Of a DNA stretch of 64,000 bases, positions 1 through 64,000 are shown in pieces. The position numbers were made by a program, and so were the translations under genes. How positions within the stretch are numbered: the first letter of the stretch is position 1; each line of letters begins with the position of its first letter. The notes beneath the pieces are model-generated. The model saw only the letters and a list, made by a program, of their open reading frames with translations, was not told the origin of the DNA and did no database searches. Source of the stretch: Marivita sp. S6314 (GTDB lineage: Bacteria; Pseudomonadota; Alphaproteobacteria; Rhodobacterales; Rhodobacteraceae); assembly GCF_023015985.1 (NCBI RefSeq), contig NZ_JALKAO010000002.1:186001-250000 (forward strand), written 5' to 3'.

Positions 1-225
1 TTCACCTCTATCGGCGGGCCGATCTACCTGACGGTTGCCGTGGTTCTGAACGTATTGTTCCTGCGGGGCGCGGTGCAGATCTGGAAGCGCGACGAGGATA
101 TGTCGGAAGAGGACAATTTCCTTGTCGAGCGCAAATTCTTCAAACTGTCGTTGCTTTACCTCTTCGCCCATTTCGGTGCGATCCTGGTGGAAGCCGGTTT
201 CGACAAGTTCGGAGTGTGGGCATGA
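1..225 (+). CDS. ctaB: Protoheme IX farnesyltransferase, C-terminal end (partial)
   Basis: The frame is open from the first base and ends at a TGA shared with the next gene. The 74 residues seen hold two hydrophobic segments and the charged loop [12 protein letters not shown], which is typical of the last part of the UbiA-type heme O synthase that adds a farnesyl group to heme B in the inner membrane. Assignment leans on context: ctaG and ctaE follow directly, the usual alphaproteobacterial aa3 oxidase order, in which ctaB sits just before ctaG. The catalytic Asp-rich motifs lie outside the window. Confidence 0.85.
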
Positions 226-386
226 GCCTGTCAAAACAACACGAGCTTCACACGCGCCGATACAGCCGCAACGTGGGTGTCGGACTGGTTCTGGTTGGTG
301 TGATCGCAATCGTTTTTGGACTAACCGTCGTGAAAGTCACGCGCGGAGACTATGAACCTGCCTCGACACAAACGGTGACACAATGA
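222..386 (+). CDS. Small single-span membrane protein of the cta operon (CoxF-like)
   Basis: This 54-residue protein starts at an ATG overlapping the ctaB stop by four bases, and its TGA overlaps the ctaG start (ATGA), so it is translationally coupled on both sides. It has a basic N-terminus (HTRRYSRN), one hydrophobic segment at about residues 18-38 and a short polar tail. Small one-span proteins at this place in alphaproteobacterial cta operons are annotated as CoxF or hypothetical oxidase assembly proteins. The molecular role is unknown; the tight coupling is the main reason to believe it is real. Confidence 0.75.
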
Positions 387-970
387 AGACACTTGATCCG
401 AAGACCAAGACGGCTCTCCAGGGGTTTGGCGTTGTTCTCTTCATGGGGGCGATGGCCTGGGCGTCGGTGCCACTTTATGACTGGTTTTGCCGCGTGACCG
501 GCTATGGCGGCTCTACGAATGTTGCCGAAGCGGGCAGCACGGAAATTCTGGACCGGACCATCAAGGTGCGGTTCGACGCGTCGCTTGAACGCGGCATGCC
601 GTGGGAATTCAAGCCCATGCAGCTTGAGGTGGAACTGCGCCTAGGCGAAGAAGGTCTGGCCTTTTACGAGGCCTACAACCCGACCGACAAGCCGATCGCA
701 GGCTCGGCCAGCTACAATGTCGCGCCGTTTGGCGCGGGGCTCTACTTTTCGAAAATCGCGTGTTTCTGCTTTGAAGAGCAGATCCTGATGCCCGGTGAAC
801 GGGTTGAGATGCCCGTCAGCTTCTTCGTTGATCCTGACATCATCAACGACGCTGACGCAAAACACGCAAAACACATCACCCTGTCTTATACGTTCCACGA
901 GATCGAGATGTCTGAAGAAATGCAGGCCATGCTCGACGTTGACGCATCTGACAGCGGTTCTTTGAACTAA
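383..970 (+). CDS. ctaG: Cytochrome c oxidase assembly protein CtaG/Cox11
   Basis: Membrane-anchored periplasmic copper chaperone that delivers copper to the CuB site of subunit I of the aa3 oxidase. It is 195 residues, normal for the family, with one N-terminal transmembrane helix (about 13-31), a conserved Cys just after it (C36, in YDWFC), and the copper-binding CFCF motif at 127-130. The following beta-rich domain with PVSFFVDP is typical of Cox11. It overlaps the small upstream gene by four bases and ctaE follows 23 bases downstream. Confidence 0.96.
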
Positions 971-993
971 CGCATAGCCACGAGGGACTACAC

Positions 994-1794
994 ATGGCGC
1001 ACGCAAAAGATCATGATTATCACATTCTGAACCCCTCAGTCTGGCCATTTATCGGCGCAGTCGCAGGGTTCGTGATGCTCTTCGGGGCCGTACTTTGGAT
1101 GCACGGCAGTGGCCCGTGGATGTTCCTTATCGGCTTGGTTGGCGTTCTTTACGTCATGTTCGGCTGGTGGGCAGACGTTGTCACGGAAAGCCACGTTGGC
1201 GATCACACGCCGGTGGTGCGGATCGGTCTGAAATACGGGTTCATCCTGTTCATCATGTCCGAAGTGATGTTCTTTGCCGCGTGGTTCTGGAGCTTCTTCA
1301 AGCACGCGATGTACCCGATGGGCCCCGACAGCCCGGCGATTGACGGTGTCTGGCCTCCGGCAGGTATCGAGACGTTCGATCCGTGGCACCTGCCCCTGAT
1401 CAACACGCTGATCCTGCTGTGCTCGGGTGCGGCCGCCACATGGGCCCACCACGCGCTGGTCCATGAGGACAATCGCGAAGACATGAAGTGGGGCCTGATC
1501 ATCGCGATTGGTCTGGGTGTGATCTTCACAGGCCTGCAGGCTTATGAATACACGCATGCGGGCTTTGGCTTTGCTGGCAACATTTATGGCGCCAACTTCT
1601 TCATGGCGACCGGTTTCCACGGCGCGCACGTGATCATCGGCACGATCTTCCTGTTTGTCTGCTACCTGCGCCTGCGTCGTGGGCACTTTACCCAGGACAA
1701 GCATATCGGGTTCGAAGCGGCTGCGTGGTACTGGCACTTTGTTGACGTGGTCTGGCTGTTCCTGTTCGCCGCGATCTATGTCTGGGGTCAGTAA
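994..1794 (+). CDS. ctaE: Cytochrome c oxidase subunit III
   Basis: 266 residues with seven hydrophobic segments, the standard bacterial length. Family landmarks include the buried Glu at 90 in the [11 protein letters not shown] stretch, FHGAHVIIG at 208-216 and the C-terminal [12 protein letters not shown] block. Subunit III is a core membrane subunit of the aa3-type oxidase that stabilises subunit I and its proton uptake. It is the last gene of the oxidase operon here; a strong GC hairpin lies about 50 bases after the stop. Confidence 0.97.
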
Positions 1795-1845
1795 GACCGG
1801 CACGTCGGTTCCGGCTTGAACCGGGCCGACCACCAAGGATAAAGC

Positions 1846-1873
1846 AAGGCGCGCCCCACCGGCGCGCCTTTGT
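1846..1873 (+). terminator. Hairpin after the cytochrome oxidase operon
   Basis: Ten-base arms AAGGCGCGCC (1846-1855) and GGCGCGCCTT (1861-1870) pair perfectly around a five-base loop, followed by only a short T-run. It is well placed to end the cta transcript, 19 bases before the next start codon. Confidence 0.7.
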
Positions 1874-1891
1874 CATGTACCGGAGCCCGAA

Positions 1892-2587
1892 TTGTCCCGA
1901 CATATCGTCCCATTGCTGTTTGGTCTGATCGGGACCGCGATCCTGCTGTGGCTGGGCACATGGCAGATGCAGCGGCTTGAGTGGAAGCGCGGTGTTCTGG
2001 CCGAGATTGAAGAGCGTATCAGCGGTCCGTTCGAAGCGATCCCACCCCTGTCTGTGGTGATGCCTGACCGGGACCGCTACCAGCCCGTCGCGCTGATCGG
2101 AGAGATCGGTTCAGAGGAAGCGCTGGTGTTGGTGTCGCAAAAACGGATCGGCGCGGGATACCGCGTGATCTCGCCCTACACGCTGAATGACGGGCGGCGC
2201 GTCCTGTTGGACCGGGGCTTTATCCCCGTGGACCAGCGCGACGCCGACCGTACGCGGCTGGGCGAGACGGTGGAGGTGCAGGGCAATCTGCACTGGCCGG
2301 ATGACCGCAACAGTTCGACACCCGAGAATGACATCGCGGGCAACACATGGTTTGCGCGGGACATCGACCAGATGTCAGAGGTGCTGGGCACAGAACCGGT
2401 GTTGGTGATTGCCCGCAACATGTCGCCACCTGATCCCGGTGTGACGCCCCTGCCGGTGGACACCAGCGGGATTCCAAACGATCACCTGCAATACGCGATT
2501 ACGTGGTTTTCGCTCGCCTTTATCTGGGTGGTGATGACGGGCACGTTTATCTGGCGGCAACGCAAAGGCAAGGAAGGCACGGCCTGA
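1892..2587 (+). CDS. SURF1 family protein, cytochrome oxidase assembly
   Basis: 231 residues with two transmembrane helices (about 5-22 and 203-222) flanking a periplasmic domain, the SURF1 layout. The N-terminal signature LGTWQMQRLEWK and the internal RVLLDRGFIP are typical. SURF1 helps insert heme A and copper into oxidase subunit I, fitting its place behind ctaE. The start is a TTG with CGGAG about seven bases upstream; no in-frame ATG fits. The stop overlaps thrC by one base (TGATG). Confidence 0.93.
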   Translation: MSRHIVPLLFGLIGTAILLWLGTWQMQRLEWKRGVLAEIEERISGPFEAIPPLSVVMPDRDRYQPVALIGEIGSEEALVLVSQKRIGAGYRVISPYTLNDGRRVLLDRGFIPVDQRDADRTRLGETVEVQGNLHWPDDRNSSTPENDIAGNTWFARDIDQMSEVLGTEPVLVIARNMSPPDPGVTPLPVDTSGIPNDHLQYAITWFSLAFIWVVMTGTFIWRQRKGKEGTA

Positions 2588-3975
2588 TGCAATACATCTC
2601 GACCCGCGGCAAAGCCCCGGCGCTTGGATTTGAAGACACGATGCTGTCGGGCCTCGCCCGCGATGGGGGCCTCTATGTGCCCGAAACGATCCCGACGCTG
2701 TCTGCCGACGACATCCGCGCGATGCACGGCCTGCCCTATGAGGACATCGCCTACCGCGTCATGCGCCCGTTTGTGGGTGACGCATTCACCGATGAGGTGT
2801 TCGCGGACCTGATCGCCAAGGCCTATGCCACGTTCGGCCACGACGCCCGCGCGCCTTTGGTGCAACTGGGATCGGGGCATTTCCTGCTGGAGCTGTTCCA
2901 CGGGCCGACGCTGGCCTTCAAAGACTTTGCGATGCAGCTGATCGGTCAGATGTTTCAGGAGGCGCTTTCGCGCTCTGGCAAGCGTGTGACCATCGTCGGG
3001 GCGACGTCGGGCGATACAGGCTCTGCCGCGATTGAAGCATTCCGGGGTCTGGACGCGGTGGATGTGTTCATTCTTTACCCGCATGGCCGCGTGTCTGAAG
3101 TGCAGCGCCGCCAGATGACCACGCCGACCGAATCCAACGTGCACGCGTTGGCGCTTGAGGGCGACTTTGACGATTGTCAGGCGCGGCTCAAGGACATGTT
3201 CAACGATTTCGACTTCCGCGATGGGGTCAAATTGGCGGGTGTGAACTCGATCAACTGGGGCCGCGTTCTCGCGCAGGTGGTTTACTACTTCTCGTCTGCC
3301 GTGTCTTTGGGTGCCCCGGATCGCAAAGTCAGCTTCACGGTGCCGACCGGAAATTTCGGGGACATCTTCGCAGGCTATATCGCCAAGCGCATGGGCCTGC
3401 CGATTGACCGGCTGGTGGTAGCAACGAACCAGAACGACATCCTGCACCGCTGCCTGAGCACGGGCGGCTATGTGACCGACAGCGTCACCCCGTCGATCAG
3501 CCCGTCGATGGACATTCAGGTGTCGTCGAACTTTGAACGCGCCTTGTTCGATGCCTATGACCGCGATGGCAATGCGGTGGCGCAACTGATGGGTGAACTC
3601 AAAGCAGGTGGCTTCCACGTCAGCCAAGGCGCGATGCAGGTGCTGCGCGAACACTATGACAGCGGGCGCGTGTCCGAGGAGGAAACACTTGCGATGATCA
3701 CACATGCCAACGCGCATATGGGCGAGTTGCTTTGCCCACATTCGGCGATCGGTGTGCAGGTTGCGGAAAAGTTGAAGGACCCGAGCGTGCCGATGATCAC
3801 CCTCGCCACCGCGCATCCCGCCAAATTCCCCGACGCGGTTGAAAAGGCCAGCGGCATCCGCCCGCCCCTGCCCGAGCGGATGGCGGACCTGTTTGACCGT
3901 GACGAACGGCTGACGCGGGTGCCCAACGACCTTGCCCAACTTGAAACGCTTATCAAAGATCGGATCGCCTCTTGA
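2587..3975 (+). CDS. thrC: Threonine synthase
   Basis: Converts O-phosphohomoserine to threonine with PLP, the last step of threonine synthesis, in the cytosol. 462 residues. The N-terminus (TRGKAPALGFEDTML) is typical of the long ThrC class, the PLP lysine is K112 in LAFKDFA, and the phosphate-binding GATSGDTG is at 137-144. The ATG overlapping the SURF1 stop is chosen over an in-frame start upstream because it begins exactly at the family's conserved N-terminus. The stop overlaps the next gene by four bases. Confidence 0.97.
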   Translation: MQYISTRGKAPALGFEDTMLSGLARDGGLYVPETIPTLSADDIRAMHGLPYEDIAYRVMRPFVGDAFTDEVFADLIAKAYATFGHDARAPLVQLGSGHFLLELFHGPTLAFKDFAMQLIGQMFQEALSRSGKRVTIVGATSGDTGSAAIEAFRGLDAVDVFILYPHGRVSEVQRRQMTTPTESNVHALALEGDFDDCQARLKDMFNDFDFRDGVKLAGVNSINWGRVLAQVVYYFSSAVSLGAPDRKVSFTVPTGNFGDIFAGYIAKRMGLPIDRLVVATNQNDILHRCLSTGGYVTDSVTPSISPSMDIQVSSNFERALFDAYDRDGNAVAQLMGELKAGGFHVSQGAMQVLREHYDSGRVSEEETLAMITHANAHMGELLCPHSAIGVQVAEKLKDPSVPMITLATAHPAKFPDAVEKASGIRPPLPERMADLFDRDERLTRVPNDLAQLETLIKDRIAS

Positions 3976-5234
3976 CCGTCCAGACCGCCACGCTTTCAAA
4001 CGGCTTTCGCATCGTCACCGAGCATATGCCCGGTCTGGAAAGCGCCGCTATCGGGATCTGGGTGACCGCAGGCGGGCGGCACGAGCGCCCCGAGCAGAAC
4101 GGCATCGCGCATTTCCTGGAGCATATGGCGTTCAAAGGGACCGAGACGCGCAGCGCGTTGCAGATCGCCGAGGCGATTGAGGATGTGGGCGGGTATATCA
4201 ACGCCTACACGTCGCGCGAGGTCACAGCCTATTACGCGCGTGTGCTGCGCAGCGATACCGGGCTGGCGCTGGATGTGATCGCGGACATTTTGCGTAACCC
4301 TGTGTTTGACCCCAAAGAGATCGAGGTGGAACGCCACGTGATCCTGCAGGAAATCGGGCAAGCGCTGGATACCCCGGACGACGTGATCTTTGACTGGCTG
4401 CAAGAGCGCGCCTATCCCGATCAGGCGCTTGGCCGCACCATCCTTGGCGAGACCGACCGCGTATCGCGCTTTTCCGAAGCCGACCTTCGGACCTTTGTGG
4501 CCGAGCATTACGGCCCCGATCAGATGATCCTGTCAGCGGCCGGTGCGGTTGATCACGAGGCGGTTGTGCGGCAGGCCGAAGCATTGTTTGCCGATATGCC
4601 CAACCGCCCTGCGCTTTCCGCCGACAGTGCGCAGTTTGAAGGCGGCGAAAGCCGTCAGGTCAAGGATCTGGAACAGGCCCATATCGCGCTGGCGTTTGAA
4701 TCGCCGGGATACCGCGATCCGGCGTTTTATGCCGCACAGGTCTATTCGGTGGCACTTGGCGGCGGCATGTCGAGCCGTCTGTTCCAGGAAATCCGCGAAA
4801 AGCGCGGGCTCTGTTACACCATATTTGCCCAGACCGGCGCCTATAGCGACACAGGCATGACAACGATTTATGCCGGGACCAGCGGGGACGAGATCCACGA
4901 TCTTGCGCATCTGACCGTTGACGAGATGAAACGCGCCGCAGACGACATGTCCCCTGCCGAGGTGGCGCGGGCGCGGGCGCAGATGAAGGCGGGCTTGCTG
5001 ATGGGGCTGGAAAGCCCGTCGTCGCGCTGTGAACGGCTGGCGCGTATGACCCAGATCTGGGGCGAGGTTCCGGCGCTGGAAGACACCGTGTCGCGCATCG
5101 ACAGCGTGACCACCGGGGACGTGCGGGCGTTTGCCGATCATCTGGTGCGCGAAGCCCCGGCTGCACTGGCGCTTTATGGCCCTGTGGACGCCGCACCGGA
5201 TCTGGACGCTTTGCATCAACGTCGCGTGGCCTGA
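3972..5234 (+). CDS. M16 family zinc peptidase (mitochondrial-processing-peptidase-like)
   Basis: 420 residues, typical of the single-unit bacterial M16B peptidases related to mitochondrial processing peptidase beta. The inverted zinc motif HFLEH is at 47-51, and the third ligand is E127 in VILQEI, about 76 residues on as expected. A second M16 half carries LGGGMSSRLFQEIREKRGL. The start is a TTG overlapping the thrC stop. It probably degrades peptides in the cytosol; its target is unknown. thrC next to this peptidase and a GNAT gene is common in Rhodobacterales. Confidence 0.93.
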   Translation: MTVQTATLSNGFRIVTEHMPGLESAAIGIWVTAGGRHERPEQNGIAHFLEHMAFKGTETRSALQIAEAIEDVGGYINAYTSREVTAYYARVLRSDTGLALDVIADILRNPVFDPKEIEVERHVILQEIGQALDTPDDVIFDWLQERAYPDQALGRTILGETDRVSRFSEADLRTFVAEHYGPDQMILSAAGAVDHEAVVRQAEALFADMPNRPALSADSAQFEGGESRQVKDLEQAHIALAFESPGYRDPAFYAAQVYSVALGGGMSSRLFQEIREKRGLCYTIFAQTGAYSDTGMTTIYAGTSGDEIHDLAHLTVDEMKRAADDMSPAEVARARAQMKAGLLMGLESPSSRCERLARMTQIWGEVPALEDTVSRIDSVTTGDVRAFADHLVREAPAALALYGPVDAAPDLDALHQRRVA

Positions 5235-5818
5235 TGCTCGGACTGCGGCGCAAACTCCGGCTGGATACAGAGCGGATGGTGCTGCGGCCACCGATGCACA
5301 GCGATTTCAATCCGTGGAGTGCCCTGCGGCGCGACAGCGAGGCCTTTCTGGCCAAGTGGGAACCCAGCTGGGCCGAAGACCATCTGAGCCGGAGAGCTTT
5401 TACCAACCGGGTGTATTGGGCCAATCGCGCAATTTCGAGCGGGACGGCGGTGCCGTTGTTCCTGTTGCGGCGCGAGGACAATATGCTTCTGGGCGCGATC
5501 ACGCTGGACAATATCCGGCGTGGTCCGGCACAGGCGGGCACGCTGGGCTACTGGATTGGCGAGCCCTTCGCGCGCGAAGGGTATATGCGCGAAGCCATCG
5601 AGGCGGTGGTGCATTATGCCTTTGATCGCCTGGATCTGAGCCGGATCGAGGCCGCCTGTCTGCCGGAAAACCAGGCCTCGCGCGGGTTGCTGGAAAAATC
5701 CGGGTTCAAATACGAAGGTGTGGCGCAAAGCTATCTGCAGATCGACGGACGCTGGCGCACGCATGTCCTTTACGCGCAACTGCGGCTGGACCGGCGCGGA
5801 CGGACGGATGCCGGGTAA
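5234..5818 (+). CDS. GNAT family N-acetyltransferase (RimJ-like)
   Basis: 194 residues starting at an ATG that overlaps the peptidase stop by one base (TGATG). The fold is recognisable from LGYWIGEPFAREGYMREAI, the acetyl-CoA binding loop of the RimJ/RimL subgroup, and from the C-terminal NQASRGLLEKSGFKYEG. Members acetylate protein N-termini or small amines; the substrate cannot be told from the sequence. It is the last gene of the coupled run and is followed by two tandem hairpins. Confidence 0.88.
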   Translation: MLGLRRKLRLDTERMVLRPPMHSDFNPWSALRRDSEAFLAKWEPSWAEDHLSRRAFTNRVYWANRAISSGTAVPLFLLRREDNMLLGAITLDNIRRGPAQAGTLGYWIGEPFAREGYMREAIEAVVHYAFDRLDLSRIEAACLPENQASRGLLEKSGFKYEGVAQSYLQIDGRWRTHVLYAQLRLDRRGRTDAG

Positions 5819-5862
5819 AAGGCCGTTCGAACGGCCTTGATCAAGCCTCTTCAAAGAGGCTT
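5819..5862 (+). terminator. Two tandem hairpins after the GNAT gene
   Basis: The first is a perfect palindrome, AAGGCCGTTC/GAACGGCCTT at 5819-5838. The second has arms AAGCCTCTT (5843-5851) and AAGAGGCTT (5854-5862). Neither has a clear T-tract. They lie just after the last gene of the run and before a new gene with its own strong ribosome site. Confidence 0.6.
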
Positions 5863-5907
5863 GCACCGTCCCGGCGCTGAGCTACCTTTTCGGCAGGAGG
5901 TATTGCG

Positions 5908-6750
5908 ATGAGATTGGCCCAGCTGCTGTTCACACTTTGCCTGACTTGCGTTGCCGGAGCCGCAATGGCCCAATCCGAGACGCGCCGGGCAAGCCACTGC
6001 CTTGCCATCGCTGACGCCACTCCCGGTGCCGCCTATATCCATAAAGCGTCCTGGACCGAACCGGTGCCCGAGTTCAGCGTCCGTCTTCACTATGTCGCGC
6101 ATGCAACCTTTCTGTTGCAGACACCGGGCGGCTTGAACGTTGCCACGGATTTCACCGGGTTCCTGGGCAACACGCAGATGATCCCGGATGTCGTGACCAT
6201 GAACCACGCGCACGAGACCCATTGGACCGCCTATCCCGATCCGGCCATCAAGCATGTTCTGCCCGGCTGGGGGCCGTTCGGGGAAGGGATTGAGCATCAC
6301 CTTGACCTGGGCGAGATGCTTGTGCGCAACGTCTCGACCGATATCCGGTCGCGCATGGGCGGGACCGAGGAAAACGGCAATTCGATCTTTATCTTCGAAG
6401 TTGAAGGCCTGTGTATCGGCCATCTGGGCCACCTGCATCACGAACCCAATGAACAGCAATACGCCGCGATCGGGCGGCTGGATGTGGTCATGGTGCCGGT
6501 GGACGGCGGCTATACCCTGCCCCGCGAGGTGATGGTGCGGATCGTGGAGCGGCTCAAGTCCAGCGTTGTGATCCCGATGCACTGGTTTTCGGGGTTTGCG
6601 CTCGATGCCTTTCTGGAACAGGTGCAGGACAGTTTCATCATCGACCGCCGCGACAGCGCGTTCCTGGAGCTGTCATTGCGGGATTTGCCGTCGCGGCCTA
6701 CGGTGGTGGTTCTGCAGCCGCAATGGCTGAGAGATGCCCAAGACCCTTGA
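5908..6750 (+). CDS. Exported metallo-beta-lactamase-fold hydrolase
   Basis: 280 residues with a signal peptide (cleavage likely after AMA, near residue 21) and a strong ribosome site (AGGAGG). The domain resembles UlaG-like MBL proteins: HATFLLQTPGG near 65, the metal motif HAHETH at 100-105 in place of HxHxDH, then GHLGHLHH and a late HWFSGF. It is probably a periplasmic metal-dependent hydrolase; the substrate is unknown. The stop lies 14 bases before the next gene. Confidence 0.8.
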   Translation: MRLAQLLFTLCLTCVAGAAMAQSETRRASHCLAIADATPGAAYIHKASWTEPVPEFSVRLHYVAHATFLLQTPGGLNVATDFTGFLGNTQMIPDVVTMNHAHETHWTAYPDPAIKHVLPGWGPFGEGIEHHLDLGEMLVRNVSTDIRSRMGGTEENGNSIFIFEVEGLCIGHLGHLHHEPNEQQYAAIGRLDVVMVPVDGGYTLPREVMVRIVERLKSSVVIPMHWFSGFALDAFLEQVQDSFIIDRRDSAFLELSLRDLPSRPTVVVLQPQWLRDAQDP

Positions 6751-6764
6751 TCCGGAGACGATTC

Positions 6765-8186
6765 ATGCCGCGCGATTCTGCTGACAGTTCTTTCATCGAC
6801 ACGCTGTCTCAGCATTTTACAGCCGATATGTTTGCACCGGCTGAGCAATCCTACCTTGAAGAACCGCGTGGCCGCTGGCAGGGCGCTGGCGGATTTGTTG
6901 CGCGCCCGCGCACAACGCAAGAGGTTGCCGCCTTGGTCAAAGCCTGTGGCGACGCAGGGATTGGTATTGTGCCCTATGGGGGTGGCACCGGGCTTGTCGG
7001 CGGCCAGATCGCACCGGACAGCGATGCCAAGACGCCGCTGATCCTGTCGCTGGAGCGCATGACGAACATCCGCGCGGTCTATCCGCAAGAGAACGTTCTG
7101 ATCGCCGATGCCGGGGTCATCCTGGCCAATATCCAGTCAGCGGCGGCAGAGCAGGATCGGTTGTTCCCCTTGTCGCTGGCCTCTGAAGGGTCGGCCCGGA
7201 TTGGCGGGTTGCTGAGCACAAATGCCGGAGGGGTGAACGTGCTGCGCTACGGAAATGCGCGTGACCTGTGTCTGGGGCTGGAAGCGGTGATGCCGGATGG
7301 ATCGATCTGGCATGGGCTTAAGCGTCTGCGCAAAGACAACACCGGCTACGATCTGCGCAATCTTCTGGTTGGGGCAGAGGGCACCTTGGGGATCATCACC
7401 GCCGCGGCGCTCAAGCTTTTTCCGAAACCGGCAAGCCAGGGCACCGCGTTTTTTGCCATCCGCGACGCCACTGCCGCGCTTGAGCTGTTGTCCCTGGCGC
7501 GCGCGCAGTTGGGAGAGAGCGTCAGTGGCTTTGAGTTGATACATAAGACGGGCCTCGACTTTCTGACCGAGCAACTGCCGGACATCCGGCAACCGTTTTC
7601 CGGGCAGCCGCCAGAATGGATGGTGTTGATTGATATCGGGCTGCCGCGCGGACTTGATCCGCAGGCGGCACTTGAAGACCTGTTCATGAGCGCAGAAGCC
7701 GAGGGCATTTCCAACGATGCCGTGATCGCGCAATCCGAAGCGCAACGGACCGAATTCTGGTCGGTACGGGAACACATCCCCGAGGCCAACCGCCGGATCG
7801 GATCGGTCTCAAGCCATGATGTGTCTGTGCCGCTGGGCGAATTGCCGGTGTTTATTTCCCGTGTCGGACAGGCGATTTCCGAAATCGGGGCGTTCCGGGT
7901 GAATTGCTTTGGCCATGTGGGCGATGGCAACCTGCACTATAATGTCTTTCCGCCGCCCGGACAGTCGCGCAATGACTTTCTTGAGGAACGCGACCGGATC
8001 AAACGGGTGGTGCATGACATCACACATGATCTTGGCGGATCGATCAGTGCCGAACACGGCATTGGCCGCCTGAAGAAAGCCGATTTGGCCCGCTATGGCG
8101 ATCCGGTCAAACTGGCAAGCATGCGGGCCATCAAGGACGCGCTGGATCCCAAGGGCATCATGAACCCCGGTGCCGTGCTACCGTGA
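6765..8186 (+). CDS. FAD-linked oxidase (D-2-hydroxyacid dehydrogenase / GlcD-like)
   Basis: 473 residues of the vanillyl-alcohol-oxidase superfamily. The N-terminal FAD-binding half has VPYGGGTGLVGGQ and the C-terminal half has HVGDGNLHYN and EHGIGR, as in D-lactate, glycolate and D-2-hydroxyglutarate dehydrogenases. It oxidises a 2-hydroxyacid and passes electrons to an acceptor; which acid is not visible. The ATG at 6765 is preferred over an in-frame one 42 bases upstream because GGAG lies at the right distance and the upstream choice would overlap the previous gene. The end overlaps the convergent transglycosylase by nine bases. Confidence 0.88.
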   Translation: MPRDSADSSFIDTLSQHFTADMFAPAEQSYLEEPRGRWQGAGGFVARPRTTQEVAALVKACGDAGIGIVPYGGGTGLVGGQIAPDSDAKTPLILSLERMTNIRAVYPQENVLIADAGVILANIQSAAAEQDRLFPLSLASEGSARIGGLLSTNAGGVNVLRYGNARDLCLGLEAVMPDGSIWHGLKRLRKDNTGYDLRNLLVGAEGTLGIITAAALKLFPKPASQGTAFFAIRDATAALELLSLARAQLGESVSGFELIHKTGLDFLTEQLPDIRQPFSGQPPEWMVLIDIGLPRGLDPQAALEDLFMSAEAEGISNDAVIAQSEAQRTEFWSVREHIPEANRRIGSVSSHDVSVPLGELPVFISRVGQAISEIGAFRVNCFGHVGDGNLHYNVFPPPGQSRNDFLEERDRIKRVVHDITHDLGGSISAEHGIGRLKKADLARYGDPVKLASMRAIKDALDPKGIMNPGAVLP

Positions 8187-8987
8187 TGCGACGCGGAACA
8201 CACAGCCATCGGTGACAAGCTGTGGCGGCGTCAGGCACAGGCCCTTGGCGGTCTGGAACGCCGCCAGCACCTTGGGCACGTAAGCGCGCGTTTCGGCATA
8301 GTCGGGAACCCCGTTGTTGCGCAGCACGGCGTTTTCCCCGGCATTGTACCCGGCCAGCACAAGAATGACGTCGTTGTCGAACGTCTCCATCAGGAAATCG
8401 AGGAAGGCCACGCCGCCCTTGATGTTCTGCGCAGGGGACAGGCGGTCCTGAACGCCAAAGCGTTCGGCGGTGGCGGGCATGAGCTGCATCAGCCCTTGCG
8501 CCCCGGCAGAGCTTTGGGCGTCCTGCCGACCCGACGATTCAACCGCGATGACGGCAAGCGCCAATGCTGGGGATACACGCGTGCCCACGGTGGTCATCAG
8601 GATCTCGCGCCCATGTTGTTCGGCGATGTTCTGCAGGTCCTGCAAACGTGGGGCAGCAACGCCTTGCCCTGCCGGTGGATTGGACAGACGCACTAAGGCG
8701 GGCCCCAAACGCCCCGGGCCCTTGGCATCAAGAGATGGGGAAATGTCGCCCCAGAACCACGAATAGGTGTCGCCACCACCGGCCCGCGGTTGCGCGGCCG
8801 GGGTTGCGGGTGCTGCAGCCACGCGAGGCGCTTGCGGGGCGATTTGGACGGTGATGCGTTTCTTGGCTCCCGATGACGGTGGCTTGACGCGTTTGGCGGA
8901 AAATTCGGGAAATGGGGCCGGTTCTGCATATGCGCCGGTCGTACAGAACGACATGGCACAGACCGCCATGATCAAAAATCGATTCAT
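8178..8987 (-). CDS. Lytic transglycosylase, SLT domain
   Basis: 269 residues: a signal peptide (cleavage near AYA at 21), a Pro/Ala-rich linker to about 115, then a Slt70-type catalytic domain with E150 in VESSGR, GLMQLMP at 165-171 and AGYNAGENAV. It cleaves peptidoglycan in the periplasm with formation of anhydromuramic ends. The start at 8987 gives a clean signal peptide, so the longer in-frame form is rejected. It is divergent from the Tad pilus locus; enzymes of this kind can open the wall for envelope-spanning machines, but that link is only positional. Confidence 0.92.
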   Translation of the reverse strand: MNRFLIMAVCAMSFCTTGAYAEPAPFPEFSAKRVKPPSSGAKKRITVQIAPQAPRVAAAPATPAAQPRAGGGDTYSWFWGDISPSLDAKGPGRLGPALVRLSNPPAGQGVAAPRLQDLQNIAEQHGREILMTTVGTRVSPALALAVIAVESSGRQDAQSSAGAQGLMQLMPATAERFGVQDRLSPAQNIKGGVAFLDFLMETFDNDVILVLAGYNAGENAVLRNNGVPDYAETRAYVPKVLAAFQTAKGLCLTPPQLVTDGCVFRVASR

Positions 8988-9339
8988 TGTCAGGTTCCTG
9001 CTCGATACCCGTTTTTCCGAATTATCGCACAATCTGCACGTCAAAGCCATTTCGTTTCTATTCCGGCTTCAATGCAATTCGCGAAACCCCCGAAAAAAGC
9101 CGGTATTAATGAAAAGTTAGCTTAATTGATTTTTTTTAAGCGTTTTAAAACAATGTGTTGGGCGAAAATAGGTCGCTTTTTTCGCAGGCTGCAAAATCGG
9201 ACCAATCGCGTCAAACTGCTGCCCCAATCCAAGGTCAAAAACTACTCATCCAAGACGGGATGGAGCGAAAGAGAGAGCGCTCAACACAAAGTTCCGGACT
9301 TGGCCAACGTGAGCAAAACTAGGACTAATGGAGACTAAC
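8988..9339. promoter_or_regulatory. AT-rich divergent control region before the pilin genes
   Basis: This 352-base gap between the divergent transglycosylase and first pilin genes contains a stretch at about 9036-9160 far richer in A+T than its surroundings. Within it lie the inverted repeat GCTTAA (9120-9125) / TTAAGC (9136-9141) with a ten-base spacer, and the perfect palindrome GTTTTAAAAC at 9142-9151. These are plausible binding sites for a regulator or a nucleoid protein; no confident -35/-10 pair was found. A 70-codon open frame here has no ribosome site and is not called. Confidence 0.45.
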
Positions 9340-9528
9340 ATGATCAAGTTCATCAAAAACTTCCGCAAAGACGAAAACGGCGCCGTAACAGTTGACTGGG
9401 TTGTTCTGACAGCCGCGGTCGTGGGCCTCGCAGTTGCAGCCTACACAGCAATCGAAGGCAACACCACAGGCCTGATCGGTGCTGCAGGTGGCGCGGTTGC
9501 TGGCCAGAACGACGGCTTCGGCAGCTAA
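9340..9528 (+). CDS. flp: Flp-type (type IVb) pilin 1
   Basis: 62 residues: a short charged leader (KNFRKDENG), then the prepilin-like junction G/AVTVDW followed by one long hydrophobic helix, then a Gly/Ala-rich tail ending GQNDGFGS. Flp pilins are cut after the Gly by the CpaA/TadV peptidase and polymerised by the Tad machine. The residues after the junction, D+5 and W+6, replace the classical Glu-Tyr pair. The ATG at 9340 is used because the ATG 12 bases earlier lies inside the ribosome site (GGAG). Confidence 0.88.
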   Translation: MIKFIKNFRKDENGAVTVDWVVLTAAVVGLAVAAYTAIEGNTTGLIGAAGGAVAGQNDGFGS

Positions 9529-9555
9529 TAGCTCCTTAGGATAGAAATATCCCTC

Positions 9556-9584
9556 GGGAAAGGTGCGCCAATTGCGCCTTTCCC
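9556..9584 (+). terminator. Hairpin between the two pilin genes
   Basis: GGGAAAGG (9556-9563) pairs with CCTTTCCC (9577-9584) and the stem extends three pairs inward, giving about 11 pairs with one wobble. There is no long T-run. It could terminate part of the transcript or protect the pilin 1 message, making pilin 1 more abundant than downstream genes. Confidence 0.5.
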
Positions 9585-9610
9585 AGCCGCCTAATACGAA
9601 GGAGTATAGC

Positions 9611-9799
9611 GTGACAAGTTTTCTGAATAAATTCCGTAAGGACGAAGACGGCGCAGTCACAGTTGACTGGGTTGTTCTTACCGCCGCGGTCGTAGGGTTG
9701 GCAGTTGCTGCCTGGACGACAATCGAAACCAACTCTGTTGGTCTGATTGGCGCCGCAGGTGGTGCCGTTGCCGGCCAAAACGACGGCTTCGGAAGCTAA
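9611..9799 (+). CDS. flp: Flp-type (type IVb) pilin 2
   Basis: 62 residues, a close tandem copy of the first pilin; the core GAVTVDWVVLTAAVVGLAVA and the tail GLIGAAGGAVAGQNDGFGS are the same, while leader and mid-region differ (TSFLNKFRKDED; WTTIETNSV). The start is a GTG with a strong AAGGAG seven bases upstream; a longer in-frame start lacks any ribosome site and would add a leader unlike pilin 1. The near identity of the cores indicates recent duplication or selection to co-polymerise. Confidence 0.87.
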   Translation: MTSFLNKFRKDEDGAVTVDWVVLTAAVVGLAVAAWTTIETNSVGLIGAAGGAVAGQNDGFGS

Positions 9800-9873
9800 G
9801 CGAAAAGCTCTTGGCTTTGATCAGGGTGCGCCTCGGCGCTCCCTTTTCAATTGGGATAGGTCGATCAGTCATG

Positions 9874-9903
9874 AAGAGGCGCCCTTTGCGGCGCCTCTTT
9901 CTG
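9874..9903 (+). terminator. Rho-independent-like terminator after pilin 2
   Basis: Perfect ten-base arms AAGAGGCGCC (9874-9883) and GGCGCCTCTT (9890-9899) around a six-base loop, followed by TTCTGTTG. Placed 75 bases after pilin 2 and well before cpaB, it would separate the abundant pilin transcripts from the machinery genes. Confidence 0.72.
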
Positions 9904-10030
9904 TTGTGGCGTGACGATTTCTTGCTTCGGTCACAATTGATCCAAGGAGCCGCCACAATCGGGCTGTACAAGATTGGAAACAATAGGGTTCCTGGGCAGG
10001 TTTTCTGACCGGGTCTTGAAAGGAGGCAAT

Positions 10031-10888
10031 ATGCGTATCGTCTTTGGACTGGTACTGATCGCCGGTTTGGGCTTGGCAGGGTTCGCGGTTTACATGGCCC
10101 AGAACTACATCGGTGCGTATGAAAACGCGCTTCAACAAGAGCGCGATCGCGCAACCGAGGCTGTGCCAACGCAACAGATCTATGTTGCGACACGTGCGAT
10201 CGAATATGGCGAGCTGATCCAGCCGGAAGATGTGAAACTGGCTCATTGGCCGAAACAAACACTTCCCGAAGACTTTTTCGACGAGGCAACCCCCATCGTT
10301 GTCGAAGGCGATGAATTGCGCGTGGCCCTGCGGCGGATTGAGCTGAACGAAGCGTTCATGACAGCCAAGGTCAGCGAACCGGGCGGGGATGCGGGCCTGA
10401 CGTCGCGTCTGGACCGCGGTCAGCGGGCCTTTGCAATCAAGGTGGACGTGGCCTCTGGCGTGTCGGGTTTCCTACGGCCGGGGGACCGGGTGGATGTATA
10501 CTGGACGGGTCGCGTCAAGAGCATCGACACCGACATGCCCGATGGCGATGTGACAAAACTGATCGAGACCGGTGTGAAGCTGATCGCGATTGACCAGACT
10601 TCGCAGGTGGATGCCAACAGCGCCACCATTGCGCGGACGGTCACCGTATCGGCCAGCCCACAGCAGGTCGCAGCATTGGCTCAAGCGCAATCGACCGGGC
10701 GGTTGTCCCTGTCGCTGCTTGGCCGCCAGGACGACACCGTCGCGGAAGCCATTGAGGTCAACCAGATGTCACTTTTGGGCATCACCAAAGCCGAAGAGCG
10801 GGTCATGCCCAAGGCCGAGCAATCCTGTTCGATCCGGACCCGCAAAGGCGGTGAGGTGATGGAAATCCCAATCCCTTGTACAAATTGA
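10031..10888 (+). CDS. cpaB: Flp pilus assembly protein CpaB (RcpC)
   Basis: 285 residues: an N-terminal membrane anchor (about 4-24), then a SAF domain (QQIYVATRAIEYGELIQPED), then the RcpC/CpaB domain with GVSGFLRPGDRVDVYWTG. CpaB is a periplasmic partner of the CpaC secretin in Tad pilus biogenesis. The ATG at 10031 has a near-perfect AAAGGAGG upstream, so the 19-residue upstream extension is rejected. It is preceded by a terminator and followed by another hairpin, so it may be its own transcription unit. Confidence 0.93.
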   Translation: MRIVFGLVLIAGLGLAGFAVYMAQNYIGAYENALQQERDRATEAVPTQQIYVATRAIEYGELIQPEDVKLAHWPKQTLPEDFFDEATPIVVEGDELRVALRRIELNEAFMTAKVSEPGGDAGLTSRLDRGQRAFAIKVDVASGVSGFLRPGDRVDVYWTGRVKSIDTDMPDGDVTKLIETGVKLIAIDQTSQVDANSATIARTVTVSASPQQVAALAQAQSTGRLSLSLLGRQDDTVAEAIEVNQMSLLGITKAEERVMPKAEQSCSIRTRKGGEVMEIPIPCTN

Positions 10889-10935
10889 CGCTGCGTCCAC
10901 TCTATGTGGTCCGGAACGACACTCAGCAATTTGGA

Positions 10936-10960
10936 AAGGCGCAACGGATTGTTGCGCCTT
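10936..10960 (+). terminator. Hairpin between cpaB and cpaC
   Basis: Perfect ten-base arms AAGGCGCAAC (10936-10945) and GTTGCGCCTT (10951-10960) with a five-base loop. There is no T-tract, so partial termination or transcript-end protection is more likely than full termination. The remaining 120 bases before cpaC could hold a further promoter; none was clear. Confidence 0.55.
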
Positions 10961-11082
10961 ATCCACATGAAGCGTTGCACTGAAATCATTGATTCTTGCA
11001 ATAAAACGCGACTTGACGCACCCTGTACCGAATATTGGGCGAAAAGACCCACTTCCGAGGCGTGATCCGAAAGGCAGGTCAC

Positions 11083-12498
11083 ATGTACACGAGCAGTCCC
11101 TTCAAGGCCGCCCTTCTGGGTGCGGTTCTTGCCCTTACCCCAATCGCGCAGTCGGTCGCAGCCGACACGTTGCGTGTCATTCGAAAAAACACGGAATCCG
11201 CGCTGAACGTCCCGATGAACCGGGCGGTGGTGGTTGAAAGCGAAGTTCCCTTCGCCGAACTCAGCATCGCGAACCCGTCGATCGCGGACATCTCTTCCTT
11301 GTCGGATCGCAGCATCTACGTTCTTGGCAAGACGCCGGGGACAACCACGCTGACCATCCTTGATGGGAACGGTCAGCTGATTACGAATGTCGATGTCAAG
11401 GTCGCCCCTGACCTGAGCGAATTCAAAGAACGTCTGCGTCAGATCATTCCGGACGAGAAGATCGAGGTCCGGTCGGCCAATGACGGGATCGTCCTGTCGG
11501 GTGTGGTGTCCAGCACTGCGCGCATGCAACGCGCGCTGGAACTGGCGGAACGCTACGCCCCGGAACGCGTGTCGAACCTGATGTCGGTGGGCGGTGTGCA
11601 GCAGGTCATGCTGAAAGTCCGCTTTGCCGAAATGCAGCGGTCTGTCTCCAAGGCGCTGAAATCCTCGGTGTCGCTGGGCGGCACGGTTCTGGATGGCGAT
11701 CTTGGGATCGGCAGTGAAACCGGGACCTGGATCGACAGTGGCAACACATTGGGATCACCGGTGACCGTGTCGCCTGGGACCGAAGGCGGCATCCTGTTTG
11801 GCTTTACATCTGGCGGACTTGAGGTTGGCATCCTTCTGGAAGCCCTTGAATCCAAAGGCGTTGTCCGCACGTTGGCGGAACCGAACCTGACCGCGTTGTC
11901 CGGTCAGGAAGCGAAGTTTCTCGCAGGTGGCGAGTATCCGGTGCCGGTGTCACAGGAAAACGGCCGCATCTCGGTCGAGTTCAAACCCTTTGGTGTTGAA
12001 TTGAACTTCATCCCGCGGGTCGTCGACAAGGACTTGATCAATCTTGAGCTGGAGGCGGCGGTCTCCTCGCTTGATCCGGATAGCGGGATCGATATCGGCT
12101 CTATTCGCATCGACGGGTTTTCCCGCCGCGAAACGTCGACAACCGTTGAAATGCGCGATGGTGAAAGCTTTGCGATTGCCGGTCTGTTGCAGGATGACTT
12201 CCGCGATCTGAATGGTCAGGTGCCGTGGCTTGGGGACATCCCCGTCCTGGGTGCATTGTTCCGCAGTGCGGAATACCAGCGCGAACAGTCAGAGCTTGTG
12301 ATCATCGTCACTCCGCATCTGGTCACACCGACCCGCGGCGAAGCGCTGGCCTTGCCCACGGATCGGGTGCGTCCACCCTCGGAAAAAGACCTGTTCCTGT
12401 TCGGGCGCGTTGCGAATGACACACGCCCGTTGCGTGGCGCCGCCGGGGAAGTTGCCAAACAAGACTTTAGCGGGTCTTATGGCTATGTGATGGATTGA
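11083..12498 (+). CDS. cpaC: Tad pilus secretin CpaC (RcpA)
   Basis: 471 residues: signal peptide (cleavage likely near SVAA), an N-terminal pilus-formation domain (LNVPMNRAVVVESEVPFAE), a BON-like segment (IVLSGVVSS) and a C-terminal secretin domain with LAEPNLTALSGQEAKFLAGG and VPWLGDIPVLGALFRS. It forms the outer-membrane channel for the Flp pilus. The start at 11083 gives a clean signal peptide; 16 further in-frame residues upstream do not. It is followed four bases later by an OmpA-domain lipoprotein gene. Confidence 0.94.
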   Translation: MYTSSPFKAALLGAVLALTPIAQSVAADTLRVIRKNTESALNVPMNRAVVVESEVPFAELSIANPSIADISSLSDRSIYVLGKTPGTTTLTILDGNGQLITNVDVKVAPDLSEFKERLRQIIPDEKIEVRSANDGIVLSGVVSSTARMQRALELAERYAPERVSNLMSVGGVQQVMLKVRFAEMQRSVSKALKSSVSLGGTVLDGDLGIGSETGTWIDSGNTLGSPVTVSPGTEGGILFGFTSGGLEVGILLEALESKGVVRTLAEPNLTALSGQEAKFLAGGEYPVPVSQENGRISVEFKPFGVELNFIPRVVDKDLINLELEAAVSSLDPDSGIDIGSIRIDGFSRRETSTTVEMRDGESFAIAGLLQDDFRDLNGQVPWLGDIPVLGALFRSAEYQREQSELVIIVTPHLVTPTRGEALALPTDRVRPPSEKDLFLFGRVANDTRPLRGAAGEVAKQDFSGSYGYVMD

Positions 12499-12502
12499 GG
12501 CG

Positions 12503-13177
12503 ATGGCACTTCAGAAAAACCTCCGTATCCCTGCCGTTCTGACCGGATTGGCCTTTGTTGCCGCCTGTGCGGGAAATGATCCGGTCTACAGCGCCTTCAA
12601 TCGCGAGGCGGGTGCCCTTGTCGATACCGGCAACTTCGGCAACGCGACCATGAACAACACGCAGATCATGAATGGCGAAAAGCGCTATGCCTATGATTTG
12701 TCGCAACGATTTGCCGGCGAAGTGATGACAACCGTCAACTTTGCATTCAACAGCGCGGTGCTGGATTCCGGTGCGCGGGACACGTTGCGCGAACAGGCGC
12801 ATTGGATCCGCCAGTTCCCCGAAGTCCGGTTCCGTGTCTATGGTCATACCGATGCCGTGGGCAGCGAAGCCTATAACAAGCGTCTTGGTCTGAACCGGGC
12901 CCATGCGGTTGTGAACTTCCTTGCATCGCAAGGTATTTCCAAGTCGCGGCTTGAGGCGGTGGTGTCCTTTGGGGAAACCCAGCCGCTGATCGTGACCGAA
13001 GGCCGCGAACGCCGCAATCGGCGCACCGTGACCGAAGTTTCGGGCTTTGTCGGGTCGCATCCAACGGTTCTTGAAGGCAAATATGCCGAGATCATTTACC
13101 GCGAATACATCAACAGCGCGATCCCAAGAAGCCGTCTGACCGGCATCGAAGGCAGCGACTTTGCCACCGAAGAATAA
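12503..13177 (+). CDS. OmpA-domain lipoprotein of the Tad locus
   Basis: 224 residues with a lipobox (VAAC, Cys22) and a C-terminal OmpA/MotB peptidoglycan-binding domain: FAFNSAVLD, YGHTDAVGSEAYN, LGLNRAHAVVNFL. It likely sits in the outer membrane and ties the pilus pore to the wall. In other Tad loci this slot after cpaC is usually held by cpaD/tadB-type lipoproteins; the OmpA protein appears to take their place here, as is common in Rhodobacterales. Confidence 0.88.
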   Translation: MALQKNLRIPAVLTGLAFVAACAGNDPVYSAFNREAGALVDTGNFGNATMNNTQIMNGEKRYAYDLSQRFAGEVMTTVNFAFNSAVLDSGARDTLREQAHWIRQFPEVRFRVYGHTDAVGSEAYNKRLGLNRAHAVVNFLASQGISKSRLEAVVSFGETQPLIVTEGRERRNRRTVTEVSGFVGSHPTVLEGKYAEIIYREYINSAIPRSRLTGIEGSDFATEE

Positions 13178-13183
13178 AGGCGT

Positions 13184-13199
13184 GGTCCCTGCGGGGACC
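13184..13199 (+). terminator. Short GC hairpin before cpaE
   Basis: Six-base arms GGTCCC (13184-13189) and GGGACC (13194-13199) with a TGCG loop, directly after the OmpA gene. Weak and without a T-run. The rest of the 191-base gap before cpaE shows no clear promoter to me. Confidence 0.35.
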
Positions 13200-13368
13200 G
13201 CCCCATCGGCCTGAAATACCGTACAATTTCGGTAATTCGGCCCCAATGTTGCCAAGTTTTCCACCGACTTTCGGACCGTAGCAGTCCATCCCGACCGAGT
13301 CGGGACCATCGTCCGCGATATGCAGAACGCATCTGACCGGCGCTGGAAAGTAAGAGGAAACGAGGCAA

Positions 13369-14613
13369 ATGACGAGTATCCTACCAAGCACCCCTGAACC
13401 GGCGCCGCTTGTTGCGTGCACAATCAGCCGGGATGTGCAGGAGTTTGATCTTCTGATCGAAGACATGGAAGCCGTGCTTGGCGAAGGTTGGGGCGATCTG
13501 GGATTTGATGAAGCCCTGCATTTCTTTTCGCAGCCAGACGGTGAACAGCTTGAATTCGTAGCTCTTGCGATTGACGAAGAAGATGAAGCCAACGTGGATC
13601 ATCTGTCCGCGATCATCGCGGCGGCCAAAGCGCGTCAGATCAAGGTTGTCCTGATCGCGCATGATGTCACGCCGTCGGCGCTGCATCATCTGCTGCGTCA
13701 GGGTGCGGACGAATTTGTCCCCTACCCGCTTCCCGAAGGTGAACTGGACGCCGCCATCGAACGGATGCGCACGGCCTCCCTGCCCCAGGCCCAAGGTGCC
13801 GATGGATCGGCCGTCACGCTGTCGCATGATGGCGACGGGGTGATCATTGCCGTGCAAGGCATGGCAGGCGGATGTGGCGCCAGCACCTTTGCCACCAACC
13901 TGGCCTGGGAATTGGCCACCGTTGGCAAGAAAAAGGAAACGAACCCCAAAGTCTGCATCATTGATCTGGGCCTGCAGTTCGGGGCGGTATCCACCTATCT
14001 TGATGTGCAGCGTCGCGAATCCGTGCTTGAGCTTTTGACAGACATCGAGACGATGGATGACGACAGCTTTGCGCAAGCGCTGGAGACCTTTGAGGACCGG
14101 CTACAGGTCTTTACGTCCCCGGCGGACCTGCCGCCTTTGGACATCGTCGGTCAGGCCGAAATCCAGCAATTGCTGGACACTGCAGCGCGCCATTTCGATT
14201 TTGTCGTGGTGGATATGCCGCCCAGCCTCGTGCAGTGGTCCGAAACCGTACTGTACGCCGCGCAGGTCTATTTCGGTGTCATCGAATTGGACATGCGGTC
14301 CGCGCAAAACACCTACCGTCTGAAGCGCGCGTTGCAATCCGAAGACCTGCCGTTTGAAAAAATCCGCTTTGTCCTGAACAGGGCGCCCCGCTTTACCGAT
14401 CTTCAAGGCAAGAGCCGCCTGAAGCGCATGCAGGAAAGCCTTGAAATTTCGGTTGATTTGCAAATGCCCGATGGCGGCAAGGCGGTTGCCGAAGCCGGTG
14501 ACCATGGTCAGCCTCTGGGCTTGCAGCAACCCAAGAACCCGCTCCGCAAGGAGATCGCCAAACTTGCGCAATCATTGTTCGAAGTCGGTCAGTCCGACGC
14601 TGAAGCAGCCTAA
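13369..14613 (+). CDS. cpaE: Tad pilus protein CpaE/TadZ with degenerate P-loop
   Basis: 414 residues: an N-terminal receiver-like domain (about 15-140, no obvious phospho-Asp context) and a C-terminal MinD/ParA-like domain. CpaE/TadZ places the pilus machine at the cell pole. The deviant Walker A motif, normally KGGxGKS/T, reads AGGCGAST at 166-173, so both lysines are missing; ATP hydrolysis is doubtful. VVDMPPSL provides a Walker B-like strand. It lies just upstream of cpaF, the usual order. Confidence 0.92.
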   Translation: MTSILPSTPEPAPLVACTISRDVQEFDLLIEDMEAVLGEGWGDLGFDEALHFFSQPDGEQLEFVALAIDEEDEANVDHLSAIIAAAKARQIKVVLIAHDVTPSALHHLLRQGADEFVPYPLPEGELDAAIERMRTASLPQAQGADGSAVTLSHDGDGVIIAVQGMAGGCGASTFATNLAWELATVGKKKETNPKVCIIDLGLQFGAVSTYLDVQRRESVLELLTDIETMDDDSFAQALETFEDRLQVFTSPADLPPLDIVGQAEIQQLLDTAARHFDFVVVDMPPSLVQWSETVLYAAQVYFGVIELDMRSAQNTYRLKRALQSEDLPFEKIRFVLNRAPRFTDLQGKSRLKRMQESLEISVDLQMPDGGKAVAEAGDHGQPLGLQQPKNPLRKEIAKLAQSLFEVGQSDAEAA

Positions 14614-14624
14614 GGAAAACGTGT

Positions 14625-16076
14625 ATGTTCTCGCGCTATAAAAAGACTGCCGACGCCCCGGCTGCTGCCGTTGCGGCCAAAGCTGCACCTTCTGCAGCGG
14701 CCAATCCACCGGATTCCGTTGACCCAAACAGGGTCAAACGCCGTGTGCTGCCTGTTAAAAAGGCTGCCGATGCCGGCACCGTGGATCGCGATAAAAAGCG
14801 CAAGGAACGGTTGAGTGAGATCAAGCTGGAACTGCACCGGGCGCTGCTGGACAACCTGAACCTGGCCGCCCTGGATCAGGCGACGGAAGCCGAACTGAAA
14901 GAAGAAATCAGCGCGATCACGACCGAAAGCCTTCAGGAAAAAGGCATGGTCCTGAACCGCGAAGAGCGTACGTCGCTGAACCAGGAGCTGTATGACGAAG
15001 TCAAGGGCCTTGGTCCGCTCGAAACCCTGCTGAAGGATGAAACCGTCAGCGATATTCTGGTCAATGGCCCGCAGCAGATCTTCGTGGAACGCGAAGGCAA
15101 GCTGCAACTGAGCGACGTGACCTTCAAAGATGAAAAGCACCTGATGCGGATCATCGACAAGATCGTGTCTGCTGTGGGACGTCGAGTTGATGAATCCAAC
15201 CCGTATGTGGACGCCCGTTTGCAGGACGGATCGCGTTTCAACGCAATGGTGCCGCCGATTGCGGTGGATGGCAGTCTTGTCTCCATTCGTAAGTTCAAAA
15301 CCGACAAGCTGAGCATCGACGACCTTGTTAATTTCGGCGCCTTTACCGAGGAAATGGCCGTCTACCTGCAAGCCGCAGTCGCCACCCGCCTGAACATCAT
15401 CGTGTCGGGCGGTACCGGTTCCGGTAAAACGACCACTCTGAACGCCCTGTCATCCTTTATCGATGACGCGGAACGCATCCTGACGATCGAGGATACGGCG
15501 GAACTTCAGCTGCAACAGACACATGTGGGCCGGATGGAAAGCCGCCCTGCCAACGTTGAAGGCAAGGGGGCGGTCACGCCGCGCGACTGTTTGAAAAACG
15601 CCCTGCGGATGCGTCCTGACCGGATCATCGTTGGGGAAACGCGTGGCGAGGAAGTCATCGACATGTTGCAGGCCATGAACACCGGTCACGACGGGTCCAT
15701 GACCACGATCCATGCTAACAGCGCCCGCGACGGGGTGAGCCGTCTGGAAAACATGATCGCCATGGCCGGGATCGAGATGCCGCTCAAGGCGATGCGGTCG
15801 CAGATTTCTTCCGCTGTGAACCTGATCGTGCAAGCCTCGCGCCTTCAGGACGGGTCGCGTCGCATGACCTCCATCACAGAGATTACCGGGATGGAAGGCG
15901 AGGTGATCTCCATGCAGGAAATCTTCCGCTTCCAGCGTGTTGGTTTGACGCCAGAAAACAAGATCATCGGTCACTTCACCGCGACCGGCGTGCGCTCCAA
16001 CTTCTCGGAGCGCTTCAAGATGTGGGGCTATGATTTGCCGCCGTCTATCTATGAACCCTTCAACGGGAACCACTGA
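14625..16076 (+). CDS. cpaF: Tad pilus secretion ATPase CpaF (TadA)
   Basis: 483 residues of the type II/IV secretion ATPase family that powers Flp pilin assembly at the inner membrane. An Ala-rich N-terminus (residues 1-60) precedes the N-domain (about 60-240) and the ATPase core with Walker [10 protein letters not shown] at 262-270, the Asp box [12 protein letters not shown], Walker [13 protein letters not shown] and the His box [10 protein letters not shown]. All catalytic motifs are intact. The stop is two bases before tadB. Confidence 0.97.
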
Positions 16077-16078
16077 CC

Positions 16079-17047
16079 ATGACCCTGAGTGCAGAACCCA
16101 TCGTCTATGGCCTGATCTTCGTGGCCGTACTGGTCCTTGTCGAAGGCGTCTATCTTGTTGCCTTTGGCAAATCGATCAGCCTGAACAAGCGCGTCAACCG
16201 ACGGCTTGAGATGCTCGACAAGGGCACCAAGCGCGAAGAGGTGCTGGCCAAACTCCGCAAGGAGATGGACCAACACATGTCCTCGCGCGGGATGCCGCTT
16301 TATTCGATCCTTGCGGATCGGGCACAGAAAGCCGCAATCGCGTTTACACCCAAACAACTGATCCTGATCATGATCGCGGTCAGTTTTGTGTCGTTTGTCG
16401 GGCTGACCATCGGGACGGAATCCGGACTGGCCGTGCGCATCGTGATGGGCATCGGCATGGGTGTCGGTGGCGTGTTCATGTGGGTCAACAACAAGGCCAA
16501 GAAGCGCATCGCGATGATCGAGGAACAACTGCCCGACGCGGTTGAACTGATGGTCCGGTCGCTGCGCGTTGGACACCCGTTTTCCTCGGCGATTTCGATT
16601 GTGTCGAAGGAAATCAAAGACCCTCTGGCGACGGAGTTCGGGATCATCTCGGACGAATCCAGCTATGGACGGGACATCGGTGAGGCGCTCAAGGCGATGG
16701 CCGAACGTCTGGACATGCAGGACATGCGCTTTCTGGCGGTTGCGGTGTCGATCCAGCAGCAATCCGGTGGTAACCTGGCCGAGATCCTTGAAGGTTTGGC
16801 CAAGGTGATCCGTGCGCGGTTCCGCCTGTTCCGCCGCGTCAAGGCGATCACCGCCGAAGCGCAGTGGTCGGGCAAATTCCTGTCAAGCTTCCCCGTGCTG
16901 TGTCTGATCGTCATTCAGGTGAACGACCCGCATTACTATGACGAGGTCATGGACCACCCGTGGTTTATCCCCGCGTGTTTCCTGGTGGGCGGGTTCCTGA
17001 CGGTCAACCTGTTCGTCATGCGCATGCTCGTGAACATCAAAGTCTGA
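16079..17047 (+). CDS. tadB: Tad pilus inner-membrane platform protein TadB
   Basis: 322 residues of the GspF/TadC-like family: one N-terminal helix (about 8-26), a cytosolic region, a helix pair near 98-140, then the T2SSF domain (QLPDAVELMVRSLRVGHPF) and C-terminal helices. With TadC it forms the platform that works with CpaF. It starts two bases after cpaF and ends nine bases before tadC. Confidence 0.94.
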   Translation: MTLSAEPIVYGLIFVAVLVLVEGVYLVAFGKSISLNKRVNRRLEMLDKGTKREEVLAKLRKEMDQHMSSRGMPLYSILADRAQKAAIAFTPKQLILIMIAVSFVSFVGLTIGTESGLAVRIVMGIGMGVGGVFMWVNNKAKKRIAMIEEQLPDAVELMVRSLRVGHPFSSAISIVSKEIKDPLATEFGIISDESSYGRDIGEALKAMAERLDMQDMRFLAVAVSIQQQSGGNLAEILEGLAKVIRARFRLFRRVKAITAEAQWSGKFLSSFPVLCLIVIQVNDPHYYDEVMDHPWFIPACFLVGGFLTVNLFVMRMLVNIKV

Positions 17048-17056
17048 GGTCCGGAT

Positions 17057-18031
17057 ATGGAAACTTTCAACGCCATTATGGTGAATGCCCTGGGGCCCGC
17101 TGGACCGATGATCGCGATTGCCGGTCTGGGTATCCTGCTGTTGCTTCTGGCCATTCCGATGTTCTTTGTCTCCAAACCGAACCCGATGGATCGGTTGGAC
17201 AACAAGTCGGGACGGCAGAAACTGGATGCCGAAACACGGGCGGTGCTGCGTGACACACGCAAGAACGAAAAGCTGAACAAATACGCCCATTTCCTTGAAC
17301 CGCAGAACGAAAAAGAGCTGTCCGATATCCGGATGAAGCTTTTGCAGGCGGGCTATCGTGGCAAGGACGCGGTGCAGTATTTCTACTTTCTGCAGTTCGC
17401 GCTGGGAATTGGCGGGCTCATTCTGGGCGTGTCCTATTTCACGCTGATCATGGATTCCTCGCAAGCCACGACGCAGCAAACGCTGATGTACACGCTTGGC
17501 CCCGGTGCTTTGGGATACATGTTCCCGAAATACTGGATCACCAAACGGGTGCAAACACGTCAGGAAGAGATCGAGGGCGGTTTTCCCGACAGCCTTGACA
17601 TGATGCTGGTCTGTGTCGAGGCCGGGCAATCCATGGACCAGTCGATCGTCCGGGTGAGCCGCGAACTGCGCGCCTCTTACCCCAGCCTTGCCGAAGAATT
17701 TGAACTGGTCAGCTACGAGATGAAGGCCGGTAAAGACAAGTCGTCAGTTCTGAATGACATGGGCGAACGCTGCGGCGTGCAGGACGTGATGTCCTTTGTC
17801 ACAGTGTTGAACCAAAGCCAAAGCTTCGGTACGCCGATTTCAGACGCGCTGCGGGTGTATGCCGCCGAAATGCGTGACAAAAGGGTCATGCGTGCGGAAG
17901 AGAAGGCAAACAAGTTGCCCACCAAAATGACTTTGTGCACTATGATGCTGACGGTGCCGCCGCTGCTGATCATCCTTGTGGGTCCTTCGGCGATGGGCAT
18001 CCAGCAATTGGGACAAATGACAGGGCCGTAA
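17057..18031 (+). CDS. tadC: Tad pilus inner-membrane platform protein TadC
   Basis: 324 residues, paralogous to TadB, with N-terminal helices, a basic cytosolic stretch, a central hydrophobic pair (about 110-155) and the T2SSF domain GGFPDSLDMMLVCVEAGQSMDQS. The C-terminal hydrophobic segment TMMLTVPPLLIILVGP closes the family pattern. It is four bases from the next TPR lipoprotein gene, in one continuous transcript from cpaE. Confidence 0.94.
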   Translation: METFNAIMVNALGPAGPMIAIAGLGILLLLLAIPMFFVSKPNPMDRLDNKSGRQKLDAETRAVLRDTRKNEKLNKYAHFLEPQNEKELSDIRMKLLQAGYRGKDAVQYFYFLQFALGIGGLILGVSYFTLIMDSSQATTQQTLMYTLGPGALGYMFPKYWITKRVQTRQEEIEGGFPDSLDMMLVCVEAGQSMDQSIVRVSRELRASYPSLAEEFELVSYEMKAGKDKSSVLNDMGERCGVQDVMSFVTVLNQSQSFGTPISDALRVYAAEMRDKRVMRAEEKANKLPTKMTLCTMMLTVPPLLIILVGPSAMGIQQLGQMTGP

Positions 18032-18035
18032 CCCT

Positions 18036-18596
18036 ATGAAACTAGGCCGTGTATGGGCCCTGTGTTTAAGTCTGGGACTTGCCGCCTGTGGACCGGGCGG
18101 CTTTTCCACGTCTGATGATCCGGTTTTCGCGCCAAGCATTGATCCGCGCGGCACACAAGTGGATCAGTTGACCGTTGGCCATCGTCTGATGGCCGCACAG
18201 GAATACGAACTTGCCCTGAGCGCCTTTCGATTGGCTGCCGCAGAACAAGGGTTAACACCCGAGATCATCACATCGCTTGGATCTGTCAATCTTGCCTTGG
18301 GGCGTCTGAACCAGGCGGAAGAGCTGCTGCGCCGTGCGGTCAAGGAAGACCCCGAAACGCCGGATGCGTGGAATAATCTTGGTGTTGTGCTGATCGAACG
18401 CAACCAAACGGCCGAAGCGGCACAGGTCTTTCGTCGCGCATTTGCCTTGGATAATGGCGAAAGTGTTGCAATTCGCGATAATCTTCGCTTGGCACTCGCA
18501 AAAATGGAAAATTCGCAGTATAACGTCGAAGAAGAACAACAATATAAGCTTGTGCGGCGCGGTCGAAGTGATTTCTTGGTCCGTCCGACACAGTAA
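18036..18596 (+). CDS. tadD: TPR lipoprotein TadD (first copy)
   Basis: 186 residues with a lipobox (LAAC, Cys18) and tetratricopeptide repeats between about 50 and 150 (GSVNLALGRLNQAEELLRRA; NNLGVVLIERNQTAEAAQVF). TadD lipoproteins act as pilotins or scaffolds for the secretin. It starts four bases after tadC. A second, longer TPR lipoprotein follows, so the role may be split between the two. Confidence 0.88.
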   Translation: MKLGRVWALCLSLGLAACGPGGFSTSDDPVFAPSIDPRGTQVDQLTVGHRLMAAQEYELALSAFRLAAAEQGLTPEIITSLGSVNLALGRLNQAEELLRRAVKEDPETPDAWNNLGVVLIERNQTAEAAQVFRRAFALDNGESVAIRDNLRLALAKMENSQYNVEEEQQYKLVRRGRSDFLVRPTQ

Positions 18597-18624
18597 AGAG
18601 GCAGAGCAGTAAAAGGACGCAAAA

Positions 18625-19485
18625 ATGCGCCATCCCTTTATCGTGACCCTGTGTGTGACAGGGGCGTTTGTCCTTGCCGGATGTGAGCAAGGCATTGATA
18701 GCGAAGCGGTCGATCGCGAATTTCAGGGCGTCAACGCGATTGACGGCACAAATCTGAATGATGTGATGTTGACGGTTTCAGACCCCAACGAAGCCGTGTC
18801 TTATTTCCAACGCGCAGACAAGGTTGACCCCGATCGCATTGATCTGATGCGGGGGCTGGCGCTGTCTTTGGTGCGTGCCAAGCGCCATACCGAAGGTGTC
18901 TCGGCCTGGGCACGCGTCGTGGCACATGACGACGCGACAAACGATGACCGGGTTGAACTGGCGGATGCACTGATCCGTAACAACGAATGGGACCGCGCGG
19001 AAACCGTTTTGAACGCGATCCCGCCGACCCATGAAACCTACAAGCGCTACCGCCTTGAGGCGATGATCGCAGACAGCAACGAACAGTGGGACAAGGCCGA
19101 CAGCTTTTACGAAACCGCTGTCGGGCTGACCACGAAACCGGCTTCGGTGATGAACAACTGGGGCTTTTCGAAACTGACACGCGGCGACTCTGCCGGTGCC
19201 GAGCGCCTGTTTGCGCAAGCGATCCAGAACGATCCCACGCTATTTACCGCCAAGAACAACATGGTTCTGGCGCGCGGCGCGCAGGGCAATTACGTGCTGC
19301 CGGTCATTCCGATGTCACAGGTCGAACGGGCAGAGCTGTTGCACTCCATGGGTCTGGCCGCCGTCAAACGTGGCGATGTGATCACCGGGCAAGGCCTGAT
19401 GCGCGAAGCCATTGAAACGCATCCGCAACACTTCGAAGCCGCCGCCCGCAGTCTGAAAGCGCTTGAATCCAATGTCGTGAACTGA
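18625..19485 (+). CDS. TPR lipoprotein of the Tad locus (second copy)
   Basis: 286 residues with a lipobox (LAGC, Cys20) and TPR-like helices: YFQRADKVDPDRIDLMRGLA, NNWGFSKLTRGDSAGAERLF, and a later ARGAQGNYVLPVIPMSQ linker. It resembles TadD but is about 100 residues longer than the first copy. The GAQGNYVLP segment is shared with TadD-type proteins of other Rhodobacterales as far as I recall. It probably also acts at the outer membrane. Confidence 0.85.
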   Translation: MRHPFIVTLCVTGAFVLAGCEQGIDSEAVDREFQGVNAIDGTNLNDVMLTVSDPNEAVSYFQRADKVDPDRIDLMRGLALSLVRAKRHTEGVSAWARVVAHDDATNDDRVELADALIRNNEWDRAETVLNAIPPTHETYKRYRLEAMIADSNEQWDKADSFYETAVGLTTKPASVMNNWGFSKLTRGDSAGAERLFAQAIQNDPTLFTAKNNMVLARGAQGNYVLPVIPMSQVERAELLHSMGLAAVKRGDVITGQGLMREAIETHPQHFEAAARSLKALESNVVN

Positions 19486-19493
19486 GCGTCCTG

Positions 19494-19985
19494 ATGGATA
19501 TCTCGGCCTATTCCGCATTGCTATTCCTGCCGTTTGCGCTACCCATCTGCATCTATGTGGCCTTTTCGGACATGCGCGACATGCGCATTCCGAACCAGAT
19601 GGTGGTGTTGCTGTTCCTTGTCTTCGCGGTGGTGGGTCTCATTGCCCTGCCCCTTGATGTCTACGCGTGGCGCTATGTGCATGTGATCGTGGTGCTGGTC
19701 GCCGGGATTGCCCTGAATGCCGGGGGTGTGATGGGGGCCGGGGACGCCAAGTTTGCCGCTGCCGCAGCACCCTTTATCCAGTTGGGTGATGTGCGGTTCC
19801 TGGTGGCGCTCTTTGCCGCCAACCTGCTGGCGGCCTTTGTCACGCATCGTATCGGCAAATATACCGCCCTCAAGAACGTTGCACCGCATTGGGAAAGCTG
19901 GACAAATGCCAAGTTCCCGATGGGTCTGGCACTGGGCGGCACACTGGCGCTTTACCTGGGTCTTGGGGTCTGGTTCGGCAAGTAA
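19494..19985 (+). CDS. cpaA: Prepilin peptidase CpaA/TadV
   Basis: 163 residues, the short A24A-type prepilin peptidase lacking a methylase domain. Active aspartates are D26 or D29 (FSDMRDMRIPN) and D84 in the GAGDAK motif (81-86). About five transmembrane helices. It removes the Flp leader after the Gly. In many Tad loci this gene is next to flp; here it closes the run, eight bases after the second TPR gene. Confidence 0.93.
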   Translation: MDISAYSALLFLPFALPICIYVAFSDMRDMRIPNQMVVLLFLVFAVVGLIALPLDVYAWRYVHVIVVLVAGIALNAGGVMGAGDAKFAAAAAPFIQLGDVRFLVALFAANLLAAFVTHRIGKYTALKNVAPHWESWTNAKFPMGLALGGTLALYLGLGVWFGK

Positions 19986-20082
19986 TCCGCCAACAACCGG
20001 TCCCGCCCTAGCCCTTCTGTTGCCACATTGACCTGACACAGTTCCGGCAACTGTATCTGGCAATTCAGAACCGGGGCACACG

Positions 20083-21387
20083 ATGAACATGCAGACCAAC
20101 GCCGTGATGGCGCCTTCTCCACCGAAGCGCATGGAAGACATGCATCTTCAACCGGTGATGATGCGTGACATCATGCTCAAGACGATCTTTCGCAAGAACG
20201 TCTCAACCGCATCCGATGTCGCGCGGTCCGTGTGCCTTCCCGTGCCGATCACACAAGAACTGATCGACTATGCCCGTGGTCAGCTTTTGCTGGAAGCAAC
20301 CGGTACTCTGAACGCCAATAACGGGTCAGAGATGGGCTATCAGCTGACCGATGCGGGCAAGGCACGCGCGCTCGATGCGCTGGCACAGTCGGAGTATTAC
20401 GGCGCGATGCCGGTTCCGCTGGCGGTTTATGCCGAACAGGTCAAACGCCAGTCGATCCGCAACATCCATATCACCCGTGAGCAACTGGTCGGGGCCATGG
20501 GGCATCTGGTGCTTCCCGAAGATCTTTTGGGCAATCTTGGCCCTGCCGTGGGCGCGGGACGGTCAATCCTGATGTACGGCCCCCCCGGCAACGGGAAATC
20601 GTCGATTTCCAACGGCATCCGCGACGCGATGGGCGACAAGATCTACATCCCCCACGCCATCGAATACGCGGGGCAGGTGATCACGGTCTATGACCCGATT
20701 GTCCATTCCGCCGCCGAAGGCGCATCTCAAAGCTCTGGCCTGCGGCTCACCAACCGGTTCGATACCCGCTACGTGCTGTGCGACCGCCCCACGGTGATCA
20801 CCGGCGGGGAACTGTCGCTGGATATGCTGGATCTGGTCTACAACCCGACCGCGCGGACCTATCAGGCCCCGCTACAGCTTAAATCAACCGGCGGCATCTT
20901 TATCGTGGACGACCTTGGCCGTCAGGCGGAACCGCCGCAAAAGCTGGTCAACCGCTGGATTGTTCCACTTGAAGAAGCGCGCGATATTCTCGCGCTGCAA
21001 TCGGGCGAAAAATTCGAAGTGCCGTTTGATACGCTGGTGATCTTTTCGACCAACTTCCATCCGAACGAGATTTTCGACACCGCCGCGTTGCGTCGTATCT
21101 TCTTCAAGATCAAGATCGACGGCCCGGATCAGGCCAACTTCCTCAAGATCTTCTCGATGGTGGCGAAGAAAAAGAAGATGCAGCTTTGCGAGAAGTCGCT
21201 GATTCATCTTCTGAAAGTCAAATATCCGACGATCAAAAACGTGTACGCCAACTATCAGCCGGTCTTCCTGATCGACCAGATGATCGCGGTTTGTGACTTT
21301 GAAGGCTGGCCTTACAAGATGACGCCCGAGTTGATTGATCGCGCCTGGGCAAACATGTTTGTAAAGGACGAACACATCGTCAAATAG
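20083..21387 (+). CDS. Winged-helix/AAA ATPase at the end of the Tad locus
   Basis: 434 residues. Residues about 28-100 look like a winged-helix domain (NVSTASDVARSVCLPVPITQ, then GYQLTDAGKARALDAL). An AAA+ module follows with Walker A GPPGNGKSS at 166-174, Walker B GIFIVDDLG, and a sensor-1-like FSTNFHP. There is no sigma-54 GAFTGA motif, no signal peptide and no membrane span. Relatives are found near Tad loci in Rhodobacterales and are annotated only as ATPase. Role unknown; regulation or remodelling of the pilus machine is a guess. It has its own 97-base leader. Confidence 0.75.
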   Translation: MNMQTNAVMAPSPPKRMEDMHLQPVMMRDIMLKTIFRKNVSTASDVARSVCLPVPITQELIDYARGQLLLEATGTLNANNGSEMGYQLTDAGKARALDALAQSEYYGAMPVPLAVYAEQVKRQSIRNIHITREQLVGAMGHLVLPEDLLGNLGPAVGAGRSILMYGPPGNGKSSISNGIRDAMGDKIYIPHAIEYAGQVITVYDPIVHSAAEGASQSSGLRLTNRFDTRYVLCDRPTVITGGELSLDMLDLVYNPTARTYQAPLQLKSTGGIFIVDDLGRQAEPPQKLVNRWIVPLEEARDILALQSGEKFEVPFDTLVIFSTNFHPNEIFDTAALRRIFFKIKIDGPDQANFLKIFSMVAKKKKMQLCEKSLIHLLKVKYPTIKNVYANYQPVFLIDQMIAVCDFEGWPYKMTPELIDRAWANMFVKDEHIVK

Positions 21388-21469
21388 CGGGTCCGCCTGC
21401 TGGTCTTGACCGGAAAAAAACGACCTCGAAAAATTGGGCTGTAGAGCTTTGAATTTTGGCCGATTCCAC

Positions 21470-21497
21470 TTGACGACGTAGCGCCACTGTCATAGCA
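21470..21497 (+). promoter_or_regulatory. Probable tRNA promoter
   Basis: TTGACG at 21470-21475 matches a -35 box; a weak -10-like CATAGC/ATAGCA lies at 21491-21497, 15-16 bases later and 12 bases before the tRNA. The 122-base gap after the ATPase gene holds nothing else clear. Confidence 0.45.
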
Positions 21498-21509
21498 CCC
21501 GCCCACCGT

Positions 21510-21586
<77 letters not shown>

Positions 21587-21671
21587 CTTTTTCGCCTTCG
21601 AGTTTCCACGACGACGCCGATGCACGGCCGCGGGTTCTGGCCCTCCAGACCGACGTCAACGTGCCCAGCAC

Positions 21672-21911
21672 TTACAGCTTGCTATGAGCGCCATCGCACA
21701 GCGGTGCCTTGCCGGTGTGCTTGCACCCGCAGAAGAACACACGCTTGCTGGCCTCAGCCGTGTATTTCACCGGCGCAATCCCTGTATCCTTGTGGCTTCC
21801 ATCGCAGAACGGTTGCTTGCTGCTTTGACCGCAGGCGCACCAGAAATAGGATTTGCCCTCTTCGACCTCGACGGCAAATGGCGATGGTTGTGCGATGATT
21901 GGTGTGGTCAT
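21672..21911 (-). CDS. Double CDGSH iron-sulfur protein
   Basis: 79 residues with two complete CDGSH-type motifs: C25, C27, C36, H40 (CACGQSSKQPFCDGSH) and C61, C63, C72, H76 (CGCKHTGKAPLCDGAH). Each would bind one 2Fe-2S cluster with three Cys and one His, as in mitoNEET-family proteins. Soluble, no membrane anchor. The start at 21911 is chosen because the conserved region begins there; the 30-residue in-frame extension is unlike the family. Role unknown, likely electron transfer or cluster handling. Confidence 0.9.
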   Translation of the reverse strand: MTTPIIAQPSPFAVEVEEGKSYFWCACGQSSKQPFCDGSHKDTGIAPVKYTAEASKRVFFCGCKHTGKAPLCDGAHSKL

Positions 21912-22043
21912 GTGCGTTGTCCCTGAGTTCCTTGAACAACGATCATAGCCTGAAAGCCGGGTTGGGAAAGGTGATCTTTGCCCGGCGCGTGTGATCACCA
22001 CATCAATCTATACGTCCCGGTGCGGCGCTGATAAGGTTTCGGC

Positions 22044-22511
22044 ATGACACGACATCTTGCCGAAATTAACGTCGCCCGATTGAAATATGACGCCGACGAC
22101 GCGCGCGTTGCGAAATTCATCGACAATATCGACCGGATCAATGGCATTGCGGATCGTTCGGTTGGATTTCAGTGGCGCAATGCCGAAGAAACCAAAGACC
22201 CGATCTTGGGCGACGACCGGTTGATCGCCACAGTCTCGGTCTGGGAATCGGCCCAGACGCTTGAGCGGTTTGTGTTCGACACGCTGCACCGCCAGTTCTT
22301 TCAGCAACGGCAGGATTGGTTCGACGTGATGGACAGCATGCATTTTGCCATGTGGTGGGTGACACCCGGCAGCCAGCCATCCCTTGCCGAGGCCGTGGCA
22401 CGGCTTGATCATCTGAATGCAAATGGCGACAGCGATCACGCCTTTGGCTGGCGCCATCTTCCAGACGCGACGCGCTGGCGTGAGATGCACAAGGTTCAGG
22501 CTGCCGAATAA
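22044..22511 (+). CDS. DUF3291 domain protein
   Basis: 155 residues matching the DUF3291 family by its N-terminal AEINVARLKYDADDARVAKF, GFQWRN and late MWWVTPG patterns. The fold is related to the small dimeric alpha/beta-barrel (antibiotic monooxygenase/EthD-like) proteins. No cofactor motif is visible and the biological role is unknown. It stands alone, divergent from the CDGSH gene and convergent with the dehydrogenase at 22536. Confidence 0.8.
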   Translation: MTRHLAEINVARLKYDADDARVAKFIDNIDRINGIADRSVGFQWRNAEETKDPILGDDRLIATVSVWESAQTLERFVFDTLHRQFFQQRQDWFDVMDSMHFAMWWVTPGSQPSLAEAVARLDHLNANGDSDHAFGWRHLPDATRWREMHKVQAAE

Positions 22512-22535
22512 CCCTCTAACCAGCCCCCGTCGCCG

Positions 22536-24971
22536 TCAACCGCGCACGCGGCGCATATCGGGATCGTAGAGGCCCGGATCAACGCAATGGGCGGGCACCC
22601 GCGTGCCAAGGCAGTCAATCTCAAAGCGTTGACCCGACGCGGACACATCGGCGTTAACAAACGCATATGCGATGTTCTTGCCGACGCGATGTCCCCACCC
22701 GCCGGAAGTCACGGTCCCAACAACATCCGGCCCAATCATCACGGACGCGCCGCCATGCGCCGCAGCCTCCGTGCTGTCGACGATCAGCGTCACCAGCCGT
22801 TTCGCGGGCCCGTTTGCGCGGCGCGCCATCAAGGCGTCTTTGCCGACAAATTCTGGTTTGTCCAGGCGCACGAACTGGTCCAGCCCGGTTTCATACGGAT
22901 CAAATTCGGTCAGGACGTCCGCTTTCCAATGCAGGTAGCCTTTTTCCAGCCGCATGGAGTCAATGGCCAGCGCACCGAACAGTCGCAGCCCATGGTCCGC
23001 CCCCGCCGCACGCAGCGCGACATAGGCGGCATAAAGCGATGCGTTGGGGACGTGGATTTCATAGGCCAACTCTCCGGAAAAGCTGACCGACATGACGGTC
23101 GCGGGCGCAATCCCGACGAAGCATTCGCGCACCGACAGCCAGGGAAACGCCGCTGCTGACCAATCCGCGCGACTGACCTGAGACAGAACCTGTCGCGCCT
23201 TTGGACCGGCCAGCACGAGGATTGTCTGGTCATTGGTCAGCGACCGGATCTGCACGTCTTCGTCATCCCTGACATGCTGACCAAGCCAATCCAAATCGTG
23301 CAACTCCGACGCCGCCGCAGACCCGTACCAGAGCCGTTCAGGTCCACGATCCGAGGCAGGCAGGTGTGCGATCGTCGCCTCGCTCTTCAGCATCCCGTGG
23401 TGATTGAGCAGATAGGCCAGCCCCACATTTCCCGGCGTTCGCGGCAGGCGTCCGCAGATCATGCGATCAAGAAAACTCCGGGCATCCGCCCCGGTGATCT
23501 CCAACCGGTTGAAGCCATTGACCTCGGACAAACCAACCCCGTTTTGTACCGCCGCCACCTCTTGCGCGACGACATCGAAGGTCTCATCAAACCGAAAACC
23601 ATGGGTCACGTTGAACTCAGGCGACGGCTTGAAATACTCGGCCCGCTCCCAGCCATTCACAACCGTGAACGCAGCCCCCTCGGCGGCAAGAACCGGCGTG
23701 AGTGGCGTGGTTTTTGCCATCCGACCTGCCGGGCGGTGCTCGTTCGGGAAATGAAACCGGAATTCGTTCTGGTAGTCCTCGATCGCCTTCAGCGCGGTCA
23801 GTTCGACATTGGTGTGCCCGGCAAACCTGCGCGGGTCGAGCGGCCAAGTGTCGTAACACGCCTCTCCATGCACGATCTGTTGCGCCAGCAGCCAGCCATG
23901 CCCGCCACCTTCACCAAGACCGGCGCGCAAGCCAATGATACAAAACGCATTTCGCTTGCCCGGAATCGGCCCCACCAACGGCGCGCCGTCGATGGTATAG
24001 GTGATGGGTCCGTTCACCACCGTGTGAATCCCCACTTCCATCAGCGCGGGCATCCGCGCAAACGCGCCCTCCAGAACGTCGGTGATCCGGTCAAGATCAT
24101 CCGGACAAAGCGCATTCACGAAATGCGCATCAATCCCGTCCATACCCCAGGTCTTGCAGTCCTGTTCGTAGAACCCGACCAGCAGCCCGTTCTTTTCCTG
24201 ACGGCAGTAATAATCACTGATCGGACACCGCAAGAGCGGCATCCGGTGGCCGGCCTCTTCGATGGCCGGGATTTCTTCGGTGACGAGGTATTGGTGCTCC
24301 ATCGACATGACGGGGTGATGCACCCCCATCATCGCGCCCACTTCGTTCACGCGGTAGCCGCAGGCGTTCACGACACTCTCGCAGTCAATGTCGCCGTGTT
24401 CAGTGTGCACGGTCCAACTGTGGTCCTTGTGCTGGGTCAGACCAGTCACGGCCGTGTTGCGATAGACCTCGGCCCCCGCTTTGCGGGCACGGCGCGCCAG
24501 CGCCTGACACAGTTGCGCGGGGTCAATGTCGCCGTCCTGCCCATCCCAAAGGCCACCCAGCAGGTTATCGGTCGAAATCAGCGGATGCCGCCGTGCGCAT
24601 TCCTGCGCGTCGATCACCTCGTATTCCACACCCATCCCCCGCGCCATTGACGCGAAATGGCGGTAGCCATCCATCTGGGCGTCTGTGTTGGCAAGGCGAA
24701 TGCCCCCATCGCCGTGGTGGTAATTGATCGGATAATCCGGATCGTCCGCCAATTCCCTATAGAGTTTGATGGAATGCGATTTGAGGCCCACCATCGTCTG
24801 GTTCATGCCAAAGTTGGTCACTTGCGCCGCGGAATGCCAGGTGGTGCCAGAGGTCAGTTCATCGCGTTCCACCAGAACAACATCGCTCCATCCCTCTTGG
24901 GTCAGATGATAGAGCGTTGAACATCCGGCGATCCCGCCGCCGATCACCACCACGCGCGTTTGTGACTTCAT
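22536..24971 (-). CDS. Dimethylglycine/sarcosine dehydrogenase-like FAD-GcvT enzyme
   Basis: 811 residues, the length of dimethylglycine dehydrogenases. The N-terminal half is a DAO-type FAD domain with GGGIAG at 11-16 and the TTWHSA motif whose H46 is the usual covalent flavin site. The C-terminal half (about 430-811) is a GcvT-like folate-binding domain. Such enzymes oxidatively demethylate N-methyl amino acids and pass the one-carbon unit to tetrahydrofolate; the exact substrate is not visible. GGGAGG precedes the ATG at 24971. It is divergent from an MttB-family gene. Confidence 0.88.
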   Translation of the reverse strand: MKSQTRVVVIGGGIAGCSTLYHLTQEGWSDVVLVERDELTSGTTWHSAAQVTNFGMNQTMVGLKSHSIKLYRELADDPDYPINYHHGDGGIRLANTDAQMDGYRHFASMARGMGVEYEVIDAQECARRHPLISTDNLLGGLWDGQDGDIDPAQLCQALARRARKAGAEVYRNTAVTGLTQHKDHSWTVHTEHGDIDCESVVNACGYRVNEVGAMMGVHHPVMSMEHQYLVTEEIPAIEEAGHRMPLLRCPISDYYCRQEKNGLLVGFYEQDCKTWGMDGIDAHFVNALCPDDLDRITDVLEGAFARMPALMEVGIHTVVNGPITYTIDGAPLVGPIPGKRNAFCIIGLRAGLGEGGGHGWLLAQQIVHGEACYDTWPLDPRRFAGHTNVELTALKAIEDYQNEFRFHFPNEHRPAGRMAKTTPLTPVLAAEGAAFTVVNGWERAEYFKPSPEFNVTHGFRFDETFDVVAQEVAAVQNGVGLSEVNGFNRLEITGADARSFLDRMICGRLPRTPGNVGLAYLLNHHGMLKSEATIAHLPASDRGPERLWYGSAAASELHDLDWLGQHVRDDEDVQIRSLTNDQTILVLAGPKARQVLSQVSRADWSAAAFPWLSVRECFVGIAPATVMSVSFSGELAYEIHVPNASLYAAYVALRAAGADHGLRLFGALAIDSMRLEKGYLHWKADVLTEFDPYETGLDQFVRLDKPEFVGKDALMARRANGPAKRLVTLIVDSTEAAAHGGASVMIGPDVVGTVTSGGWGHRVGKNIAYAFVNADVSASGQRFEIDCLGTRVPAHCVDPGLYDPDMRRVRG

Positions 24972-25125
24972 GCGTTGCCTCCCATTTGGCTGTACAGACT
25001 GAGGCGGAGTCTGCTGCGCATTGCAAGACCAAAGCGCGTTTCCGGATTGTCCAAGGGCAACGCTTATTTCAACGGATCGCGGATTTGCGATTGCGCGAAG
25101 CGGGCGTGCGGTGTCCTTTACGGAC
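24972..25125. promoter_or_regulatory. Divergent control region with inverted repeat
   Basis: The 154 bases between the dehydrogenase and the methyltransferase genes carry the inverted repeat CAGACT (24995-25000) / AGTCTG (25008-25013) with a seven-base spacer, a candidate operator able to govern both directions. No strong -35/-10 pair was identified. Confidence 0.45.
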
Positions 25126-26655
25126 ATGACGCACGCTTCTGCAAAACCTCGTCGCTCGGGCCGCAAGTCGCGGCTGATCCAGCGCGCGGCACCGCCCAAG
25201 GTGAACCCTGCGCCGCCAGGCCAGATTGGCGGCCAGTACCGTCCGCTGTCCGACACGGATATGGGCCAGATCTACGACGCCGCATTGCACCTTCTGGCAA
25301 ACCTGGGGATGGGCGAGGTGCCCGCGCGGCTTTGGGATGATCTGCTACAGGCGGGCGCGGTTGACCTGGGCAATGCGCGGATCGGTTTTCCGAACGCCTT
25401 GGTCGAGGATGCCATCGCACGGGCGGCAAAACGGTTTACCCTGCACGGCCGCGATCCGGATCGGTCGATCGAGGTGGGCGGCTCGCATGTGTATTTCGGG
25501 ACCGGCGGTGCGGCGGTGAACACGCTTGATCTGGACAGCGGGTTGTACCGTCCATCGACATTGCAGGACCTGCACGATTTTACCCGCTTGCAGGACACGC
25601 TTGGCAACGTGGCCTGGTTCACCCGCTGCTGCATTGCAACCGATGTGCCGGACCCGTTCGATCTTGACGTGAACACGGCGTATGCGCTGTTGAAAAACAC
25701 CACCAAACCGGTTGCCACGGCCTTTACCCTGGCCGACCATGTGGACCCGATTGTGCAGATGCTGGACATTGCCGCAGGGGGCGACGGGGCTTTTGCAAAA
25801 CGCCCTTTTCTCAAAGCGCATATCAGCCCGGTGATTTCGCCCATGCGGTTCGGCGAAGATGCGGTGGACGTGGTTTACAAATGTATCGAACACAACATCC
25901 CGATGTCCTGCATCACGGCGGCACAGGCCGGTGCAACGGCACCTGCCACGCTGGCCGGGTTTCTGGCGCAGTCATTGGCCGAAACCCTGGCGAGCCTTGT
26001 GATGGTCAACGTGATCGCCCCCGGCTTTCCGATGGTCTTTTCCAACTGGCCACTGGTGATCGATCTGCGCAGCGGCGCGTTTGCGGGCGGTGGCGGTGAA
26101 ACCACGGTGTTGAACGCGGCCTCGGCGCAGCTGTCGAACTGGCTTGGCCTGCCCTCCGGCGTGGCCTGTTCAATGACCGACGCCAAGGCGATTGACGCGC
26201 AATACGGCGTTGAGAAGGGCATGACGAGCCTTGCCGCAGCGCTTGCGGGCGGCAACCTGATCTACGAAAGCTCTGGGATGATGGCGGCTTTGCTTGGGGC
26301 CAGCTTTGAGGCGTTCATACTGGATGACGAAATGCACGCCATGACCTACCGCGCCCTGCGCGGGATCGAAGTGTCGGAAGACACGCTTGGTTTTGACGCA
26401 ATCTGCGCGGCCATCCTGGGGGACGGGCATTTTCTGGGTGCGGACCAGACCTATCAGGCGATGGAGCGGGATTATGTCTATCCCAACCTTGCGGATCGGG
26501 AACAGCCCCGGACATGGGAAGAGGCCGGGTCACAGGACGCATGGGACCGAGCAAAGGCCAAGGCGCGCAGCGTGCTTGAGGAACATCATCCGACCTACCT
26601 GAGCGCAGAACAGGACCAACGGATCCGGGACGCGTTCACGATTCTGGGTGGATGA
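25126..26655 (+). CDS. MttB-family (trimethylamine methyltransferase superfamily) protein
   Basis: 509 residues of the MttB superfamily: a basic N-terminus, then the methyltransferase barrel with IEVGGSHVYFGTGGAAVNTL, CITAAQAGATAPATLAGF and SGVACSMTDAKA. There is no in-frame amber codon, so this is a non-pyrrolysine member, a group that includes glycine-betaine and other quaternary-amine demethylases. These normally hand the methyl group to a corrinoid protein, but none is encoded nearby. The ATG at 25126 has a poor ribosome site; an in-frame GTG at 25111 is an alternative. Confidence 0.87.
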   Translation: MTHASAKPRRSGRKSRLIQRAAPPKVNPAPPGQIGGQYRPLSDTDMGQIYDAALHLLANLGMGEVPARLWDDLLQAGAVDLGNARIGFPNALVEDAIARAAKRFTLHGRDPDRSIEVGGSHVYFGTGGAAVNTLDLDSGLYRPSTLQDLHDFTRLQDTLGNVAWFTRCCIATDVPDPFDLDVNTAYALLKNTTKPVATAFTLADHVDPIVQMLDIAAGGDGAFAKRPFLKAHISPVISPMRFGEDAVDVVYKCIEHNIPMSCITAAQAGATAPATLAGFLAQSLAETLASLVMVNVIAPGFPMVFSNWPLVIDLRSGAFAGGGGETTVLNAASAQLSNWLGLPSGVACSMTDAKAIDAQYGVEKGMTSLAAALAGGNLIYESSGMMAALLGASFEAFILDDEMHAMTYRALRGIEVSEDTLGFDAICAAILGDGHFLGADQTYQAMERDYVYPNLADREQPRTWEEAGSQDAWDRAKAKARSVLEEHHPTYLSAEQDQRIRDAFTILGG

Positions 26656-26788
26656 CGCGTTTCCCAAGAAGGCCCGGACACCGCAGAACGCGGTTAGAGC
26701 CACAAAATCACCCAACCGTACAGAACCTCGCTTGCCCATGGATGCGGCGTGACACACTCTTTGCCAAACGCAACAAAAGGGACGCGCG

Positions 26789-27178
26789 ATGAGCACTTTC
26801 GATGAAGACCTCTTTCTCAAGGGCATGGAACAGCGCAAGGCGACGCTGGGCGCGGAGTATGTCGAAGGCAACCTGGCCAAGGCCGACGCATTCACCCGCC
26901 CCTTTCAAGAGGCGATGACGGCGTGGTGTTGGGGGTTTGGCTGGGGGGACGATGTTATCGACGCCAAGACACGTTCCATGATGAACCTGTCGATGATCGG
27001 CGCTTTGGGAAAGATGACCGAATGGGAATTGCACTGCCGGGGGGCCTTGCGCAACGGGGTCACCAAGGAAGAAATCCGCGCGATTATTCACGTGATCGGC
27101 ATCTATTGCGGTGTCCCGCAAGCGCTTGAGTGCTTCCGCGCCGCGCGCAAAGTGTTGGAGGAGGCAGGCGAGCTTTAG
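26789..27178 (+). CDS. Carboxymuconolactone decarboxylase (AhpD-like) family protein
   Basis: 129 residues of the CMD family (MMNLSMIGALGKMTEWELHCRGALRNG; IIHVIGIYCGVPQALE). It has Glu and His of the decarboxylase type and no CxxC thiol pair, so peroxidase activity like AhpD is unlikely. It lies 133 bases after the MttB-like gene on the same strand with its own leader. It could be a lactone decarboxylase or act in the same catabolic route; neither is proven. Confidence 0.85.
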   Translation: MSTFDEDLFLKGMEQRKATLGAEYVEGNLAKADAFTRPFQEAMTAWCWGFGWGDDVIDAKTRSMMNLSMIGALGKMTEWELHCRGALRNGVTKEEIRAIIHVIGIYCGVPQALECFRAARKVLEEAGEL

Positions 27179-27220
27179 GTCAATGGGATGACGGCGGCCT
27201 CGCCGCGCGGCGTTGTTCCC

Positions 27221-27248
27221 GACAAGCCGCCTGACTGCACGGCTTGTC
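27221..27248. terminator. Bidirectional hairpin between convergent genes
   Basis: Nine-base arms GACAAGCCG (27221-27229) and CGGCTTGTC (27240-27248) with a ten-base loop lie between the CMD gene and the end of opgG, overlapping the opgG stop codon. No T-run. A likely shared terminator. Confidence 0.5.
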
Positions 27249-28761
27249 AGACACCTCCGTCCCGCTTGCGCGTCCATCGGTGCAACCACACCGGGCTTGC
27301 GGGCTGGCCATCCGTGTCCCGCAGGACCAGCCGAAGCTCTGCGGCCTCGGCCTCTTCGGGGGCAAACAGGAACGTCACCCGTGACCCACGCCCATCGGGC
27401 AAGGCGAAATGGCTGAGACCAAACACCGCCTCGGCGGGCGTGCCCGAGACCGACAGGTCCGGTGTGACGCCGTTGGGCAGCGTTGAGACATCCACCACGA
27501 AGCGGCGACTGCCCGGCCGGTCATGTTCACGCCCGCTGCGCGACTGCAAGATCTTGGCAGGCACGCTGAGTTGCGGGTCTGATTTGGTCCAGGTCAGCCG
27601 GTACCGGTAGCTGTACTGCCCCCCGGCCTGCAACGGGGCCTCCGGTCGCCAGAACGCGACGATGTTGTCCAGAAACTCCGTACCGGTCGGGATTTCGACC
27701 AGTATAACCGCCCCTGCCCCCCAATCGCCCATTGGCGCGACCGATGCGGACGGACGGTTCTGATACTGCGCTTCGGTGTCTTCGAAATCCTCGTAGGCGC
27801 GGGCGGTCTGGAACAGGCCGAACCGTGCGGGATTGTGATCTGCAAACGCCGAGGTTTCAACCCGCGCCGGATTGCCGATGGGACGCCAGAGCTGTTCGCC
27901 TGCACCGTTTTCGATGACCAGCACATCGCTGTCATGCACGCGCGGGCGAAAATCGTCAGACACCGCCGCGTGCATTGGCCCTTTCAGATACATGGATGTC
28001 AGCGGTGCGATCCCGATGTCGGAAATCTCAACCCGCGGGAACAGCGTGATCGCGATATCCATCACCGTGCCCGTGCCGGGGATCAGGGTCATATCGGCAT
28101 AGCCCGCCAGGGACGGGCTGTCGATCACCGCCTCGACACGGATGCGGTCGCCTTGTCCCTCATGCAGCCGAAAGCGCGTGAAACGCGGAAACTCTTCGGG
28201 CGTCGGGCCGCCCGTTCCCAAGGCCACAGCCCGCGCCGACAGGCCATAGGACATCGCCCGCCCAATGGCACGGAAGTAGCTGGCACCCTGAAACACCGCG
28301 ACCTCATCCATGACGTCGGGGGTGTTCAGCGGGTGCCGCAGACGAAACCCGGAAAATCCGCCCGCCGGCGACGTGGCGGGAATGTCGTCGAAATAGCGTG
28401 GCTCAAACGTGAAAAGCGACGGCGAAAACGCCAGATCCTGCGTCGTGCCTGCCAATGTGCGTTCAATGGCAACCGGGTCTGGAAAATACAGTCCCGGCGG
28501 CAGGAAATCGACCGCGAACCCATCGCCTTGCGGCAACATCGCCGCCTGCCCCGCCTTGGGCCGGATGCCGCGATAGGCATTGTAGTCCAGACCGGCAAAG
28601 GGGGGTGGCAAATCGCGGGAGGGTGGCACGTAAGGCCGCGCTGCAAGCGCCTTGGCGGTGTCGAGCAACGACTCCTCTGCCCCCGCGCTGGCATGTACCC
28701 AACCGGGTGACACCGCGGTGCTGGCGGTGAGCATCGCCAGAACGGACCGGCGGGTGATCAT
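27247..28761 (-). CDS. opgG: Periplasmic glucan biosynthesis protein OpgG/MdoG
   Basis: 504 residues. It begins with a twin-arginine-type signal (ITRRSVLAML, cleavage near VHASA), followed by the OpgG family start RPYVPPSRDLPPPFAGLDYNAYRGIRP and motifs such as FEPRYFDDIPA, FRLRHPLN and YFRAIGRAMSYGLSARAVA. OpgG acts in the periplasm in making osmoregulated periplasmic glucans. No OpgH glucosyltransferase is in the window. The ATG at 28761 is preferred to one 15 bases upstream because AGGA is correctly placed. It follows the cytochrome b561 gene by 25 bases. Confidence 0.92.
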   Translation of the reverse strand: MITRRSVLAMLTASTAVSPGWVHASAGAEESLLDTAKALAARPYVPPSRDLPPPFAGLDYNAYRGIRPKAGQAAMLPQGDGFAVDFLPPGLYFPDPVAIERTLAGTTQDLAFSPSLFTFEPRYFDDIPATSPAGGFSGFRLRHPLNTPDVMDEVAVFQGASYFRAIGRAMSYGLSARAVALGTGGPTPEEFPRFTRFRLHEGQGDRIRVEAVIDSPSLAGYADMTLIPGTGTVMDIAITLFPRVEISDIGIAPLTSMYLKGPMHAAVSDDFRPRVHDSDVLVIENGAGEQLWRPIGNPARVETSAFADHNPARFGLFQTARAYEDFEDTEAQYQNRPSASVAPMGDWGAGAVILVEIPTGTEFLDNIVAFWRPEAPLQAGGQYSYRYRLTWTKSDPQLSVPAKILQSRSGREHDRPGSRRFVVDVSTLPNGVTPDLSVSGTPAEAVFGLSHFALPDGRGSRVTFLFAPEEAEAAELRLVLRDTDGQPASPVWLHRWTRKRDGGV

Positions 28762-28786
28762 CGGGCGTTCCTGCATGCGAAGCCGG

Positions 28787-29332
28787 TCAGGACGCCCCCG
28801 GCCACATACGTGAAAACACGCCGTCTTTCTTGATCAACCCATGTTGCAGGGCCGCGCCGACATGCATGGCGACAAGGATCGCAATCGCCCAGCCGCCGTA
28901 GAAATGGATCGCCTTGGCAAAGTCGGCCAGACCTTCGGACTTTGGCACCAGCGCCGGGATGCCCAGCGCATCCAGCGTTTCAATGGGAAAGCCCCCGGCG
29001 CGCACCCGGACATATCCGGCAATCGGCATGATCACCAACAGCGCGTAAAGCAGACCATGGGTCAGGCCCGCGATCTTGAGCTGCCAGTCGGGCAAATGCG
29101 ACGGTTCGGGCGGCGGAGCATTGCGCCAGCGATACAGCAACCGCACCGCGATCAGGATCAGCAAGAGCACGCCCACATTCTTGTGAAAGATAAACAGGTT
29201 GTTTTGCAACGGTCGGCTGATGCCCTCGCGGATCATGATGAAACCGGCCGGGATCATCAGCAGCACGAGGATGGCCATTGACCAATGAAGCCAGCGGGCT
29301 GGCGCTTTGTAACTGTGCGTTGGAATTGTCAT
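28787..29332 (-). CDS. Cytochrome b561 family protein
   Basis: 181 residues with four transmembrane helices and histidines placed for two b hemes: H16 (RWLHWS), H50 (FHKNVG), H92 (THGLLYALL) and H157 (MHVGAAL). These di-heme proteins transfer electrons from quinol in the inner membrane, for example to superoxide or periplasmic partners. The start at 29332 is chosen by the conserved N-terminus (SYKAPARWLHW); a longer in-frame form is not credible. It is transcribed with opgG. Confidence 0.9.
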   Translation of the reverse strand: MTIPTHSYKAPARWLHWSMAILVLLMIPAGFIMIREGISRPLQNNLFIFHKNVGVLLLILIAVRLLYRWRNAPPPEPSHLPDWQLKIAGLTHGLLYALLVIMPIAGYVRVRAGGFPIETLDALGIPALVPKSEGLADFAKAIHFYGGWAIAILVAMHVGAALQHGLIKKDGVFSRMWPGAS

Positions 29333-29451
29333 TCTGGGTGTCCCCGCTATGCTTAAATCAATGGGAGCGGTCAAATGGGCGCTTTGCTCCTGCAAGACAG
29401 TTTCAGTCCAATCCTTTGATCGAAGCAAGGGTAGATTTCCCGGCACAGTTT

Positions 29452-30222
29452 ATGGCGGTTTCAGGCAAGACATCAGAAGGCGCAGGCGGAATGGCACCGA
29501 CGACATTGTCGGCATCCCGCACGGGCGCGTCCGGGACCAAAGCCGAGTTCGCGATGCTCGCCGTGCTCTGCGGGGTTGGACATGGTGTTGCGATTTGGGG
29601 ATTTAGTCCTGACGCGTCGCTGATCGCGGTGTGTTTCGGGGCGTTGACCTATCTGATCGCAACCGGACTGGCGGGGCGCGCGATGGTGCGCAGCTACCCG
29701 CATGCGCACGTTGGCTGGTGCAACGCGGTCACCGTATTCAGGCTTTTGCTGACGGCCTTGCTGGTGAGTTGGCTTGTGTCCGCGCCATTTTCGCCGTGGG
29801 TCGTGTTTGCGATTGCCACGCTGGCGTTGGGCCTTGATGGCGTTGACGGCTGGCTGGCGCGCCGCGAAGGCTATGTTTCCGATTTCGGCGCGCGGTTCGA
29901 CATGGAGGTGGATTCCCTGCTCGCCCTTGTGTTGGCCGCGCATGCCTATCTTGCCGGGTCGGTGGGACCGATTGTGCTGATCCTTGGCCTACCCCGGTAC
30001 ATCTTTTTCATTCTTCACGCCCCCTTGCCGTGGTTGGCGGGCGACCTGCCGCCCCGGTTCAGTCGCAAGCTTGTCTGCGTGATGCAAATCTCTGTCCTGA
30101 TCTTTGCCATCTTGCCACCTGCGCCGCCGGGTCTTGTAACAGTTGCGGTGATCGGGGTGACGGTTGCTTTGATCTGGTCGTTCTGGCTCGATGTGCGGTA
30201 TCTGTGGCGACATCGGTCATGA
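29452..30222 (+). CDS. CDP-alcohol phosphatidyltransferase family protein
   Basis: About 256 residues with at least six hydrophobic segments. The full CDP-alcohol transferase signature D(x2)DG(x2)AR(x8)G(x3)D(x3)D is encoded at 29835-29912 (starts DGVDGWLARREG). Enzymes of this type swap CMP on a CDP-lipid or CDP-alcohol for another alcohol; the acceptor is unknown. The start is uncertain: ATG 29452 lacks a ribosome site, ATG 29488 has AAGGCG upstream. The stop overlaps the next gene by four bases. Confidence 0.85.
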   Translation: MAVSGKTSEGAGGMAPTTLSASRTGASGTKAEFAMLAVLCGVGHGVAIWGFSPDASLIAVCFGALTYLIATGLAGRAMVRSYPHAHVGWCNAVTVFRLLLTALLVSWLVSAPFSPWVVFAIATLALGLDGVDGWLARREGYVSDFGARFDMEVDSLLALVLAAHAYLAGSVGPIVLILGLPRYIFFILHAPLPWLAGDLPPRFSRKLVCVMQISVLIFAILPPAPPGLVTVAVIGVTVALIWSFWLDVRYLWRHRS

Positions 30223-31856
30223 CCAGATCCACGCTGCGCCGCGTGCTTGTGCTGTGCCTTGCCACGTTGGTGTTGCATATTGTGCTGATCCAACCCAATC
30301 ACCCGGCGGCGATGACGTGGCGCGCATTGCTGCTGTTTCCACTTGAACTGCCTGCCCTGATTTGCGCGCTGATCGCCCTTGGCCATACCCGCGCCTCTGG
30401 TGTGTTTCGCGGCATTCTGGTGGTCAGCCTGACCGCCATTGTCGTGCTCAAGACGGCGGATTTCGTCAGTTTCAACGCGCTGTCGCGCGGCTTCAATCCG
30501 GTTGCCGATTTCCCCTTGATCACCGCATTCGGACGCCTGCTGCTGGGCGCACTGGGGCCGGTGCTGACCGTGCTGGCCTGCATCGCCGCACTGGCGGCAA
30601 TTGGAATGGTAGCCTGGATTTTATGGTGGGCAACAGGCATCTGGGCCGGGATCATGGTGCCGCGCGCTGGTCGGCAGGCTTCGGCGGTGATCGCGGTGTG
30701 CGCGACCGGGATTGCCATCGCCGAGATCGGACATGTCATGGGTCGCTGGTCCCTGACTGCCAATCCGCCGGGAGCGGCATTCACCGCGCGGGTCGGGGTC
30801 GAACGAGTGGTCATGGTCCGCAACACGCTGGCTGAATTGCGCGCTTTCCACGTGGCGGTTCAGCAAGACCCCTTTGCCGACGCAAGCAACCTGTTCACCG
30901 CCATCGATCGTGACGTGCTTGTCATTTTCATCGAAAGTTACGGGCGCACAAGCATCGACATCCCGTTCTTTGCCGACCTGCACCGCGAAACCCTTGCGAC
31001 CTATGACACCGAATTGCGTGAACTGGGTTTGTCGATGCGCTCTGGCATCCTGAAATCCCCCACCAAAGGGGGTCAAAGCTGGCTGGCACATGCCAGCATC
31101 GCCAACGGATTATGGATCGACAATCAGGTGCGCTACGGCGCGGCGCTGACCAGCGGGCGGCAAACGTTGTATCATCACGCGCAGCGCAATGGCTTTCACA
31201 CGGGCGCGGTAATGCCGCAAATCACACTGGACTGGCCCGAAGCCGACCGGATGGGGTTTGACACGGTACTGCCCGCCAAAGACCTTGGATACAAAGGTCT
31301 GCCCTTCAATTGGGTGACGATGCCAGACCAGTTCACCCTTGCCGCATTGGACCGCCTGTTGCGCGAAACAGTGGCCGATCGGCATGTCTTTGCCCAAGTG
31401 GCGCTGGCCTCGTCCCATGCACCGTGGACCCCGGTGCCAGACGTGATTGCGTGGGACGATATCGGCGATGGGACGATCTATAACGACGCGGCCACTTCAG
31501 GTGATCCGCCAGATGTGGTCTGGCGCGACCGGGAGCGCGTGCGATTGCAGTACAAACTGGCAGTAAACTATTCACTTCAAACGGTTTTTGAATATGCCGC
31601 GCTGCACGCCGCAGACCCACCGCTGATGATTGTGATCGGCGACCATCAGGCGGCGGAACTGATTGCCCGGGATCACAGGTCTGACGTGCCGGTTCACGTG
31701 ATCGGCCCTCGGCATCTTGTTGCCCCATTGTCGGCGCTGGCGCCCACCGATGGGCTGATCCCGGCCGATGACGTTCCGGTGATCGCTATGGACAGCGTCC
31801 GAGACATCTTGTTGAAAGCATACACGACACCCCCATCGACCGAGGTCGCCAACTGA
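30219..31856 (+). CDS. Sulfatase-fold membrane enzyme (LtaS/OpgB-like phosphotransferase)
   Basis: 545 residues: four or five N-terminal transmembrane helices (to about 190), then a periplasmic alkaline-phosphatase-superfamily domain. Likely metal ligands are E239 (IFIESYG) and D475-H476 (IGDHQ); S287 in GGQSWLAH sits where the nucleophile is expected, a Ser rather than the usual Thr. Enzymes of this layout move phosphoglycerol or phosphoethanolamine from lipids to glucans or polymers. Coupling to a CDP-alcohol transferase and an opgG gene across the divergent promoter suits glucan or lipid decoration, which is inference. Confidence 0.8.
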   Translation: MTRSTLRRVLVLCLATLVLHIVLIQPNHPAAMTWRALLLFPLELPALICALIALGHTRASGVFRGILVVSLTAIVVLKTADFVSFNALSRGFNPVADFPLITAFGRLLLGALGPVLTVLACIAALAAIGMVAWILWWATGIWAGIMVPRAGRQASAVIAVCATGIAIAEIGHVMGRWSLTANPPGAAFTARVGVERVVMVRNTLAELRAFHVAVQQDPFADASNLFTAIDRDVLVIFIESYGRTSIDIPFFADLHRETLATYDTELRELGLSMRSGILKSPTKGGQSWLAHASIANGLWIDNQVRYGAALTSGRQTLYHHAQRNGFHTGAVMPQITLDWPEADRMGFDTVLPAKDLGYKGLPFNWVTMPDQFTLAALDRLLRETVADRHVFAQVALASSHAPWTPVPDVIAWDDIGDGTIYNDAATSGDPPDVVWRDRERVRLQYKLAVNYSLQTVFEYAALHAADPPLMIVIGDHQAAELIARDHRSDVPVHVIGPRHLVAPLSALAPTDGLIPADDVPVIAMDSVRDILLKAYTTPPSTEVAN

Positions 31857-31858
31857 GC

Positions 31859-32809
31859 ATGCCATCGCTTCCTGCCCTCCCCGCCAACGTGACGCGTATT
31901 GTGCAGATTCTTGTCCTGCTCGGTCTTGTTGCGCTGTTGTGGCACGCGGCGGATGGCGCGGCGGCGCTCGACCTGTTGCAGACTGCCTCACCAAGCTGGT
32001 TGATCCTGGCGGTGGTTTTGTTGACCCTGCAAACGCTGCTGTCGGCGCAGCGGTGGCGGGTGACGGCGGCACAGCTGGGCCTGTCGCTCCCGCTGGGAGA
32101 CGCGATCCGCGAATATTACCTCGCGCAGGTGATCAACCAGTCTTTGCCCGGTGGCGTTATCGGCGATGCAGGACGCGCTGTGCGCGCGCGCAAAGCCGCC
32201 GGGTTGCTGATCTCAAGCCAGGCCGTGATTTTCGAACGTCTGGCTGGGCAGATAGGACTATTCTGTGTTCTGGGGATCGGACTCGCCCTCACATTGGTGG
32301 TGCCTGTCGGGTTCGACTGGCCGGTTTGGGTGATCGGGCCGCTTGCGACAACGTTTTCCGTTTTGATAGCGCTGCCTTTTGCCGTGGCTCTGACCATGCG
32401 CTTGATCCCGACGGAAACACACCCGATCAAGACAACCGTTCGATCCTTTGTCTGCGCCGTTGCCGCGCGCGGCGTGGTGGGACAGCAAATCGCTCTCAGC
32501 CTTGCCACCGCCATCTGCAACATCGCCGCCTTTGCCTGTTGCGCAGCGGCCATCGGCGTTCCCCTGCCCCTACTGGTCGTTGCAACGCTGGTTCCGTTGA
32601 TACTGTTTGCGATGGTGATCCCGCTGTCGATCAGCGGGTGGGGTTTGCGCGAAGGCGCGGCCGTTTTGTTATTCCCGGTGATCGGCGCCACAGCCTCCGA
32701 AGGGCTGGCGGCAAGTGTCGCTTTTGGGATTGCGTTCATGCTCACGGTCCTGCCCGGGCTTATTCTGACATGGCTGCGACCACTTGCACCTGTCCCGGAG
32801 CAACCGTGA
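31859..32809 (+). CDS. Lysylphosphatidylglycerol-synthase-TM / flippase-like membrane protein
   Basis: 316 residues, about eight transmembrane helices, matching the UPF0104/LPG-synthase transmembrane family by QRWRVTAAQLG, LAQVINQSLPGGVIGDAGRAVRA and PLSISGWGLREGAAV. It lacks the catalytic MprF domain. Relatives are thought to move lipids or lipid-linked molecules across the membrane. It begins two bases after the sulfatase-fold gene, implying a shared product. Confidence 0.85.
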   Translation: MPSLPALPANVTRIVQILVLLGLVALLWHAADGAAALDLLQTASPSWLILAVVLLTLQTLLSAQRWRVTAAQLGLSLPLGDAIREYYLAQVINQSLPGGVIGDAGRAVRARKAAGLLISSQAVIFERLAGQIGLFCVLGIGLALTLVVPVGFDWPVWVIGPLATTFSVLIALPFAVALTMRLIPTETHPIKTTVRSFVCAVAARGVVGQQIALSLATAICNIAAFACCAAAIGVPLPLLVVATLVPLILFAMVIPLSISGWGLREGAAVLLFPVIGATASEGLAASVAFGIAFMLTVLPGLILTWLRPLAPVPEQP

Positions 32810-32893
32810 CCTACATATCTACCATACCGCCTCAATCCGGATGTGAGCCTATCGCATCTCTGGCCCATATCTCTCGACGCAAGGACTGTTCAT

Positions 32894-33895
32894 ATGACAT
32901 CTCGCTTTAACCCGACGCGGCGTTCGTTTCTCACAACCGGCGCGGCGGCGCTTGGCGCGGCCTCTGTTGGTGGCCTGCCGCAACGCGCATGGGCCAACAC
33001 GCCCGTTAGCCTGCAATTATCGTGGCTCCATTCGACACAGTTTGCGGGCAGCTACATTGCCCAGAACCGGGGATGGTGGGCAGACGCGGGGCTTGACGTC
33101 ACGCTGCTTCAAGGTGGACCCAACGCGCCTGTGGAACCTCCCGTGGTATCCGGAACGGCCCTCGTCGGGATATCGGCTGCGGATTACACCGCGGCGGCCG
33201 TGGAACAGGGCGCGCCGTTCAAGATCATCGCTGTGGCTATGCAGAAAAACCCGTTTGCCATCACCTCCCTTGCGGCCAATCCAGTGACAGTTCCAGCCGA
33301 TCTGGAGGGGCGTAAGATCGGTATGGCCTTGGCCAACACCCCGGTGTTGCAAGCCCTTTGCACCCTGAACGACGTGGATTTCAACGCGATCGAAATTGTC
33401 CCGACGCAGTATTCGCCACAACCGCTTGTCGCGGGCGAAGTGGACTGCCTACTGAGCTGGGAAACCGACCTGCCCGTCGCAATGACCGTACAGGGCGTTG
33501 AAAACACAACGATGCTGATGGCCGATCACGGCTACGCCGTGCATTCGCAAACCTATATCACCACCGAAGACAGCCTTGCCAATCGCCGCGACGAGATCGT
33601 GGCTTTGATGGCGGGCGAAGTGCGTGGATGGAATGCCTATCGCGAAGATACCGATGCCGCGACCGACCTGACTCTGCAGATGTTCCCTGATGCGGGGCTT
33701 GATCTGGAGACCCAGCGCTTGCAGGCGGCCCGTCAGGTGCCTCTGATGTTCTCTGATCTGACAGACGCGAACGGCTTTGGCTGGTGGACCGATGACACGG
33801 TGGCCGACAATATTGAAACGCTCAAGCTGTTGGGCCGCACCGTGACAGCCGATCTGTGGGACCGGTCGATCCTCGAAGACATTCACGGATCCTGA
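32894..33895 (+). CDS. NMT1/THI5-like ABC transporter substrate-binding protein
   Basis: 333 residues with a twin-arginine-type signal (TRRSFLTTGAAALG) and mature start near ANTPV. The NMT1 fold is shown by SWLHSTQFAGSYIAQNRGWW, VVSGTALVGISAADY and VAGEVDCLLSW. Family members bind thiamine precursors, riboflavin, sulfonates, nitrate or pyrimidines; the ligand cannot be told. There is no TPP riboswitch upstream. AAGGA lies nine bases before the start. ATPase and fused permease genes follow immediately. Confidence 0.88.
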   Translation: MTSRFNPTRRSFLTTGAAALGAASVGGLPQRAWANTPVSLQLSWLHSTQFAGSYIAQNRGWWADAGLDVTLLQGGPNAPVEPPVVSGTALVGISAADYTAAAVEQGAPFKIIAVAMQKNPFAITSLAANPVTVPADLEGRKIGMALANTPVLQALCTLNDVDFNAIEIVPTQYSPQPLVAGEVDCLLSWETDLPVAMTVQGVENTTMLMADHGYAVHSQTYITTEDSLANRRDEIVALMAGEVRGWNAYREDTDAATDLTLQMFPDAGLDLETQRLQAARQVPLMFSDLTDANGFGWWTDDTVADNIETLKLLGRTVTADLWDRSILEDIHGS

Positions 33896-33902
33896 CCACC
33901 TG

Positions 33903-34682
33903 ATGTCCGTTCCTGTTGTCTGCACAAACGTCGCAAAGACCTTTCGCGGAGCCGTTGAAGCGGTGACGCCCATGACGCTGTCTTTCGAAGCAGGTCAGAC
34001 AACGGCTTTGGTCGGACCATCGGGATGTGGAAAATCCACGTTGCTGCGGATGATCGCGGGGCTTGAGACACCCAGTTCGGGACAGATCGCCATAGACGGC
34101 CACCCGCCTGCAGAGATCCGTCGCAATGCCGGTTTGTCGGTTGCGTTTCAGGACCCGTCGCTGCTGCCGTGGCGCAGCGTGCGCGGGAATATCGAACTGG
34201 CGCTGGATCTTGCCCGGTTGCCCCGACGCGCCGACCAGATCGACCAATTGATCCATCTGGTCGGGTTGGACGGGTTTGCCGATACGCGCCCGGCGGAACT
34301 GTCGGGCGGAATGCGGCAACGGGCAGCCATTGCCCGGGCGTTGTCGACCCGTCCCAAGCTTTTGCTGCTGGATGAACCGTTCGGCGCGGTAGATGAACTG
34401 ACCCGTAAACAATTGGCCAATGACCTGCCCGGCATTTGGGAGGCCAGCGGCACCACCACGCTACTGGTCACCCATTCGGTCAGCGAAGCGGTCACCCTGT
34501 CGGACCGGGTGATTGTCCTGTCACCCCGGCCCGCGCGCGTGGTTGCCGATATCGACGTGGCGCTTGAGCGCCCAAGGCAGCCCGAAGTCACCCAGTCCGA
34601 CACATTCGCCAGCATCGTCGAACAGGTCTCGGCCGCGCTGGCGGTGGGGGTCGGTCACACCTTGCCAAAAGCCGCGCAATGA
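33903..34682 (+). CDS. ABC transporter ATP-binding protein (nitrate/sulfonate/thiamine-precursor type)
   Basis: 259 residues with all ABC motifs: Walker [10 protein letters not shown] at 38-46, Q-loop AFQDPSLLPW, signature LSGGMRQR, Walker B LLLLDEPFGAVDE and the switch His in VTHSVSEAV. The subgroup (TauB/SsuB/ThiZ-like) agrees with the NMT1 binding protein just upstream. Its stop overlaps the permease start (ATGA). Confidence 0.93.
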   Translation: MSVPVVCTNVAKTFRGAVEAVTPMTLSFEAGQTTALVGPSGCGKSTLLRMIAGLETPSSGQIAIDGHPPAEIRRNAGLSVAFQDPSLLPWRSVRGNIELALDLARLPRRADQIDQLIHLVGLDGFADTRPAELSGGMRQRAAIARALSTRPKLLLLDEPFGAVDELTRKQLANDLPGIWEASGTTTLLVTHSVSEAVTLSDRVIVLSPRPARVVADIDVALERPRQPEVTQSDTFASIVEQVSAALAVGVGHTLPKAAQ

Positions 34683-36259
34683 TCGCCGCTGCGGCTGCCC
34701 CGTCCCGCGACCGGACTTGGGGTGCGGGGCTGTTTGGCCCGGTGCTGGTTTTGCTGGCGTGGGAAGTGTTGGCGCGCGTCCTTGACGGGGCGTTTGTCCT
34801 CGCCGGTCCAAGCGCGATCCTGTCTTACCTTGTGGAACACGCAGGGCTGGTGTGGCGCGCCTTGGGGGCCACGCTCACCAACGCGGTGCTTGGGTTTGCC
34901 ATTGGCAATGCCGTGGCCATCGTTCTGGCCACCACCGCCATCGTGGTGCCGCGCAGCGAGGCGCTGATCCGGGGGCTGGCACTGCTGGTGTTCTGCCTGC
35001 CCCTTGTCGCCACGGGCCCGATTTTGCGCGTGATCTTTGGTCCCGGACCATGGCCCCAGATCACGCTGGCCGCACTGGCCGTCTATTACACAACTTTGAT
35101 CCCGCTTCTGGTCGGCTTGCGCGCGGTGCCGTCGGGGTGGCTTGATCTTGTTCACAGCTACGGGCGCGGTCGCGTTGCGGCGCTGTTGCATGTCCGGGCG
35201 CATGCGGCGTTGCCCTATCTGGTTGCCGGGTTGCAGATCGCAGCACCCGCCGCGTTTCTGGGGGCCATGGTGGGCGAATTTACCGGCGCGGAACGCGGCA
35301 TGGGGGTTCTGACAATCCGCGCGATGCGGGGCATGAACGTTGACATGACATGGGCGCTGGCCACCGTGGCAACGGCTGTGGCTGTCCTGAGTTACCTGGC
35401 CATCGGGTGGTTGGCGCGGCGCGCCTTGCGGCAAGACCCCCCGATCATCCTTGCGCCACCAGCAACGCCCGAGGGCCAAGCCCGTCGATTGACCGGCGTG
35501 ACCAACCTGATCACCATCGCCCTTGCCGCGCTGATCCTGTGGTGGGCGATGATCACGGGGCTGAACCTCAACCCGTTTTTTGCAAAAGGACCGGCGGAGG
35601 TCTGGTCCGCATTGATCACATCGGCAGATGCCGCCGAGACGCGCCAGACGTTAATGCAGGCGCTGTCGGAAACGGCGATCTTTCTTCTGCCCGGCTATGT
35701 CGCCGGTTTGGCCAGCGGCGCGGTGCTTGCAATGTTGATCGTCTTGTTTCCAGCGCTCGCGGGCACGGCCATGCCTCTTGCCATCGCGCTCAGATCCGTG
35801 CCGATCATCACGACCGCGCCCTTGGTTGTCCTGCTCCTCGGTCGCGGGGCGGTCGGCACCGTTGTATTGGTGGCGATCATGGTGTTTTTCCCAACCTTCG
35901 TCGCGTGCTTGCATGGATTGCGGCAGGCACCTGGGCGCGTGTTGGATGTGTTTGACAGCTACGCGGCCGGGCCGGTTGAGAAGCTTCTGCGCGTGCGCAT
36001 CCCGGCAATGCTGCCCGCGTTCTTCGCCGCCGCGCGCATGAATGTTCCGGCATCGGTTCTGGCGGTCACGGTTGTTGAATGGCTGGCCACCGGCAAGGGC
36101 ATCGGCAGTGTCATGGCCCTGTCGGCTTCGCTCTCGGATTACGACATGTTGTGGAGTTCGGTGGTCATCGTCGCGCTGTTGTCGGCAGGTGGCTATGCAG
36201 GCGTCGGCTGGATCGAAAAACGGGTGCTGCGCACCTATGCGCCGGAACAATTGGCATGA
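34679..36259 (+). CDS. ABC transporter permease, two permease domains fused
   Basis: 526 residues, twice the usual length for this family, with two complete BPD_transp_1 halves: about 1-255 and 275-526. Each has its own EAA loop, near residues 150-175 (GLRAVPSGWLDLVHSYGRG) and near 415-445 (GLRQAPGRVLDVFDSYAAG). The joined halves can form the whole channel from one chain. The halves are clearly different, so this is a heterodimer fused into one gene rather than a recent duplication. ATGA overlaps on both sides. Confidence 0.92.
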   Translation: MIAAAAAPSRDRTWGAGLFGPVLVLLAWEVLARVLDGAFVLAGPSAILSYLVEHAGLVWRALGATLTNAVLGFAIGNAVAIVLATTAIVVPRSEALIRGLALLVFCLPLVATGPILRVIFGPGPWPQITLAALAVYYTTLIPLLVGLRAVPSGWLDLVHSYGRGRVAALLHVRAHAALPYLVAGLQIAAPAAFLGAMVGEFTGAERGMGVLTIRAMRGMNVDMTWALATVATAVAVLSYLAIGWLARRALRQDPPIILAPPATPEGQARRLTGVTNLITIALAALILWWAMITGLNLNPFFAKGPAEVWSALITSADAAETRQTLMQALSETAIFLLPGYVAGLASGAVLAMLIVLFPALAGTAMPLAIALRSVPIITTAPLVVLLLGRGAVGTVVLVAIMVFFPTFVACLHGLRQAPGRVLDVFDSYAAGPVEKLLRVRIPAMLPAFFAAARMNVPASVLAVTVVEWLATGKGIGSVMALSASLSDYDMLWSSVVIVALLSAGGYAGVGWIEKRVLRTYAPEQLA

Positions 36260-37302
36260 CCCTGCGCAAGGCCGCCTTTGCCATTCCGGGTGACATCAAC
36301 ACCGTCACCGGCGGCTATATTTATGAGCGCCTGTTGCTTGAGAACCTGCGCGCCCTTGGGCATGACGTGCAACACATTCCGCTTGGCGGCACGTTCCCGA
36401 CCCCCACGCCAACCGATATGCGCCACGCCATCGACGCGCTGATCGCATTGCCCAAGGACCGCCCGCTTATTCTGGACGGGCTGGTGTACGGCGCAATCGA
36501 CACCGCCGGACTGGCCGCCGTGCGCGCACCGATTGTGGCGATGATCCACCATCCGTTGGCGTTGGAAACCGGTCTGGACGCTGACCTGCGGGATCACCTG
36601 TTCCGCACAGAGAAGGACAATCTGGACTTGGCCCAACACGTGCTGGTGCCCAGCCCACACACCGCCGATATTCTGGCAACGACATACGACGTGCCGCGAT
36701 CCCGCATGTCCATCGCGCGACCGGGCACCGTGCAGCCCACGATACCCCGGTCGCCACAAGTTCCGCCCTTGATCCTGTCGGTTGGCATTCAGCACCCTCG
36801 CAAGGGGCATGACATTTTGCTGCGGGCGCTGGCAGATATCCGGCATCTGGAGTGGCAAGCCACCGTTGTCGGGTCCGCCTATGATGCGGCCTACAGCGCA
36901 GAGCTCCACAGGCTTGTGGCCGCGCTTGACCTCACAGAGCGCGTGACGCTGACCGGGCAGATTGGTCAGGATGACCTTAACGCGCTCTATTCCGAGGCGT
37001 CGCTCTTTGCGCTTGCCACCCTGTACGAGGGGTATGGCATCGTTTTCAACGATGCGCTTGCCTGGGGCCTGCCGATTGTGTCCTGTCGGACCGGGGCAGT
37101 GCCGGAGACCGTGCCAGCGGATGCGGGCCTGCTGGTTGCGCCCGACGATGTTCCGGCCTTTGCCGACGCGCTGCAAAGACTTCTGACACAGACAGACCAG
37201 CGGACCTCCCTCGCCGATGCTGCCGCACGGCATGGGGCCGACCTGCCCGGGTGGATGGATACGGCGCGCATTGCCAGCCGCGTTCTGAATGGTCTGAGAT
37301 GA
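36256..37302 (+). CDS. GT4 family glycosyltransferase
   Basis: 348 residues of GT-B fold. The N-terminal domain begins KAAFAIPGDINTVTGGYIYE (glycine-rich acceptor loop) and the C-terminal donor domain has LSVGIQHPRKGHDILLRAL and the EGYGIVFNDALAWGLPIVS nucleotide-sugar motif. It transfers a sugar from an activated donor, probably to a surface glycan or lipid. The ATG overlaps the permease stop by four bases, an unexpected pairing of a transferase with an ABC importer. Confidence 0.9.
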   Translation: MTLRKAAFAIPGDINTVTGGYIYERLLLENLRALGHDVQHIPLGGTFPTPTPTDMRHAIDALIALPKDRPLILDGLVYGAIDTAGLAAVRAPIVAMIHHPLALETGLDADLRDHLFRTEKDNLDLAQHVLVPSPHTADILATTYDVPRSRMSIARPGTVQPTIPRSPQVPPLILSVGIQHPRKGHDILLRALADIRHLEWQATVVGSAYDAAYSAELHRLVAALDLTERVTLTGQIGQDDLNALYSEASLFALATLYEGYGIVFNDALAWGLPIVSCRTGAVPETVPADAGLLVAPDDVPAFADALQRLLTQTDQRTSLADAAARHGADLPGWMDTARIASRVLNGLR

Positions 37303-38036
37303 CAGCCCGCCTCTCACTTCGCCGATCCTTTGACGTCTATTACCGTGACGCGGACCGCGCGGCGCGTATGGACAGGTTGAACGCGATGTTCGTGGGTCCC
37401 GGAGACCGGGCCTTTGACATCGGCGCGCATGTCGGGGATCGCACCGCGAGCTTCCGGCGTTTGGGCGCATCTGTTGTGGCGGTCGAACCGCAGCCTCGGG
37501 TCTTCCGCGCCCTGCGCCTGATTCACGGGCGCGATCCGTTGGTGGACCTGCACTGCGCCGCTGTTGGCAACGCCACCGGATGGCTGGATCTGCACGTCAA
37601 CACCAGGAACCCCACCGTATCGACCGTGTCGCGCGATATGATTGCGGCGGCGTCACAGGACGCGAACTGGCATGGACAACACTGGGACGAAACGATCCGC
37701 GTGCCCGTGACAACCCTGACCGCATTGATCCGGCGCAACGGCCCCCCCGAGTTCATCAAGATTGATGTCGAAGGGCACGAACTGGACGTGTTGAACGGTC
37801 TGGACAGGCCCGTCCGCGCGCTGTCTTTCGAGTTTACCACCATACAGAAAGACATCGCGTTGGCCTGCGTGGCCCGCATCACCGCCATTGGGGCTTACCA
37901 GTTCAACTATAGTCTTGGCGAAGATCATCACCTGCGCCTGCCAGACTGGTGTGACGCCGATGCGATGGCGGCGATCCTGCACGCGCTTCCCGGCGACGCC
38001 AATTCCGGCGATGTTTACTGTCGGGTGATGCGCTGA
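37299..38036 (+). CDS. FkbM family methyltransferase
   Basis: 245 residues. The SAM-binding motif I is AFDIGAHVGDRTASFRRLGA near residue 38, followed by VVAVEPQPRVFRAL; FIKIDVEGHELDVLNGL is the FkbM signature. It methylates a hydroxyl, often on a glycan or polyketide; here the upstream GT4 gene, overlapped by four bases, suggests a sugar. Its stop directly abuts the stop of the convergent hydrolase gene. Confidence 0.9.
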   Translation: MTARLSLRRSFDVYYRDADRAARMDRLNAMFVGPGDRAFDIGAHVGDRTASFRRLGASVVAVEPQPRVFRALRLIHGRDPLVDLHCAAVGNATGWLDLHVNTRNPTVSTVSRDMIAAASQDANWHGQHWDETIRVPVTTLTALIRRNGPPEFIKIDVEGHELDVLNGLDRPVRALSFEFTTIQKDIALACVARITAIGAYQFNYSLGEDHHLRLPDWCDADAMAAILHALPGDANSGDVYCRVMR

Positions 38037-39143
38037 TTACTGATCGTCCTGCCGCTGTAATCGCCAGAGATTGTCACCTGTCCGGACCAGATTGCGCCGG
38101 TCGCCAGCCAGCAGGTCGCTGTTGAGAAGCTGGTTCAGATCGTCCCCAACTTCGGTGTTGTAGATGTGGTAAAGATGCCCGCTGGGACTGCGCACTGGCA
38201 GGTCACTCAGATCAATGACCTCGACCCCGTCCAGAACGCCCACATCATTGCCGGCCTGTCCAAGCCGGGGATAGCCATGCACCTGTTCTGACAGGGCCAA
38301 CGGGCGATCCGCCTCTGCGACATAGATGGTCAGGCTTTTGACGATGGGTCGGATCCGCGGCACAAGGCGCGCGAACAACCCAAAGTCGATATCGGGTGCC
38401 AGCAGGGCAACATGCCCCACACGCACATCCGGATGCCGGACCGCCACGTCATACAGCGCAAGCGCCATGCCGCGCCCGCCCATACTGTGACCGGCGATGT
38501 TGAACTGGCCCTTGCCGAAGGTCGCATCCAGTCTTGCAATGGCGTTGGCAAGATCGGGCACGCTCCAGTGCAGATCGGCTTCGTCGTGGGTGTAATTTGT
38601 CAGCTCCCCGTTCGATGGCCAGCTGAACCACAAGAACCGGCCCACCAGGTTCGCATTTTCCTGAAAAACCGTGGCGCGGCGGCAGCCTTTTTCGAAGTCA
38701 ATGAAAAACCCGTGAGTATAAAGCGTCGGGGCCGCGCCCGCACTGGACGCAACCAGCCCGTCAAACACGGTACGCACATCGCTTTCCTGCACCGAATGCA
38801 GCTTGAGGATTTCGTCGGGAATGCGGAATGGCGCCGCTTCCGCCACCGAAGACAGAAAATCAAGGCTTTGGTCCTCGATCGCGCAAAACCCGGCGGCAAT
38901 TTCGGCCCCGCGTTCACCGTTGTAGAATGTCTCGGGATCGGGTGAACCTGACCGGTCGCGCTGCGTCAAATAGCTGACACCGCGTTGGGTGTCGTCAGAA
39001 GCGGCCCAGCCACCGTCCGGGGCCATCGTGAGCCACAGACCGACCATCAGGGCCCACCCCACACCGCAGGACGTTGCCTGCCATGACAAGATCCCGCGCG
39101 CCGGGGTCGACATAGAGGCACAGTTGTGTCGCAATCCGTTCAT
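38037..39143 (-). CDS. Exported alpha/beta hydrolase (DUF900-like)
   Basis: 368 residues with an N-terminal hydrophobic segment (about 26-42), probably a signal or anchor. The hydrolase core shows LYTHGFFIDF, FSWPSNG, and the nucleophile elbow GHSMGG with the serine; this set is characteristic of the DUF900 alpha/beta-hydrolases. The substrate is unknown, an ester or lipid being likely. GGTGAG precedes the ATG at 39143; a second in-frame ATG at 39113 is possible. Confidence 0.82.
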   Translation of the reverse strand: MNGLRHNCASMSTPARGILSWQATSCGVGWALMVGLWLTMAPDGGWAASDDTQRGVSYLTQRDRSGSPDPETFYNGERGAEIAAGFCAIEDQSLDFLSSVAEAAPFRIPDEILKLHSVQESDVRTVFDGLVASSAGAAPTLYTHGFFIDFEKGCRRATVFQENANLVGRFLWFSWPSNGELTNYTHDEADLHWSVPDLANAIARLDATFGKGQFNIAGHSMGGRGMALALYDVAVRHPDVRVGHVALLAPDIDFGLFARLVPRIRPIVKSLTIYVAEADRPLALSEQVHGYPRLGQAGNDVGVLDGVEVIDLSDLPVRSPSGHLYHIYNTEVGDDLNQLLNSDLLAGDRRNLVRTGDNLWRLQRQDDQ

Positions 39144-39229
39144 TTCTCACCAATTCCCCGAGCCAAACCCACCGGCATCAAATCACCCGCAACACCGCAA
39201 CGTCCACGGTCTGGATACGGCCTCCAACA

Positions 39230-40627
39230 TCACAAGAGAGGCGCAAAAAGCCGCGAGATTGGTGCCCCGACGCGGATGCGCAAGGGTTGTTCAGACAAGT
39301 CCTTTTCAAGCAAATGCGCGCGCGCGAAATCCTGTTCCAGAAACCCGGCCACCTGCGCGGTGAATGCGGTGTCAAACCCGACCGCCATCACTTCGAAATT
39401 CAGCCGGAAGGACCGGTTGTCGAGGTTCGACGTGCCGATCGCCGCAAAGGTATCGTCCACCAAGACCACCTTTTGGTGCATGAACCCTTCGGTGTACCGC
39501 CAGATCTGCACCCCGGCTTCGCGCAGCTCGTCGAAATAGGCAAACGCCGCCAGCCAGGGGATGTAATGGTCAATCACGTCGGGCACCAACAGGCGCACGT
39601 CTTTCCCGCTTAGGGCGGCATGTTTCAGCGCGCTGAGGATATCGGTGTCCGGCACGCAATAGGGCGAGGCGATCCAGATCCGCTCCTGTGCCGCTGCGAT
39701 GGCCGAAAAGAAGAACAGCCCGCCGGTCTCTAACTCGTCCCCCGGTCCTGTTGGCACCACCAACCCGGCCATGTCCGCGTCCGACAGGGGCGCGTCCCAG
39801 TTCAGCTCTGATGCGATCTGCTCTGCGGTCGACCAGTGCCAATCCTCAAGATAGGCCAGTTGCAACTGCGAAACGACCGGCCCCACCAGTTTCACATGGG
39901 TGTCGCGCCACGCCCCGAACGTCGGATCGCGCCCCATATATTCGTCGCCAACATTCAAACCGCCGGTAAAGCCAACGACCCCGTCCACGATCACCGTCTT
40001 GCGGTGATTGCGGAAATTCAATGCAAACCGGTGTTTCGGGCGCGGGTCAGCCACCTGGACCCCGGCCGCGCGCAGGGTTTGATAGAACGAGTGGCTCAGC
40101 CCCTTACTGCCCACCGCGTCGGTCATAAACCGAACCGTCACACCCCGCTGCGCGGCGGCACTCAGTTTGTCACAGAAGCTTTGACCGATCCTGTCATTGT
40201 GCACGATGAAAAACTGAACCAGCACATAACGTTCCGCCTGATCAATGGCGTCGAAAATCGCGCCAAAGGTCTCGGCCCCGTCGATCAGCGGGATCAGGGC
40301 ATTGCCCCCAACAACCGGTAGTGCTGCAATCTTCTCAAAGGGTTCCGTATTCACGCTGGGCCGGATCGACGGACCGCGCGCCAATGCAAACTGTTTGACC
40401 GCATCAATAACGCGCGCACTTGAACGGCGTGACACCAGATACGCATGGTACCGGTGGTGGCCCAGAAACAGGTAGATCAGGACACTGACATAAGGGGCCG
40501 CCAGAAGCGCCACCACCCAGCCCACGGCCCCTTGCGGCGTGCGCGCGCCCTGAATGGCGCGCCAGGCACACAAAACGGCAAGCACCTGTAGCGCCAAAAG
40601 CGCAAGGACGGACAGGGTTACAGTCAC
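39230..40627 (-). CDS. cls: Cardiolipin synthase (phospholipase D family)
   Basis: 465 residues: two N-terminal helices (about 4-22 and 33-55), then two PLD domains with HKD motifs H208-K210-D215 (NHRKTVIVD) and H384-K386-D391 (MHQKVVLVD), each followed by the GxxN-type block (GGLN, GTSN). This is the layout of bacterial ClsA, which joins two phosphatidylglycerols to cardiolipin and glycerol. It is divergent from a second PLD-family gene 169 bases away. Confidence 0.92.
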   Translation of the reverse strand: MTVTLSVLALLALQVLAVLCAWRAIQGARTPQGAVGWVVALLAAPYVSVLIYLFLGHHRYHAYLVSRRSSARVIDAVKQFALARGPSIRPSVNTEPFEKIAALPVVGGNALIPLIDGAETFGAIFDAIDQAERYVLVQFFIVHNDRIGQSFCDKLSAAAQRGVTVRFMTDAVGSKGLSHSFYQTLRAAGVQVADPRPKHRFALNFRNHRKTVIVDGVVGFTGGLNVGDEYMGRDPTFGAWRDTHVKLVGPVVSQLQLAYLEDWHWSTAEQIASELNWDAPLSDADMAGLVVPTGPGDELETGGLFFFSAIAAAQERIWIASPYCVPDTDILSALKHAALSGKDVRLLVPDVIDHYIPWLAAFAYFDELREAGVQIWRYTEGFMHQKVVLVDDTFAAIGTSNLDNRSFRLNFEVMAVGFDTAFTAQVAGFLEQDFARAHLLEKDLSEQPLRIRVGAPISRLFAPLL

Positions 40628-40796
40628 GCAGACCTCCTAAAATGCGGGCCGGTCCGACAGACGCCCGCTGGCTGCTTTGGATGATAGGGAGGTTACCCGA
40701 AGAAGCGCCATCCCTAAAGCACGGCCGCCGATCTTGCGCTGGTCCGGGATCACGTGCATCCTTTGGCTTCTTTTGCCCGGACCGAAGGAAATCCCT

Positions 40797-42344
40797 GTGC
40801 GCTTTGTTCGGCTTCTGCTTGTCCTGACCATCGTTGCCACCCTTGCGATTGTCACGCTGCGCATTTTGAATCCGCTTCCGGACCTGCCATCTGACAACAG
40901 CGCATCTGCGATTCCGCTGAGTGCCGACACGTCTCTGGGCAATGCCACGCTTGGGATGATCGCTGAGCATGACGGGCACAGCGGCGTTGTGCCGTTGTTT
41001 GACGGGCGCGACGCGCTGGCCGCACGCATCCTTCTGGCGCGCGCCGCCGAGCAAAGCATCGATGTCCAGTATTACATCTGGCAAACGGACACGACGGGCT
41101 GGCTGTTGCTGGATGAATTGCGCGCAGCGGCAGAACGTGGCGTGCGGGTACGGATGCTGCTGGACGACAACGGCATTCCGGGGCTGGATTCCGTGTTGGC
41201 GGAGTTGAACACGCTGCCAAACATGGACATCCGCATCTTCAACCCATTCACGCTGCGCAAACCGAAATTGCTGTCTTACGGATTTGACTTCTTCCGCCTG
41301 AACCGGCGGATGCACAACAAATCCATGACCGTCGATGGTGCGGCGACAATCATTGGCGGGCGCAATATCGGCGACATCTACTTTGCCTATGGCGACGGTG
41401 TCACCTTTATTGACCTTGATGTTTTAGCAGTGGGTCAGGCCGCCGTAGACGTGTCTGAAAACTTCGACGCCTATTGGACCAGTGGGTCCTCTTATGCGGC
41501 CAAGGACGTGCTTCCTGCATCCACCTCGGGCCTTGACGAACTCGCCACCGCTGCAAAAGCGGCACGTGCCGGCGCGCGGGGGTCGGGCTATATCGCAACA
41601 ATCAAATCCTCGCCTCTGATGTCCAGCCTTTTGGATGGCACGGCCAGTCTTGAATGGACGGATGTCACCTTGGTGAGCGACGATCCGTCCAAAGGGTTAG
41701 GCGATGCGGGCAACGATGACCTTCTGATTGGACGCCTGCCCGCTTTGCTCACCACGCCGGTCAAAAGTGTTGATGTGATTTCAGCCTACCTGATCCCTGG
41801 AAAAAAGGGCGCGGCCATGTTTGAAGGCTATGCGCAAAACGGCATTCGAACTCGTCTGATGACCAATTCTATGGCGGCCAATGATGTGATGCCCGTTCAC
41901 GGCGCGTGGATGGGGTATCGCGATCAAATGGTGCGCGCGGGTGTGGAGGTCTTCGAACTGCGCTCTCAACAACAGCTCGACTCGGATACGACGCTGGCCC
42001 AGATGCTGACAGGGTCGCAATCCAGCTTGCATGCCAAGACCTTTGCCATTGACGAAGAGCGGATTTTCATCGGGTCGTTCAACTTTGACCCGAGATCGGC
42101 ACAACTGAATACCGAGATGGGCTTTCTGATCGAAAGCCCGACAATTGCAACAGCACTTGCGCGGTCAATGGACGATCGCAATACCGTATATGCAGTCACG
42201 GTCGGTCCGGACGGCAACATCCAGTGGGAGGAAACGCTGAATACCGGTGAGATCAGAATTCATCACAAAGAGCCAAACACAACGTTCTTGGAACGTGCCT
42301 TTGTCACGCTGATCAGCTGGCTTCCGGTGGAATGGGCTCTCTAG
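40797..42344 (+). CDS. PLD-family protein, ClsC-like cardiolipin synthase/phospholipase
   Basis: 515 residues with one N-terminal hydrophobic segment and two HKD motifs (MHNKSMTVD with the ClsC-type follow-on GGRNIGDIYF; LHAKTFAID with GSFNFDPRS). The layout is that of ClsC/YmdC-like enzymes, which make cardiolipin from PE and PG, or of membrane-bound phospholipase D. The GTG at 40797 with AAGGAA seven bases before it is chosen; a 40-residue in-frame extension upstream lacks a ribosome site and would break the signal/anchor. Confidence 0.87.
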   Translation: MRFVRLLLVLTIVATLAIVTLRILNPLPDLPSDNSASAIPLSADTSLGNATLGMIAEHDGHSGVVPLFDGRDALAARILLARAAEQSIDVQYYIWQTDTTGWLLLDELRAAAERGVRVRMLLDDNGIPGLDSVLAELNTLPNMDIRIFNPFTLRKPKLLSYGFDFFRLNRRMHNKSMTVDGAATIIGGRNIGDIYFAYGDGVTFIDLDVLAVGQAAVDVSENFDAYWTSGSSYAAKDVLPASTSGLDELATAAKAARAGARGSGYIATIKSSPLMSSLLDGTASLEWTDVTLVSDDPSKGLGDAGNDDLLIGRLPALLTTPVKSVDVISAYLIPGKKGAAMFEGYAQNGIRTRLMTNSMAANDVMPVHGAWMGYRDQMVRAGVEVFELRSQQQLDSDTTLAQMLTGSQSSLHAKTFAIDEERIFIGSFNFDPRSAQLNTEMGFLIESPTIATALARSMDDRNTVYAVTVGPDGNIQWEETLNTGEIRIHHKEPNTTFLERAFVTLISWLPVEWAL

Positions 42345-42352
42345 TCCAATCC

Positions 42353-43405
42353 TCAGGCCTTGCGGCGTCCGGTCACCGGATCAAACACATGCGCCTGCCC
42401 GTCCTGAACACGGAAATTCCGCTCCCCACCCACACGCTCAAGCGGATGCACACCCGGTAGACTGATGGTGAACTGATCCGGGCTGCCCGCGATCTTGCCG
42501 TGCAACAGCGTGTTGGCCCCCAAGGGTTCGGTTAGGTGAACAGTCACCTTGATCGGGCCGTCGGGATCTACGTCCATGTGTTCGGGTCTGATCCCGAGTT
42601 TGACAGGTCCGTCCGGGCCAGAGGCCTGTGCTATCGGCGTACCGGCAATCTGCACCTGCCCATCGCGCAGCTCTGCATCAAGAATATTCATGGCCGGGCT
42701 TCCGATGAACTGCGCCGCAAACAAGGTTTGCGGGGTCTCATAGACCTCAAGCGGTGTCCCGATCTGCTCCGCAATCCCACCATTCATCACGATCATGCGG
42801 TCCGCCATGGTCATCGCTTCGACCTGATCATGTGTCACATAGAGCGATGTGATCCCCAGCTCGGATTGCAGTTGCTTGATCTCAAGCCGCATCTGGACCC
42901 GCAGCTTGGCGTCGAGGTTCGACAGCGGTTCGTCGAACAGAAACACCGCCGGTTCGCGCACAATGGCGCGGCCCATGGCGACACGCTGGCGCTGACCACC
43001 TGACAATTCACGGGGTTTGCGGTCGAGCAGAGCATCCAGTTGCAACAGCTTGGCCGCGTTCTGGACCTTTGCGTTGATTTCGTCTTTCGGAAGTCCCGCA
43101 ATCTTGAGCCCGTAGCCCATGTTCTGACGCACGCTCATATGCGGATAAAGCGCATAATTCTGGAACACCATCGCGATATCGCGGTCCATCGGTTCCTTGT
43201 CATTGGCACGGGTGCCACCGATCAGAACGTCACCTGCCGTGACCGTTTCCAACCCCGCCACCATCCGCAACAGTGTGGACTTGCCACAGCCAGACGGGCC
43301 GACGATGACGATAAACTCGCCATCTGCGATATTCACGTCGATCCCGTGGATCACATCCGTGGGCCCAAAGCTTTTCTTCACGCCCTGCAAAGCAACTGTC
43401 GCCAT
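42353..43405 (-). CDS. ugpC: sn-Glycerol-3-phosphate-type ABC transporter ATP-binding protein
   Basis: 350 residues of the MalK/UgpC group: Walker [10 protein letters not shown] near residue 37, Q-loop [13 protein letters not shown], signature [12 protein letters not shown], Walker [17 protein letters not shown], and a C-terminal TOBE-type domain with LGIRPEHMD. It powers the UgpAE channel. Last gene of the ugpAEC run, three bases after ugpE. Confidence 0.93.
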
Positions 43406-43408
43406 AAC

Positions 43409-44266
43409 CTATTTCTCGCTGTCTACGAGGCCGCGAATGAACAGCCGTTGCATCGAAATGACCACGATCACCGGCGGGATCATCGCCAGGATCGAGGTCG
43501 CCATGATCACCGGCCAATCTGCCACATCATCCCCCGACGGGAACATCTGCTTGATGCCCATGACGATGGTGTTCATCTCGGGGTCGGTCGTGATCAGCAG
43601 CGGCCAGAGATACTGGTTCCAGCCGTAGATGAACAGGATCACGAAAAGCGCTGCGATGTTCGTGCGACTCATCGGAACAACGATGTCCCAGAAAAACCGC
43701 ATCGGTTTCGCACCGTCGACCCGCGCCGCCTCGGCCAGCTCATCGGGGATGGTCAGGAAGAACTGCCGGAACAGGAACGTCGCTGTAGCAGACGCGATGA
43801 GAGGCAGGATGAGGCCCTGATAGCTGTTGAGCATCCCGAACCCTGCGACCACTTCGAACGTGGGCACGATCCGCACTTCGACCGGCAGCATCAGCGTCAG
43901 GAATATCATCCAGAAAAACGCCGTGCGGAACGGGAATTTGAAATAGACAATGGCAAAGGCGGATAGCAGCGAGATGATGATCTTGCCCACCGCGATGCCG
44001 ATGGCCATCACAAGGCTGTTGAACAGCATTGTGGCCACAGGCACGTTCACGCCCGAAAACAGCGCAGCGGAATAATTCTCCCAGAACTGATCGCCCGGCC
44101 AGAGCGGCATCGGCGGGCGCACAATCTCGGGCTGGGTCACGGTGGACGCCACAAAGGCCAGCCAGATCGGAAAGAAGATCACCAGCACGCCAAGGATCAT
44201 GAAGACATGCGTCAACCACAGCCCCGCGCCGCGCTTTTCGACCATGCCATGTGTTTCGCGCGCCAT
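43409..44266 (-). CDS. ugpE: sn-Glycerol-3-phosphate ABC transporter permease UgpE
   Basis: 285 residues, six transmembrane helices, EAA loop near [23 protein letters not shown]. This fits UgpE, the second permease of the glycerol-3-phosphate/glycerophosphodiester importer; related sugar importers look alike, and the assignment rests on the set (UgpB, A, E, C). The start overlaps the ugpA stop by one base (TGATG). Confidence 0.92.
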
Positions 44267-45147
44267 CAGTAATGCACCCGCTTTTCAAGGTATTTGAACT
44301 GGATCACCGTCAGCAGTCCGACAACCACCAAGAGGATCACCGACTGTGCCGAGGACGAGCCAAGGTCCTGGCCAACAAAGCCGTCTGAAAACACCTTGTA
44401 GACCAGGATCGTGGTGCTTTGCTGCGGCCCCCCTGCGGTGATCGTATGGATCACGCCAAAGGTTTCAAAGAACGCGTAAACGATGTTCACGACCAGCAGG
44501 AAGAACGTGGTTGGTGACAGCAGCGGCAATACGATCGTGAAGAAGCGCCGCCAGAACCGCGCGCCGTCAATGGCGGCGGCTTCGATCACCGAACGCGGGA
44601 CGGCCTGAAGGGCGGCAAAGAAGAACAGGAAGTTGTAGCTGATCCGCCCCCAGGCAGACGCGACCACGACAAGCCCCATCGCCTCCCCCCCGTTCAAGAC
44701 GTGGTTCCAGTCATAGCCGAACTGGCCCAGATACCACGAGATCACCCCAACGCGGGTGTTGAACATGAAAAGCCACAGCACGCCCGCGACGGCCGGGGCG
44801 ACCGCGTAGGGCCAGATCAGCATAGTGCGGTAGACACCTGATCCCTTGATCAGCCGGTCCGCAATGACCGCAAGGAACAAGGCCGGGATCATCGAACACA
44901 GCGTCACAAGGATCGAAAACACCGCCGTCGTGACAAATGACGCGCGGTAGAACGGGTCACCCAGCAGGAATTCGAAATTGCCGAGTCCCACAAATTGCGA
45001 GGACAGGCCAAACGGATCAGGGATAAACAGCGACTGCCAGATCGCCTGCCCCGCCGGGTAGAAAAAGAACACAGCCGAGATCACAACCTGCGGCGCGATC
45101 AACAGCAGCGGCAGCCACCATCCTTTGAACGTGACACGTTTGTCCAT
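44266..45147 (-). CDS. ugpA: sn-Glycerol-3-phosphate ABC transporter permease UgpA
   Basis: 293 residues with six helices; the N-terminus [17 protein letters not shown] and [14 protein letters not shown] are UgpA-like, and the EAA loop is near [20 protein letters not shown]. With UgpE it forms the channel. Unusually ugpA is separated from the binding-protein gene ugpB, upstream, by a parDE pair on the opposite strand. Confidence 0.92.
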
Positions 45148-45159
45148 CAGATTGCATCC

Positions 45160-45200
45160 TTGAAATTGGTGCTACCCGGTCGTACCATATACGCAAGGAG
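45160..45200 (+). promoter_or_regulatory. parDE promoter and candidate operator
   Basis: TTGAAA (45160-45165), 17 bases, TACCAT (45183-45188) form a good sigma-70 promoter. The short inverted repeat CGTA-CCATA-TACG (45181-45193, arms of four) overlaps the -10 box, as expected of an autorepressing antitoxin operator. The ribosome site AAGGAG follows at 45195-45200. The 60-base gap also has to hold the start of ugpA transcription, if any, on the other strand. Confidence 0.5.
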
Positions 45201-45207
45201 ACATGCC

Positions 45208-45483
45208 ATGACTGTCAAACTGTCCATTTCGCTGACCGATCAACAAGCCGAATACGCCCGCAAACAGGTCGAGGAAGGCCGCGCGTCGTCGACATCTGCC
45301 GTGATCCAGCAAGCGCTTGAGGCGAAGCGGCGCGAGGATGAAGAGTATCAGGAGTGGAAAGACGGCTTCTTCGACATGCTGGCCGAGCGCGAGAAAGGCC
45401 CGTTCCTGAACGCCGAGGAGTCGCAGAAGGCGTTTGATGAGATGATTGCAGAAAAACGCAGGCAGTATGGCCTGGACGCTTGA
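45208..45483 (+). CDS. parD: ParD-like antitoxin
   Basis: 91 residues: an N-terminal ribbon-helix-helix (VKLSISLTDQQAEYARKQV, SSTSAVIQQALE) for DNA binding and a charged C-terminal tail (EEYQEWKDGFFDMLAEREKG) that would wrap the toxin. Typical ParD/CopG antitoxin size. The ATG at 45208 is seven bases after AAGGAG. It overlaps the toxin start by 17 bases. Confidence 0.9.
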   Translation: MTVKLSISLTDQQAEYARKQVEEGRASSTSAVIQQALEAKRREDEEYQEWKDGFFDMLAEREKGPFLNAEESQKAFDEMIAEKRRQYGLDA

Positions 45484-45823
45484 TGACGCTGCGGCCGTCA
45501 CATCTGACCTCGATGCAATTTTTGATCATCTGTTGAACAGCTATCTGGGGTTCGGGGACCCGTTTGAAGGTGCGTTCAACCGTGCGAATGAACGTGTGGG
45601 CAACATCTATGTGAACCGCGAACGCCTTCTCAAGGCCCCACACATCGGTACGCGCCATGTTGTCAAAGGCCACACCTATCGGCACGTCACCATCGACCGC
45701 GCGATTTATTGGTTTGCGCTGGACGACACGGCAAAGGTGCTGCGTGTTCTGGGGATTTTCCATGGCGGTCAGGACCATCTGGATAGAATGATGTCGCGTT
45801 TGGCAGATGAGGGCGACAGCTAA
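45467..45823 (+). CDS. parE: ParE-like toxin (RelE/ParE superfamily)
   Basis: 118 residues with the ParE pattern: DDAAAVTSDLDAIFDHLLNSY at the N-terminus, then PHIGTRHVVKGHTYRHVTIDRAIYWFALD and KVLRVLGIFHG at the end. ParE toxins poison DNA gyrase; related RelE toxins cut mRNA, and the two cannot be separated by eye. Intact and coupled to parD. Its stop lies 21 bases from the end of the convergent ugpB. Confidence 0.88.
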   Translation: MAWTLDDAAAVTSDLDAIFDHLLNSYLGFGDPFEGAFNRANERVGNIYVNRERLLKAPHIGTRHVVKGHTYRHVTIDRAIYWFALDDTAKVLRVLGIFHGGQDHLDRMMSRLADEGDS

Positions 45824-45844
45824 CCGTCGCCCCCGATGTTTTGA

Positions 45845-47158
45845 TCAGCGATTGGCGCTTTCGAACCGGCGCAGCAACGCATCGCCGCGCTCTTTCGCGC
45901 TGTCCATCGCTTCCTGGGCTGTCTTGTCACCGGCCCAGATTGCTTCCAGCTCTTCATCAATGATGCCGCGGATCTGGTCGAACGATCCAAGGCGCAGGCC
46001 TTTGGAGTTTGCCGTCGGCTCCTTCGCCGTCATCTGGATCACGGCGATGTCTGTCCCGGGGTTTTCATCGTAGAACCCGGACGCGCGCGTAGCCTCGCCC
46101 GCCGCTGTGGTGATCGGCAGATACCCGGTGTCCTGGTGCCATTTCGCCTGCACGTCCGAGGAAGACAGGAAGGCCAGGAATTCGCCAACACCTTTGTACT
46201 CTTCGGCCTCATGCCCTTCGAGAACCCAGAGCGACGCGCCACCGATGATGGTGTTTTGCGGCGCGTTGCCGACGCCTTCCCAGTAGGGCAGCGGGCGTAC
46301 GTCAAAGTCGAACTCTGCTTCGGCCTTGATCCCGGCATAGCCTGCCGAGCTTTCGGTGAAGAGCGCGCATTCGCCCGCGCGGAAGTTGGCACCGCCTTCG
46401 TTGCGACGACCGGTATAGATGAACTTGCCGTCCTGCGCCCATTCGCCCATCGCCGTCAGATGCGCGACCTGTGCTTCGCCGTTCAGCATCAGTTCGGTAT
46501 CGAGACCGGCAAACCCGTTGTCCTGCGATGCAAATGGCACATCGTGGTAGGCCGAGAAGTTCTCAAGGTGAATCCAGCTTTGCCATGCAGTCACCAGCGG
46601 GCATTCCTCGCCACCGGCCTTGAGCTGATCCAGAACCGCACCGACATTCTGCCATGTCGACAGGTCGGAGTCCGGGTCCACGCCGGCCGCTTGCATCGCG
46701 TCGCGGTTCACCCACAGCACCGGTGTGGATGAGTTGAACGGCAGTGACAGCATCTCGCCATCTGTGGTGGTGTAATACCCCTTGACCGATCCGATATAGG
46801 CATCCGGATCAAAGGTCGCGCCGCTTTCGGCCATCACTTCGAACACCGGCTTCGTCGCGCCTTGGGCCGCCATCATCGTTGCGGTGCCAACCTCGAACAC
46901 CATCAGGATATGCGGCTGTTCACCGGCGCGGAACGCGGCGATCCCTGCGTTGAGCGTTTCGGAGTAGTTGCCCTTGTGGCTTTGAACGACGGTATAGTCG
47001 CTTTGGCTGGCGTTGAACTCTTCGACCTGTGCCGCCACCAATTCGCCCAGACGACCGGTGAAGGCGTGCCAGAATTGCACCTCGGTTGCAGCCGAGGCCG
47101 CAATAGGTGTGAGAACCGTGCTGGACAGGGCCAGCCCTGCAATCAACGTTTTTTTCAT
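45845..47158 (-). CDS. ugpB: sn-Glycerol-3-phosphate ABC transporter binding protein UgpB
   Basis: 437 residues, family length. The signal peptide ends near AASAA; the mature start TEVQFWHAFTGRLGELV is the UgpB hallmark, followed by LPFNSSTPVLWVNRDAM, and FSAYHDVPFASQDNGFAG. It binds glycerol-3-phosphate or glycerophosphodiesters in the periplasm. The ATG at 47158 has GGGAGGAAAC just upstream. Unlike the usual order, transcription must cross the antisense parDE pair to reach ugpAEC. Confidence 0.93.
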   Translation of the reverse strand: MKKTLIAGLALSSTVLTPIAASAATEVQFWHAFTGRLGELVAAQVEEFNASQSDYTVVQSHKGNYSETLNAGIAAFRAGEQPHILMVFEVGTATMMAAQGATKPVFEVMAESGATFDPDAYIGSVKGYYTTTDGEMLSLPFNSSTPVLWVNRDAMQAAGVDPDSDLSTWQNVGAVLDQLKAGGEECPLVTAWQSWIHLENFSAYHDVPFASQDNGFAGLDTELMLNGEAQVAHLTAMGEWAQDGKFIYTGRRNEGGANFRAGECALFTESSAGYAGIKAEAEFDFDVRPLPYWEGVGNAPQNTIIGGASLWVLEGHEAEEYKGVGEFLAFLSSSDVQAKWHQDTGYLPITTAAGEATRASGFYDENPGTDIAVIQMTAKEPTANSKGLRLGSFDQIRGIIDEELEAIWAGDKTAQEAMDSAKERGDALLRRFESANR

Positions 47159-47170
47159 GTTTCCTCCCAT

Positions 47171-47216
47171 GCGCCCTTTTTGCCGGGCGCTGTTGATGTC
47201 GGGCAAGTGGTGCCCG
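47171..47216 (-). promoter_or_regulatory. Two inverted repeats in the ugpB leader
   Basis: GCGCCC (47171-47176) / GGGCGC (47185-47190) and CGGGCA (47200-47205) / TGCCCG (47211-47216) form two short perfect hairpins directly upstream of the ugpB ribosome site. They may be operator or message-protecting structures. The rest of the 171-base gap to the HAD gene shows no clear PHO box. Confidence 0.4.
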
Positions 47217-47329
47217 TGATATGTGGCCGCGCGAGGCGTCCACGATAGAGTTGGTCGGACTTGCATCGTTTTCAAACCCTTTCGACCAGTTGATCCGCCC
47301 CCTGCACATGCCTTGATCCATCGGGCACC

Positions 47330-48226
47330 TCAGGGACGTGTCAAAACGTAACTTGGCGCAATTCCAGAGGCCTTGATGGCGCTTGGAACATCGCTTTCGG
47401 CAAAAAACCCGTACCCGGCGATCAGCGCAGACGCGATTCCTGCCGCATGCGCGCCCAGAATATCAGTGTGCAGGCTGTCGCCCACCATGACAACGCGGGA
47501 TTTGTCCACGTCGCCCAGACGGGCGAACGCGAGATCGTAGATATTGGGGTAAGGCTTGCCAAAAAACTGCGGCGACACAGGCGTCGTCTTGGCCAACCGG
47601 TGCGCGAAATACCCCGGTTCAACCGAAAATCCCGTCTCGCGGGGCGCGACGATGTCCGGATTGCCCACCAGAACGGGCCGTGGCTGCGCGGCCAGTGCTG
47701 CTTCAAGCCGGGCTTGCCGATCTTCGGTCCATGTCGCGCTGCCGATCAGCAGGAACCCCTCTGCCGCGTGATAGGCATCGGGATCATCCAGCAACTGAAT
47801 CGTGCGCACCGGGCCCAAGTCCTCCAACCCGTCGGCATCTCCGCCCATGACGCCCCATAGCCGGTCGTCCTGCGTGCCCAGCGCCGTGGTCAGCGATTGG
47901 CGGCTGGTGACGATATCGACCGGACCAAAGGGATAGCCAAGGCGGCGGTACTTGGTCACCAGCGACGACAACGGAACGCTTGCCGCGTTCGACACCACAA
48001 GCACCGTTTTGCCCGCCGCGATCAGGTCTTCGACCCGGCCTTGAACATCGGGAATGGCGCGTTCGCCAATGTTCAGAACGCCAAAGGCATCCAGCAGAAA
48101 TACATCGAATTCATCGCTCAGGTCGGCCAGCGTCTCGCGATAGACCGGCTCGGCCCGCGCAGACGCAACGTCCGGCAAAACGTCCCGGACCGCTTCATAC
48201 TCGGCAAACGCCTGATCGACCGTCAT
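47330..48226 (-). CDS. HAD-IIA family hydrolase
   Basis: 298 residues. The HAD core shows LLDAFGVLN (nucleophile D46), VVSNAASVP, PYPNIYDLA and the metal motif GDSLHTDILGAHAAG. It looks like the phosphatase group that strips phosphate from small metabolites, but the second Asp of the DxD motif is Phe (F48), the residue that normally acts as acid/base. It starts five bases after the second phnE and ends 171 bases before ugpB, so it sits between two phosphate-compound importers. Confidence 0.85.
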   Translation of the reverse strand: MTVDQAFAEYEAVRDVLPDVASARAEPVYRETLADLSDEFDVFLLDAFGVLNIGERAIPDVQGRVEDLIAAGKTVLVVSNAASVPLSSLVTKYRRLGYPFGPVDIVTSRQSLTTALGTQDDRLWGVMGGDADGLEDLGPVRTIQLLDDPDAYHAAEGFLLIGSATWTEDRQARLEAALAAQPRPVLVGNPDIVAPRETGFSVEPGYFAHRLAKTTPVSPQFFGKPYPNIYDLAFARLGDVDKSRVVMVGDSLHTDILGAHAAGIASALIAGYGFFAESDVPSAIKASGIAPSYVLTRP

Positions 48227-48231
48227 CGAGA

Positions 48232-49047
48232 TCAAATGATGGCACCCCGCACTTTTGCAGAAACCCATTCGCTGAGCACCACGGCGGCAAGAATGACAAG
48301 CAGGATCAAGCTGACTTGCGGCCATGCCAGCACGTTAAGTGAGGCGGACAATTGCAACCCAATCCCGCCGGCCCCGACAAGGCCCAGCACGGTAGATTCC
48401 CGAATATTGATGTCCCAGCGGAACACCGCGATGCCGGCAAAGGCGGGCATGATCTGCGGGACAATGCCATACGCCATGACCTGCCAGCGGGACGCGCCGG
48501 TTGCGGTGATCGCCTCGACCTGGCTTTCGTCGATTTCCTCGATCGCCTCGTAAAGCAGCTTCGCACAGAACCCGATAGAGCGGATCGCAATCGCGATGAC
48601 CCCGGCAAACACACCCGGCCCGATGATGGCAATCAACAGCAGCGCCCAGATCAGCGAATTGATCGACCGTGTAGACACGATAATCAACAGTGCAATGGGC
48701 CGGATGAACAAGGCCGACGGCGTTGTGTTGCGCGCGGCCAGGAATGCCACGGGAACTGCAAGAAACAACGCGATGATCGTGCCCAATGTGGCGATGTTCA
48801 GCGTGTCCCAGATGGGGCGTCCCAGTTGCGTGATGTATTCCCAGCGCGGCGGTGTCGCCCGGGTCCAGATGTCTTCGGCAATGCGCGGGGCATCCCAGAC
48901 AAAGAACCACGTGGTCGATTCCGAAATCCGCTGCCAGCACACCAGAAACACTGCCAGCCCCAAAAGCCAGCCAAACCAGCGCACAAGGCTTTCGCGTGGG
49001 GTGCGACGGCGCCAGTTGATGCCTTCGTCTCGTTCAATGATCGGCAT
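48232..49047 (-). CDS. phnE: Phosphonate-type ABC transporter permease PhnE (second)
   Basis: 271 residues, about six helices. PhnE markers include NTTPSALFIRPIALLIIVSTRS and the EAA-like block IDESQVEAITATGASRWQVMAYG followed by [22 protein letters not shown]. The start overlaps the first phnE stop by one base (TAATG). Two adjacent PhnE proteins are common in PhnCDE systems, acting as a heterodimer. Confidence 0.92.
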   Translation of the reverse strand: MPIIERDEGINWRRRTPRESLVRWFGWLLGLAVFLVCWQRISESTTWFFVWDAPRIAEDIWTRATPPRWEYITQLGRPIWDTLNIATLGTIIALFLAVPVAFLAARNTTPSALFIRPIALLIIVSTRSINSLIWALLLIAIIGPGVFAGVIAIAIRSIGFCAKLLYEAIEEIDESQVEAITATGASRWQVMAYGIVPQIMPAFAGIAVFRWDINIRESTVLGLVGAGGIGLQLSASLNVLAWPQVSLILLVILAAVVLSEWVSAKVRGAII

Positions 49048-49862
49048 TACTGAACCCTCGCCCTGATGACACCAGACAGGTATTCAAGCGCCATAACGAT
49101 GCCGATGATCAAAAGCAGGATCGCCGCTGCGGTGTCGTACTCGTAGCGGTCAAAGGCGGTATTGAGCGTCGCGCCGATGCCCCCCGCCCCGACAAGACCC
49201 AGGATTGCGCTCTCGCGGAAGTTGATGTCGATCCGGTACATGGACAACCCCACCAGACGCGGCATGACCTGCGGCTGCACACCGTAATTGATCCACTGCA
49301 TCCATTTGGCGCCCGACGCCTTGATGGCCTCGGCCTGAACCTTGTCCATGGACTCGATATCTTCGGCCAACAGTTTCGACAAAAAGCCGATGGTCGCGAA
49401 CGACAGCGTCAGGAAACCGGCCAGGGGGCCAAACCCGAAGATCGCAACCAACAGGATCGCCACGATGATTTCCTGCAACGCGCGACTGACCGCAACAATG
49501 CCCCGGCAGATCATATAGACGGGCAAAGGCGCGATGTTACGCGCCGCACCAAGACCAATGGGGATCGAGATCAGGATCCCCACAACCGATGCGGCCACCG
49601 TCATCACGATGCTTTCCAAAAGCCCGCCCCAGATGTCACCAGCCCGCGACACGAAATCCGGCTTGGTGAAGGCAAGGACAAACTGTGCGCCCCGATCAAG
49701 GCCTTCATAGACCCGGGACCAGTTCACATCGATCGTCATGAAAGAGGCGATCAGATACGCGACGAACCCGATGATCAGGGTCCAGCGCAGGGTCGGGTTC
49801 GGGACGAAACTCGGCTTGCGCCATTTCGTGCCCAACATATCGTCCAGTTCACGATGGCTCAT
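49047..49862 (-). CDS. phnE: Phosphonate-type ABC transporter permease PhnE (first)
   Basis: 271 residues, same length as its partner but clearly divergent. It shows [19 protein letters not shown] and [20 protein letters not shown], with [20 protein letters not shown] in the middle. The ATG overlaps the phnC stop by four bases. It forms the membrane channel with the second PhnE. Confidence 0.92.
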
Positions 49863-50653
49863 TCCGCGGCCTCGATATCGTCTTCGTCTTCGATCTTCTC
49901 GATCGTGGCTTCCCAGTCTTCCTCGCCGTAAATCTCGGTCAGTTTGTCTGGTGTCAGACCTGTGGGCAGACCGTCATAGACGATCTCACCAAAGCGCAGG
50001 CCGACAACGCGGGGCACGAACATCTGCGCCAGCGCCACGTCATGAATGTTGATGATCGCCGCCAGTCCGCGCTCCTGACACAGCTCGGTGATCAGGCGCA
50101 TGATCTGGCGCGATGTTTTTGGATCAAGCGATGCGGTGGGCTCATCCACCAGCAACAGCTTGGGGTTCTGGATCAGCGCCCGGCAAATACCGACCCGCTG
50201 ACGTTGCCCGCCGGACAATTCGTCCGCGCGCTTGTCGGCCATGTGCAACAGACCCACACGGTCCAGCAGGCGAAACGCCTCGTCCACGTCCGATTGCGGG
50301 TATCGCCGCAGGAAGGACCGCCAGAAGCCGACATAGCCCAGTCGCCCCGACAGCACGTTTTCCATCACCGTCAGCCGTTCGACCAACGCATATTCCTGAA
50401 AGATCATGCCCATTTCGCGCCGGGCTTTGCGCAATGCGCCGGAACTGAGCTTCGACAGGTCCACATCATCCAGCAGGATCGCGCCCCCGGTGGGTTCAAC
50501 CAACCGGTTAATGCACCGGATCAGCGTCGATTTCCCGGCCCCCGACGGGCCGATCAGAGCCAGAACCTGGCCTTTCGGCACTTCGAGATCGATGGATTTC
50601 AGGGCCTGGTCACCTGTTTTATAGGTCTTAACCAGCTTGTTTAGGCGCAGCAT
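49859..50653 (-). CDS. phnC: Phosphonate-type ABC transporter ATP-binding protein
   Basis: 264 residues, PhnC-like. Walker A is GPSGAGKST near 34-42; the Q-loop region reads [24 protein letters not shown], a PhnC feature; signature [11 protein letters not shown]; Walker [17 protein letters not shown]. Acidic C-terminal tail. It follows phnD after a 65-base gap that holds a strong hairpin. Confidence 0.94.
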
Positions 50654-50677
50654 ATCATGCCCCTCGTAAGGGTGGGT

Positions 50678-50701
50678 GACAGGCCCCGTGCAGGGCCTGT
50701 C
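50678..50701 (-). terminator. Hairpin between phnD and phnC
   Basis: Nine-base arms GACAGGCCC (50678-50686) and GGGCCTGTC (50693-50701) with a six-base loop, 17 bases after the phnD stop and without a T-run. Typical of intercistronic hairpins that keep binding-protein mRNA more abundant than the transporter mRNA. Confidence 0.65.
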
Positions 50702-50718
50702 GTTTCAGAACAACGCGA

Positions 50719-51693
50719 TTATTCGCAGGCGTAGCTGACGCCATTGGCAGAATCGATCTGCCGGATCACCGCCCAGAATTCCTTGTAGTTCATCGGAAGG
50801 AACTGACCTTCGTTGGACTTCGAGAATTCTTCCTCAAGCGACGTGCCTTCCCATGGGAAGTTGATGAACGCATCACGGATCTGTTCCTGCAATTCCGGCG
50901 TCAGATTGTGTGCCGTGCCATAGCCCGTCGTCGGGAAGGTCTGCGAGGTGTAGATCGAAACGATCTGGTCCTCGGACACAACGTCCCGCGAGGTCATGCG
51001 GTGCAGAACCGAATTCGCGATGGCCGCTGCCGGGTAGTCCTTGTTCGCAACACCCAGGATCGAGTTGTCGTGCTTGCCGGAAAAGACCGGTTCAAAATCA
51101 ACCTCTGCTTCCATCCCGTATTCGCTTTTCAGGATCGCGGACGGTGCCTTGAAACCTGAATTCGATGTCGGCGAGGTAAACGCCATCTGTCCGCCCTTGA
51201 TGTCTTCGACCTTTTCGATACCAGAGCCCGGATAGGTGATGATCTCCATCTCGTAGCCAAAGCTGCCATCGGTCGCCGCCATCAACGCGAATGGACGGAA
51301 CCCCGCACAGTTCACGGCCAGCGGGTTGGATCCTGTGTTGAAGCCCGCAACATGCAGACGCCCCGACCGCATCGCTTCAATCTGGGCTGCGTTACTTTGC
51401 ACGGGGAAGAACACAACATCCTTGCCGGTTTTTTCCGACAGGTGGTCAATGAAATCTGCCCAAGCCGCGGCGTAAACGGCCGGGTCTTCCACCGGGGTGT
51501 AGGCAAACACCAGTGTGTCCGGATCGACCAGTTCGGACGCATCCGTTGGGATATCGGCCACAAGATCGCCGTCGACGTCGCAATAGCGTTCGTCCAGATC
51601 GCCGCGCGGGCAATCCTGCGCAGAGGCTGCGCCCCCAAAGGCCATAAACGCTGCAACAGACGCGCTCAGCACAAGTTTCGAATTGATTTTCAT
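50719..51693 (-). CDS. phnD: Phosphonate-type ABC transporter binding protein
   Basis: 324 residues with a signal peptide (cleavage near ASAQD). After a Cys-containing N-terminal stretch (CPRGDLDERYCD) the PhnD core has LVFAYTPVEDPAVYAAAWADF, HVAGFNTGSNPLAVN, FTSPTSNSGFKAP and FSGKHDNSILGVANKDY. It binds a phosphonate, phosphite or similar phosphorus compound in the periplasm. No C-P lyase or phosphonatase gene is in the window. GGGAGG precedes the ATG. It is the first gene of phnDCEE. Confidence 0.92.
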   Translation of the reverse strand: MKINSKLVLSASVAAFMAFGGAASAQDCPRGDLDERYCDVDGDLVADIPTDASELVDPDTLVFAYTPVEDPAVYAAAWADFIDHLSEKTGKDVVFFPVQSNAAQIEAMRSGRLHVAGFNTGSNPLAVNCAGFRPFALMAATDGSFGYEMEIITYPGSGIEKVEDIKGGQMAFTSPTSNSGFKAPSAILKSEYGMEAEVDFEPVFSGKHDNSILGVANKDYPAAAIANSVLHRMTSRDVVSEDQIVSIYTSQTFPTTGYGTAHNLTPELQEQIRDAFINFPWEGTSLEEEFSKSNEGQFLPMNYKEFWAVIRQIDSANGVSYACE

Positions 51694-51765
51694 TGGTCTT
51701 TCCTCCCGGGTGATACGGCGTTTTCGCCATTTTATTGGATGGTCCGTGTTACAGTCGTGTGAATG

Positions 51766-52575
51766 TCAGTCGGCGGTCTCCAGGGTTACGTTCGATACGT
51801 CCAGTGCCGCCAGCAAAGCGCCGCTTGGCTTTTGATCCACGATGATCGTTGTAAGGTCTTCCAGTGCGCTCACGCTCGCAAGTCCTTTTTTGCCGAACTT
51901 CTCAGAATCGATCAGCAGATGCCGGTGCGACGCCCGACGCAGCATGACCCGCTTGACCGCCGCAAAGCCGGTCACTGACTCGCAGGGGCCTTCTTCGGTC
52001 AGACCGGACGCGCCGATGATCGCGTGATCGACATAAAACCGCGACAGGAACTCAAGCGTTTCGGTGCCGATCACGGCGGATTCGGCGGGTAGGTACTGGC
52101 CGGGGCACAGCAACACGTCACACACCCCGTGGCCCAGCGTCATCGCAACGGGAATCGAATTGGTCACCACGGTGCAGGGCGTTTCGAGATAGGCCAGTGA
52201 CCGCGCCATCTGGATCGTGGTCGCCCCCGAATCGATCATCACGGTTTCGCCCGCATTGATCAGGCGCGCCCCAGCCAGCCCGATCCGCTCGCGTTCGCGC
52301 GTGCGGGCGTTCACCCGTTCGTCAAGGCTGGGGTAATGGCCCTGTGACGGCGCCGACGCGCCACCATGGGCCCGGTTGATAAACCCGTCTTCAGCCAAGG
52401 AATCCATATCGCGCCGGATTGTTTCGGTCGACACGCCAAACCGCTTCGACATCTCACTGATCCGGACATGCGGGCTCAGCTTCAGCTCAAGAAGAATCTG
52501 CCGACGCCGGTCAGATTTCTTGAGCCGCCGCGACCCGTCCGGATCCTGAAATTTGCGCAGCTTGTCTTTTGGCAT
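51766..52575 (-). CDS. DeoR/GlpR-family transcriptional regulator
   Basis: 269 residues: N-terminal DeoR helix-turn-helix (RRRQILLELKLSPHVRISEMSKRFGVSTETIRRDMDSL; the recognition helix is STETIRRD) and a C-terminal sensor domain of the sugar-phosphate isomerase type (VMIDSGATTIQMARSL, FAAVKRVMLRRASHRHLLIDSEKFG). DeoR proteins bind phosphorylated sugars or polyols as signals. It lies just upstream of phnD on the same strand and faces the AfuA-like gene across 451 bases, so it probably controls both. The ATG at 52575 has CGGAAC upstream. Confidence 0.9.
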   Translation of the reverse strand: MPKDKLRKFQDPDGSRRLKKSDRRRQILLELKLSPHVRISEMSKRFGVSTETIRRDMDSLAEDGFINRAHGGASAPSQGHYPSLDERVNARTRERERIGLAGARLINAGETVMIDSGATTIQMARSLAYLETPCTVVTNSIPVAMTLGHGVCDVLLCPGQYLPAESAVIGTETLEFLSRFYVDHAIIGASGLTEEGPCESVTGFAAVKRVMLRRASHRHLLIDSEKFGKKGLASVSALEDLTTIIVDQKPSGALLAALDVSNVTLETAD

Positions 52576-53026
52576 TTGTTCCGATGGCAACAAGTTTGAG
52601 CAAGGATTGTGGCTTTTCCACCTGTATTGCAACTAATTTTGTTGCTTATGCCTCGGATTGGTGGTGATGCTTGGGGCAAGACAAGGATTGATGCGACCGG
52701 TGCACGACGAAAAACCCCATCATCTGCGCAAGGACAGGCTGCTAAACCTGCTGGGTACTGCGTGCTGTTGCGTGCGGACGCGGCGGATCGCGAAAGGCCC
52801 CGCCGCATGATTGACCGGGCACCCCGCCACATCCGGGTCACCACCCCGACTATTCGGCTCGGCCAGAGAACTCTTTTGGTGACCGCGCCGCAAAAGATCG
52901 GCTACGACTTAGACACAAGAGCCAAACAGAACCCCATGCGCCACCGGATTACGGCGATGACATGAGGCACAGGGAATTGGCCGGATCGGCAATGTCGAGC
53001 AAAGACAGACACCTAGGGAGGACACC
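52576..53026. promoter_or_regulatory. Control region with GCAAC/GTTGC repeats
   Basis: This 451-base divergent gap contains GCAAC at 52587-52591 and an inverted pair GCAAC (52629-52633) / GTTGC (52641-52645) around an AT spacer, close to the regulator start: a candidate autoregulatory operator. A strong GGGAGG ribosome site precedes the gene at 53027. I found no canonical PHO box. An open frame of about 118 codons at 52609-52965 has no coding support. Confidence 0.4.
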
Positions 53027-54052
53027 ATGAAAAAACTTACAACAACGCTTCTATCGTCAGCACTTGCGCTTGGCGCATCCATGACGGCGGCGCAGGCCGA
53101 CAAACTGACGTTCTATTGCAGCGCGCAGGAAGACTGGTGCCAGTTGATGGCCAACAGCTTTCAGGACGCCACCGGCATCGATGTCAGCATGACTCGCAAA
53201 TCCTCGGGCGAAACCTTTGCGCAAATCCGCGCCGAATCCTCGAACCCGCGTGGCGATGTCTGGTGGGGCGGCACCGGGGACCCGCACCTGCAAGCAGCCG
53301 AGGAAGGCCTGACGATGGAATACGTCTCGCCGATGCGCGATCAACTGCATCCGTGGGCGATCAGCCAGGCGGAAAGCGCGGGCAACAAGACCATCGGCAT
53401 CTATTCGGGCGCTTTGGGCTATGGCTACAACACAGACCTCGTTGCGGCCAACAACTTGCCGGAACCATCCTGCTGGAAAGACCTGCTCAAGCCGGAATAC
53501 AAAGGCCATGTGCAAATGGCGAACCCGAATTCCTCGGGCACGGCCTACACCACGTTGGCCTCCATGGTGCAGATCTTTGGCGAAGACGAAGGCTTTGAAT
53601 TCATGAAAGGCCTGCACGCCAATATCAACCAGTACACAAAGTCAGGCTCTGCCCCGATCAAGGCAGCGGGTCGTGGTGAGAACACTATCGGCATCGTCTT
53701 CATGCACGACGCTGTGGCGCAAGCGGTGTCTGGCTTCCCGATCAAGGTGGTCGCGCCCTGCGAAGGCACCGGTTACGAGATCGGCTCTATGTCCATCATC
53801 GACGGCGCGCGCAATCTGGATGAGGCCAAGCAGTTCTACGATTGGGCCTTGTCGGCTGAGGCACAGAACCTTGCCCTGCAAGTGAACGCGTTCCAGGTGC
53901 CATCGAACAAGGGTGCCGAAACATCCCCGTCTGCACCTGACATGAGCACGATCAAGCTGATCGACTACGATTTCAAAAAGTACGGATCGTCCGACGAACG
54001 CAAGCGTCTGCTGCAGAAGTGGGACGAAGAAGTCTCGGTCCTGCCGCAGTAA
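53027..54052 (+). CDS. AfuA-like ABC binding protein, probably for phosphorylated sugars
   Basis: 341 residues with a signal peptide (cleavage near AAQA). The mature protein begins DKLTFYCSAQEDWCQ and has RKSSGETFAQIRAES and DVWWGGTGDPHLQAAEEG. The fold is that of FbpA-type ferric-iron binders, but the Tyr-Tyr iron pair is replaced by H227-D228 (VFMHDAV), and a Glu lies at 251. As I recall, AfuA of Actinobacillus uses His, Asp and Glu at equivalent spacing to bind hexose phosphates. Iron remains possible but less likely. Confidence 0.86.
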   Translation: MKKLTTTLLSSALALGASMTAAQADKLTFYCSAQEDWCQLMANSFQDATGIDVSMTRKSSGETFAQIRAESSNPRGDVWWGGTGDPHLQAAEEGLTMEYVSPMRDQLHPWAISQAESAGNKTIGIYSGALGYGYNTDLVAANNLPEPSCWKDLLKPEYKGHVQMANPNSSGTAYTTLASMVQIFGEDEGFEFMKGLHANINQYTKSGSAPIKAAGRGENTIGIVFMHDAVAQAVSGFPIKVVAPCEGTGYEIGSMSIIDGARNLDEAKQFYDWALSAEAQNLALQVNAFQVPSNKGAETSPSAPDMSTIKLIDYDFKKYGSSDERKRLLQKWDEEVSVLPQ

Positions 54053-54055
54053 CCT

Positions 54056-56275
54056 GTGCGCGGATCCAGCCAGGACTCAACGTCTCATCCGGTCTTGACC
54101 TTCTGGGTCGTGGCCGGATGGGTCGGTTACTGTCTTCTGCCCTGGTACGGGGTGGAGGACGGTTTGTGGTCGTTTCAATGGCTGTTTGACGGCTACCCGT
54201 TTGACAGCGATTACGCCCCTGCCCTGTTCCTGATCATGCAGGGGGAAAAGCTGTGGCTGGCCCCGCTTTTGATCCCGCTGATCCTGCCTTTGCTCGTATT
54301 GCGCAAAGTCAAATCTGATCCGCTCTACGCGCGGATGCTGGTGCTTGCAGGCGCGTTGGGTTTTGGCTGGCTGATCATCCAGGGCTTTTCCATCGGCATT
54401 CGCGGCTTCAACTACGACTGGATGAAGGCCGTCTTCGGCGATCTCGGAGACCGCCAGTTCGGCATGGGCTACGGTGCCATGCTGGTCGCCTCCGCCTTCC
54501 TGTTCCTGCTCACCCAAGGCATCGCCGCGCGCGGGGCTGTGAATGGCGACGTGTTTGTCGTCAGCGCCATTGGCGGTGTGATCACCATTGTCACGGCATT
54601 CGTATTCTTCCCCATCGCCAAGATGCTGTTTGCCGCCTTTGTCACTGAAGATGGCTCTTATTCGGTTGGCGTATTTGTTTCCAAATTCTTTGACGACCGC
54701 CTCTGGGGCCTCGGCTGCTTGTCCGGTGGCCGCTGTGGTGCAGCGTGGAATTCGCTGTTCCTTGCCATCTGCGTCGGGTTCATCACCACCGTTCTGGGCC
54801 TCGCCTTTGCGCTGGCCGTCACCCGTTCGGGGTTCCGCTATAAAAAAGCGATGCGCGCGCTGACGGTTCTGCCGATCATCACGCCGCCCTTCGTCATCGG
54901 CCTCGCGCTGATCCTGCTCTTTGGCCTCTCTGGCACAGTCACTGTCTTCATCGCCGACCTGTTCGGCGTGCAACCCACCCGCTGGCTTTACGGAATGCCG
55001 GGTGTCCTGATCGCCCAAACGCTGGCCTTCACCCCCATCGCCTTCCTCGTCCTCATAGGTGTGGTCGAAGGCGTGTCCCCGTCGATGGAGGAAGCCTCCC
55101 AAACGCTGCGCGCGAACCGCTGGCAAACCTTCCGCACCGTGTCCCTGCCCCTGATGCGGCCCGGTTTGGCCAATGCCTTTCTGTTGGGCTTCATCGAAAG
55201 CATGGCTGACTTTGGCAACCCGCTTGTGCTGGGCGGAAATTTCGACGTGCTGTCCACCGAGATTTTCTTTGCCATCGTCGGCGCACAATATGACCAAAGC
55301 CGCGCCGCTGTGCTGGCGATGGTGCTGTTGTTCTTCACCCTCTCTGCCTTTTACGCCCAGCGCGTCTGGCTGGGGAAGAAAAGCTACACCACCGTGTCCG
55401 GCAAAGGCGATGCGGGTGTGCATCCGCTGATGCCCAAGGGCCTGTCGATCCCGGTGCTCGTCATCGCCATCGGCTGGGCGTTTTTCACCGCTGTGGTCTA
55501 CTGCATGATCATCTATGGCAGCGTTGTTGAACTCTGGGGCGTGAACAATTCGCTCACCTTCAAGCACTACGTCACCGCCTTCAGCGTCCGTTTTGAGGAA
55601 GAAGGAATCCGCTGGACCGGCGCCGCGTGGGACAGCTTCTGGACGACCATCACCATCGCGGCCATCGCAGCACCGTTGACGGCGGCTGTGGGTCTGGTCA
55701 CGGCCTACCTGCTGACCCGACAAAGCTTTGCGGGCAAGAATGCGTTCGAGTTCGGCACCATGCTGTCCTTCGCCATCCCCGGCACCGTGATCGGTGTCAG
55801 CTATATCCTCGCCTTTAACGTCCCACCGATTGAGATCACCGGCACGGGCATCATCCTTGTCGTCAGCTTCATCTTCCGCAACATGCCGGTGGGTGTGCGG
55901 GCAGGGATCGCGAGCATGAGCCAACTCGACAAGTCACTGGACGAGTCGTCGCTCACCCTCGGAGCAAACTCGTGGCAGACTTTCCGCCGGGTGATCCTGC
56001 CGCTGCTGCGCCCCGCGATCCTCGCAGCCCTCGTCTACAGCTTTGTCCGCGCGATGACGGCGATTTCTGCCGTGATCTTCCTCGTCTCGGCAGAATACGA
56101 CATGGCAACGAGCTACATCATCGGGCGGGTCGAGAATAACGACTATGGCCTCGCCATCGCCTATTCGACGACGCTGATCTTCGTGATGCTCAGCGTGGTG
56201 GGCTTGCTGCAATTCCTTGTCGGACGGGTTCAGATCGGACGACGCACTCAAATCGGAACAGGGAGATCAACATGA
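54056..56275 (+). CDS. AfuB-like ABC transporter permease, double permease with long N-terminus
   Basis: 739 residues, two BPD_transp_1 domains (about 230-450 and 500-735) preceded by roughly 200 residues of extra helices, the AfuB layout. EAA-type loops lie near SMEEASQTLRANRWQTFRTV and near LDESSLTLGANSWQTFRRV. It forms the whole channel. The start is a GTG three bases after the binding-protein stop with no clear ribosome site, so the N-terminus is less certain. The stop overlaps the ATPase gene by four bases. Confidence 0.9.
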   Translation: MRGSSQDSTSHPVLTFWVVAGWVGYCLLPWYGVEDGLWSFQWLFDGYPFDSDYAPALFLIMQGEKLWLAPLLIPLILPLLVLRKVKSDPLYARMLVLAGALGFGWLIIQGFSIGIRGFNYDWMKAVFGDLGDRQFGMGYGAMLVASAFLFLLTQGIAARGAVNGDVFVVSAIGGVITIVTAFVFFPIAKMLFAAFVTEDGSYSVGVFVSKFFDDRLWGLGCLSGGRCGAAWNSLFLAICVGFITTVLGLAFALAVTRSGFRYKKAMRALTVLPIITPPFVIGLALILLFGLSGTVTVFIADLFGVQPTRWLYGMPGVLIAQTLAFTPIAFLVLIGVVEGVSPSMEEASQTLRANRWQTFRTVSLPLMRPGLANAFLLGFIESMADFGNPLVLGGNFDVLSTEIFFAIVGAQYDQSRAAVLAMVLLFFTLSAFYAQRVWLGKKSYTTVSGKGDAGVHPLMPKGLSIPVLVIAIGWAFFTAVVYCMIIYGSVVELWGVNNSLTFKHYVTAFSVRFEEEGIRWTGAAWDSFWTTITIAAIAAPLTAAVGLVTAYLLTRQSFAGKNAFEFGTMLSFAIPGTVIGVSYILAFNVPPIEITGTGIILVVSFIFRNMPVGVRAGIASMSQLDKSLDESSLTLGANSWQTFRRVILPLLRPAILAALVYSFVRAMTAISAVIFLVSAEYDMATSYIIGRVENNDYGLAIAYSTTLIFVMLSVVGLLQFLVGRVQIGRRTQIGTGRST

Positions 56276-57342
56276 GCGCCCCCAAGATCGGCTCAAAAGC
56301 GGCCCCCGTCCGGTTCGACGGTGTCTCGAAAGTCTTCGGCAAAGACGTGGTTGCCGTCGACAACATCGACCTGCATGTCGGCGCTGGCAAGCTGGTCACG
56401 CTGTTGGGTCCGTCGGGCTGCGGCAAGACGACGACGCTGCGGATGATCGCCGGGCTTGAGATGGCCAGTTCCGGTCGCATACTGATCGGCGATCAGGACG
56501 TGACCAAACTGCCCGCCACCGACCGCGACGTGTCGATGGTGTTCCAGTCCTACGCGCTGTTCCCGCATATGTCGGTGCTGGAAAACGTGATGTACGGATT
56601 GACGTTTTCGGGCTTCAAGAAAGACGAGGCGCGCGCGCGGGCCTTGCATGGGCTGGACCTTGTCGGCCTCAAAGGGTTCGACGCCCGCTTGCCCAGCGAA
56701 TTGTCCGGCGGCCAACAACAACGCGTCGCCGTCGCCCGTGCGCTGGTGCTTGAACCGCAGGTGCTCCTCTTCGATGAACCGCTGTCCAACCTCGACGCGA
56801 AACTGCGCCGTCAGGTCCGCGAAGACATCCGGGCGATTCAGCAAGACCTTGGCCTCACCGTCGTCTACGTCACCCACGATCAGGAAGAGGCGCTGGCCGT
56901 GTCAGACGAAATCGTGGTCATGCGCAACGCCTCTATCGCGCAGATCGGCACACCCCGGGCGCTTTATGACGAACCCGCCGACACCTTTGTCGCCGACTTC
57001 ATCGGCGAAGCAAATCTGATCACCTGCGAGATCACAGAGATCAACGGCGACCAGGCCACGATCAGCATCGAAGGGTTCACGCACACCCTGCCCTCGCGTG
57101 GGTTGCCGATTGGCCCCGCCACCCTTGCGGTGCGCCCGTCGCGCATCGTGATCGCGAACGGCCCCGGCATTCCCGCGCGGATTGCCAAGGCGACTTATGT
57201 GGGCGTGCGCATGGAATATACGCTGGAAGGCGGGTTCGGTCAGGTCTTCGCGGTGCAGGACAATGTGGATGAGCCGCTTGAGGTCGGGTCGGACATTCAC
57301 ATGTCATTCGCCGCCAAGGGCCCGGTACTCTTGCCGGAATAG
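56272..57342 (+). CDS. AfuC-like ABC transporter ATP-binding protein
   Basis: 356 residues with Walker A GPSGCGKTT near 44-52, VFQSYALFPHMSVLENVMYG, signature LSGGQQQRVAVAR, Walker [17 protein letters not shown] and a C-terminal TOBE domain (LAVRPSRIVIAN). It belongs to the FbpC/PotA/AfuC group and powers the permease encoded just upstream (ATGA overlap). A histidine phosphatase gene follows after six bases. Confidence 0.92.
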   Translation: MSAPKIGSKAAPVRFDGVSKVFGKDVVAVDNIDLHVGAGKLVTLLGPSGCGKTTTLRMIAGLEMASSGRILIGDQDVTKLPATDRDVSMVFQSYALFPHMSVLENVMYGLTFSGFKKDEARARALHGLDLVGLKGFDARLPSELSGGQQQRVAVARALVLEPQVLLFDEPLSNLDAKLRRQVREDIRAIQQDLGLTVVYVTHDQEEALAVSDEIVVMRNASIAQIGTPRALYDEPADTFVADFIGEANLITCEITEINGDQATISIEGFTHTLPSRGLPIGPATLAVRPSRIVIANGPGIPARIAKATYVGVRMEYTLEGGFGQVFAVQDNVDEPLEVGSDIHMSFAAKGPVLLPE

Positions 57343-57348
57343 CCACCT

Positions 57349-57915
57349 ATGGCCCGCCTGATCTTTGTGACGCATCCAGAGGTTGCCGTTGACCCGGATG
57401 TCCCGGTCACCCAATGGGCGCTCAGCCAGCGCGGAATCGCCCGCGCACAGGCTTTTGCCCGATCAGAGGTTCTGCGCGACGTCGCGCACATCTGGTCCAG
57501 CGCGGAACGCAAGGCGCAGGACACCGCCGCGATCCTGTCCTCGGCTTTGGGGGTGGATGTTCAAACCGATCCGAAGCTTGGGGAAAATGATCGCAGCGCC
57601 ACCGGCTTTTTACCACCGGATCACTTCGAAACCGCCGCCGACGCGTTTTTCGCGCAGCCGGATCAAAGCTTCGAAGGTTGGGAAACCGCACGCGCCGCGC
57701 AGGCGCGGATTGTCCTGGCCGTCACCACGCTTTGCAAAACGCAAGGGCCGGGCGACATACTGATCGTGTCCCATGGGGCGGTGGGAACGCTTTTGTATTG
57801 CCACCTTTCGGGCACCCGCATCGACCGGATGCACGACCAACCGCATCAGGGGCATTACTGGATTGCGGATCGCTCGACCTTTGCCCCCTTGCACGCGTGG
57901 CAATCAATCGGCTGA
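57349..57915 (+). CDS. Histidine phosphatase family protein with altered RHG motif
   Basis: 188 residues of the phosphoglycerate-mutase-like family. The catalytic His is H9, but the RHG motif reads THP (VTHPEV), so the first phosphate-binding Arg is missing. SSAERKAQDTAAIL and the second-His block LIVSHGAVGTLL are kept. Six bases after the ATPase gene, it may be part of the importer operon and act on the imported phosphate ester. It overlaps the end of the convergent IMPase gene by 12 bases. Confidence 0.85.
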   Translation: MARLIFVTHPEVAVDPDVPVTQWALSQRGIARAQAFARSEVLRDVAHIWSSAERKAQDTAAILSSALGVDVQTDPKLGENDRSATGFLPPDHFETAADAFFAQPDQSFEGWETARAAQARIVLAVTTLCKTQGPGDILIVSHGAVGTLLYCHLSGTRIDRMHDQPHQGHYWIADRSTFAPLHAWQSIG

Positions 57916-58710
57916 GGGTCCAGCCCCCCAGGCCGCATCCGCGATGCCCTTCAATGCGTCAAACACCTGCGGCGCGCCAACAAGCACGCGTCCCCCTTGC
58001 GCGATCATCTCTTGCGCGTCCTGGTCTTCCACCACGCCGCCCGCCTCTGCGATCAACAGCTGACCGGCCAGACAATCCCACGCGTTCATGTGCTCTTCCA
58101 TGTAGCCCAGCAACCGCCCCGCCGCGACATAGGCCAGCGACAACGCGCCTGACGCGTTGCGGTGGAACATCGCGCCCCGGTCGATCAAGGCCTCGATCAC
58201 GGGCAGGACATTGCGCGCCTCTACCCGGTTGGAATAGCCAACCGCCACCGTTCCCGACGCCAGTTCCGTGCTGGTATTCACGGCCATCGGCGCACCGTTC
58301 AACAGCGCGCCCTGCCCGCGCGTTGCCGCGTAGGTTTCCCCCACAAGCGGGTCATGAATGACGCCGATCTGGGTTTGCGACTGCGCCACGCCTGCCAGAA
58401 CAATTGTCCAGCTCGGAATGCCGTTTACGAAATTCGTGGTCCCGTCGATGGGATCAATCACCCAATCAAAGCCGCTTGTGCCTTGCTTTGGCGCATGTTC
58501 TTCGCCGTAGATCCCGTCTTCGGGAAATGCATCGGCCAGCGCGTCCCGAATAAACACTTCGACGGATTTATCGGCCTCGCTGACCCAGTCCTGCCGACCT
58601 TTCTTCGAAACCTCCAGATCCGAGAGGTTGCGAAAAAACGCAAGCGCGTGTTGACCAGCGGCTTGGCTGATGTCTTCGGCGCGTGCTCTGCGTGTTGTCA
58701 GATCGGTCAT
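57904..58710 (-). CDS. Inositol monophosphatase family protein
   Basis: 268 residues with intact IMPase motifs: E70/E71 (YGEE), DPIDGTTNF at 86-94 holding the metal-binding Asp residues, and WDCLAGQLLIAEAGG. It removes phosphate from inositol-1-phosphate or a similar sugar phosphate (some members act on PAP or histidinol phosphate) with Mg. The ATG at 58710 has AAGGGG upstream; an eight-residue in-frame extension is not needed. Convergent with the histidine phosphatase gene. Confidence 0.92.
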   Translation of the reverse strand: MTDLTTRRARAEDISQAAGQHALAFFRNLSDLEVSKKGRQDWVSEADKSVEVFIRDALADAFPEDGIYGEEHAPKQGTSGFDWVIDPIDGTTNFVNGIPSWTIVLAGVAQSQTQIGVIHDPLVGETYAATRGQGALLNGAPMAVNTSTELASGTVAVGYSNRVEARNVLPVIEALIDRGAMFHRNASGALSLAYVAAGRLLGYMEEHMNAWDCLAGQLLIAEAGGVVEDQDAQEMIAQGGRVLVGAPQVFDALKGIADAAWGAGPSAD

Positions 58711-58800
58711 GGATCGCCCCTTTGAAGTTGGCACCCATCACATGTCGCACTCTTGCCAAAGCGCCGCAACGTTTCGTGAGGTCGGACGCACACCGCCCGG

Positions 58801-59832
58801 TCAGACAGCGGCGCGTTGATGGTTGGCGACAAAGGATGCAACCGCCCCTGACGGCGCCGGTGTGCCGTCGTTGAAGAACACGTCTTTCCACTTGGTTGCG
58901 TAATCCATACCGTCATAAACAGCCTCCGCTGGGGTCGGCGCACTGAATTGCTTGCCCAACGCGTCCTCCATCGCCGTGATCCATGATTTGATCTGCAAAC
59001 CGTTGACAACCGTTCCGTGCGACATGTCCCGCAAACCGTCCGTATCGGCCATCAGGACAGTGCGTTGCGCCGCAAGCGCTTCGCGGGCAACGATCCCGAA
59101 GGCTTCCCAGCGGGACGGGATCGCCACGATATCAACCTCTGCAAAGGCCGCGATCGGATCGGTGCAATGACCGCGAAACTCGATGCGCGTGTCGTCGCCA
59201 GCCAAGGCCTGCAGCGCCGCCTTTTCTTCCCCGTCGCCGAAGATCAGCAACCGTGCATCCATCTGTTTGGTGTCGCGGAACGCCTTGATCAGAACATCAA
59301 AGCCTTTCTGCCGGTCGAGCCGCCCGACGGCACCAATCACACGCGCCGTCCCTGTGGGGGCTGGCAAGGCGCGAAAATCAGTCAGGTCAACTTCAGGCTG
59401 AATCACACGCAGCGCGGCTGTGTTGACCAGACGCCGTTCCTGCAACCAGTTGGCCTGCGTATGGCTGACCGCAATCACCTGATCAAACAGCGCATAGCCC
59501 ACGCGCAACATCGCGAAAAACCGCCGCTTGGCAGACACGTTCAACGCGGTGAACGCGCGGGTGTAGCTGTGTTCGATATGCAGGATCCGGGCGGATGGGT
59601 GCATCGCGCGAAGCGTGACCAGCGCTGGCAGCCCGCGCCAGCTTAGCGTCAGATGAGACACGATCACATCTGCATCAATCCGGCCAAAGGACAAGGCTGT
59701 GCGGTTGACCCGCATCACCTGTTGATCCGCGGCGTCCGCCAGGCCCGGCAGGCCAAGCAGGTGGTCAAGCATGCGCATCACGCCGCCTGCGGTGGTATCG
59801 TCGACAAGATGGACAATTTTCTGAGTGGTCAT
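58801..59832 (-). CDS. GT4 family glycosyltransferase
   Basis: 343 residues, GT-B fold. The N-terminal domain has HLVDDTTAGGVMRMLDHLLG and the donor domain GAVGRLDRQKGFDVLIKAF and RWEAFGIVAREALAAQRTVLMAD (the ExxxxxxxE donor motif, E...E). Probably a surface polysaccharide transferase. It belongs to a minus-strand set with two GT2 genes and a flippase. It is 24 bases from the upstream GT2 gene. Confidence 0.88.
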   Translation of the reverse strand: MTTQKIVHLVDDTTAGGVMRMLDHLLGLPGLADAADQQVMRVNRTALSFGRIDADVIVSHLTLSWRGLPALVTLRAMHPSARILHIEHSYTRAFTALNVSAKRRFFAMLRVGYALFDQVIAVSHTQANWLQERRLVNTAALRVIQPEVDLTDFRALPAPTGTARVIGAVGRLDRQKGFDVLIKAFRDTKQMDARLLIFGDGEEKAALQALAGDDTRIEFRGHCTDPIAAFAEVDIVAIPSRWEAFGIVAREALAAQRTVLMADTDGLRDMSHGTVVNGLQIKSWITAMEDALGKQFSAPTPAEAVYDGMDYATKWKDVFFNDGTPAPSGAVASFVANHQRAAV

Positions 59833-59856
59833 GGGAAAGCCTTTCGAACAGCAGGA

Positions 59857-60831
59857 TTAGCGCGCGAGCAGACGCGACGCGTATGAGATGGGAGCAGGAC
59901 CAAGCGCCTTGAGCACGGCAGAGGCGGCAAGGGTCACGATGGTCTTCAGGGGTTCTTCGATCAATGGTCGGCGCGACGTGACGCAGGCGCGGGTCGCCAG
60001 TGCCCATGCGTTTTTGCCGTCACGGCTGCTGACCGCACGACGCGCAAGATAGCGGTACTGGTAGGCCCGCGCCGCATCTTCGTGTTGGTCAAAAAAGGTC
60101 GGATGCAGCGGGCGCAGCTTGGTCACCATACGTTCCCAGCTTGCCAATTGACGGTCCAGGGCGGCCGACAGACCACCCGCGTTGACGCGGTATTGCGTCA
60201 GCAGGCCGGGCACGCCTTCGAACAGCCAATCGGTCGTCAGGGCCAGCCGCATCCAGCATTCGATATCTTCGGATTGACGAAAGGTTTCATCAAACACCCA
60301 GTTGCGCTGGGTCTCAAAGCCTGGGCGATACGCGATCGCGTCCAGCGCCGCCTTGCGGAACACCGCTGCCGAACCGTTGCCAATCGGATTGCGCTTGAAC
60401 ACACGGGCGGCAGTGATGCCCTGCAACGCCGGACGCTGGGACACACCCGTCGGCTGTCCATCGTCATCGACCAGTTCGGAGCCCGAATAGCTGATCCCCA
60501 CATCCGGTGCGCACTCAAGATGGGCAACATGCGTGGCAAGTTTGTGCGGCACCCACAGATCATCGGCATCGCAGAACCCGACATAGATCCCCCGCGCGGC
60601 GGCAATGCCGGTGTTGCGGGCTCCTGCCAGACCCCGGTTGGCCTGTGTCACAACGCGAATGCGCGGTGAACTGGCAAATTGCGCCGCGATCTGTGCGGTG
60701 TCATCGGTTGATCCGTCATCGACGATAATGATCTCCATATCCTCAAAGCTTTGCGCCAGAAGCGCCTCAAGCGTGGCAGGCAGTGTCTTGGCAACATTGA
60801 AAGCAGGGACAACAACAGAAGCGGTAGGCAT
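59857..60831 (-). CDS. GT2 family glycosyltransferase
   Basis: 324 residues, GT-A fold. The donor motif is IIIVDDGSTDDTAQIA near 34-50 and the metal motif FCDADD near 90, after GARNTGIAAARG. The acceptor end has QSEDIECWMRLAL. A C-terminal basic, helical tail may contact the membrane. Works in surface polysaccharide assembly; sugar unknown. Related to the next GT2 upstream in both length and tail. Confidence 0.9.
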   Translation of the reverse strand: MPTASVVVPAFNVAKTLPATLEALLAQSFEDMEIIIVDDGSTDDTAQIAAQFASSPRIRVVTQANRGLAGARNTGIAAARGIYVGFCDADDLWVPHKLATHVAHLECAPDVGISYSGSELVDDDGQPTGVSQRPALQGITAARVFKRNPIGNGSAAVFRKAALDAIAYRPGFETQRNWVFDETFRQSEDIECWMRLALTTDWLFEGVPGLLTQYRVNAGGLSAALDRQLASWERMVTKLRPLHPTFFDQHEDAARAYQYRYLARRAVSSRDGKNAWALATRACVTSRRPLIEEPLKTIVTLAASAVLKALGPAPISYASRLLAR

Positions 60832-60856
60832 CGGACAATCCTTGGGTCAGAGCAGA

Positions 60857-61777
60857 TCAGCGCGCGAACAACGCGCGGCGGAAAGAAGAGGGAAGAACCA
60901 GCGCGACAGCAGAGGCCGCAGCCGTCGCAGCACCCCGGCGCAGCGGAAACAGGAACCCGGATGCGCTGTGGCGCACCCCTTCGCGGGTGTATCCCCAGGC
61001 GGCCGCCTTGGGCGCGTCAAGCCGCAACGCGCGGCGGGCCAGATACCGCATGTAGACGGCCTCTGCTTTGGGTGTTGGGGTCACGCCGAACCGGGCGGCG
61101 GTGGCAATCGCCTGATCGCGCCCACGACGCATCGCGTGCAGATCAGAGGACAGGCCCGTCGCGCTGGTCCGGTACCAGACCTGCAGCGCGTCCAGTCCGA
61201 TGATCCGTTTGCCGTGCCCGACCAGTCGGATCAGCAGGTCCAGATCTTCGTTATGGACCAAAGACGGATCAAACGCGCCCACCTCAAGAAAGGCATCACG
61301 CCGAACCACGAGGTTGGACATCGTACAGACCGGGTTTTCCGACAGCAGATCAAGGATCGTCAGAGCATCGGGCCGCACCTGCGACACAGTGGGGCAATCG
61401 CCGGGCTGGTCCTGGAAAAACCGGATCTGCCCATAGGCGGCATCGGTGCTGGCCCTGTCGAAATGCTGTGCCATCTGCGCCAGCTTTTCGGGGTGCCAAA
61501 GATCATCCGCATCGCAAAAGGCCAGAAGATCGGCGCGCGCAAGGTCTGCTGCATGGTTACGGGCGTCACTTGGCCCCTTACCCGGATTGGACATCTGCCG
61601 AAACCGTGGGTCGCTTTGGGCCATGCGGGCCACGATCTCTGCGGACGCATCGGTTGATCCGTCATCAACACAGATCGCTTCCCAATCGTCAAAGCGTTGC
61701 GCCTGAAGGGCGTCCAGCGTTGCCTGAAGCGTTTGGGCGGCGTTGTAAAAGGGCAGGATGATTGAAAACCTTGGCAT
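60857..61777 (-). CDS. GT2 family glycosyltransferase
   Basis: 306 residues, GT-A fold, with ICVDDGSTDASAEIV, DARNHAADLARADLLAFCDADD and HNEDLDLLIRLVGHG. Start at 61777 is set by the conserved N-terminus PRFSIILPFYNAAQTLQ and GGAG upstream. It resembles the previous GT2 in its C-terminal tail (YMRYLARRALR against YRYLARRAV), suggesting paralogues that act on related acceptors. It lies one base from the flippase gene end. Confidence 0.9.
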   Translation of the reverse strand: MPRFSIILPFYNAAQTLQATLDALQAQRFDDWEAICVDDGSTDASAEIVARMAQSDPRFRQMSNPGKGPSDARNHAADLARADLLAFCDADDLWHPEKLAQMAQHFDRASTDAAYGQIRFFQDQPGDCPTVSQVRPDALTILDLLSENPVCTMSNLVVRRDAFLEVGAFDPSLVHNEDLDLLIRLVGHGKRIIGLDALQVWYRTSATGLSSDLHAMRRGRDQAIATAARFGVTPTPKAEAVYMRYLARRALRLDAPKAAAWGYTREGVRHSASGFLFPLRRGAATAAASAVALVLPSSFRRALFAR

Positions 61778-61778
61778 T

Positions 61779-63011
61779 TCAAAGCTCCACGGTTTGAGGG
61801 ACGGTTGATTTCGGCAGCATGACAAGGGCCGCGGACAGCATGATCAGCGTCGACACACACAGGTAGCCGATGGCAATCGCGGTCAGCCCAAACGGCGCAA
61901 GCAGCGTTGTATTGATCGCGAGGGCGGCCGCCAGAATGGCACTGACCAAAAGCTCCTGCTGCGGCCGACCTTCGCTGCGCAGCCAGCCTGCGGTTGCCGA
62001 CCAGATCACCGTGGGCAGCGCGGCAAGGCACAGGATCGACACCACATGCGCCACGTCGGTCCATTCCGGCCCCAGCAAAAGCGGCACATAGATCGGCGCA
62101 AGAACCGCCTGCGCCACAACCAACGGCGTGAGCATCAAGAGAGAGACACCAAGCGACTGGCGCACCGCTTCATCGCGGTTTCCGGACGCACACAGGTGCG
62201 GAAAAAGGACCACGGAGAACGCCTGGGTAAACGAGGTGGCCAGACCCAGACCCGCGTTGAAGGCCATGAAGTAGATGCCCAGGCTTTCCGCCCCCAGAAG
62301 CGCGCCGACAATCAGCTTGTCGGACTGCAACCGCAACACCTTGACCATCTCTGTGCCAAGCACCGCCCAGCCATAGGTGACAAAGGGTCGGATCGGGGCA
62401 TGTCCAGCCGTGGCCACAGGTGTCCAGGGGCGCAGCCTGCGCATCAGGACCAGCCAGATCGGGGCCGACAGAACGCGCGGCAGCACAAGGGTCAACGGCG
62501 ATGGCCAGACCAGCGCAAGCACGACGGTCAGCGCATTGGCCCCAACCACCTGCCCTCCGGCAATCGCTGCGGTCTGGCGCAGCTTGCCTTCGCGCATCGC
62601 CAGCGCCGCCTGCACAAGACCGGCCGGCATGAACAGGTATTCAAGCGCCAGAAGCGCCAGCAGCGCGCCCAGCATCGGATTGCCGAAAAAGGCCAGCGCG
62701 GCGGCGATCAGGCATTGCAGTACAAACAGCCCGCCACACCACGCAAAGAAGATCCGGCGCGCTGTGGCACATGTGCGCTCCAGCGCGTCATCACTGGCAG
62801 AAATGATCTTCTGGCCAACGCCGTTTTCTGTCAGCGCCTTCAGGATATCCCCCGACGCCAACGCAGCAGCCGCGATGCCAATGGCCTCGGGGCTCATCGT
62901 GCGGGCGACGGCGATTACCACCAACAGGCGCGATGCTTTTGCGGCAGCTTCCGACGCCGCATAGGCAATCAGCTGAGCTGTGAATTCTGAAGGTCTGGCA
63001 AAGGCGATCAT
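61779..63011 (-). CDS. Oligosaccharide flippase (Wzx-like)
   Basis: 410 residues with about twelve hydrophobic segments. The layout and the sequences RLLVVIAVARTMSPEAIGIAA and YFMAFNAGLGLATSFTQAFS match the polysaccharide-transporter (MOP/Wzx) family, which turns lipid-linked oligosaccharides to the outer face of the inner membrane. With the three glycosyltransferases downstream it forms a small polysaccharide set. The polymerase and export genes are not in the window. Confidence 0.87.
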   Translation of the reverse strand: MIAFARPSEFTAQLIAYAASEAAAKASRLLVVIAVARTMSPEAIGIAAAALASGDILKALTENGVGQKIISASDDALERTCATARRIFFAWCGGLFVLQCLIAAALAFFGNPMLGALLALLALEYLFMPAGLVQAALAMREGKLRQTAAIAGGQVVGANALTVVLALVWPSPLTLVLPRVLSAPIWLVLMRRLRPWTPVATAGHAPIRPFVTYGWAVLGTEMVKVLRLQSDKLIVGALLGAESLGIYFMAFNAGLGLATSFTQAFSVVLFPHLCASGNRDEAVRQSLGVSLLMLTPLVVAQAVLAPIYVPLLLGPEWTDVAHVVSILCLAALPTVIWSATAGWLRSEGRPQQELLVSAILAAALAINTTLLAPFGLTAIAIGYLCVSTLIMLSAALVMLPKSTVPQTVEL

Positions 63012-63190
63012 GTCGGGTCCAAGCGGTGAGGTCGGTTTCGCCGCCTGTTCTATGCTCCACCGCGATCCGCGTCGCCTGCGCCTCCGGACAGTTTGGGCCC
63101 CAGTTAGGAGAGCGACCTATCCCAAGGGATAGCAGATCAATCCGGAAAGGCGCGGCGGGTGTGCCGCCACTTTCCCATGCAGGGACGTGT

Positions 63191-64000
63191 TCAGGAATCG
63201 ATGGTCGATTTGGTACTGTCCCAAACCGCCTGCAGACGGTGAACCACGTCGCGCAGCGCGTCCCGGTCGCCGGTCTTTGCCGTCGTCTCAACAGCGATCA
63301 ACGCGTCGCGGAACGCCAGCGCGTCAAACACCGCCGCACTGCCCGCAACCTTGTGCGCCTCTGCGGCAAGCGACCCGAGGTCCGCGTCCTGCAAACGCGC
63401 GTCCAGACCATGGACAAGGGCCTCTGCCTCTTTCAGGAAGCGCGATTGCAACCGGTCATAGGCCGCGTCCCCAAGGTTCTGACGCATTACAGCCCGTTCG
63501 GACACCGGCATGGTGGTCCCAGTGCGAGGCCCGGACCGATGCGTGACCTCGGCCAGCGCCTGCCGCAGCGCGTCGATTGAAATCGGCTTGCCGACAAAGG
63601 CATCCATACCCGCCGCCCTGAACCCATCCACCGCATCGGGCAGCACGTTGGCAGACACCGCCAGGATCGGCACGTCCCGCGACGGGCCATCCCCCGCCCG
63701 AATATTGCGCGTGGCTGTTGGGCCATCCATGACCGGCATGCTGATATCCATCAGGATGGCGTCAAACCGGCGGGCCTGCGCGGCGTCTACACCCGCCTTG
63801 CCATTCTGTGCCGTTGTCACGGAATGCCCGTCCAGTTCCAGCATGTTGCAAATGACTTCGAGATTGATCTCGTTGTCTTCGACCACCAAGAGATCAAGCG
63901 CCGCCTGATCGGTCGATACATCCTGACCAGCATCGTGGTCTTCCAGCGCGGCAACCTGTTTGAACGGAAGGCGCACCCAGAAAACACTGCCCTCCCCCAG
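63191..64000 (-). CDS. Hybrid sensor histidine kinase, C-terminal part (partial)
   Basis: The open frame runs off the right edge. The first residues read LGEGSVFWVRLPF, the end of a kinase ATPase domain. A receiver domain follows (LLVVEDNEINLEVICNML, phospho-Asp in ILMDISMPVMDG, Lys in FVGKPISID), then an Hpt domain with the phosphorylatable His in AAEAHKVAGSAAVFDA. It is thus a three-step phosphorelay kinase. Sensor and partner are outside the window. The 179 bases between it and the flippase gene show no clear signal. Confidence 0.92.
   Translation of the reverse strand: MGEGSVFWVRLPFKQVAALEDHDAGQDVSTDQAALDLLVVEDNEINLEVICNMLELDGHSVTTAQNGKAGVDAAQARRFDAILMDISMPVMDGPTATRNIRAGDGPSRDVPILAVSANVLPDAVDGFRAAGMDAFVGKPISIDALRQALAEVTHRSGPRTGTTMPVSERAVMRQNLGDAAYDRLQSRFLKEAEALVHGLDARLQDADLGSLAAEAHKVAGSAAVFDALAFRDALIAVETTAKTGDRDALRDVVHRLQAVWDSTKSTIDS

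Follow-up and report, generated by a model that had tools for sequence, protein, structure and literature searches.

A putative salvage locus for phosphorylated organic compounds in Marivita: two predicted glycerol-phosphate importers beside a probable sugar-phosphate importer

The window (the whole stretch of 64,000 nucleotides of the genus Marivita that was analysed) carries the genes and features collected in Table 1, identified from the list of open reading frames and from family models. An earlier note on this DNA had described, at the same coordinates, three importers, each with a binding protein, permease(s) and an ATPase, together with a DeoR/GlpR-type regulator; the former are confirmed by open reading frames, family models and orthologs in relatives, the latter by its DeoR helix-turn-helix and sensor domains, both scoring above cut-off. 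A ParDE-like pair, absent from that description, separates ugpB from ugpA and is encoded on the other strand; its ParD-like gene matches TIGR02606 with an E value of 3e-7, below the cut-off of the model, its ParE-like partner has no convincing match in Pfam or NCBIfam, and homologs of the pair lie between ugpB and ugpA also in Sagittula salina (L052). The parts of the island are ordinary and mostly known; the informative property is their arrangement.

Table 1. Features of the locus, with positions in the window, strand and basis of assignment.
Feature	Position	Strand	Basis
ugpC, ATPase of the Ugp importer	42353..43405	-	ORF; position and orthologs, which in relatives lie downstream of HAD in the same order
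ugpE, permease	43409..44266	-	ORF; position and orthologs in relatives
ugpA, permease	44266..45147	-	ORF; position and orthologs in relatives
ParD-like antitoxin and ParE-like partner, not part of the uptake function	45208..45823	+	partner named by position and size
ugpB, predicted binding protein for glycerol phosphates	45845..47155	-	NF008211; 9/9 pocket residues
HAD-IIA hydrolase near TIGR01459, motif I DAFGVL	47330..48223	-	family models
PhnE-type permease 2, Gpx importer	48232..49047	-	TIGR01097 above cut-off
PhnE-type permease 1, Gpx importer	49047..49862	-	ORF; position and orthologs in relatives
PhnC-type ATPase, Gpx importer	49859..50653	-	TIGR02315 above cut-off
gpxB (usually annotated phnD), predicted sn-glycerol-1-/3-phosphate binding protein	50719..51693	-	identity to Marinobacter GpxB; 9/9 pocket residues
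deoR, DeoR/GlpR-family regulator	51766..52575	-	PF08220 and PF00455 above cut-off
Candidate DeoR operator TAAGCAACAAAATTAGTTGCAA, divergent deoR-afuA region	52627..52648	-	conserved element
AfuA-like binding protein, probable hexose/heptose-phosphate ligand	53027..54052	+	comparison with AfuA 4R72
AfuB-like fused permease	54056..56275	+	family models
AfuC-like ATPase	56272..57342	+	ORF; position and orthologs in relatives
Histidine-phosphatase-fold protein, divergent, THP replacing RHG	57349..57915	+	family model and motif check
Inositol-monophosphatase family enzyme, motifs intact, convergent with the preceding gene	57904..58710	-	PF00459

The binding protein of the PhnDCEE-type importer is 77.4% identical over 292 residues to Marinobacter GpxB (9LF9), a protein reported in 2025 to bind sn-glycerol-1-phosphate (G1P) and sn-glycerol-3-phosphate (G3P), and whose structure has been solved with both (PMC12718374). 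The nine pocket residues taken from that study (T111, G112, Y138, S168, N169, S170, H199, R223 and T247) are all kept, including the Arg/Thr pair binding the tail, and the same positions are kept in 80 relatives, one change in one relative excepted. Binding of G1P and G3P has been measured for homologs of both GpxB and UgpB, the double mutant losing growth on both compounds (PMC12718374). According to its family names, PhnDCEE would be an ordinary importer of phosphonate, phosphite or inorganic phosphate; indeed, its proteins satisfy TIGR02315, TIGR01097 and TIGR01098, uptake of phosphate via PhnCDE is described as possible (PMC6469041) and picocyanobacterial PhnD1 has been proposed to transport phosphate (PMC10284923). 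The pocket and the high identity to a G1P/G3P-bound structure, the score of 144.5 bits against the cut-off of 261.1 bits of the PhnD equivalog TIGR03431, and the lack of PhnJ, the C-P lyase core (0 matches in the whole genome, in a search whose control recovers PhnJ in E. coli), all speak against such a role, which we regard as very improbable. The suggestions that C-P lyase is absent and that the substrate of PhnDCEE is not a classical phosphonate are thus supported, and PhnDCEE is assigned as a GpxB-type importer, with G1P and G3P as its predicted ligands in Marivita.

UgpB scores 543 bits against the NF008211 cut-off of 411, is 52% identical to Phaeobacter UgpB (9LFF) and shares with it nine of nine pocket residues, the Trp pair included, which are kept in 11/11 relatives. 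The AfuA-like protein, 48.6% identical to one chain of AfuA (4R72), keeps 16 of the 18 AfuA pocket residues, including the sugar-binding motif H205/D206/E229, and these 16 positions are conserved in 28/28 relatives; its identity to this one chain is under the threshold of >65% to the AfuA seeds used in PMC8427247. The third importer is probably a hexose/heptose-phosphate importer. Import of aminoethylphosphonate of the AepX/PhnS2 type was rejected on the curated cut-offs (229.9 vs 392.75 bits for TIGR03261 and 78.1 vs 395.3 bits for TIGR03227) and on the AfuA motif. Import of PLP, as by P5PA (6WCE), is compatible with the fold, but AfuA is the closest chain; P5PA has been suggested to occur only in Pasteurellaceae (PMC8427247). 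Iron import finds no support: the three best chains are AfuA, one bearing a title of the iron type, and P5PA, and AfuA binds sugar phosphates, not iron (PMC4546632). Because of the pocket residues of GpxB, UgpB and the AfuA-like protein, the island is read as two non-homologous glycerol-phosphate importers beside one probable sugar-phosphate importer, in keeping with the earlier view that all three take up phosphorylated organics.

The phosphatase folds require more caution. The HAD phosphatase motif combines a nucleophilic Asp with an acid/base Asp two residues on; the HAD-IIA protein, which scores just below the TIGR01459 cut-off (102.6 vs 103.75 bits), keeps the nucleophile and lacks the acid/base Asp (DAFGVL). 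Of 63 relatives, 62 lack the acid/base Asp too and one has an unaligned row at the motif (DAFGVL in 60/64 and DAYGVL in 3/64 rows, window included), which argues against an ordinary phosphomonoesterase. Branch 1 histidine phosphatases carry an RHG motif; here the PF00300 cut-off is reached and the second His is kept, the Arg of RHG is missing, and at this position THP is found in 13/17 and SHP in 3/17 rows (window included, one row unaligned there). The inositol-monophosphatase family motifs GEE, DPxDGT and WDxxAG are intact (GEE, DPIDGT, WDCLAG). Three phosphatase folds are present, as the earlier note stated, but two of the three have altered catalytic motifs; since the HAD-IIA protein lacks the acid/base Asp and the histidine-phosphatase-fold protein the RHG Arg, the proposed freeing of phosphate in the cytosol is unproven.

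Linkage was counted in the best 80 named GpxB loci. The HAD gene follows gpx in 62/72 of these loci; in a one-per-genus sample, 24 of 42 HAD matches lie near gpxB and 15 near neither the gpx nor the ugp importer. It lies near ugpB without gpxB in three genomes (G030, G116 and G135), and a deoR-HAD-ugpBAEC cluster without gpx, with the candidate operator element described below, occurs in G011 (L137). Across 120 genera the co-occurrence of HAD and gpxB (29/11/10/70) gives a Fisher p of 7e-11, with kinship ignored; no HAD lies within 5 kb of gpxB in 16/40 cases, some of them on short contigs. HAD-IIA therefore travels with either glycerol-phosphate importer, also with ugp where gpx is lacking, which is a new observation. 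Replacement of a missing HAD-IIA by a canonical HAD (DxDGT, Gph-like) was rejected, such a protein being present in only 2/10 loci without HAD-IIA.

The three-importer form is a minority arrangement: afuABC lies upstream of gpx in 26/71 loci, ugpBAEC downstream in 11/65, and all three occur together in 7/61 fully flanked best GpxB loci; of the 44 ugpB matches in the one-per-genus sample, 3 have gpxB nearby. This rarity is what one would expect if the importers were neighbours by chance or shared mobility, without joint function. In the same direction point the at least 15 (afu) and at least eight (ugp) state changes on a weakly supported GpxB tree (8/78 inner branches starred), the ugp count being equal to the lowest of 200 shuffles, and the closest relative (93%) of the window's ugpB, which belongs to another genus without gpxB. 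As the co-occurrence of ugpB and gpxB across genera is not beyond chance (p 0.23), the joining of ugp to gpx appears opportunistic. For the locus as a whole, however, this explanation is unlikely: the same order and strands are found in Marivita, Tateyamaria, Silicimonas and Boseongicola, so that the order is not one of chance and the linkage recurs in several genera, contrary to the condition under which the earlier note would have been refuted, linkage in this genome only. Moreover, afu linkage is found in 26/39 loci with deoR and in 0/32 others, and AfuA and GpxB genes lie side by side in G086 too, where the pair is a different one (59% and 53%). The change counts follow the GpxB tree for afu (15 vs at least 17 shuffled) and deoR (10 vs at least 18 shuffled), so that their linkage is partly inherited. 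A divergent gene of the Na/Pi-cotransporter family accompanies 20/42 loci with deoR and 0/35 without; the window's locus lacks it, two family members lying elsewhere in the genome. The clustering of recurrent neighbours was dominated by shadow ORFs, which were filtered.

An element GCAACA-N6–8-TTG lies at most 130 bp upstream of deoR in 40/44 loci (expected 0.0065 per locus), four gpx loci being without it. Of 17 same-genus genomes, 10 carry its strict form, with 11 occurrences in all, each of them at the gpx locus, 901-935 bp from gpxB. Located in the divergent deoR promoter region, where the deoR-afuA gap measures 451 bp and the element stands about 380 bp from afuA, this conserved element is new and is proposed as a candidate DeoR operator. 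No such element precedes deoR in the gpx-less deoR-HAD-ugp cluster of G030 (L139), and within the window neither ugpB nor afuA is preceded by a further copy; the idea of a single regulator for the island is thus favoured by one conserved element and weakened by the lack of a second copy. Scans for sigma-70 promoters and terminators gave about chance numbers.

Control by phosphate starvation was addressed by a scan of upstream regions with the Pho box consensus only. In the window, five sites match with three mismatches where 4.5 would be expected; none of them precedes ugpB, whose best upstream site (8/14) is reached by 100/100 shuffles. Pho-box-like sites stand before the unlinked ugpB genes of G026 (12/14) and G006 (11/14), with 0/100 shuffles reaching either. 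Strong Pho boxes occur at 2/7 unlinked vs 0/13 linked ugpB genes (the gpx-less clusters of G011 and G030 being placed in the linked group), too few to claim a rewiring of linked ugp away from Pho. That the island is a Pho unit harvesting phosphate rather than carbon is suggested by the sites in G026 and G006 and by UgpB of Phaeobacter MED193, whose induction by P starvation depends on phoB (PMC10132767); given the chance-level matches in the window, the induction of GpxB by G1P/G3P as carbon source (PMC12718374) and the absence of GpxB locus tags from the main text of the starvation study (PMC10132767), we consider it improbable.

The region would best be explained, with a probability of roughly 0.6, as a composite locus that salvages phosphorylated C3 and C6 carbon, switched by DeoR, with HAD-IIA processing glycerol phosphate. 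Gene order, pocket residues, the element with its location and the double association of HAD-IIA are read directly from the DNA; the ligands in Marivita, binding by DeoR, the chemistry of HAD-IIA, phosphate export and the physiology are inferred. Although their sequences are unrelated, the GpxB-type and Ugp importers would both bring in G1P and G3P, the backbones of lipids, and the AfuABC-like importer hexose/heptose phosphates. DeoR, at the divergent promoter region, would keep the gpx-HAD(-ugp) transcript repressed, and also the divergent nptA/NUDIX/afuABC transcript where close enough, as long as no phosphorylated intermediate has accumulated. Once imported, glycerol phosphate may be processed by HAD-IIA; this would apply above all to G1P, which enzymes specific for sn-G3P should be unable to use. 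The genome encodes a glycerol kinase; weak matches to Fe-ADH_2, the family holding G1P dehydrogenase, were also seen in it and are too unspecific for assigning such an enzyme. The Na/Pi-family gene, found at the shared divergent promoter in roughly every second relative with deoR, would fit the disposal of surplus phosphate during carbon use. More tentatively, DeoR and HAD-IIA could form a reusable module joining gpx, ugp or both, with HAD-IIA as the missing intracellular G1P step despite its lack of the acid/base Asp, and the Na/Pi gene exporting phosphate; the locus would then be a dedicated pathway for living on the carbon of lipid backbones, among them archaeal G1P.

Among known systems, AfuABC of Actinobacillus (PMC4546632) shares the order binding protein, permease, ATPase and the H205/D206/E229 motif with the phosphate-binding residues; the Marivita version is about 49% identical, differs at 2/18 pocket positions and is followed by the divergent histidine-phosphatase-fold gene. 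GlpR-type DeoR repressors share both domains with the Marivita regulator, which misses the GlpR equivalogs (119.5 vs 331 bits for NF008154, 135 vs 300 bits for NF041397), and differ in that the strict element is confined to the gpx locus in the 17 same-genus genomes. The Marivita Ugp importer, whose UgpB exceeds the NCBIfam equivalog cut-off and keeps 9/9 pocket residues, resembles the UgpBAEC glycerol-3-phosphate importer; it differs in that it follows gpx-HAD, shows no Pho box and has the ParDE-like pair between ugpB and ugpA. The Gpx importer of Phaeobacter and Marinobacter has the same PhnT-family architecture; its gpx and ugp genes have distant locus tags in Phaeobacter and adjoin in Marivita. 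The text available for that importer (PMC12718374) contains neither 'phosphatase' nor 'DeoR' (0 occurrences each) and names no HAD, operator or next-step enzyme, leaving regulation for later work, whereas the Marivita locus offers a concrete regulator, a candidate operator and a candidate enzyme for the use of G1P in culturable marine bacteria, and its recurrence in relatives suggests how the imported compounds may be sensed and used. Finally, the phn1 (phnDCEE') operons of arsenite-oxidase islands, whose role has been described as unsettled (PMC3834237), encode 72% identical binding proteins with 9/9 GpxB pocket residues on pSinA and on a Martelella AD-3 plasmid; the two stretches have ars and pst genes as neighbours and no annotated HAD, DeoR, Ugp or Afu. 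No arsenic or pst genes were found at the threshold used in the 80 GpxB loci and the window. A likely misannotation is thereby corrected: 'phosphonate' importers of the GpxB type, those of the arsenic islands included, are probably glycerol-phosphate importers.

The gene list of the island at 42353-58710, claimed by the earlier note to import phosphorus compounds, is borne out by open reading frames and family matches; its binding proteins indicate that Gpx and Ugp, which are unrelated, take up the same glycerol phosphates and adjoin one probable sugar-phosphate importer. Over 292 residues, GpxB of the window (usually annotated PhnD) shares 77.4% identity with PDB chain 9LF9, which together with 9LFB represents Marinobacter GpxB with sn-glycerol-1- or 3-phosphate (G1P/G3P), 9LFF and 9LFJ being Phaeobacter UgpB. 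Excerpts of the same work (PMC12718374) report that GpxB of Phaeobacter and of Marinobacter binds G1P and G3P with a Kd of ~1-2.5 micromolar, that three GpxB proteins of Sulfitobacter bind in the low-micromolar range and UgpB of Phaeobacter similarly, and that a gpxB ugpB double mutant loses growth on G1P and on G3P. The nine GpxB pocket residues named there are all kept in the window protein and, in 80 relatives, are invariant but for one substitution in one sequence; the pocket of the window's UgpB is likewise kept (9/9). The third binding protein, 48.6% identical to Actinobacillus AfuA, retains 16 of the 18 listed AfuA contact residues, including the three whose loss leaves no detectable G6P binding (excerpts of PMC4546632 and PMC8427247); aminoethylphosphonate was rejected as its ligand, the protein falling outside the curated aminoethylphosphonate models. 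Judging from these residues, the window's proteins would bind the corresponding ligands in Marivita sp. S6314. The suspicion that PhnDCEE carries something other than classical phosphonates is thus answered by the published GpxB work and the pocket residues, and the reported lack of C-P lyase holds for the whole 3.77-Mb genome, PhnJ having no match in a search that found the E. coli positive control.

Features discussed, with their positions (window numbering unless an accession is given)
Feature	Position	Strand	Remark
ugpBAEC	42353-47155	-	Ugp importer
ParD-like/ParE-like pair	45208-45823	+	between ugpB and ugpA
HAD-IIA hydrolase	47330-48223	-	after gpx
gpxB	50719-51693	-	usually annotated phnD
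deoR	51766-52575	-	
Candidate operator	52627-52648		TAAGCAACAAAATTAGTTGCAA, conserved element upstream of deoR
afuABC	53027-57342	+	AfuABC-like importer
Histidine-phosphatase-fold gene	57349-57915	+	
phnDCEE, pSinA (L154)	NC_021209.1 40850-44349		arsenic-resistance plasmid
phnDCEE, Martelella AD-3 (L155)	NZ_CP014277.1 around 125313-128761		arsenic-resistance plasmid

The linkage of these importers was followed in the best 80 named GpxB loci of at least 495 confirmed relatives, a sample of close relatives only (the closest named one, from Marivita hallyeonensis, at 91%), each neighbour being tallied only in loci with enough flank. The HAD-IIA gene lies downstream of gpx in 62/72 and deoR upstream in 44/80; a divergent afuABC occurs within 9 kb in 26/71 (26/39 with deoR, 0/32 without), and ugpBAEC no more than 7.5 kb downstream in 11/65, every one with deoR. 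Linkage of all three importers, which the earlier note proposed to compare across Rhodobacteraceae, recurs in four genera (Marivita, Tateyamaria, Silicimonas and Boseongicola), but the three-importer form is a minority, 7 of 61. Within the genus, 14 of 16 relatives have gpxB, which adjoins afuA in 7/14, ugpB in 9/14 and both in 5/14, some stretches ending at contig ends. In a wider sample of one genome per genus (120 genera), gpxB (E<=1e-80) is present in 39 genera, HAD (E<=1e-50) in 40, ugpB (E<=1e-110) in 43 and AfuA (E<=1e-100) in 24; gpxB adjoins 3 of 44 ugpB matches, and AfuA lies within 8 kb of it in 6 of the 12 genomes having both. From these tallies, gpx-HAD is the usual pairing, and some deoR-bearing loci have afu as well. 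The ugp genes of the window resemble those of G017, a genome of another genus that lacks gpxB (ugpB 93%), more closely than they do the linked ugp in most other genomes of the genus (77-80%), which suggests replacement or transfer of the block. Sagittula salina (L052) has homologs of the ParD-like/ParE-like pair (64% and 44% identical, respectively) between the same two genes; there are none in the other 10 ugp-linked loci at the threshold used.

The HAD gene lies within 5 kb of gpxB for 24 of its 42 matches across the 120 genera, and the two genes co-occur (29/11/10/70; Fisher p 7e-11 with no correction for ancestry); ugpB and gpxB do not do so beyond chance (p 0.23). In three genomes HAD is found near ugpB with no gpxB: G030 has the order deoR-HAD-ugpBAEC, and in G116 and G135 it shares the strand of ugpB and lies 3-4 kb downstream of it, placed, by spacing and strand, as if after ugpAEC. 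G011 has, in addition to its gpx cluster, a second one without gpx, nptA | deoR-HAD-ugpBAEC (L137); 15/42 HAD matches are near neither importer, and 16/40 gpxB matches, some on short contigs, have no HAD nearby. The strongest argument for the proposal that HAD acts on glycerol phosphate is that it accompanies two importers which share this substrate but are unrelated. In the alignment of 64 rows, window included, motif I reads DAFGVL in 60 and DAYGVL in 3, one row being unaligned there, and 63 rows retain the nucleophile, Lys223 and Asp249/Asp254; for motif I the nearest solved chains read DAFG (2HX1) and DVWG (6NQ4). The residue that serves as acid/base Asp in typical HAD phosphatases is not retained, which counts against a simple phosphatase. 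Another kind of HAD is also associated with gpx: in loci without deoR (L038, L054, L066, L067, L078, L083, L093, L098, L101, L109), a canonical DxDGT, Gph-like gene in the same orientation as gpxB lies ~0.8 kb upstream of it.

A loose element, (A/G/T)CAACA-N6-8-TTG, occurs within 130 bp upstream of deoR, mostly at -69 or -70, in 40 of 44 loci (missing in L032, L094, L059 and L085); its frequency elsewhere in those loci predicts 0.0065, a descriptive comparison because the pattern itself was derived from them. A stricter form matches 11 times, in 10 of 17 genomes (own plus 16 same-genus), always 901-935 bp from a gpxB match, against one for the reversed pattern; of the seven genomes without it, G009 and G010 also lack gpxB, and the others have variants or no deoR. 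Of the gpx-less deoR-HAD-ugp clusters, that of G011 (L137) carries the loose element and that of G030 (L139) does not. Position and co-occurrence suggest that DeoR binds the element. The divergent gene across this region belongs to the Na/Pi-cotransporter-PhoU family in 21 of the 44 loci and to NUDIX in 13; 5 loci have afuA there, and the remaining 5 have none of the three. In Na/Pi and NUDIX loci afuABC, where present, continues on that strand, so that one site could govern both directions. The idea of a single regulator gains this much, but no second copy of the element precedes ugpB or afuA in the window; the island itself was rightly observed, its interpretation partly right. What the analysis adds is the conserved operator-like element, together with the attachment of HAD to either glycerol-phosphate importer; searches of open-licence papers brought up no earlier account of island or operator.

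Beside afuABC, an inositol-monophosphatase-family gene with intact motifs lies within 2 kb of afuC in 26/28 afu loci, and the histidine-phosphatase-fold gene is present in 15/28. For the latter, an alignment of 17 rows, the window among them, shows THP in 13 rows and SHP in 3 in place of RHG, one row being unaligned there; its single related solved chain is 2QNI (the uncharacterised Atu0299). By eye, many relatives (several of L034-L070) carry a short CCGG-rich inverted repeat such as CCGGGAAAACCGG ahead of the afuA ribosome-binding site, the window having GCCGGATCGGC at that place.

As to carbon or phosphorus supply, GpxB was discovered via growth on G1P/G3P as carbon (PMC12718374, in part), Phaeobacter UgpB is phoB-dependent under P starvation (PMC10132767, in part), and in Ruegeria pomeroyi with Micromonas commoda ugp rises 24- to 36-fold and phnCDEE 2.5- to 4-fold (PMC9870897, in part); the window holds no Pho box beyond chance. 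In loci whose upstream flank spans 2.8 kb or more, the divergent Na/Pi gene occurs in 20/42 with deoR and 0/35 without; it is absent upstream of the window's deoR, two family members lying elsewhere in the genome. Since the family member YjbB, when overexpressed, can export phosphate (PMC11850910, in part), the Na/Pi gene is suggested as an outlet for phosphate released from carbon sources.

An importer probably of the same type is found in arsenic-resistance plasmids: in pSinA and in that of Martelella AD-3, the binding protein of the phnDCEE operon is 72% identical to the window's GpxB with 9/9 pocket residues. A 2013 survey named this operon phn1 and, in the part consulted, left its role open (PMC3834237); it may supply phosphate in the form of glycerol phosphates, whose import would escape competition by arsenate.
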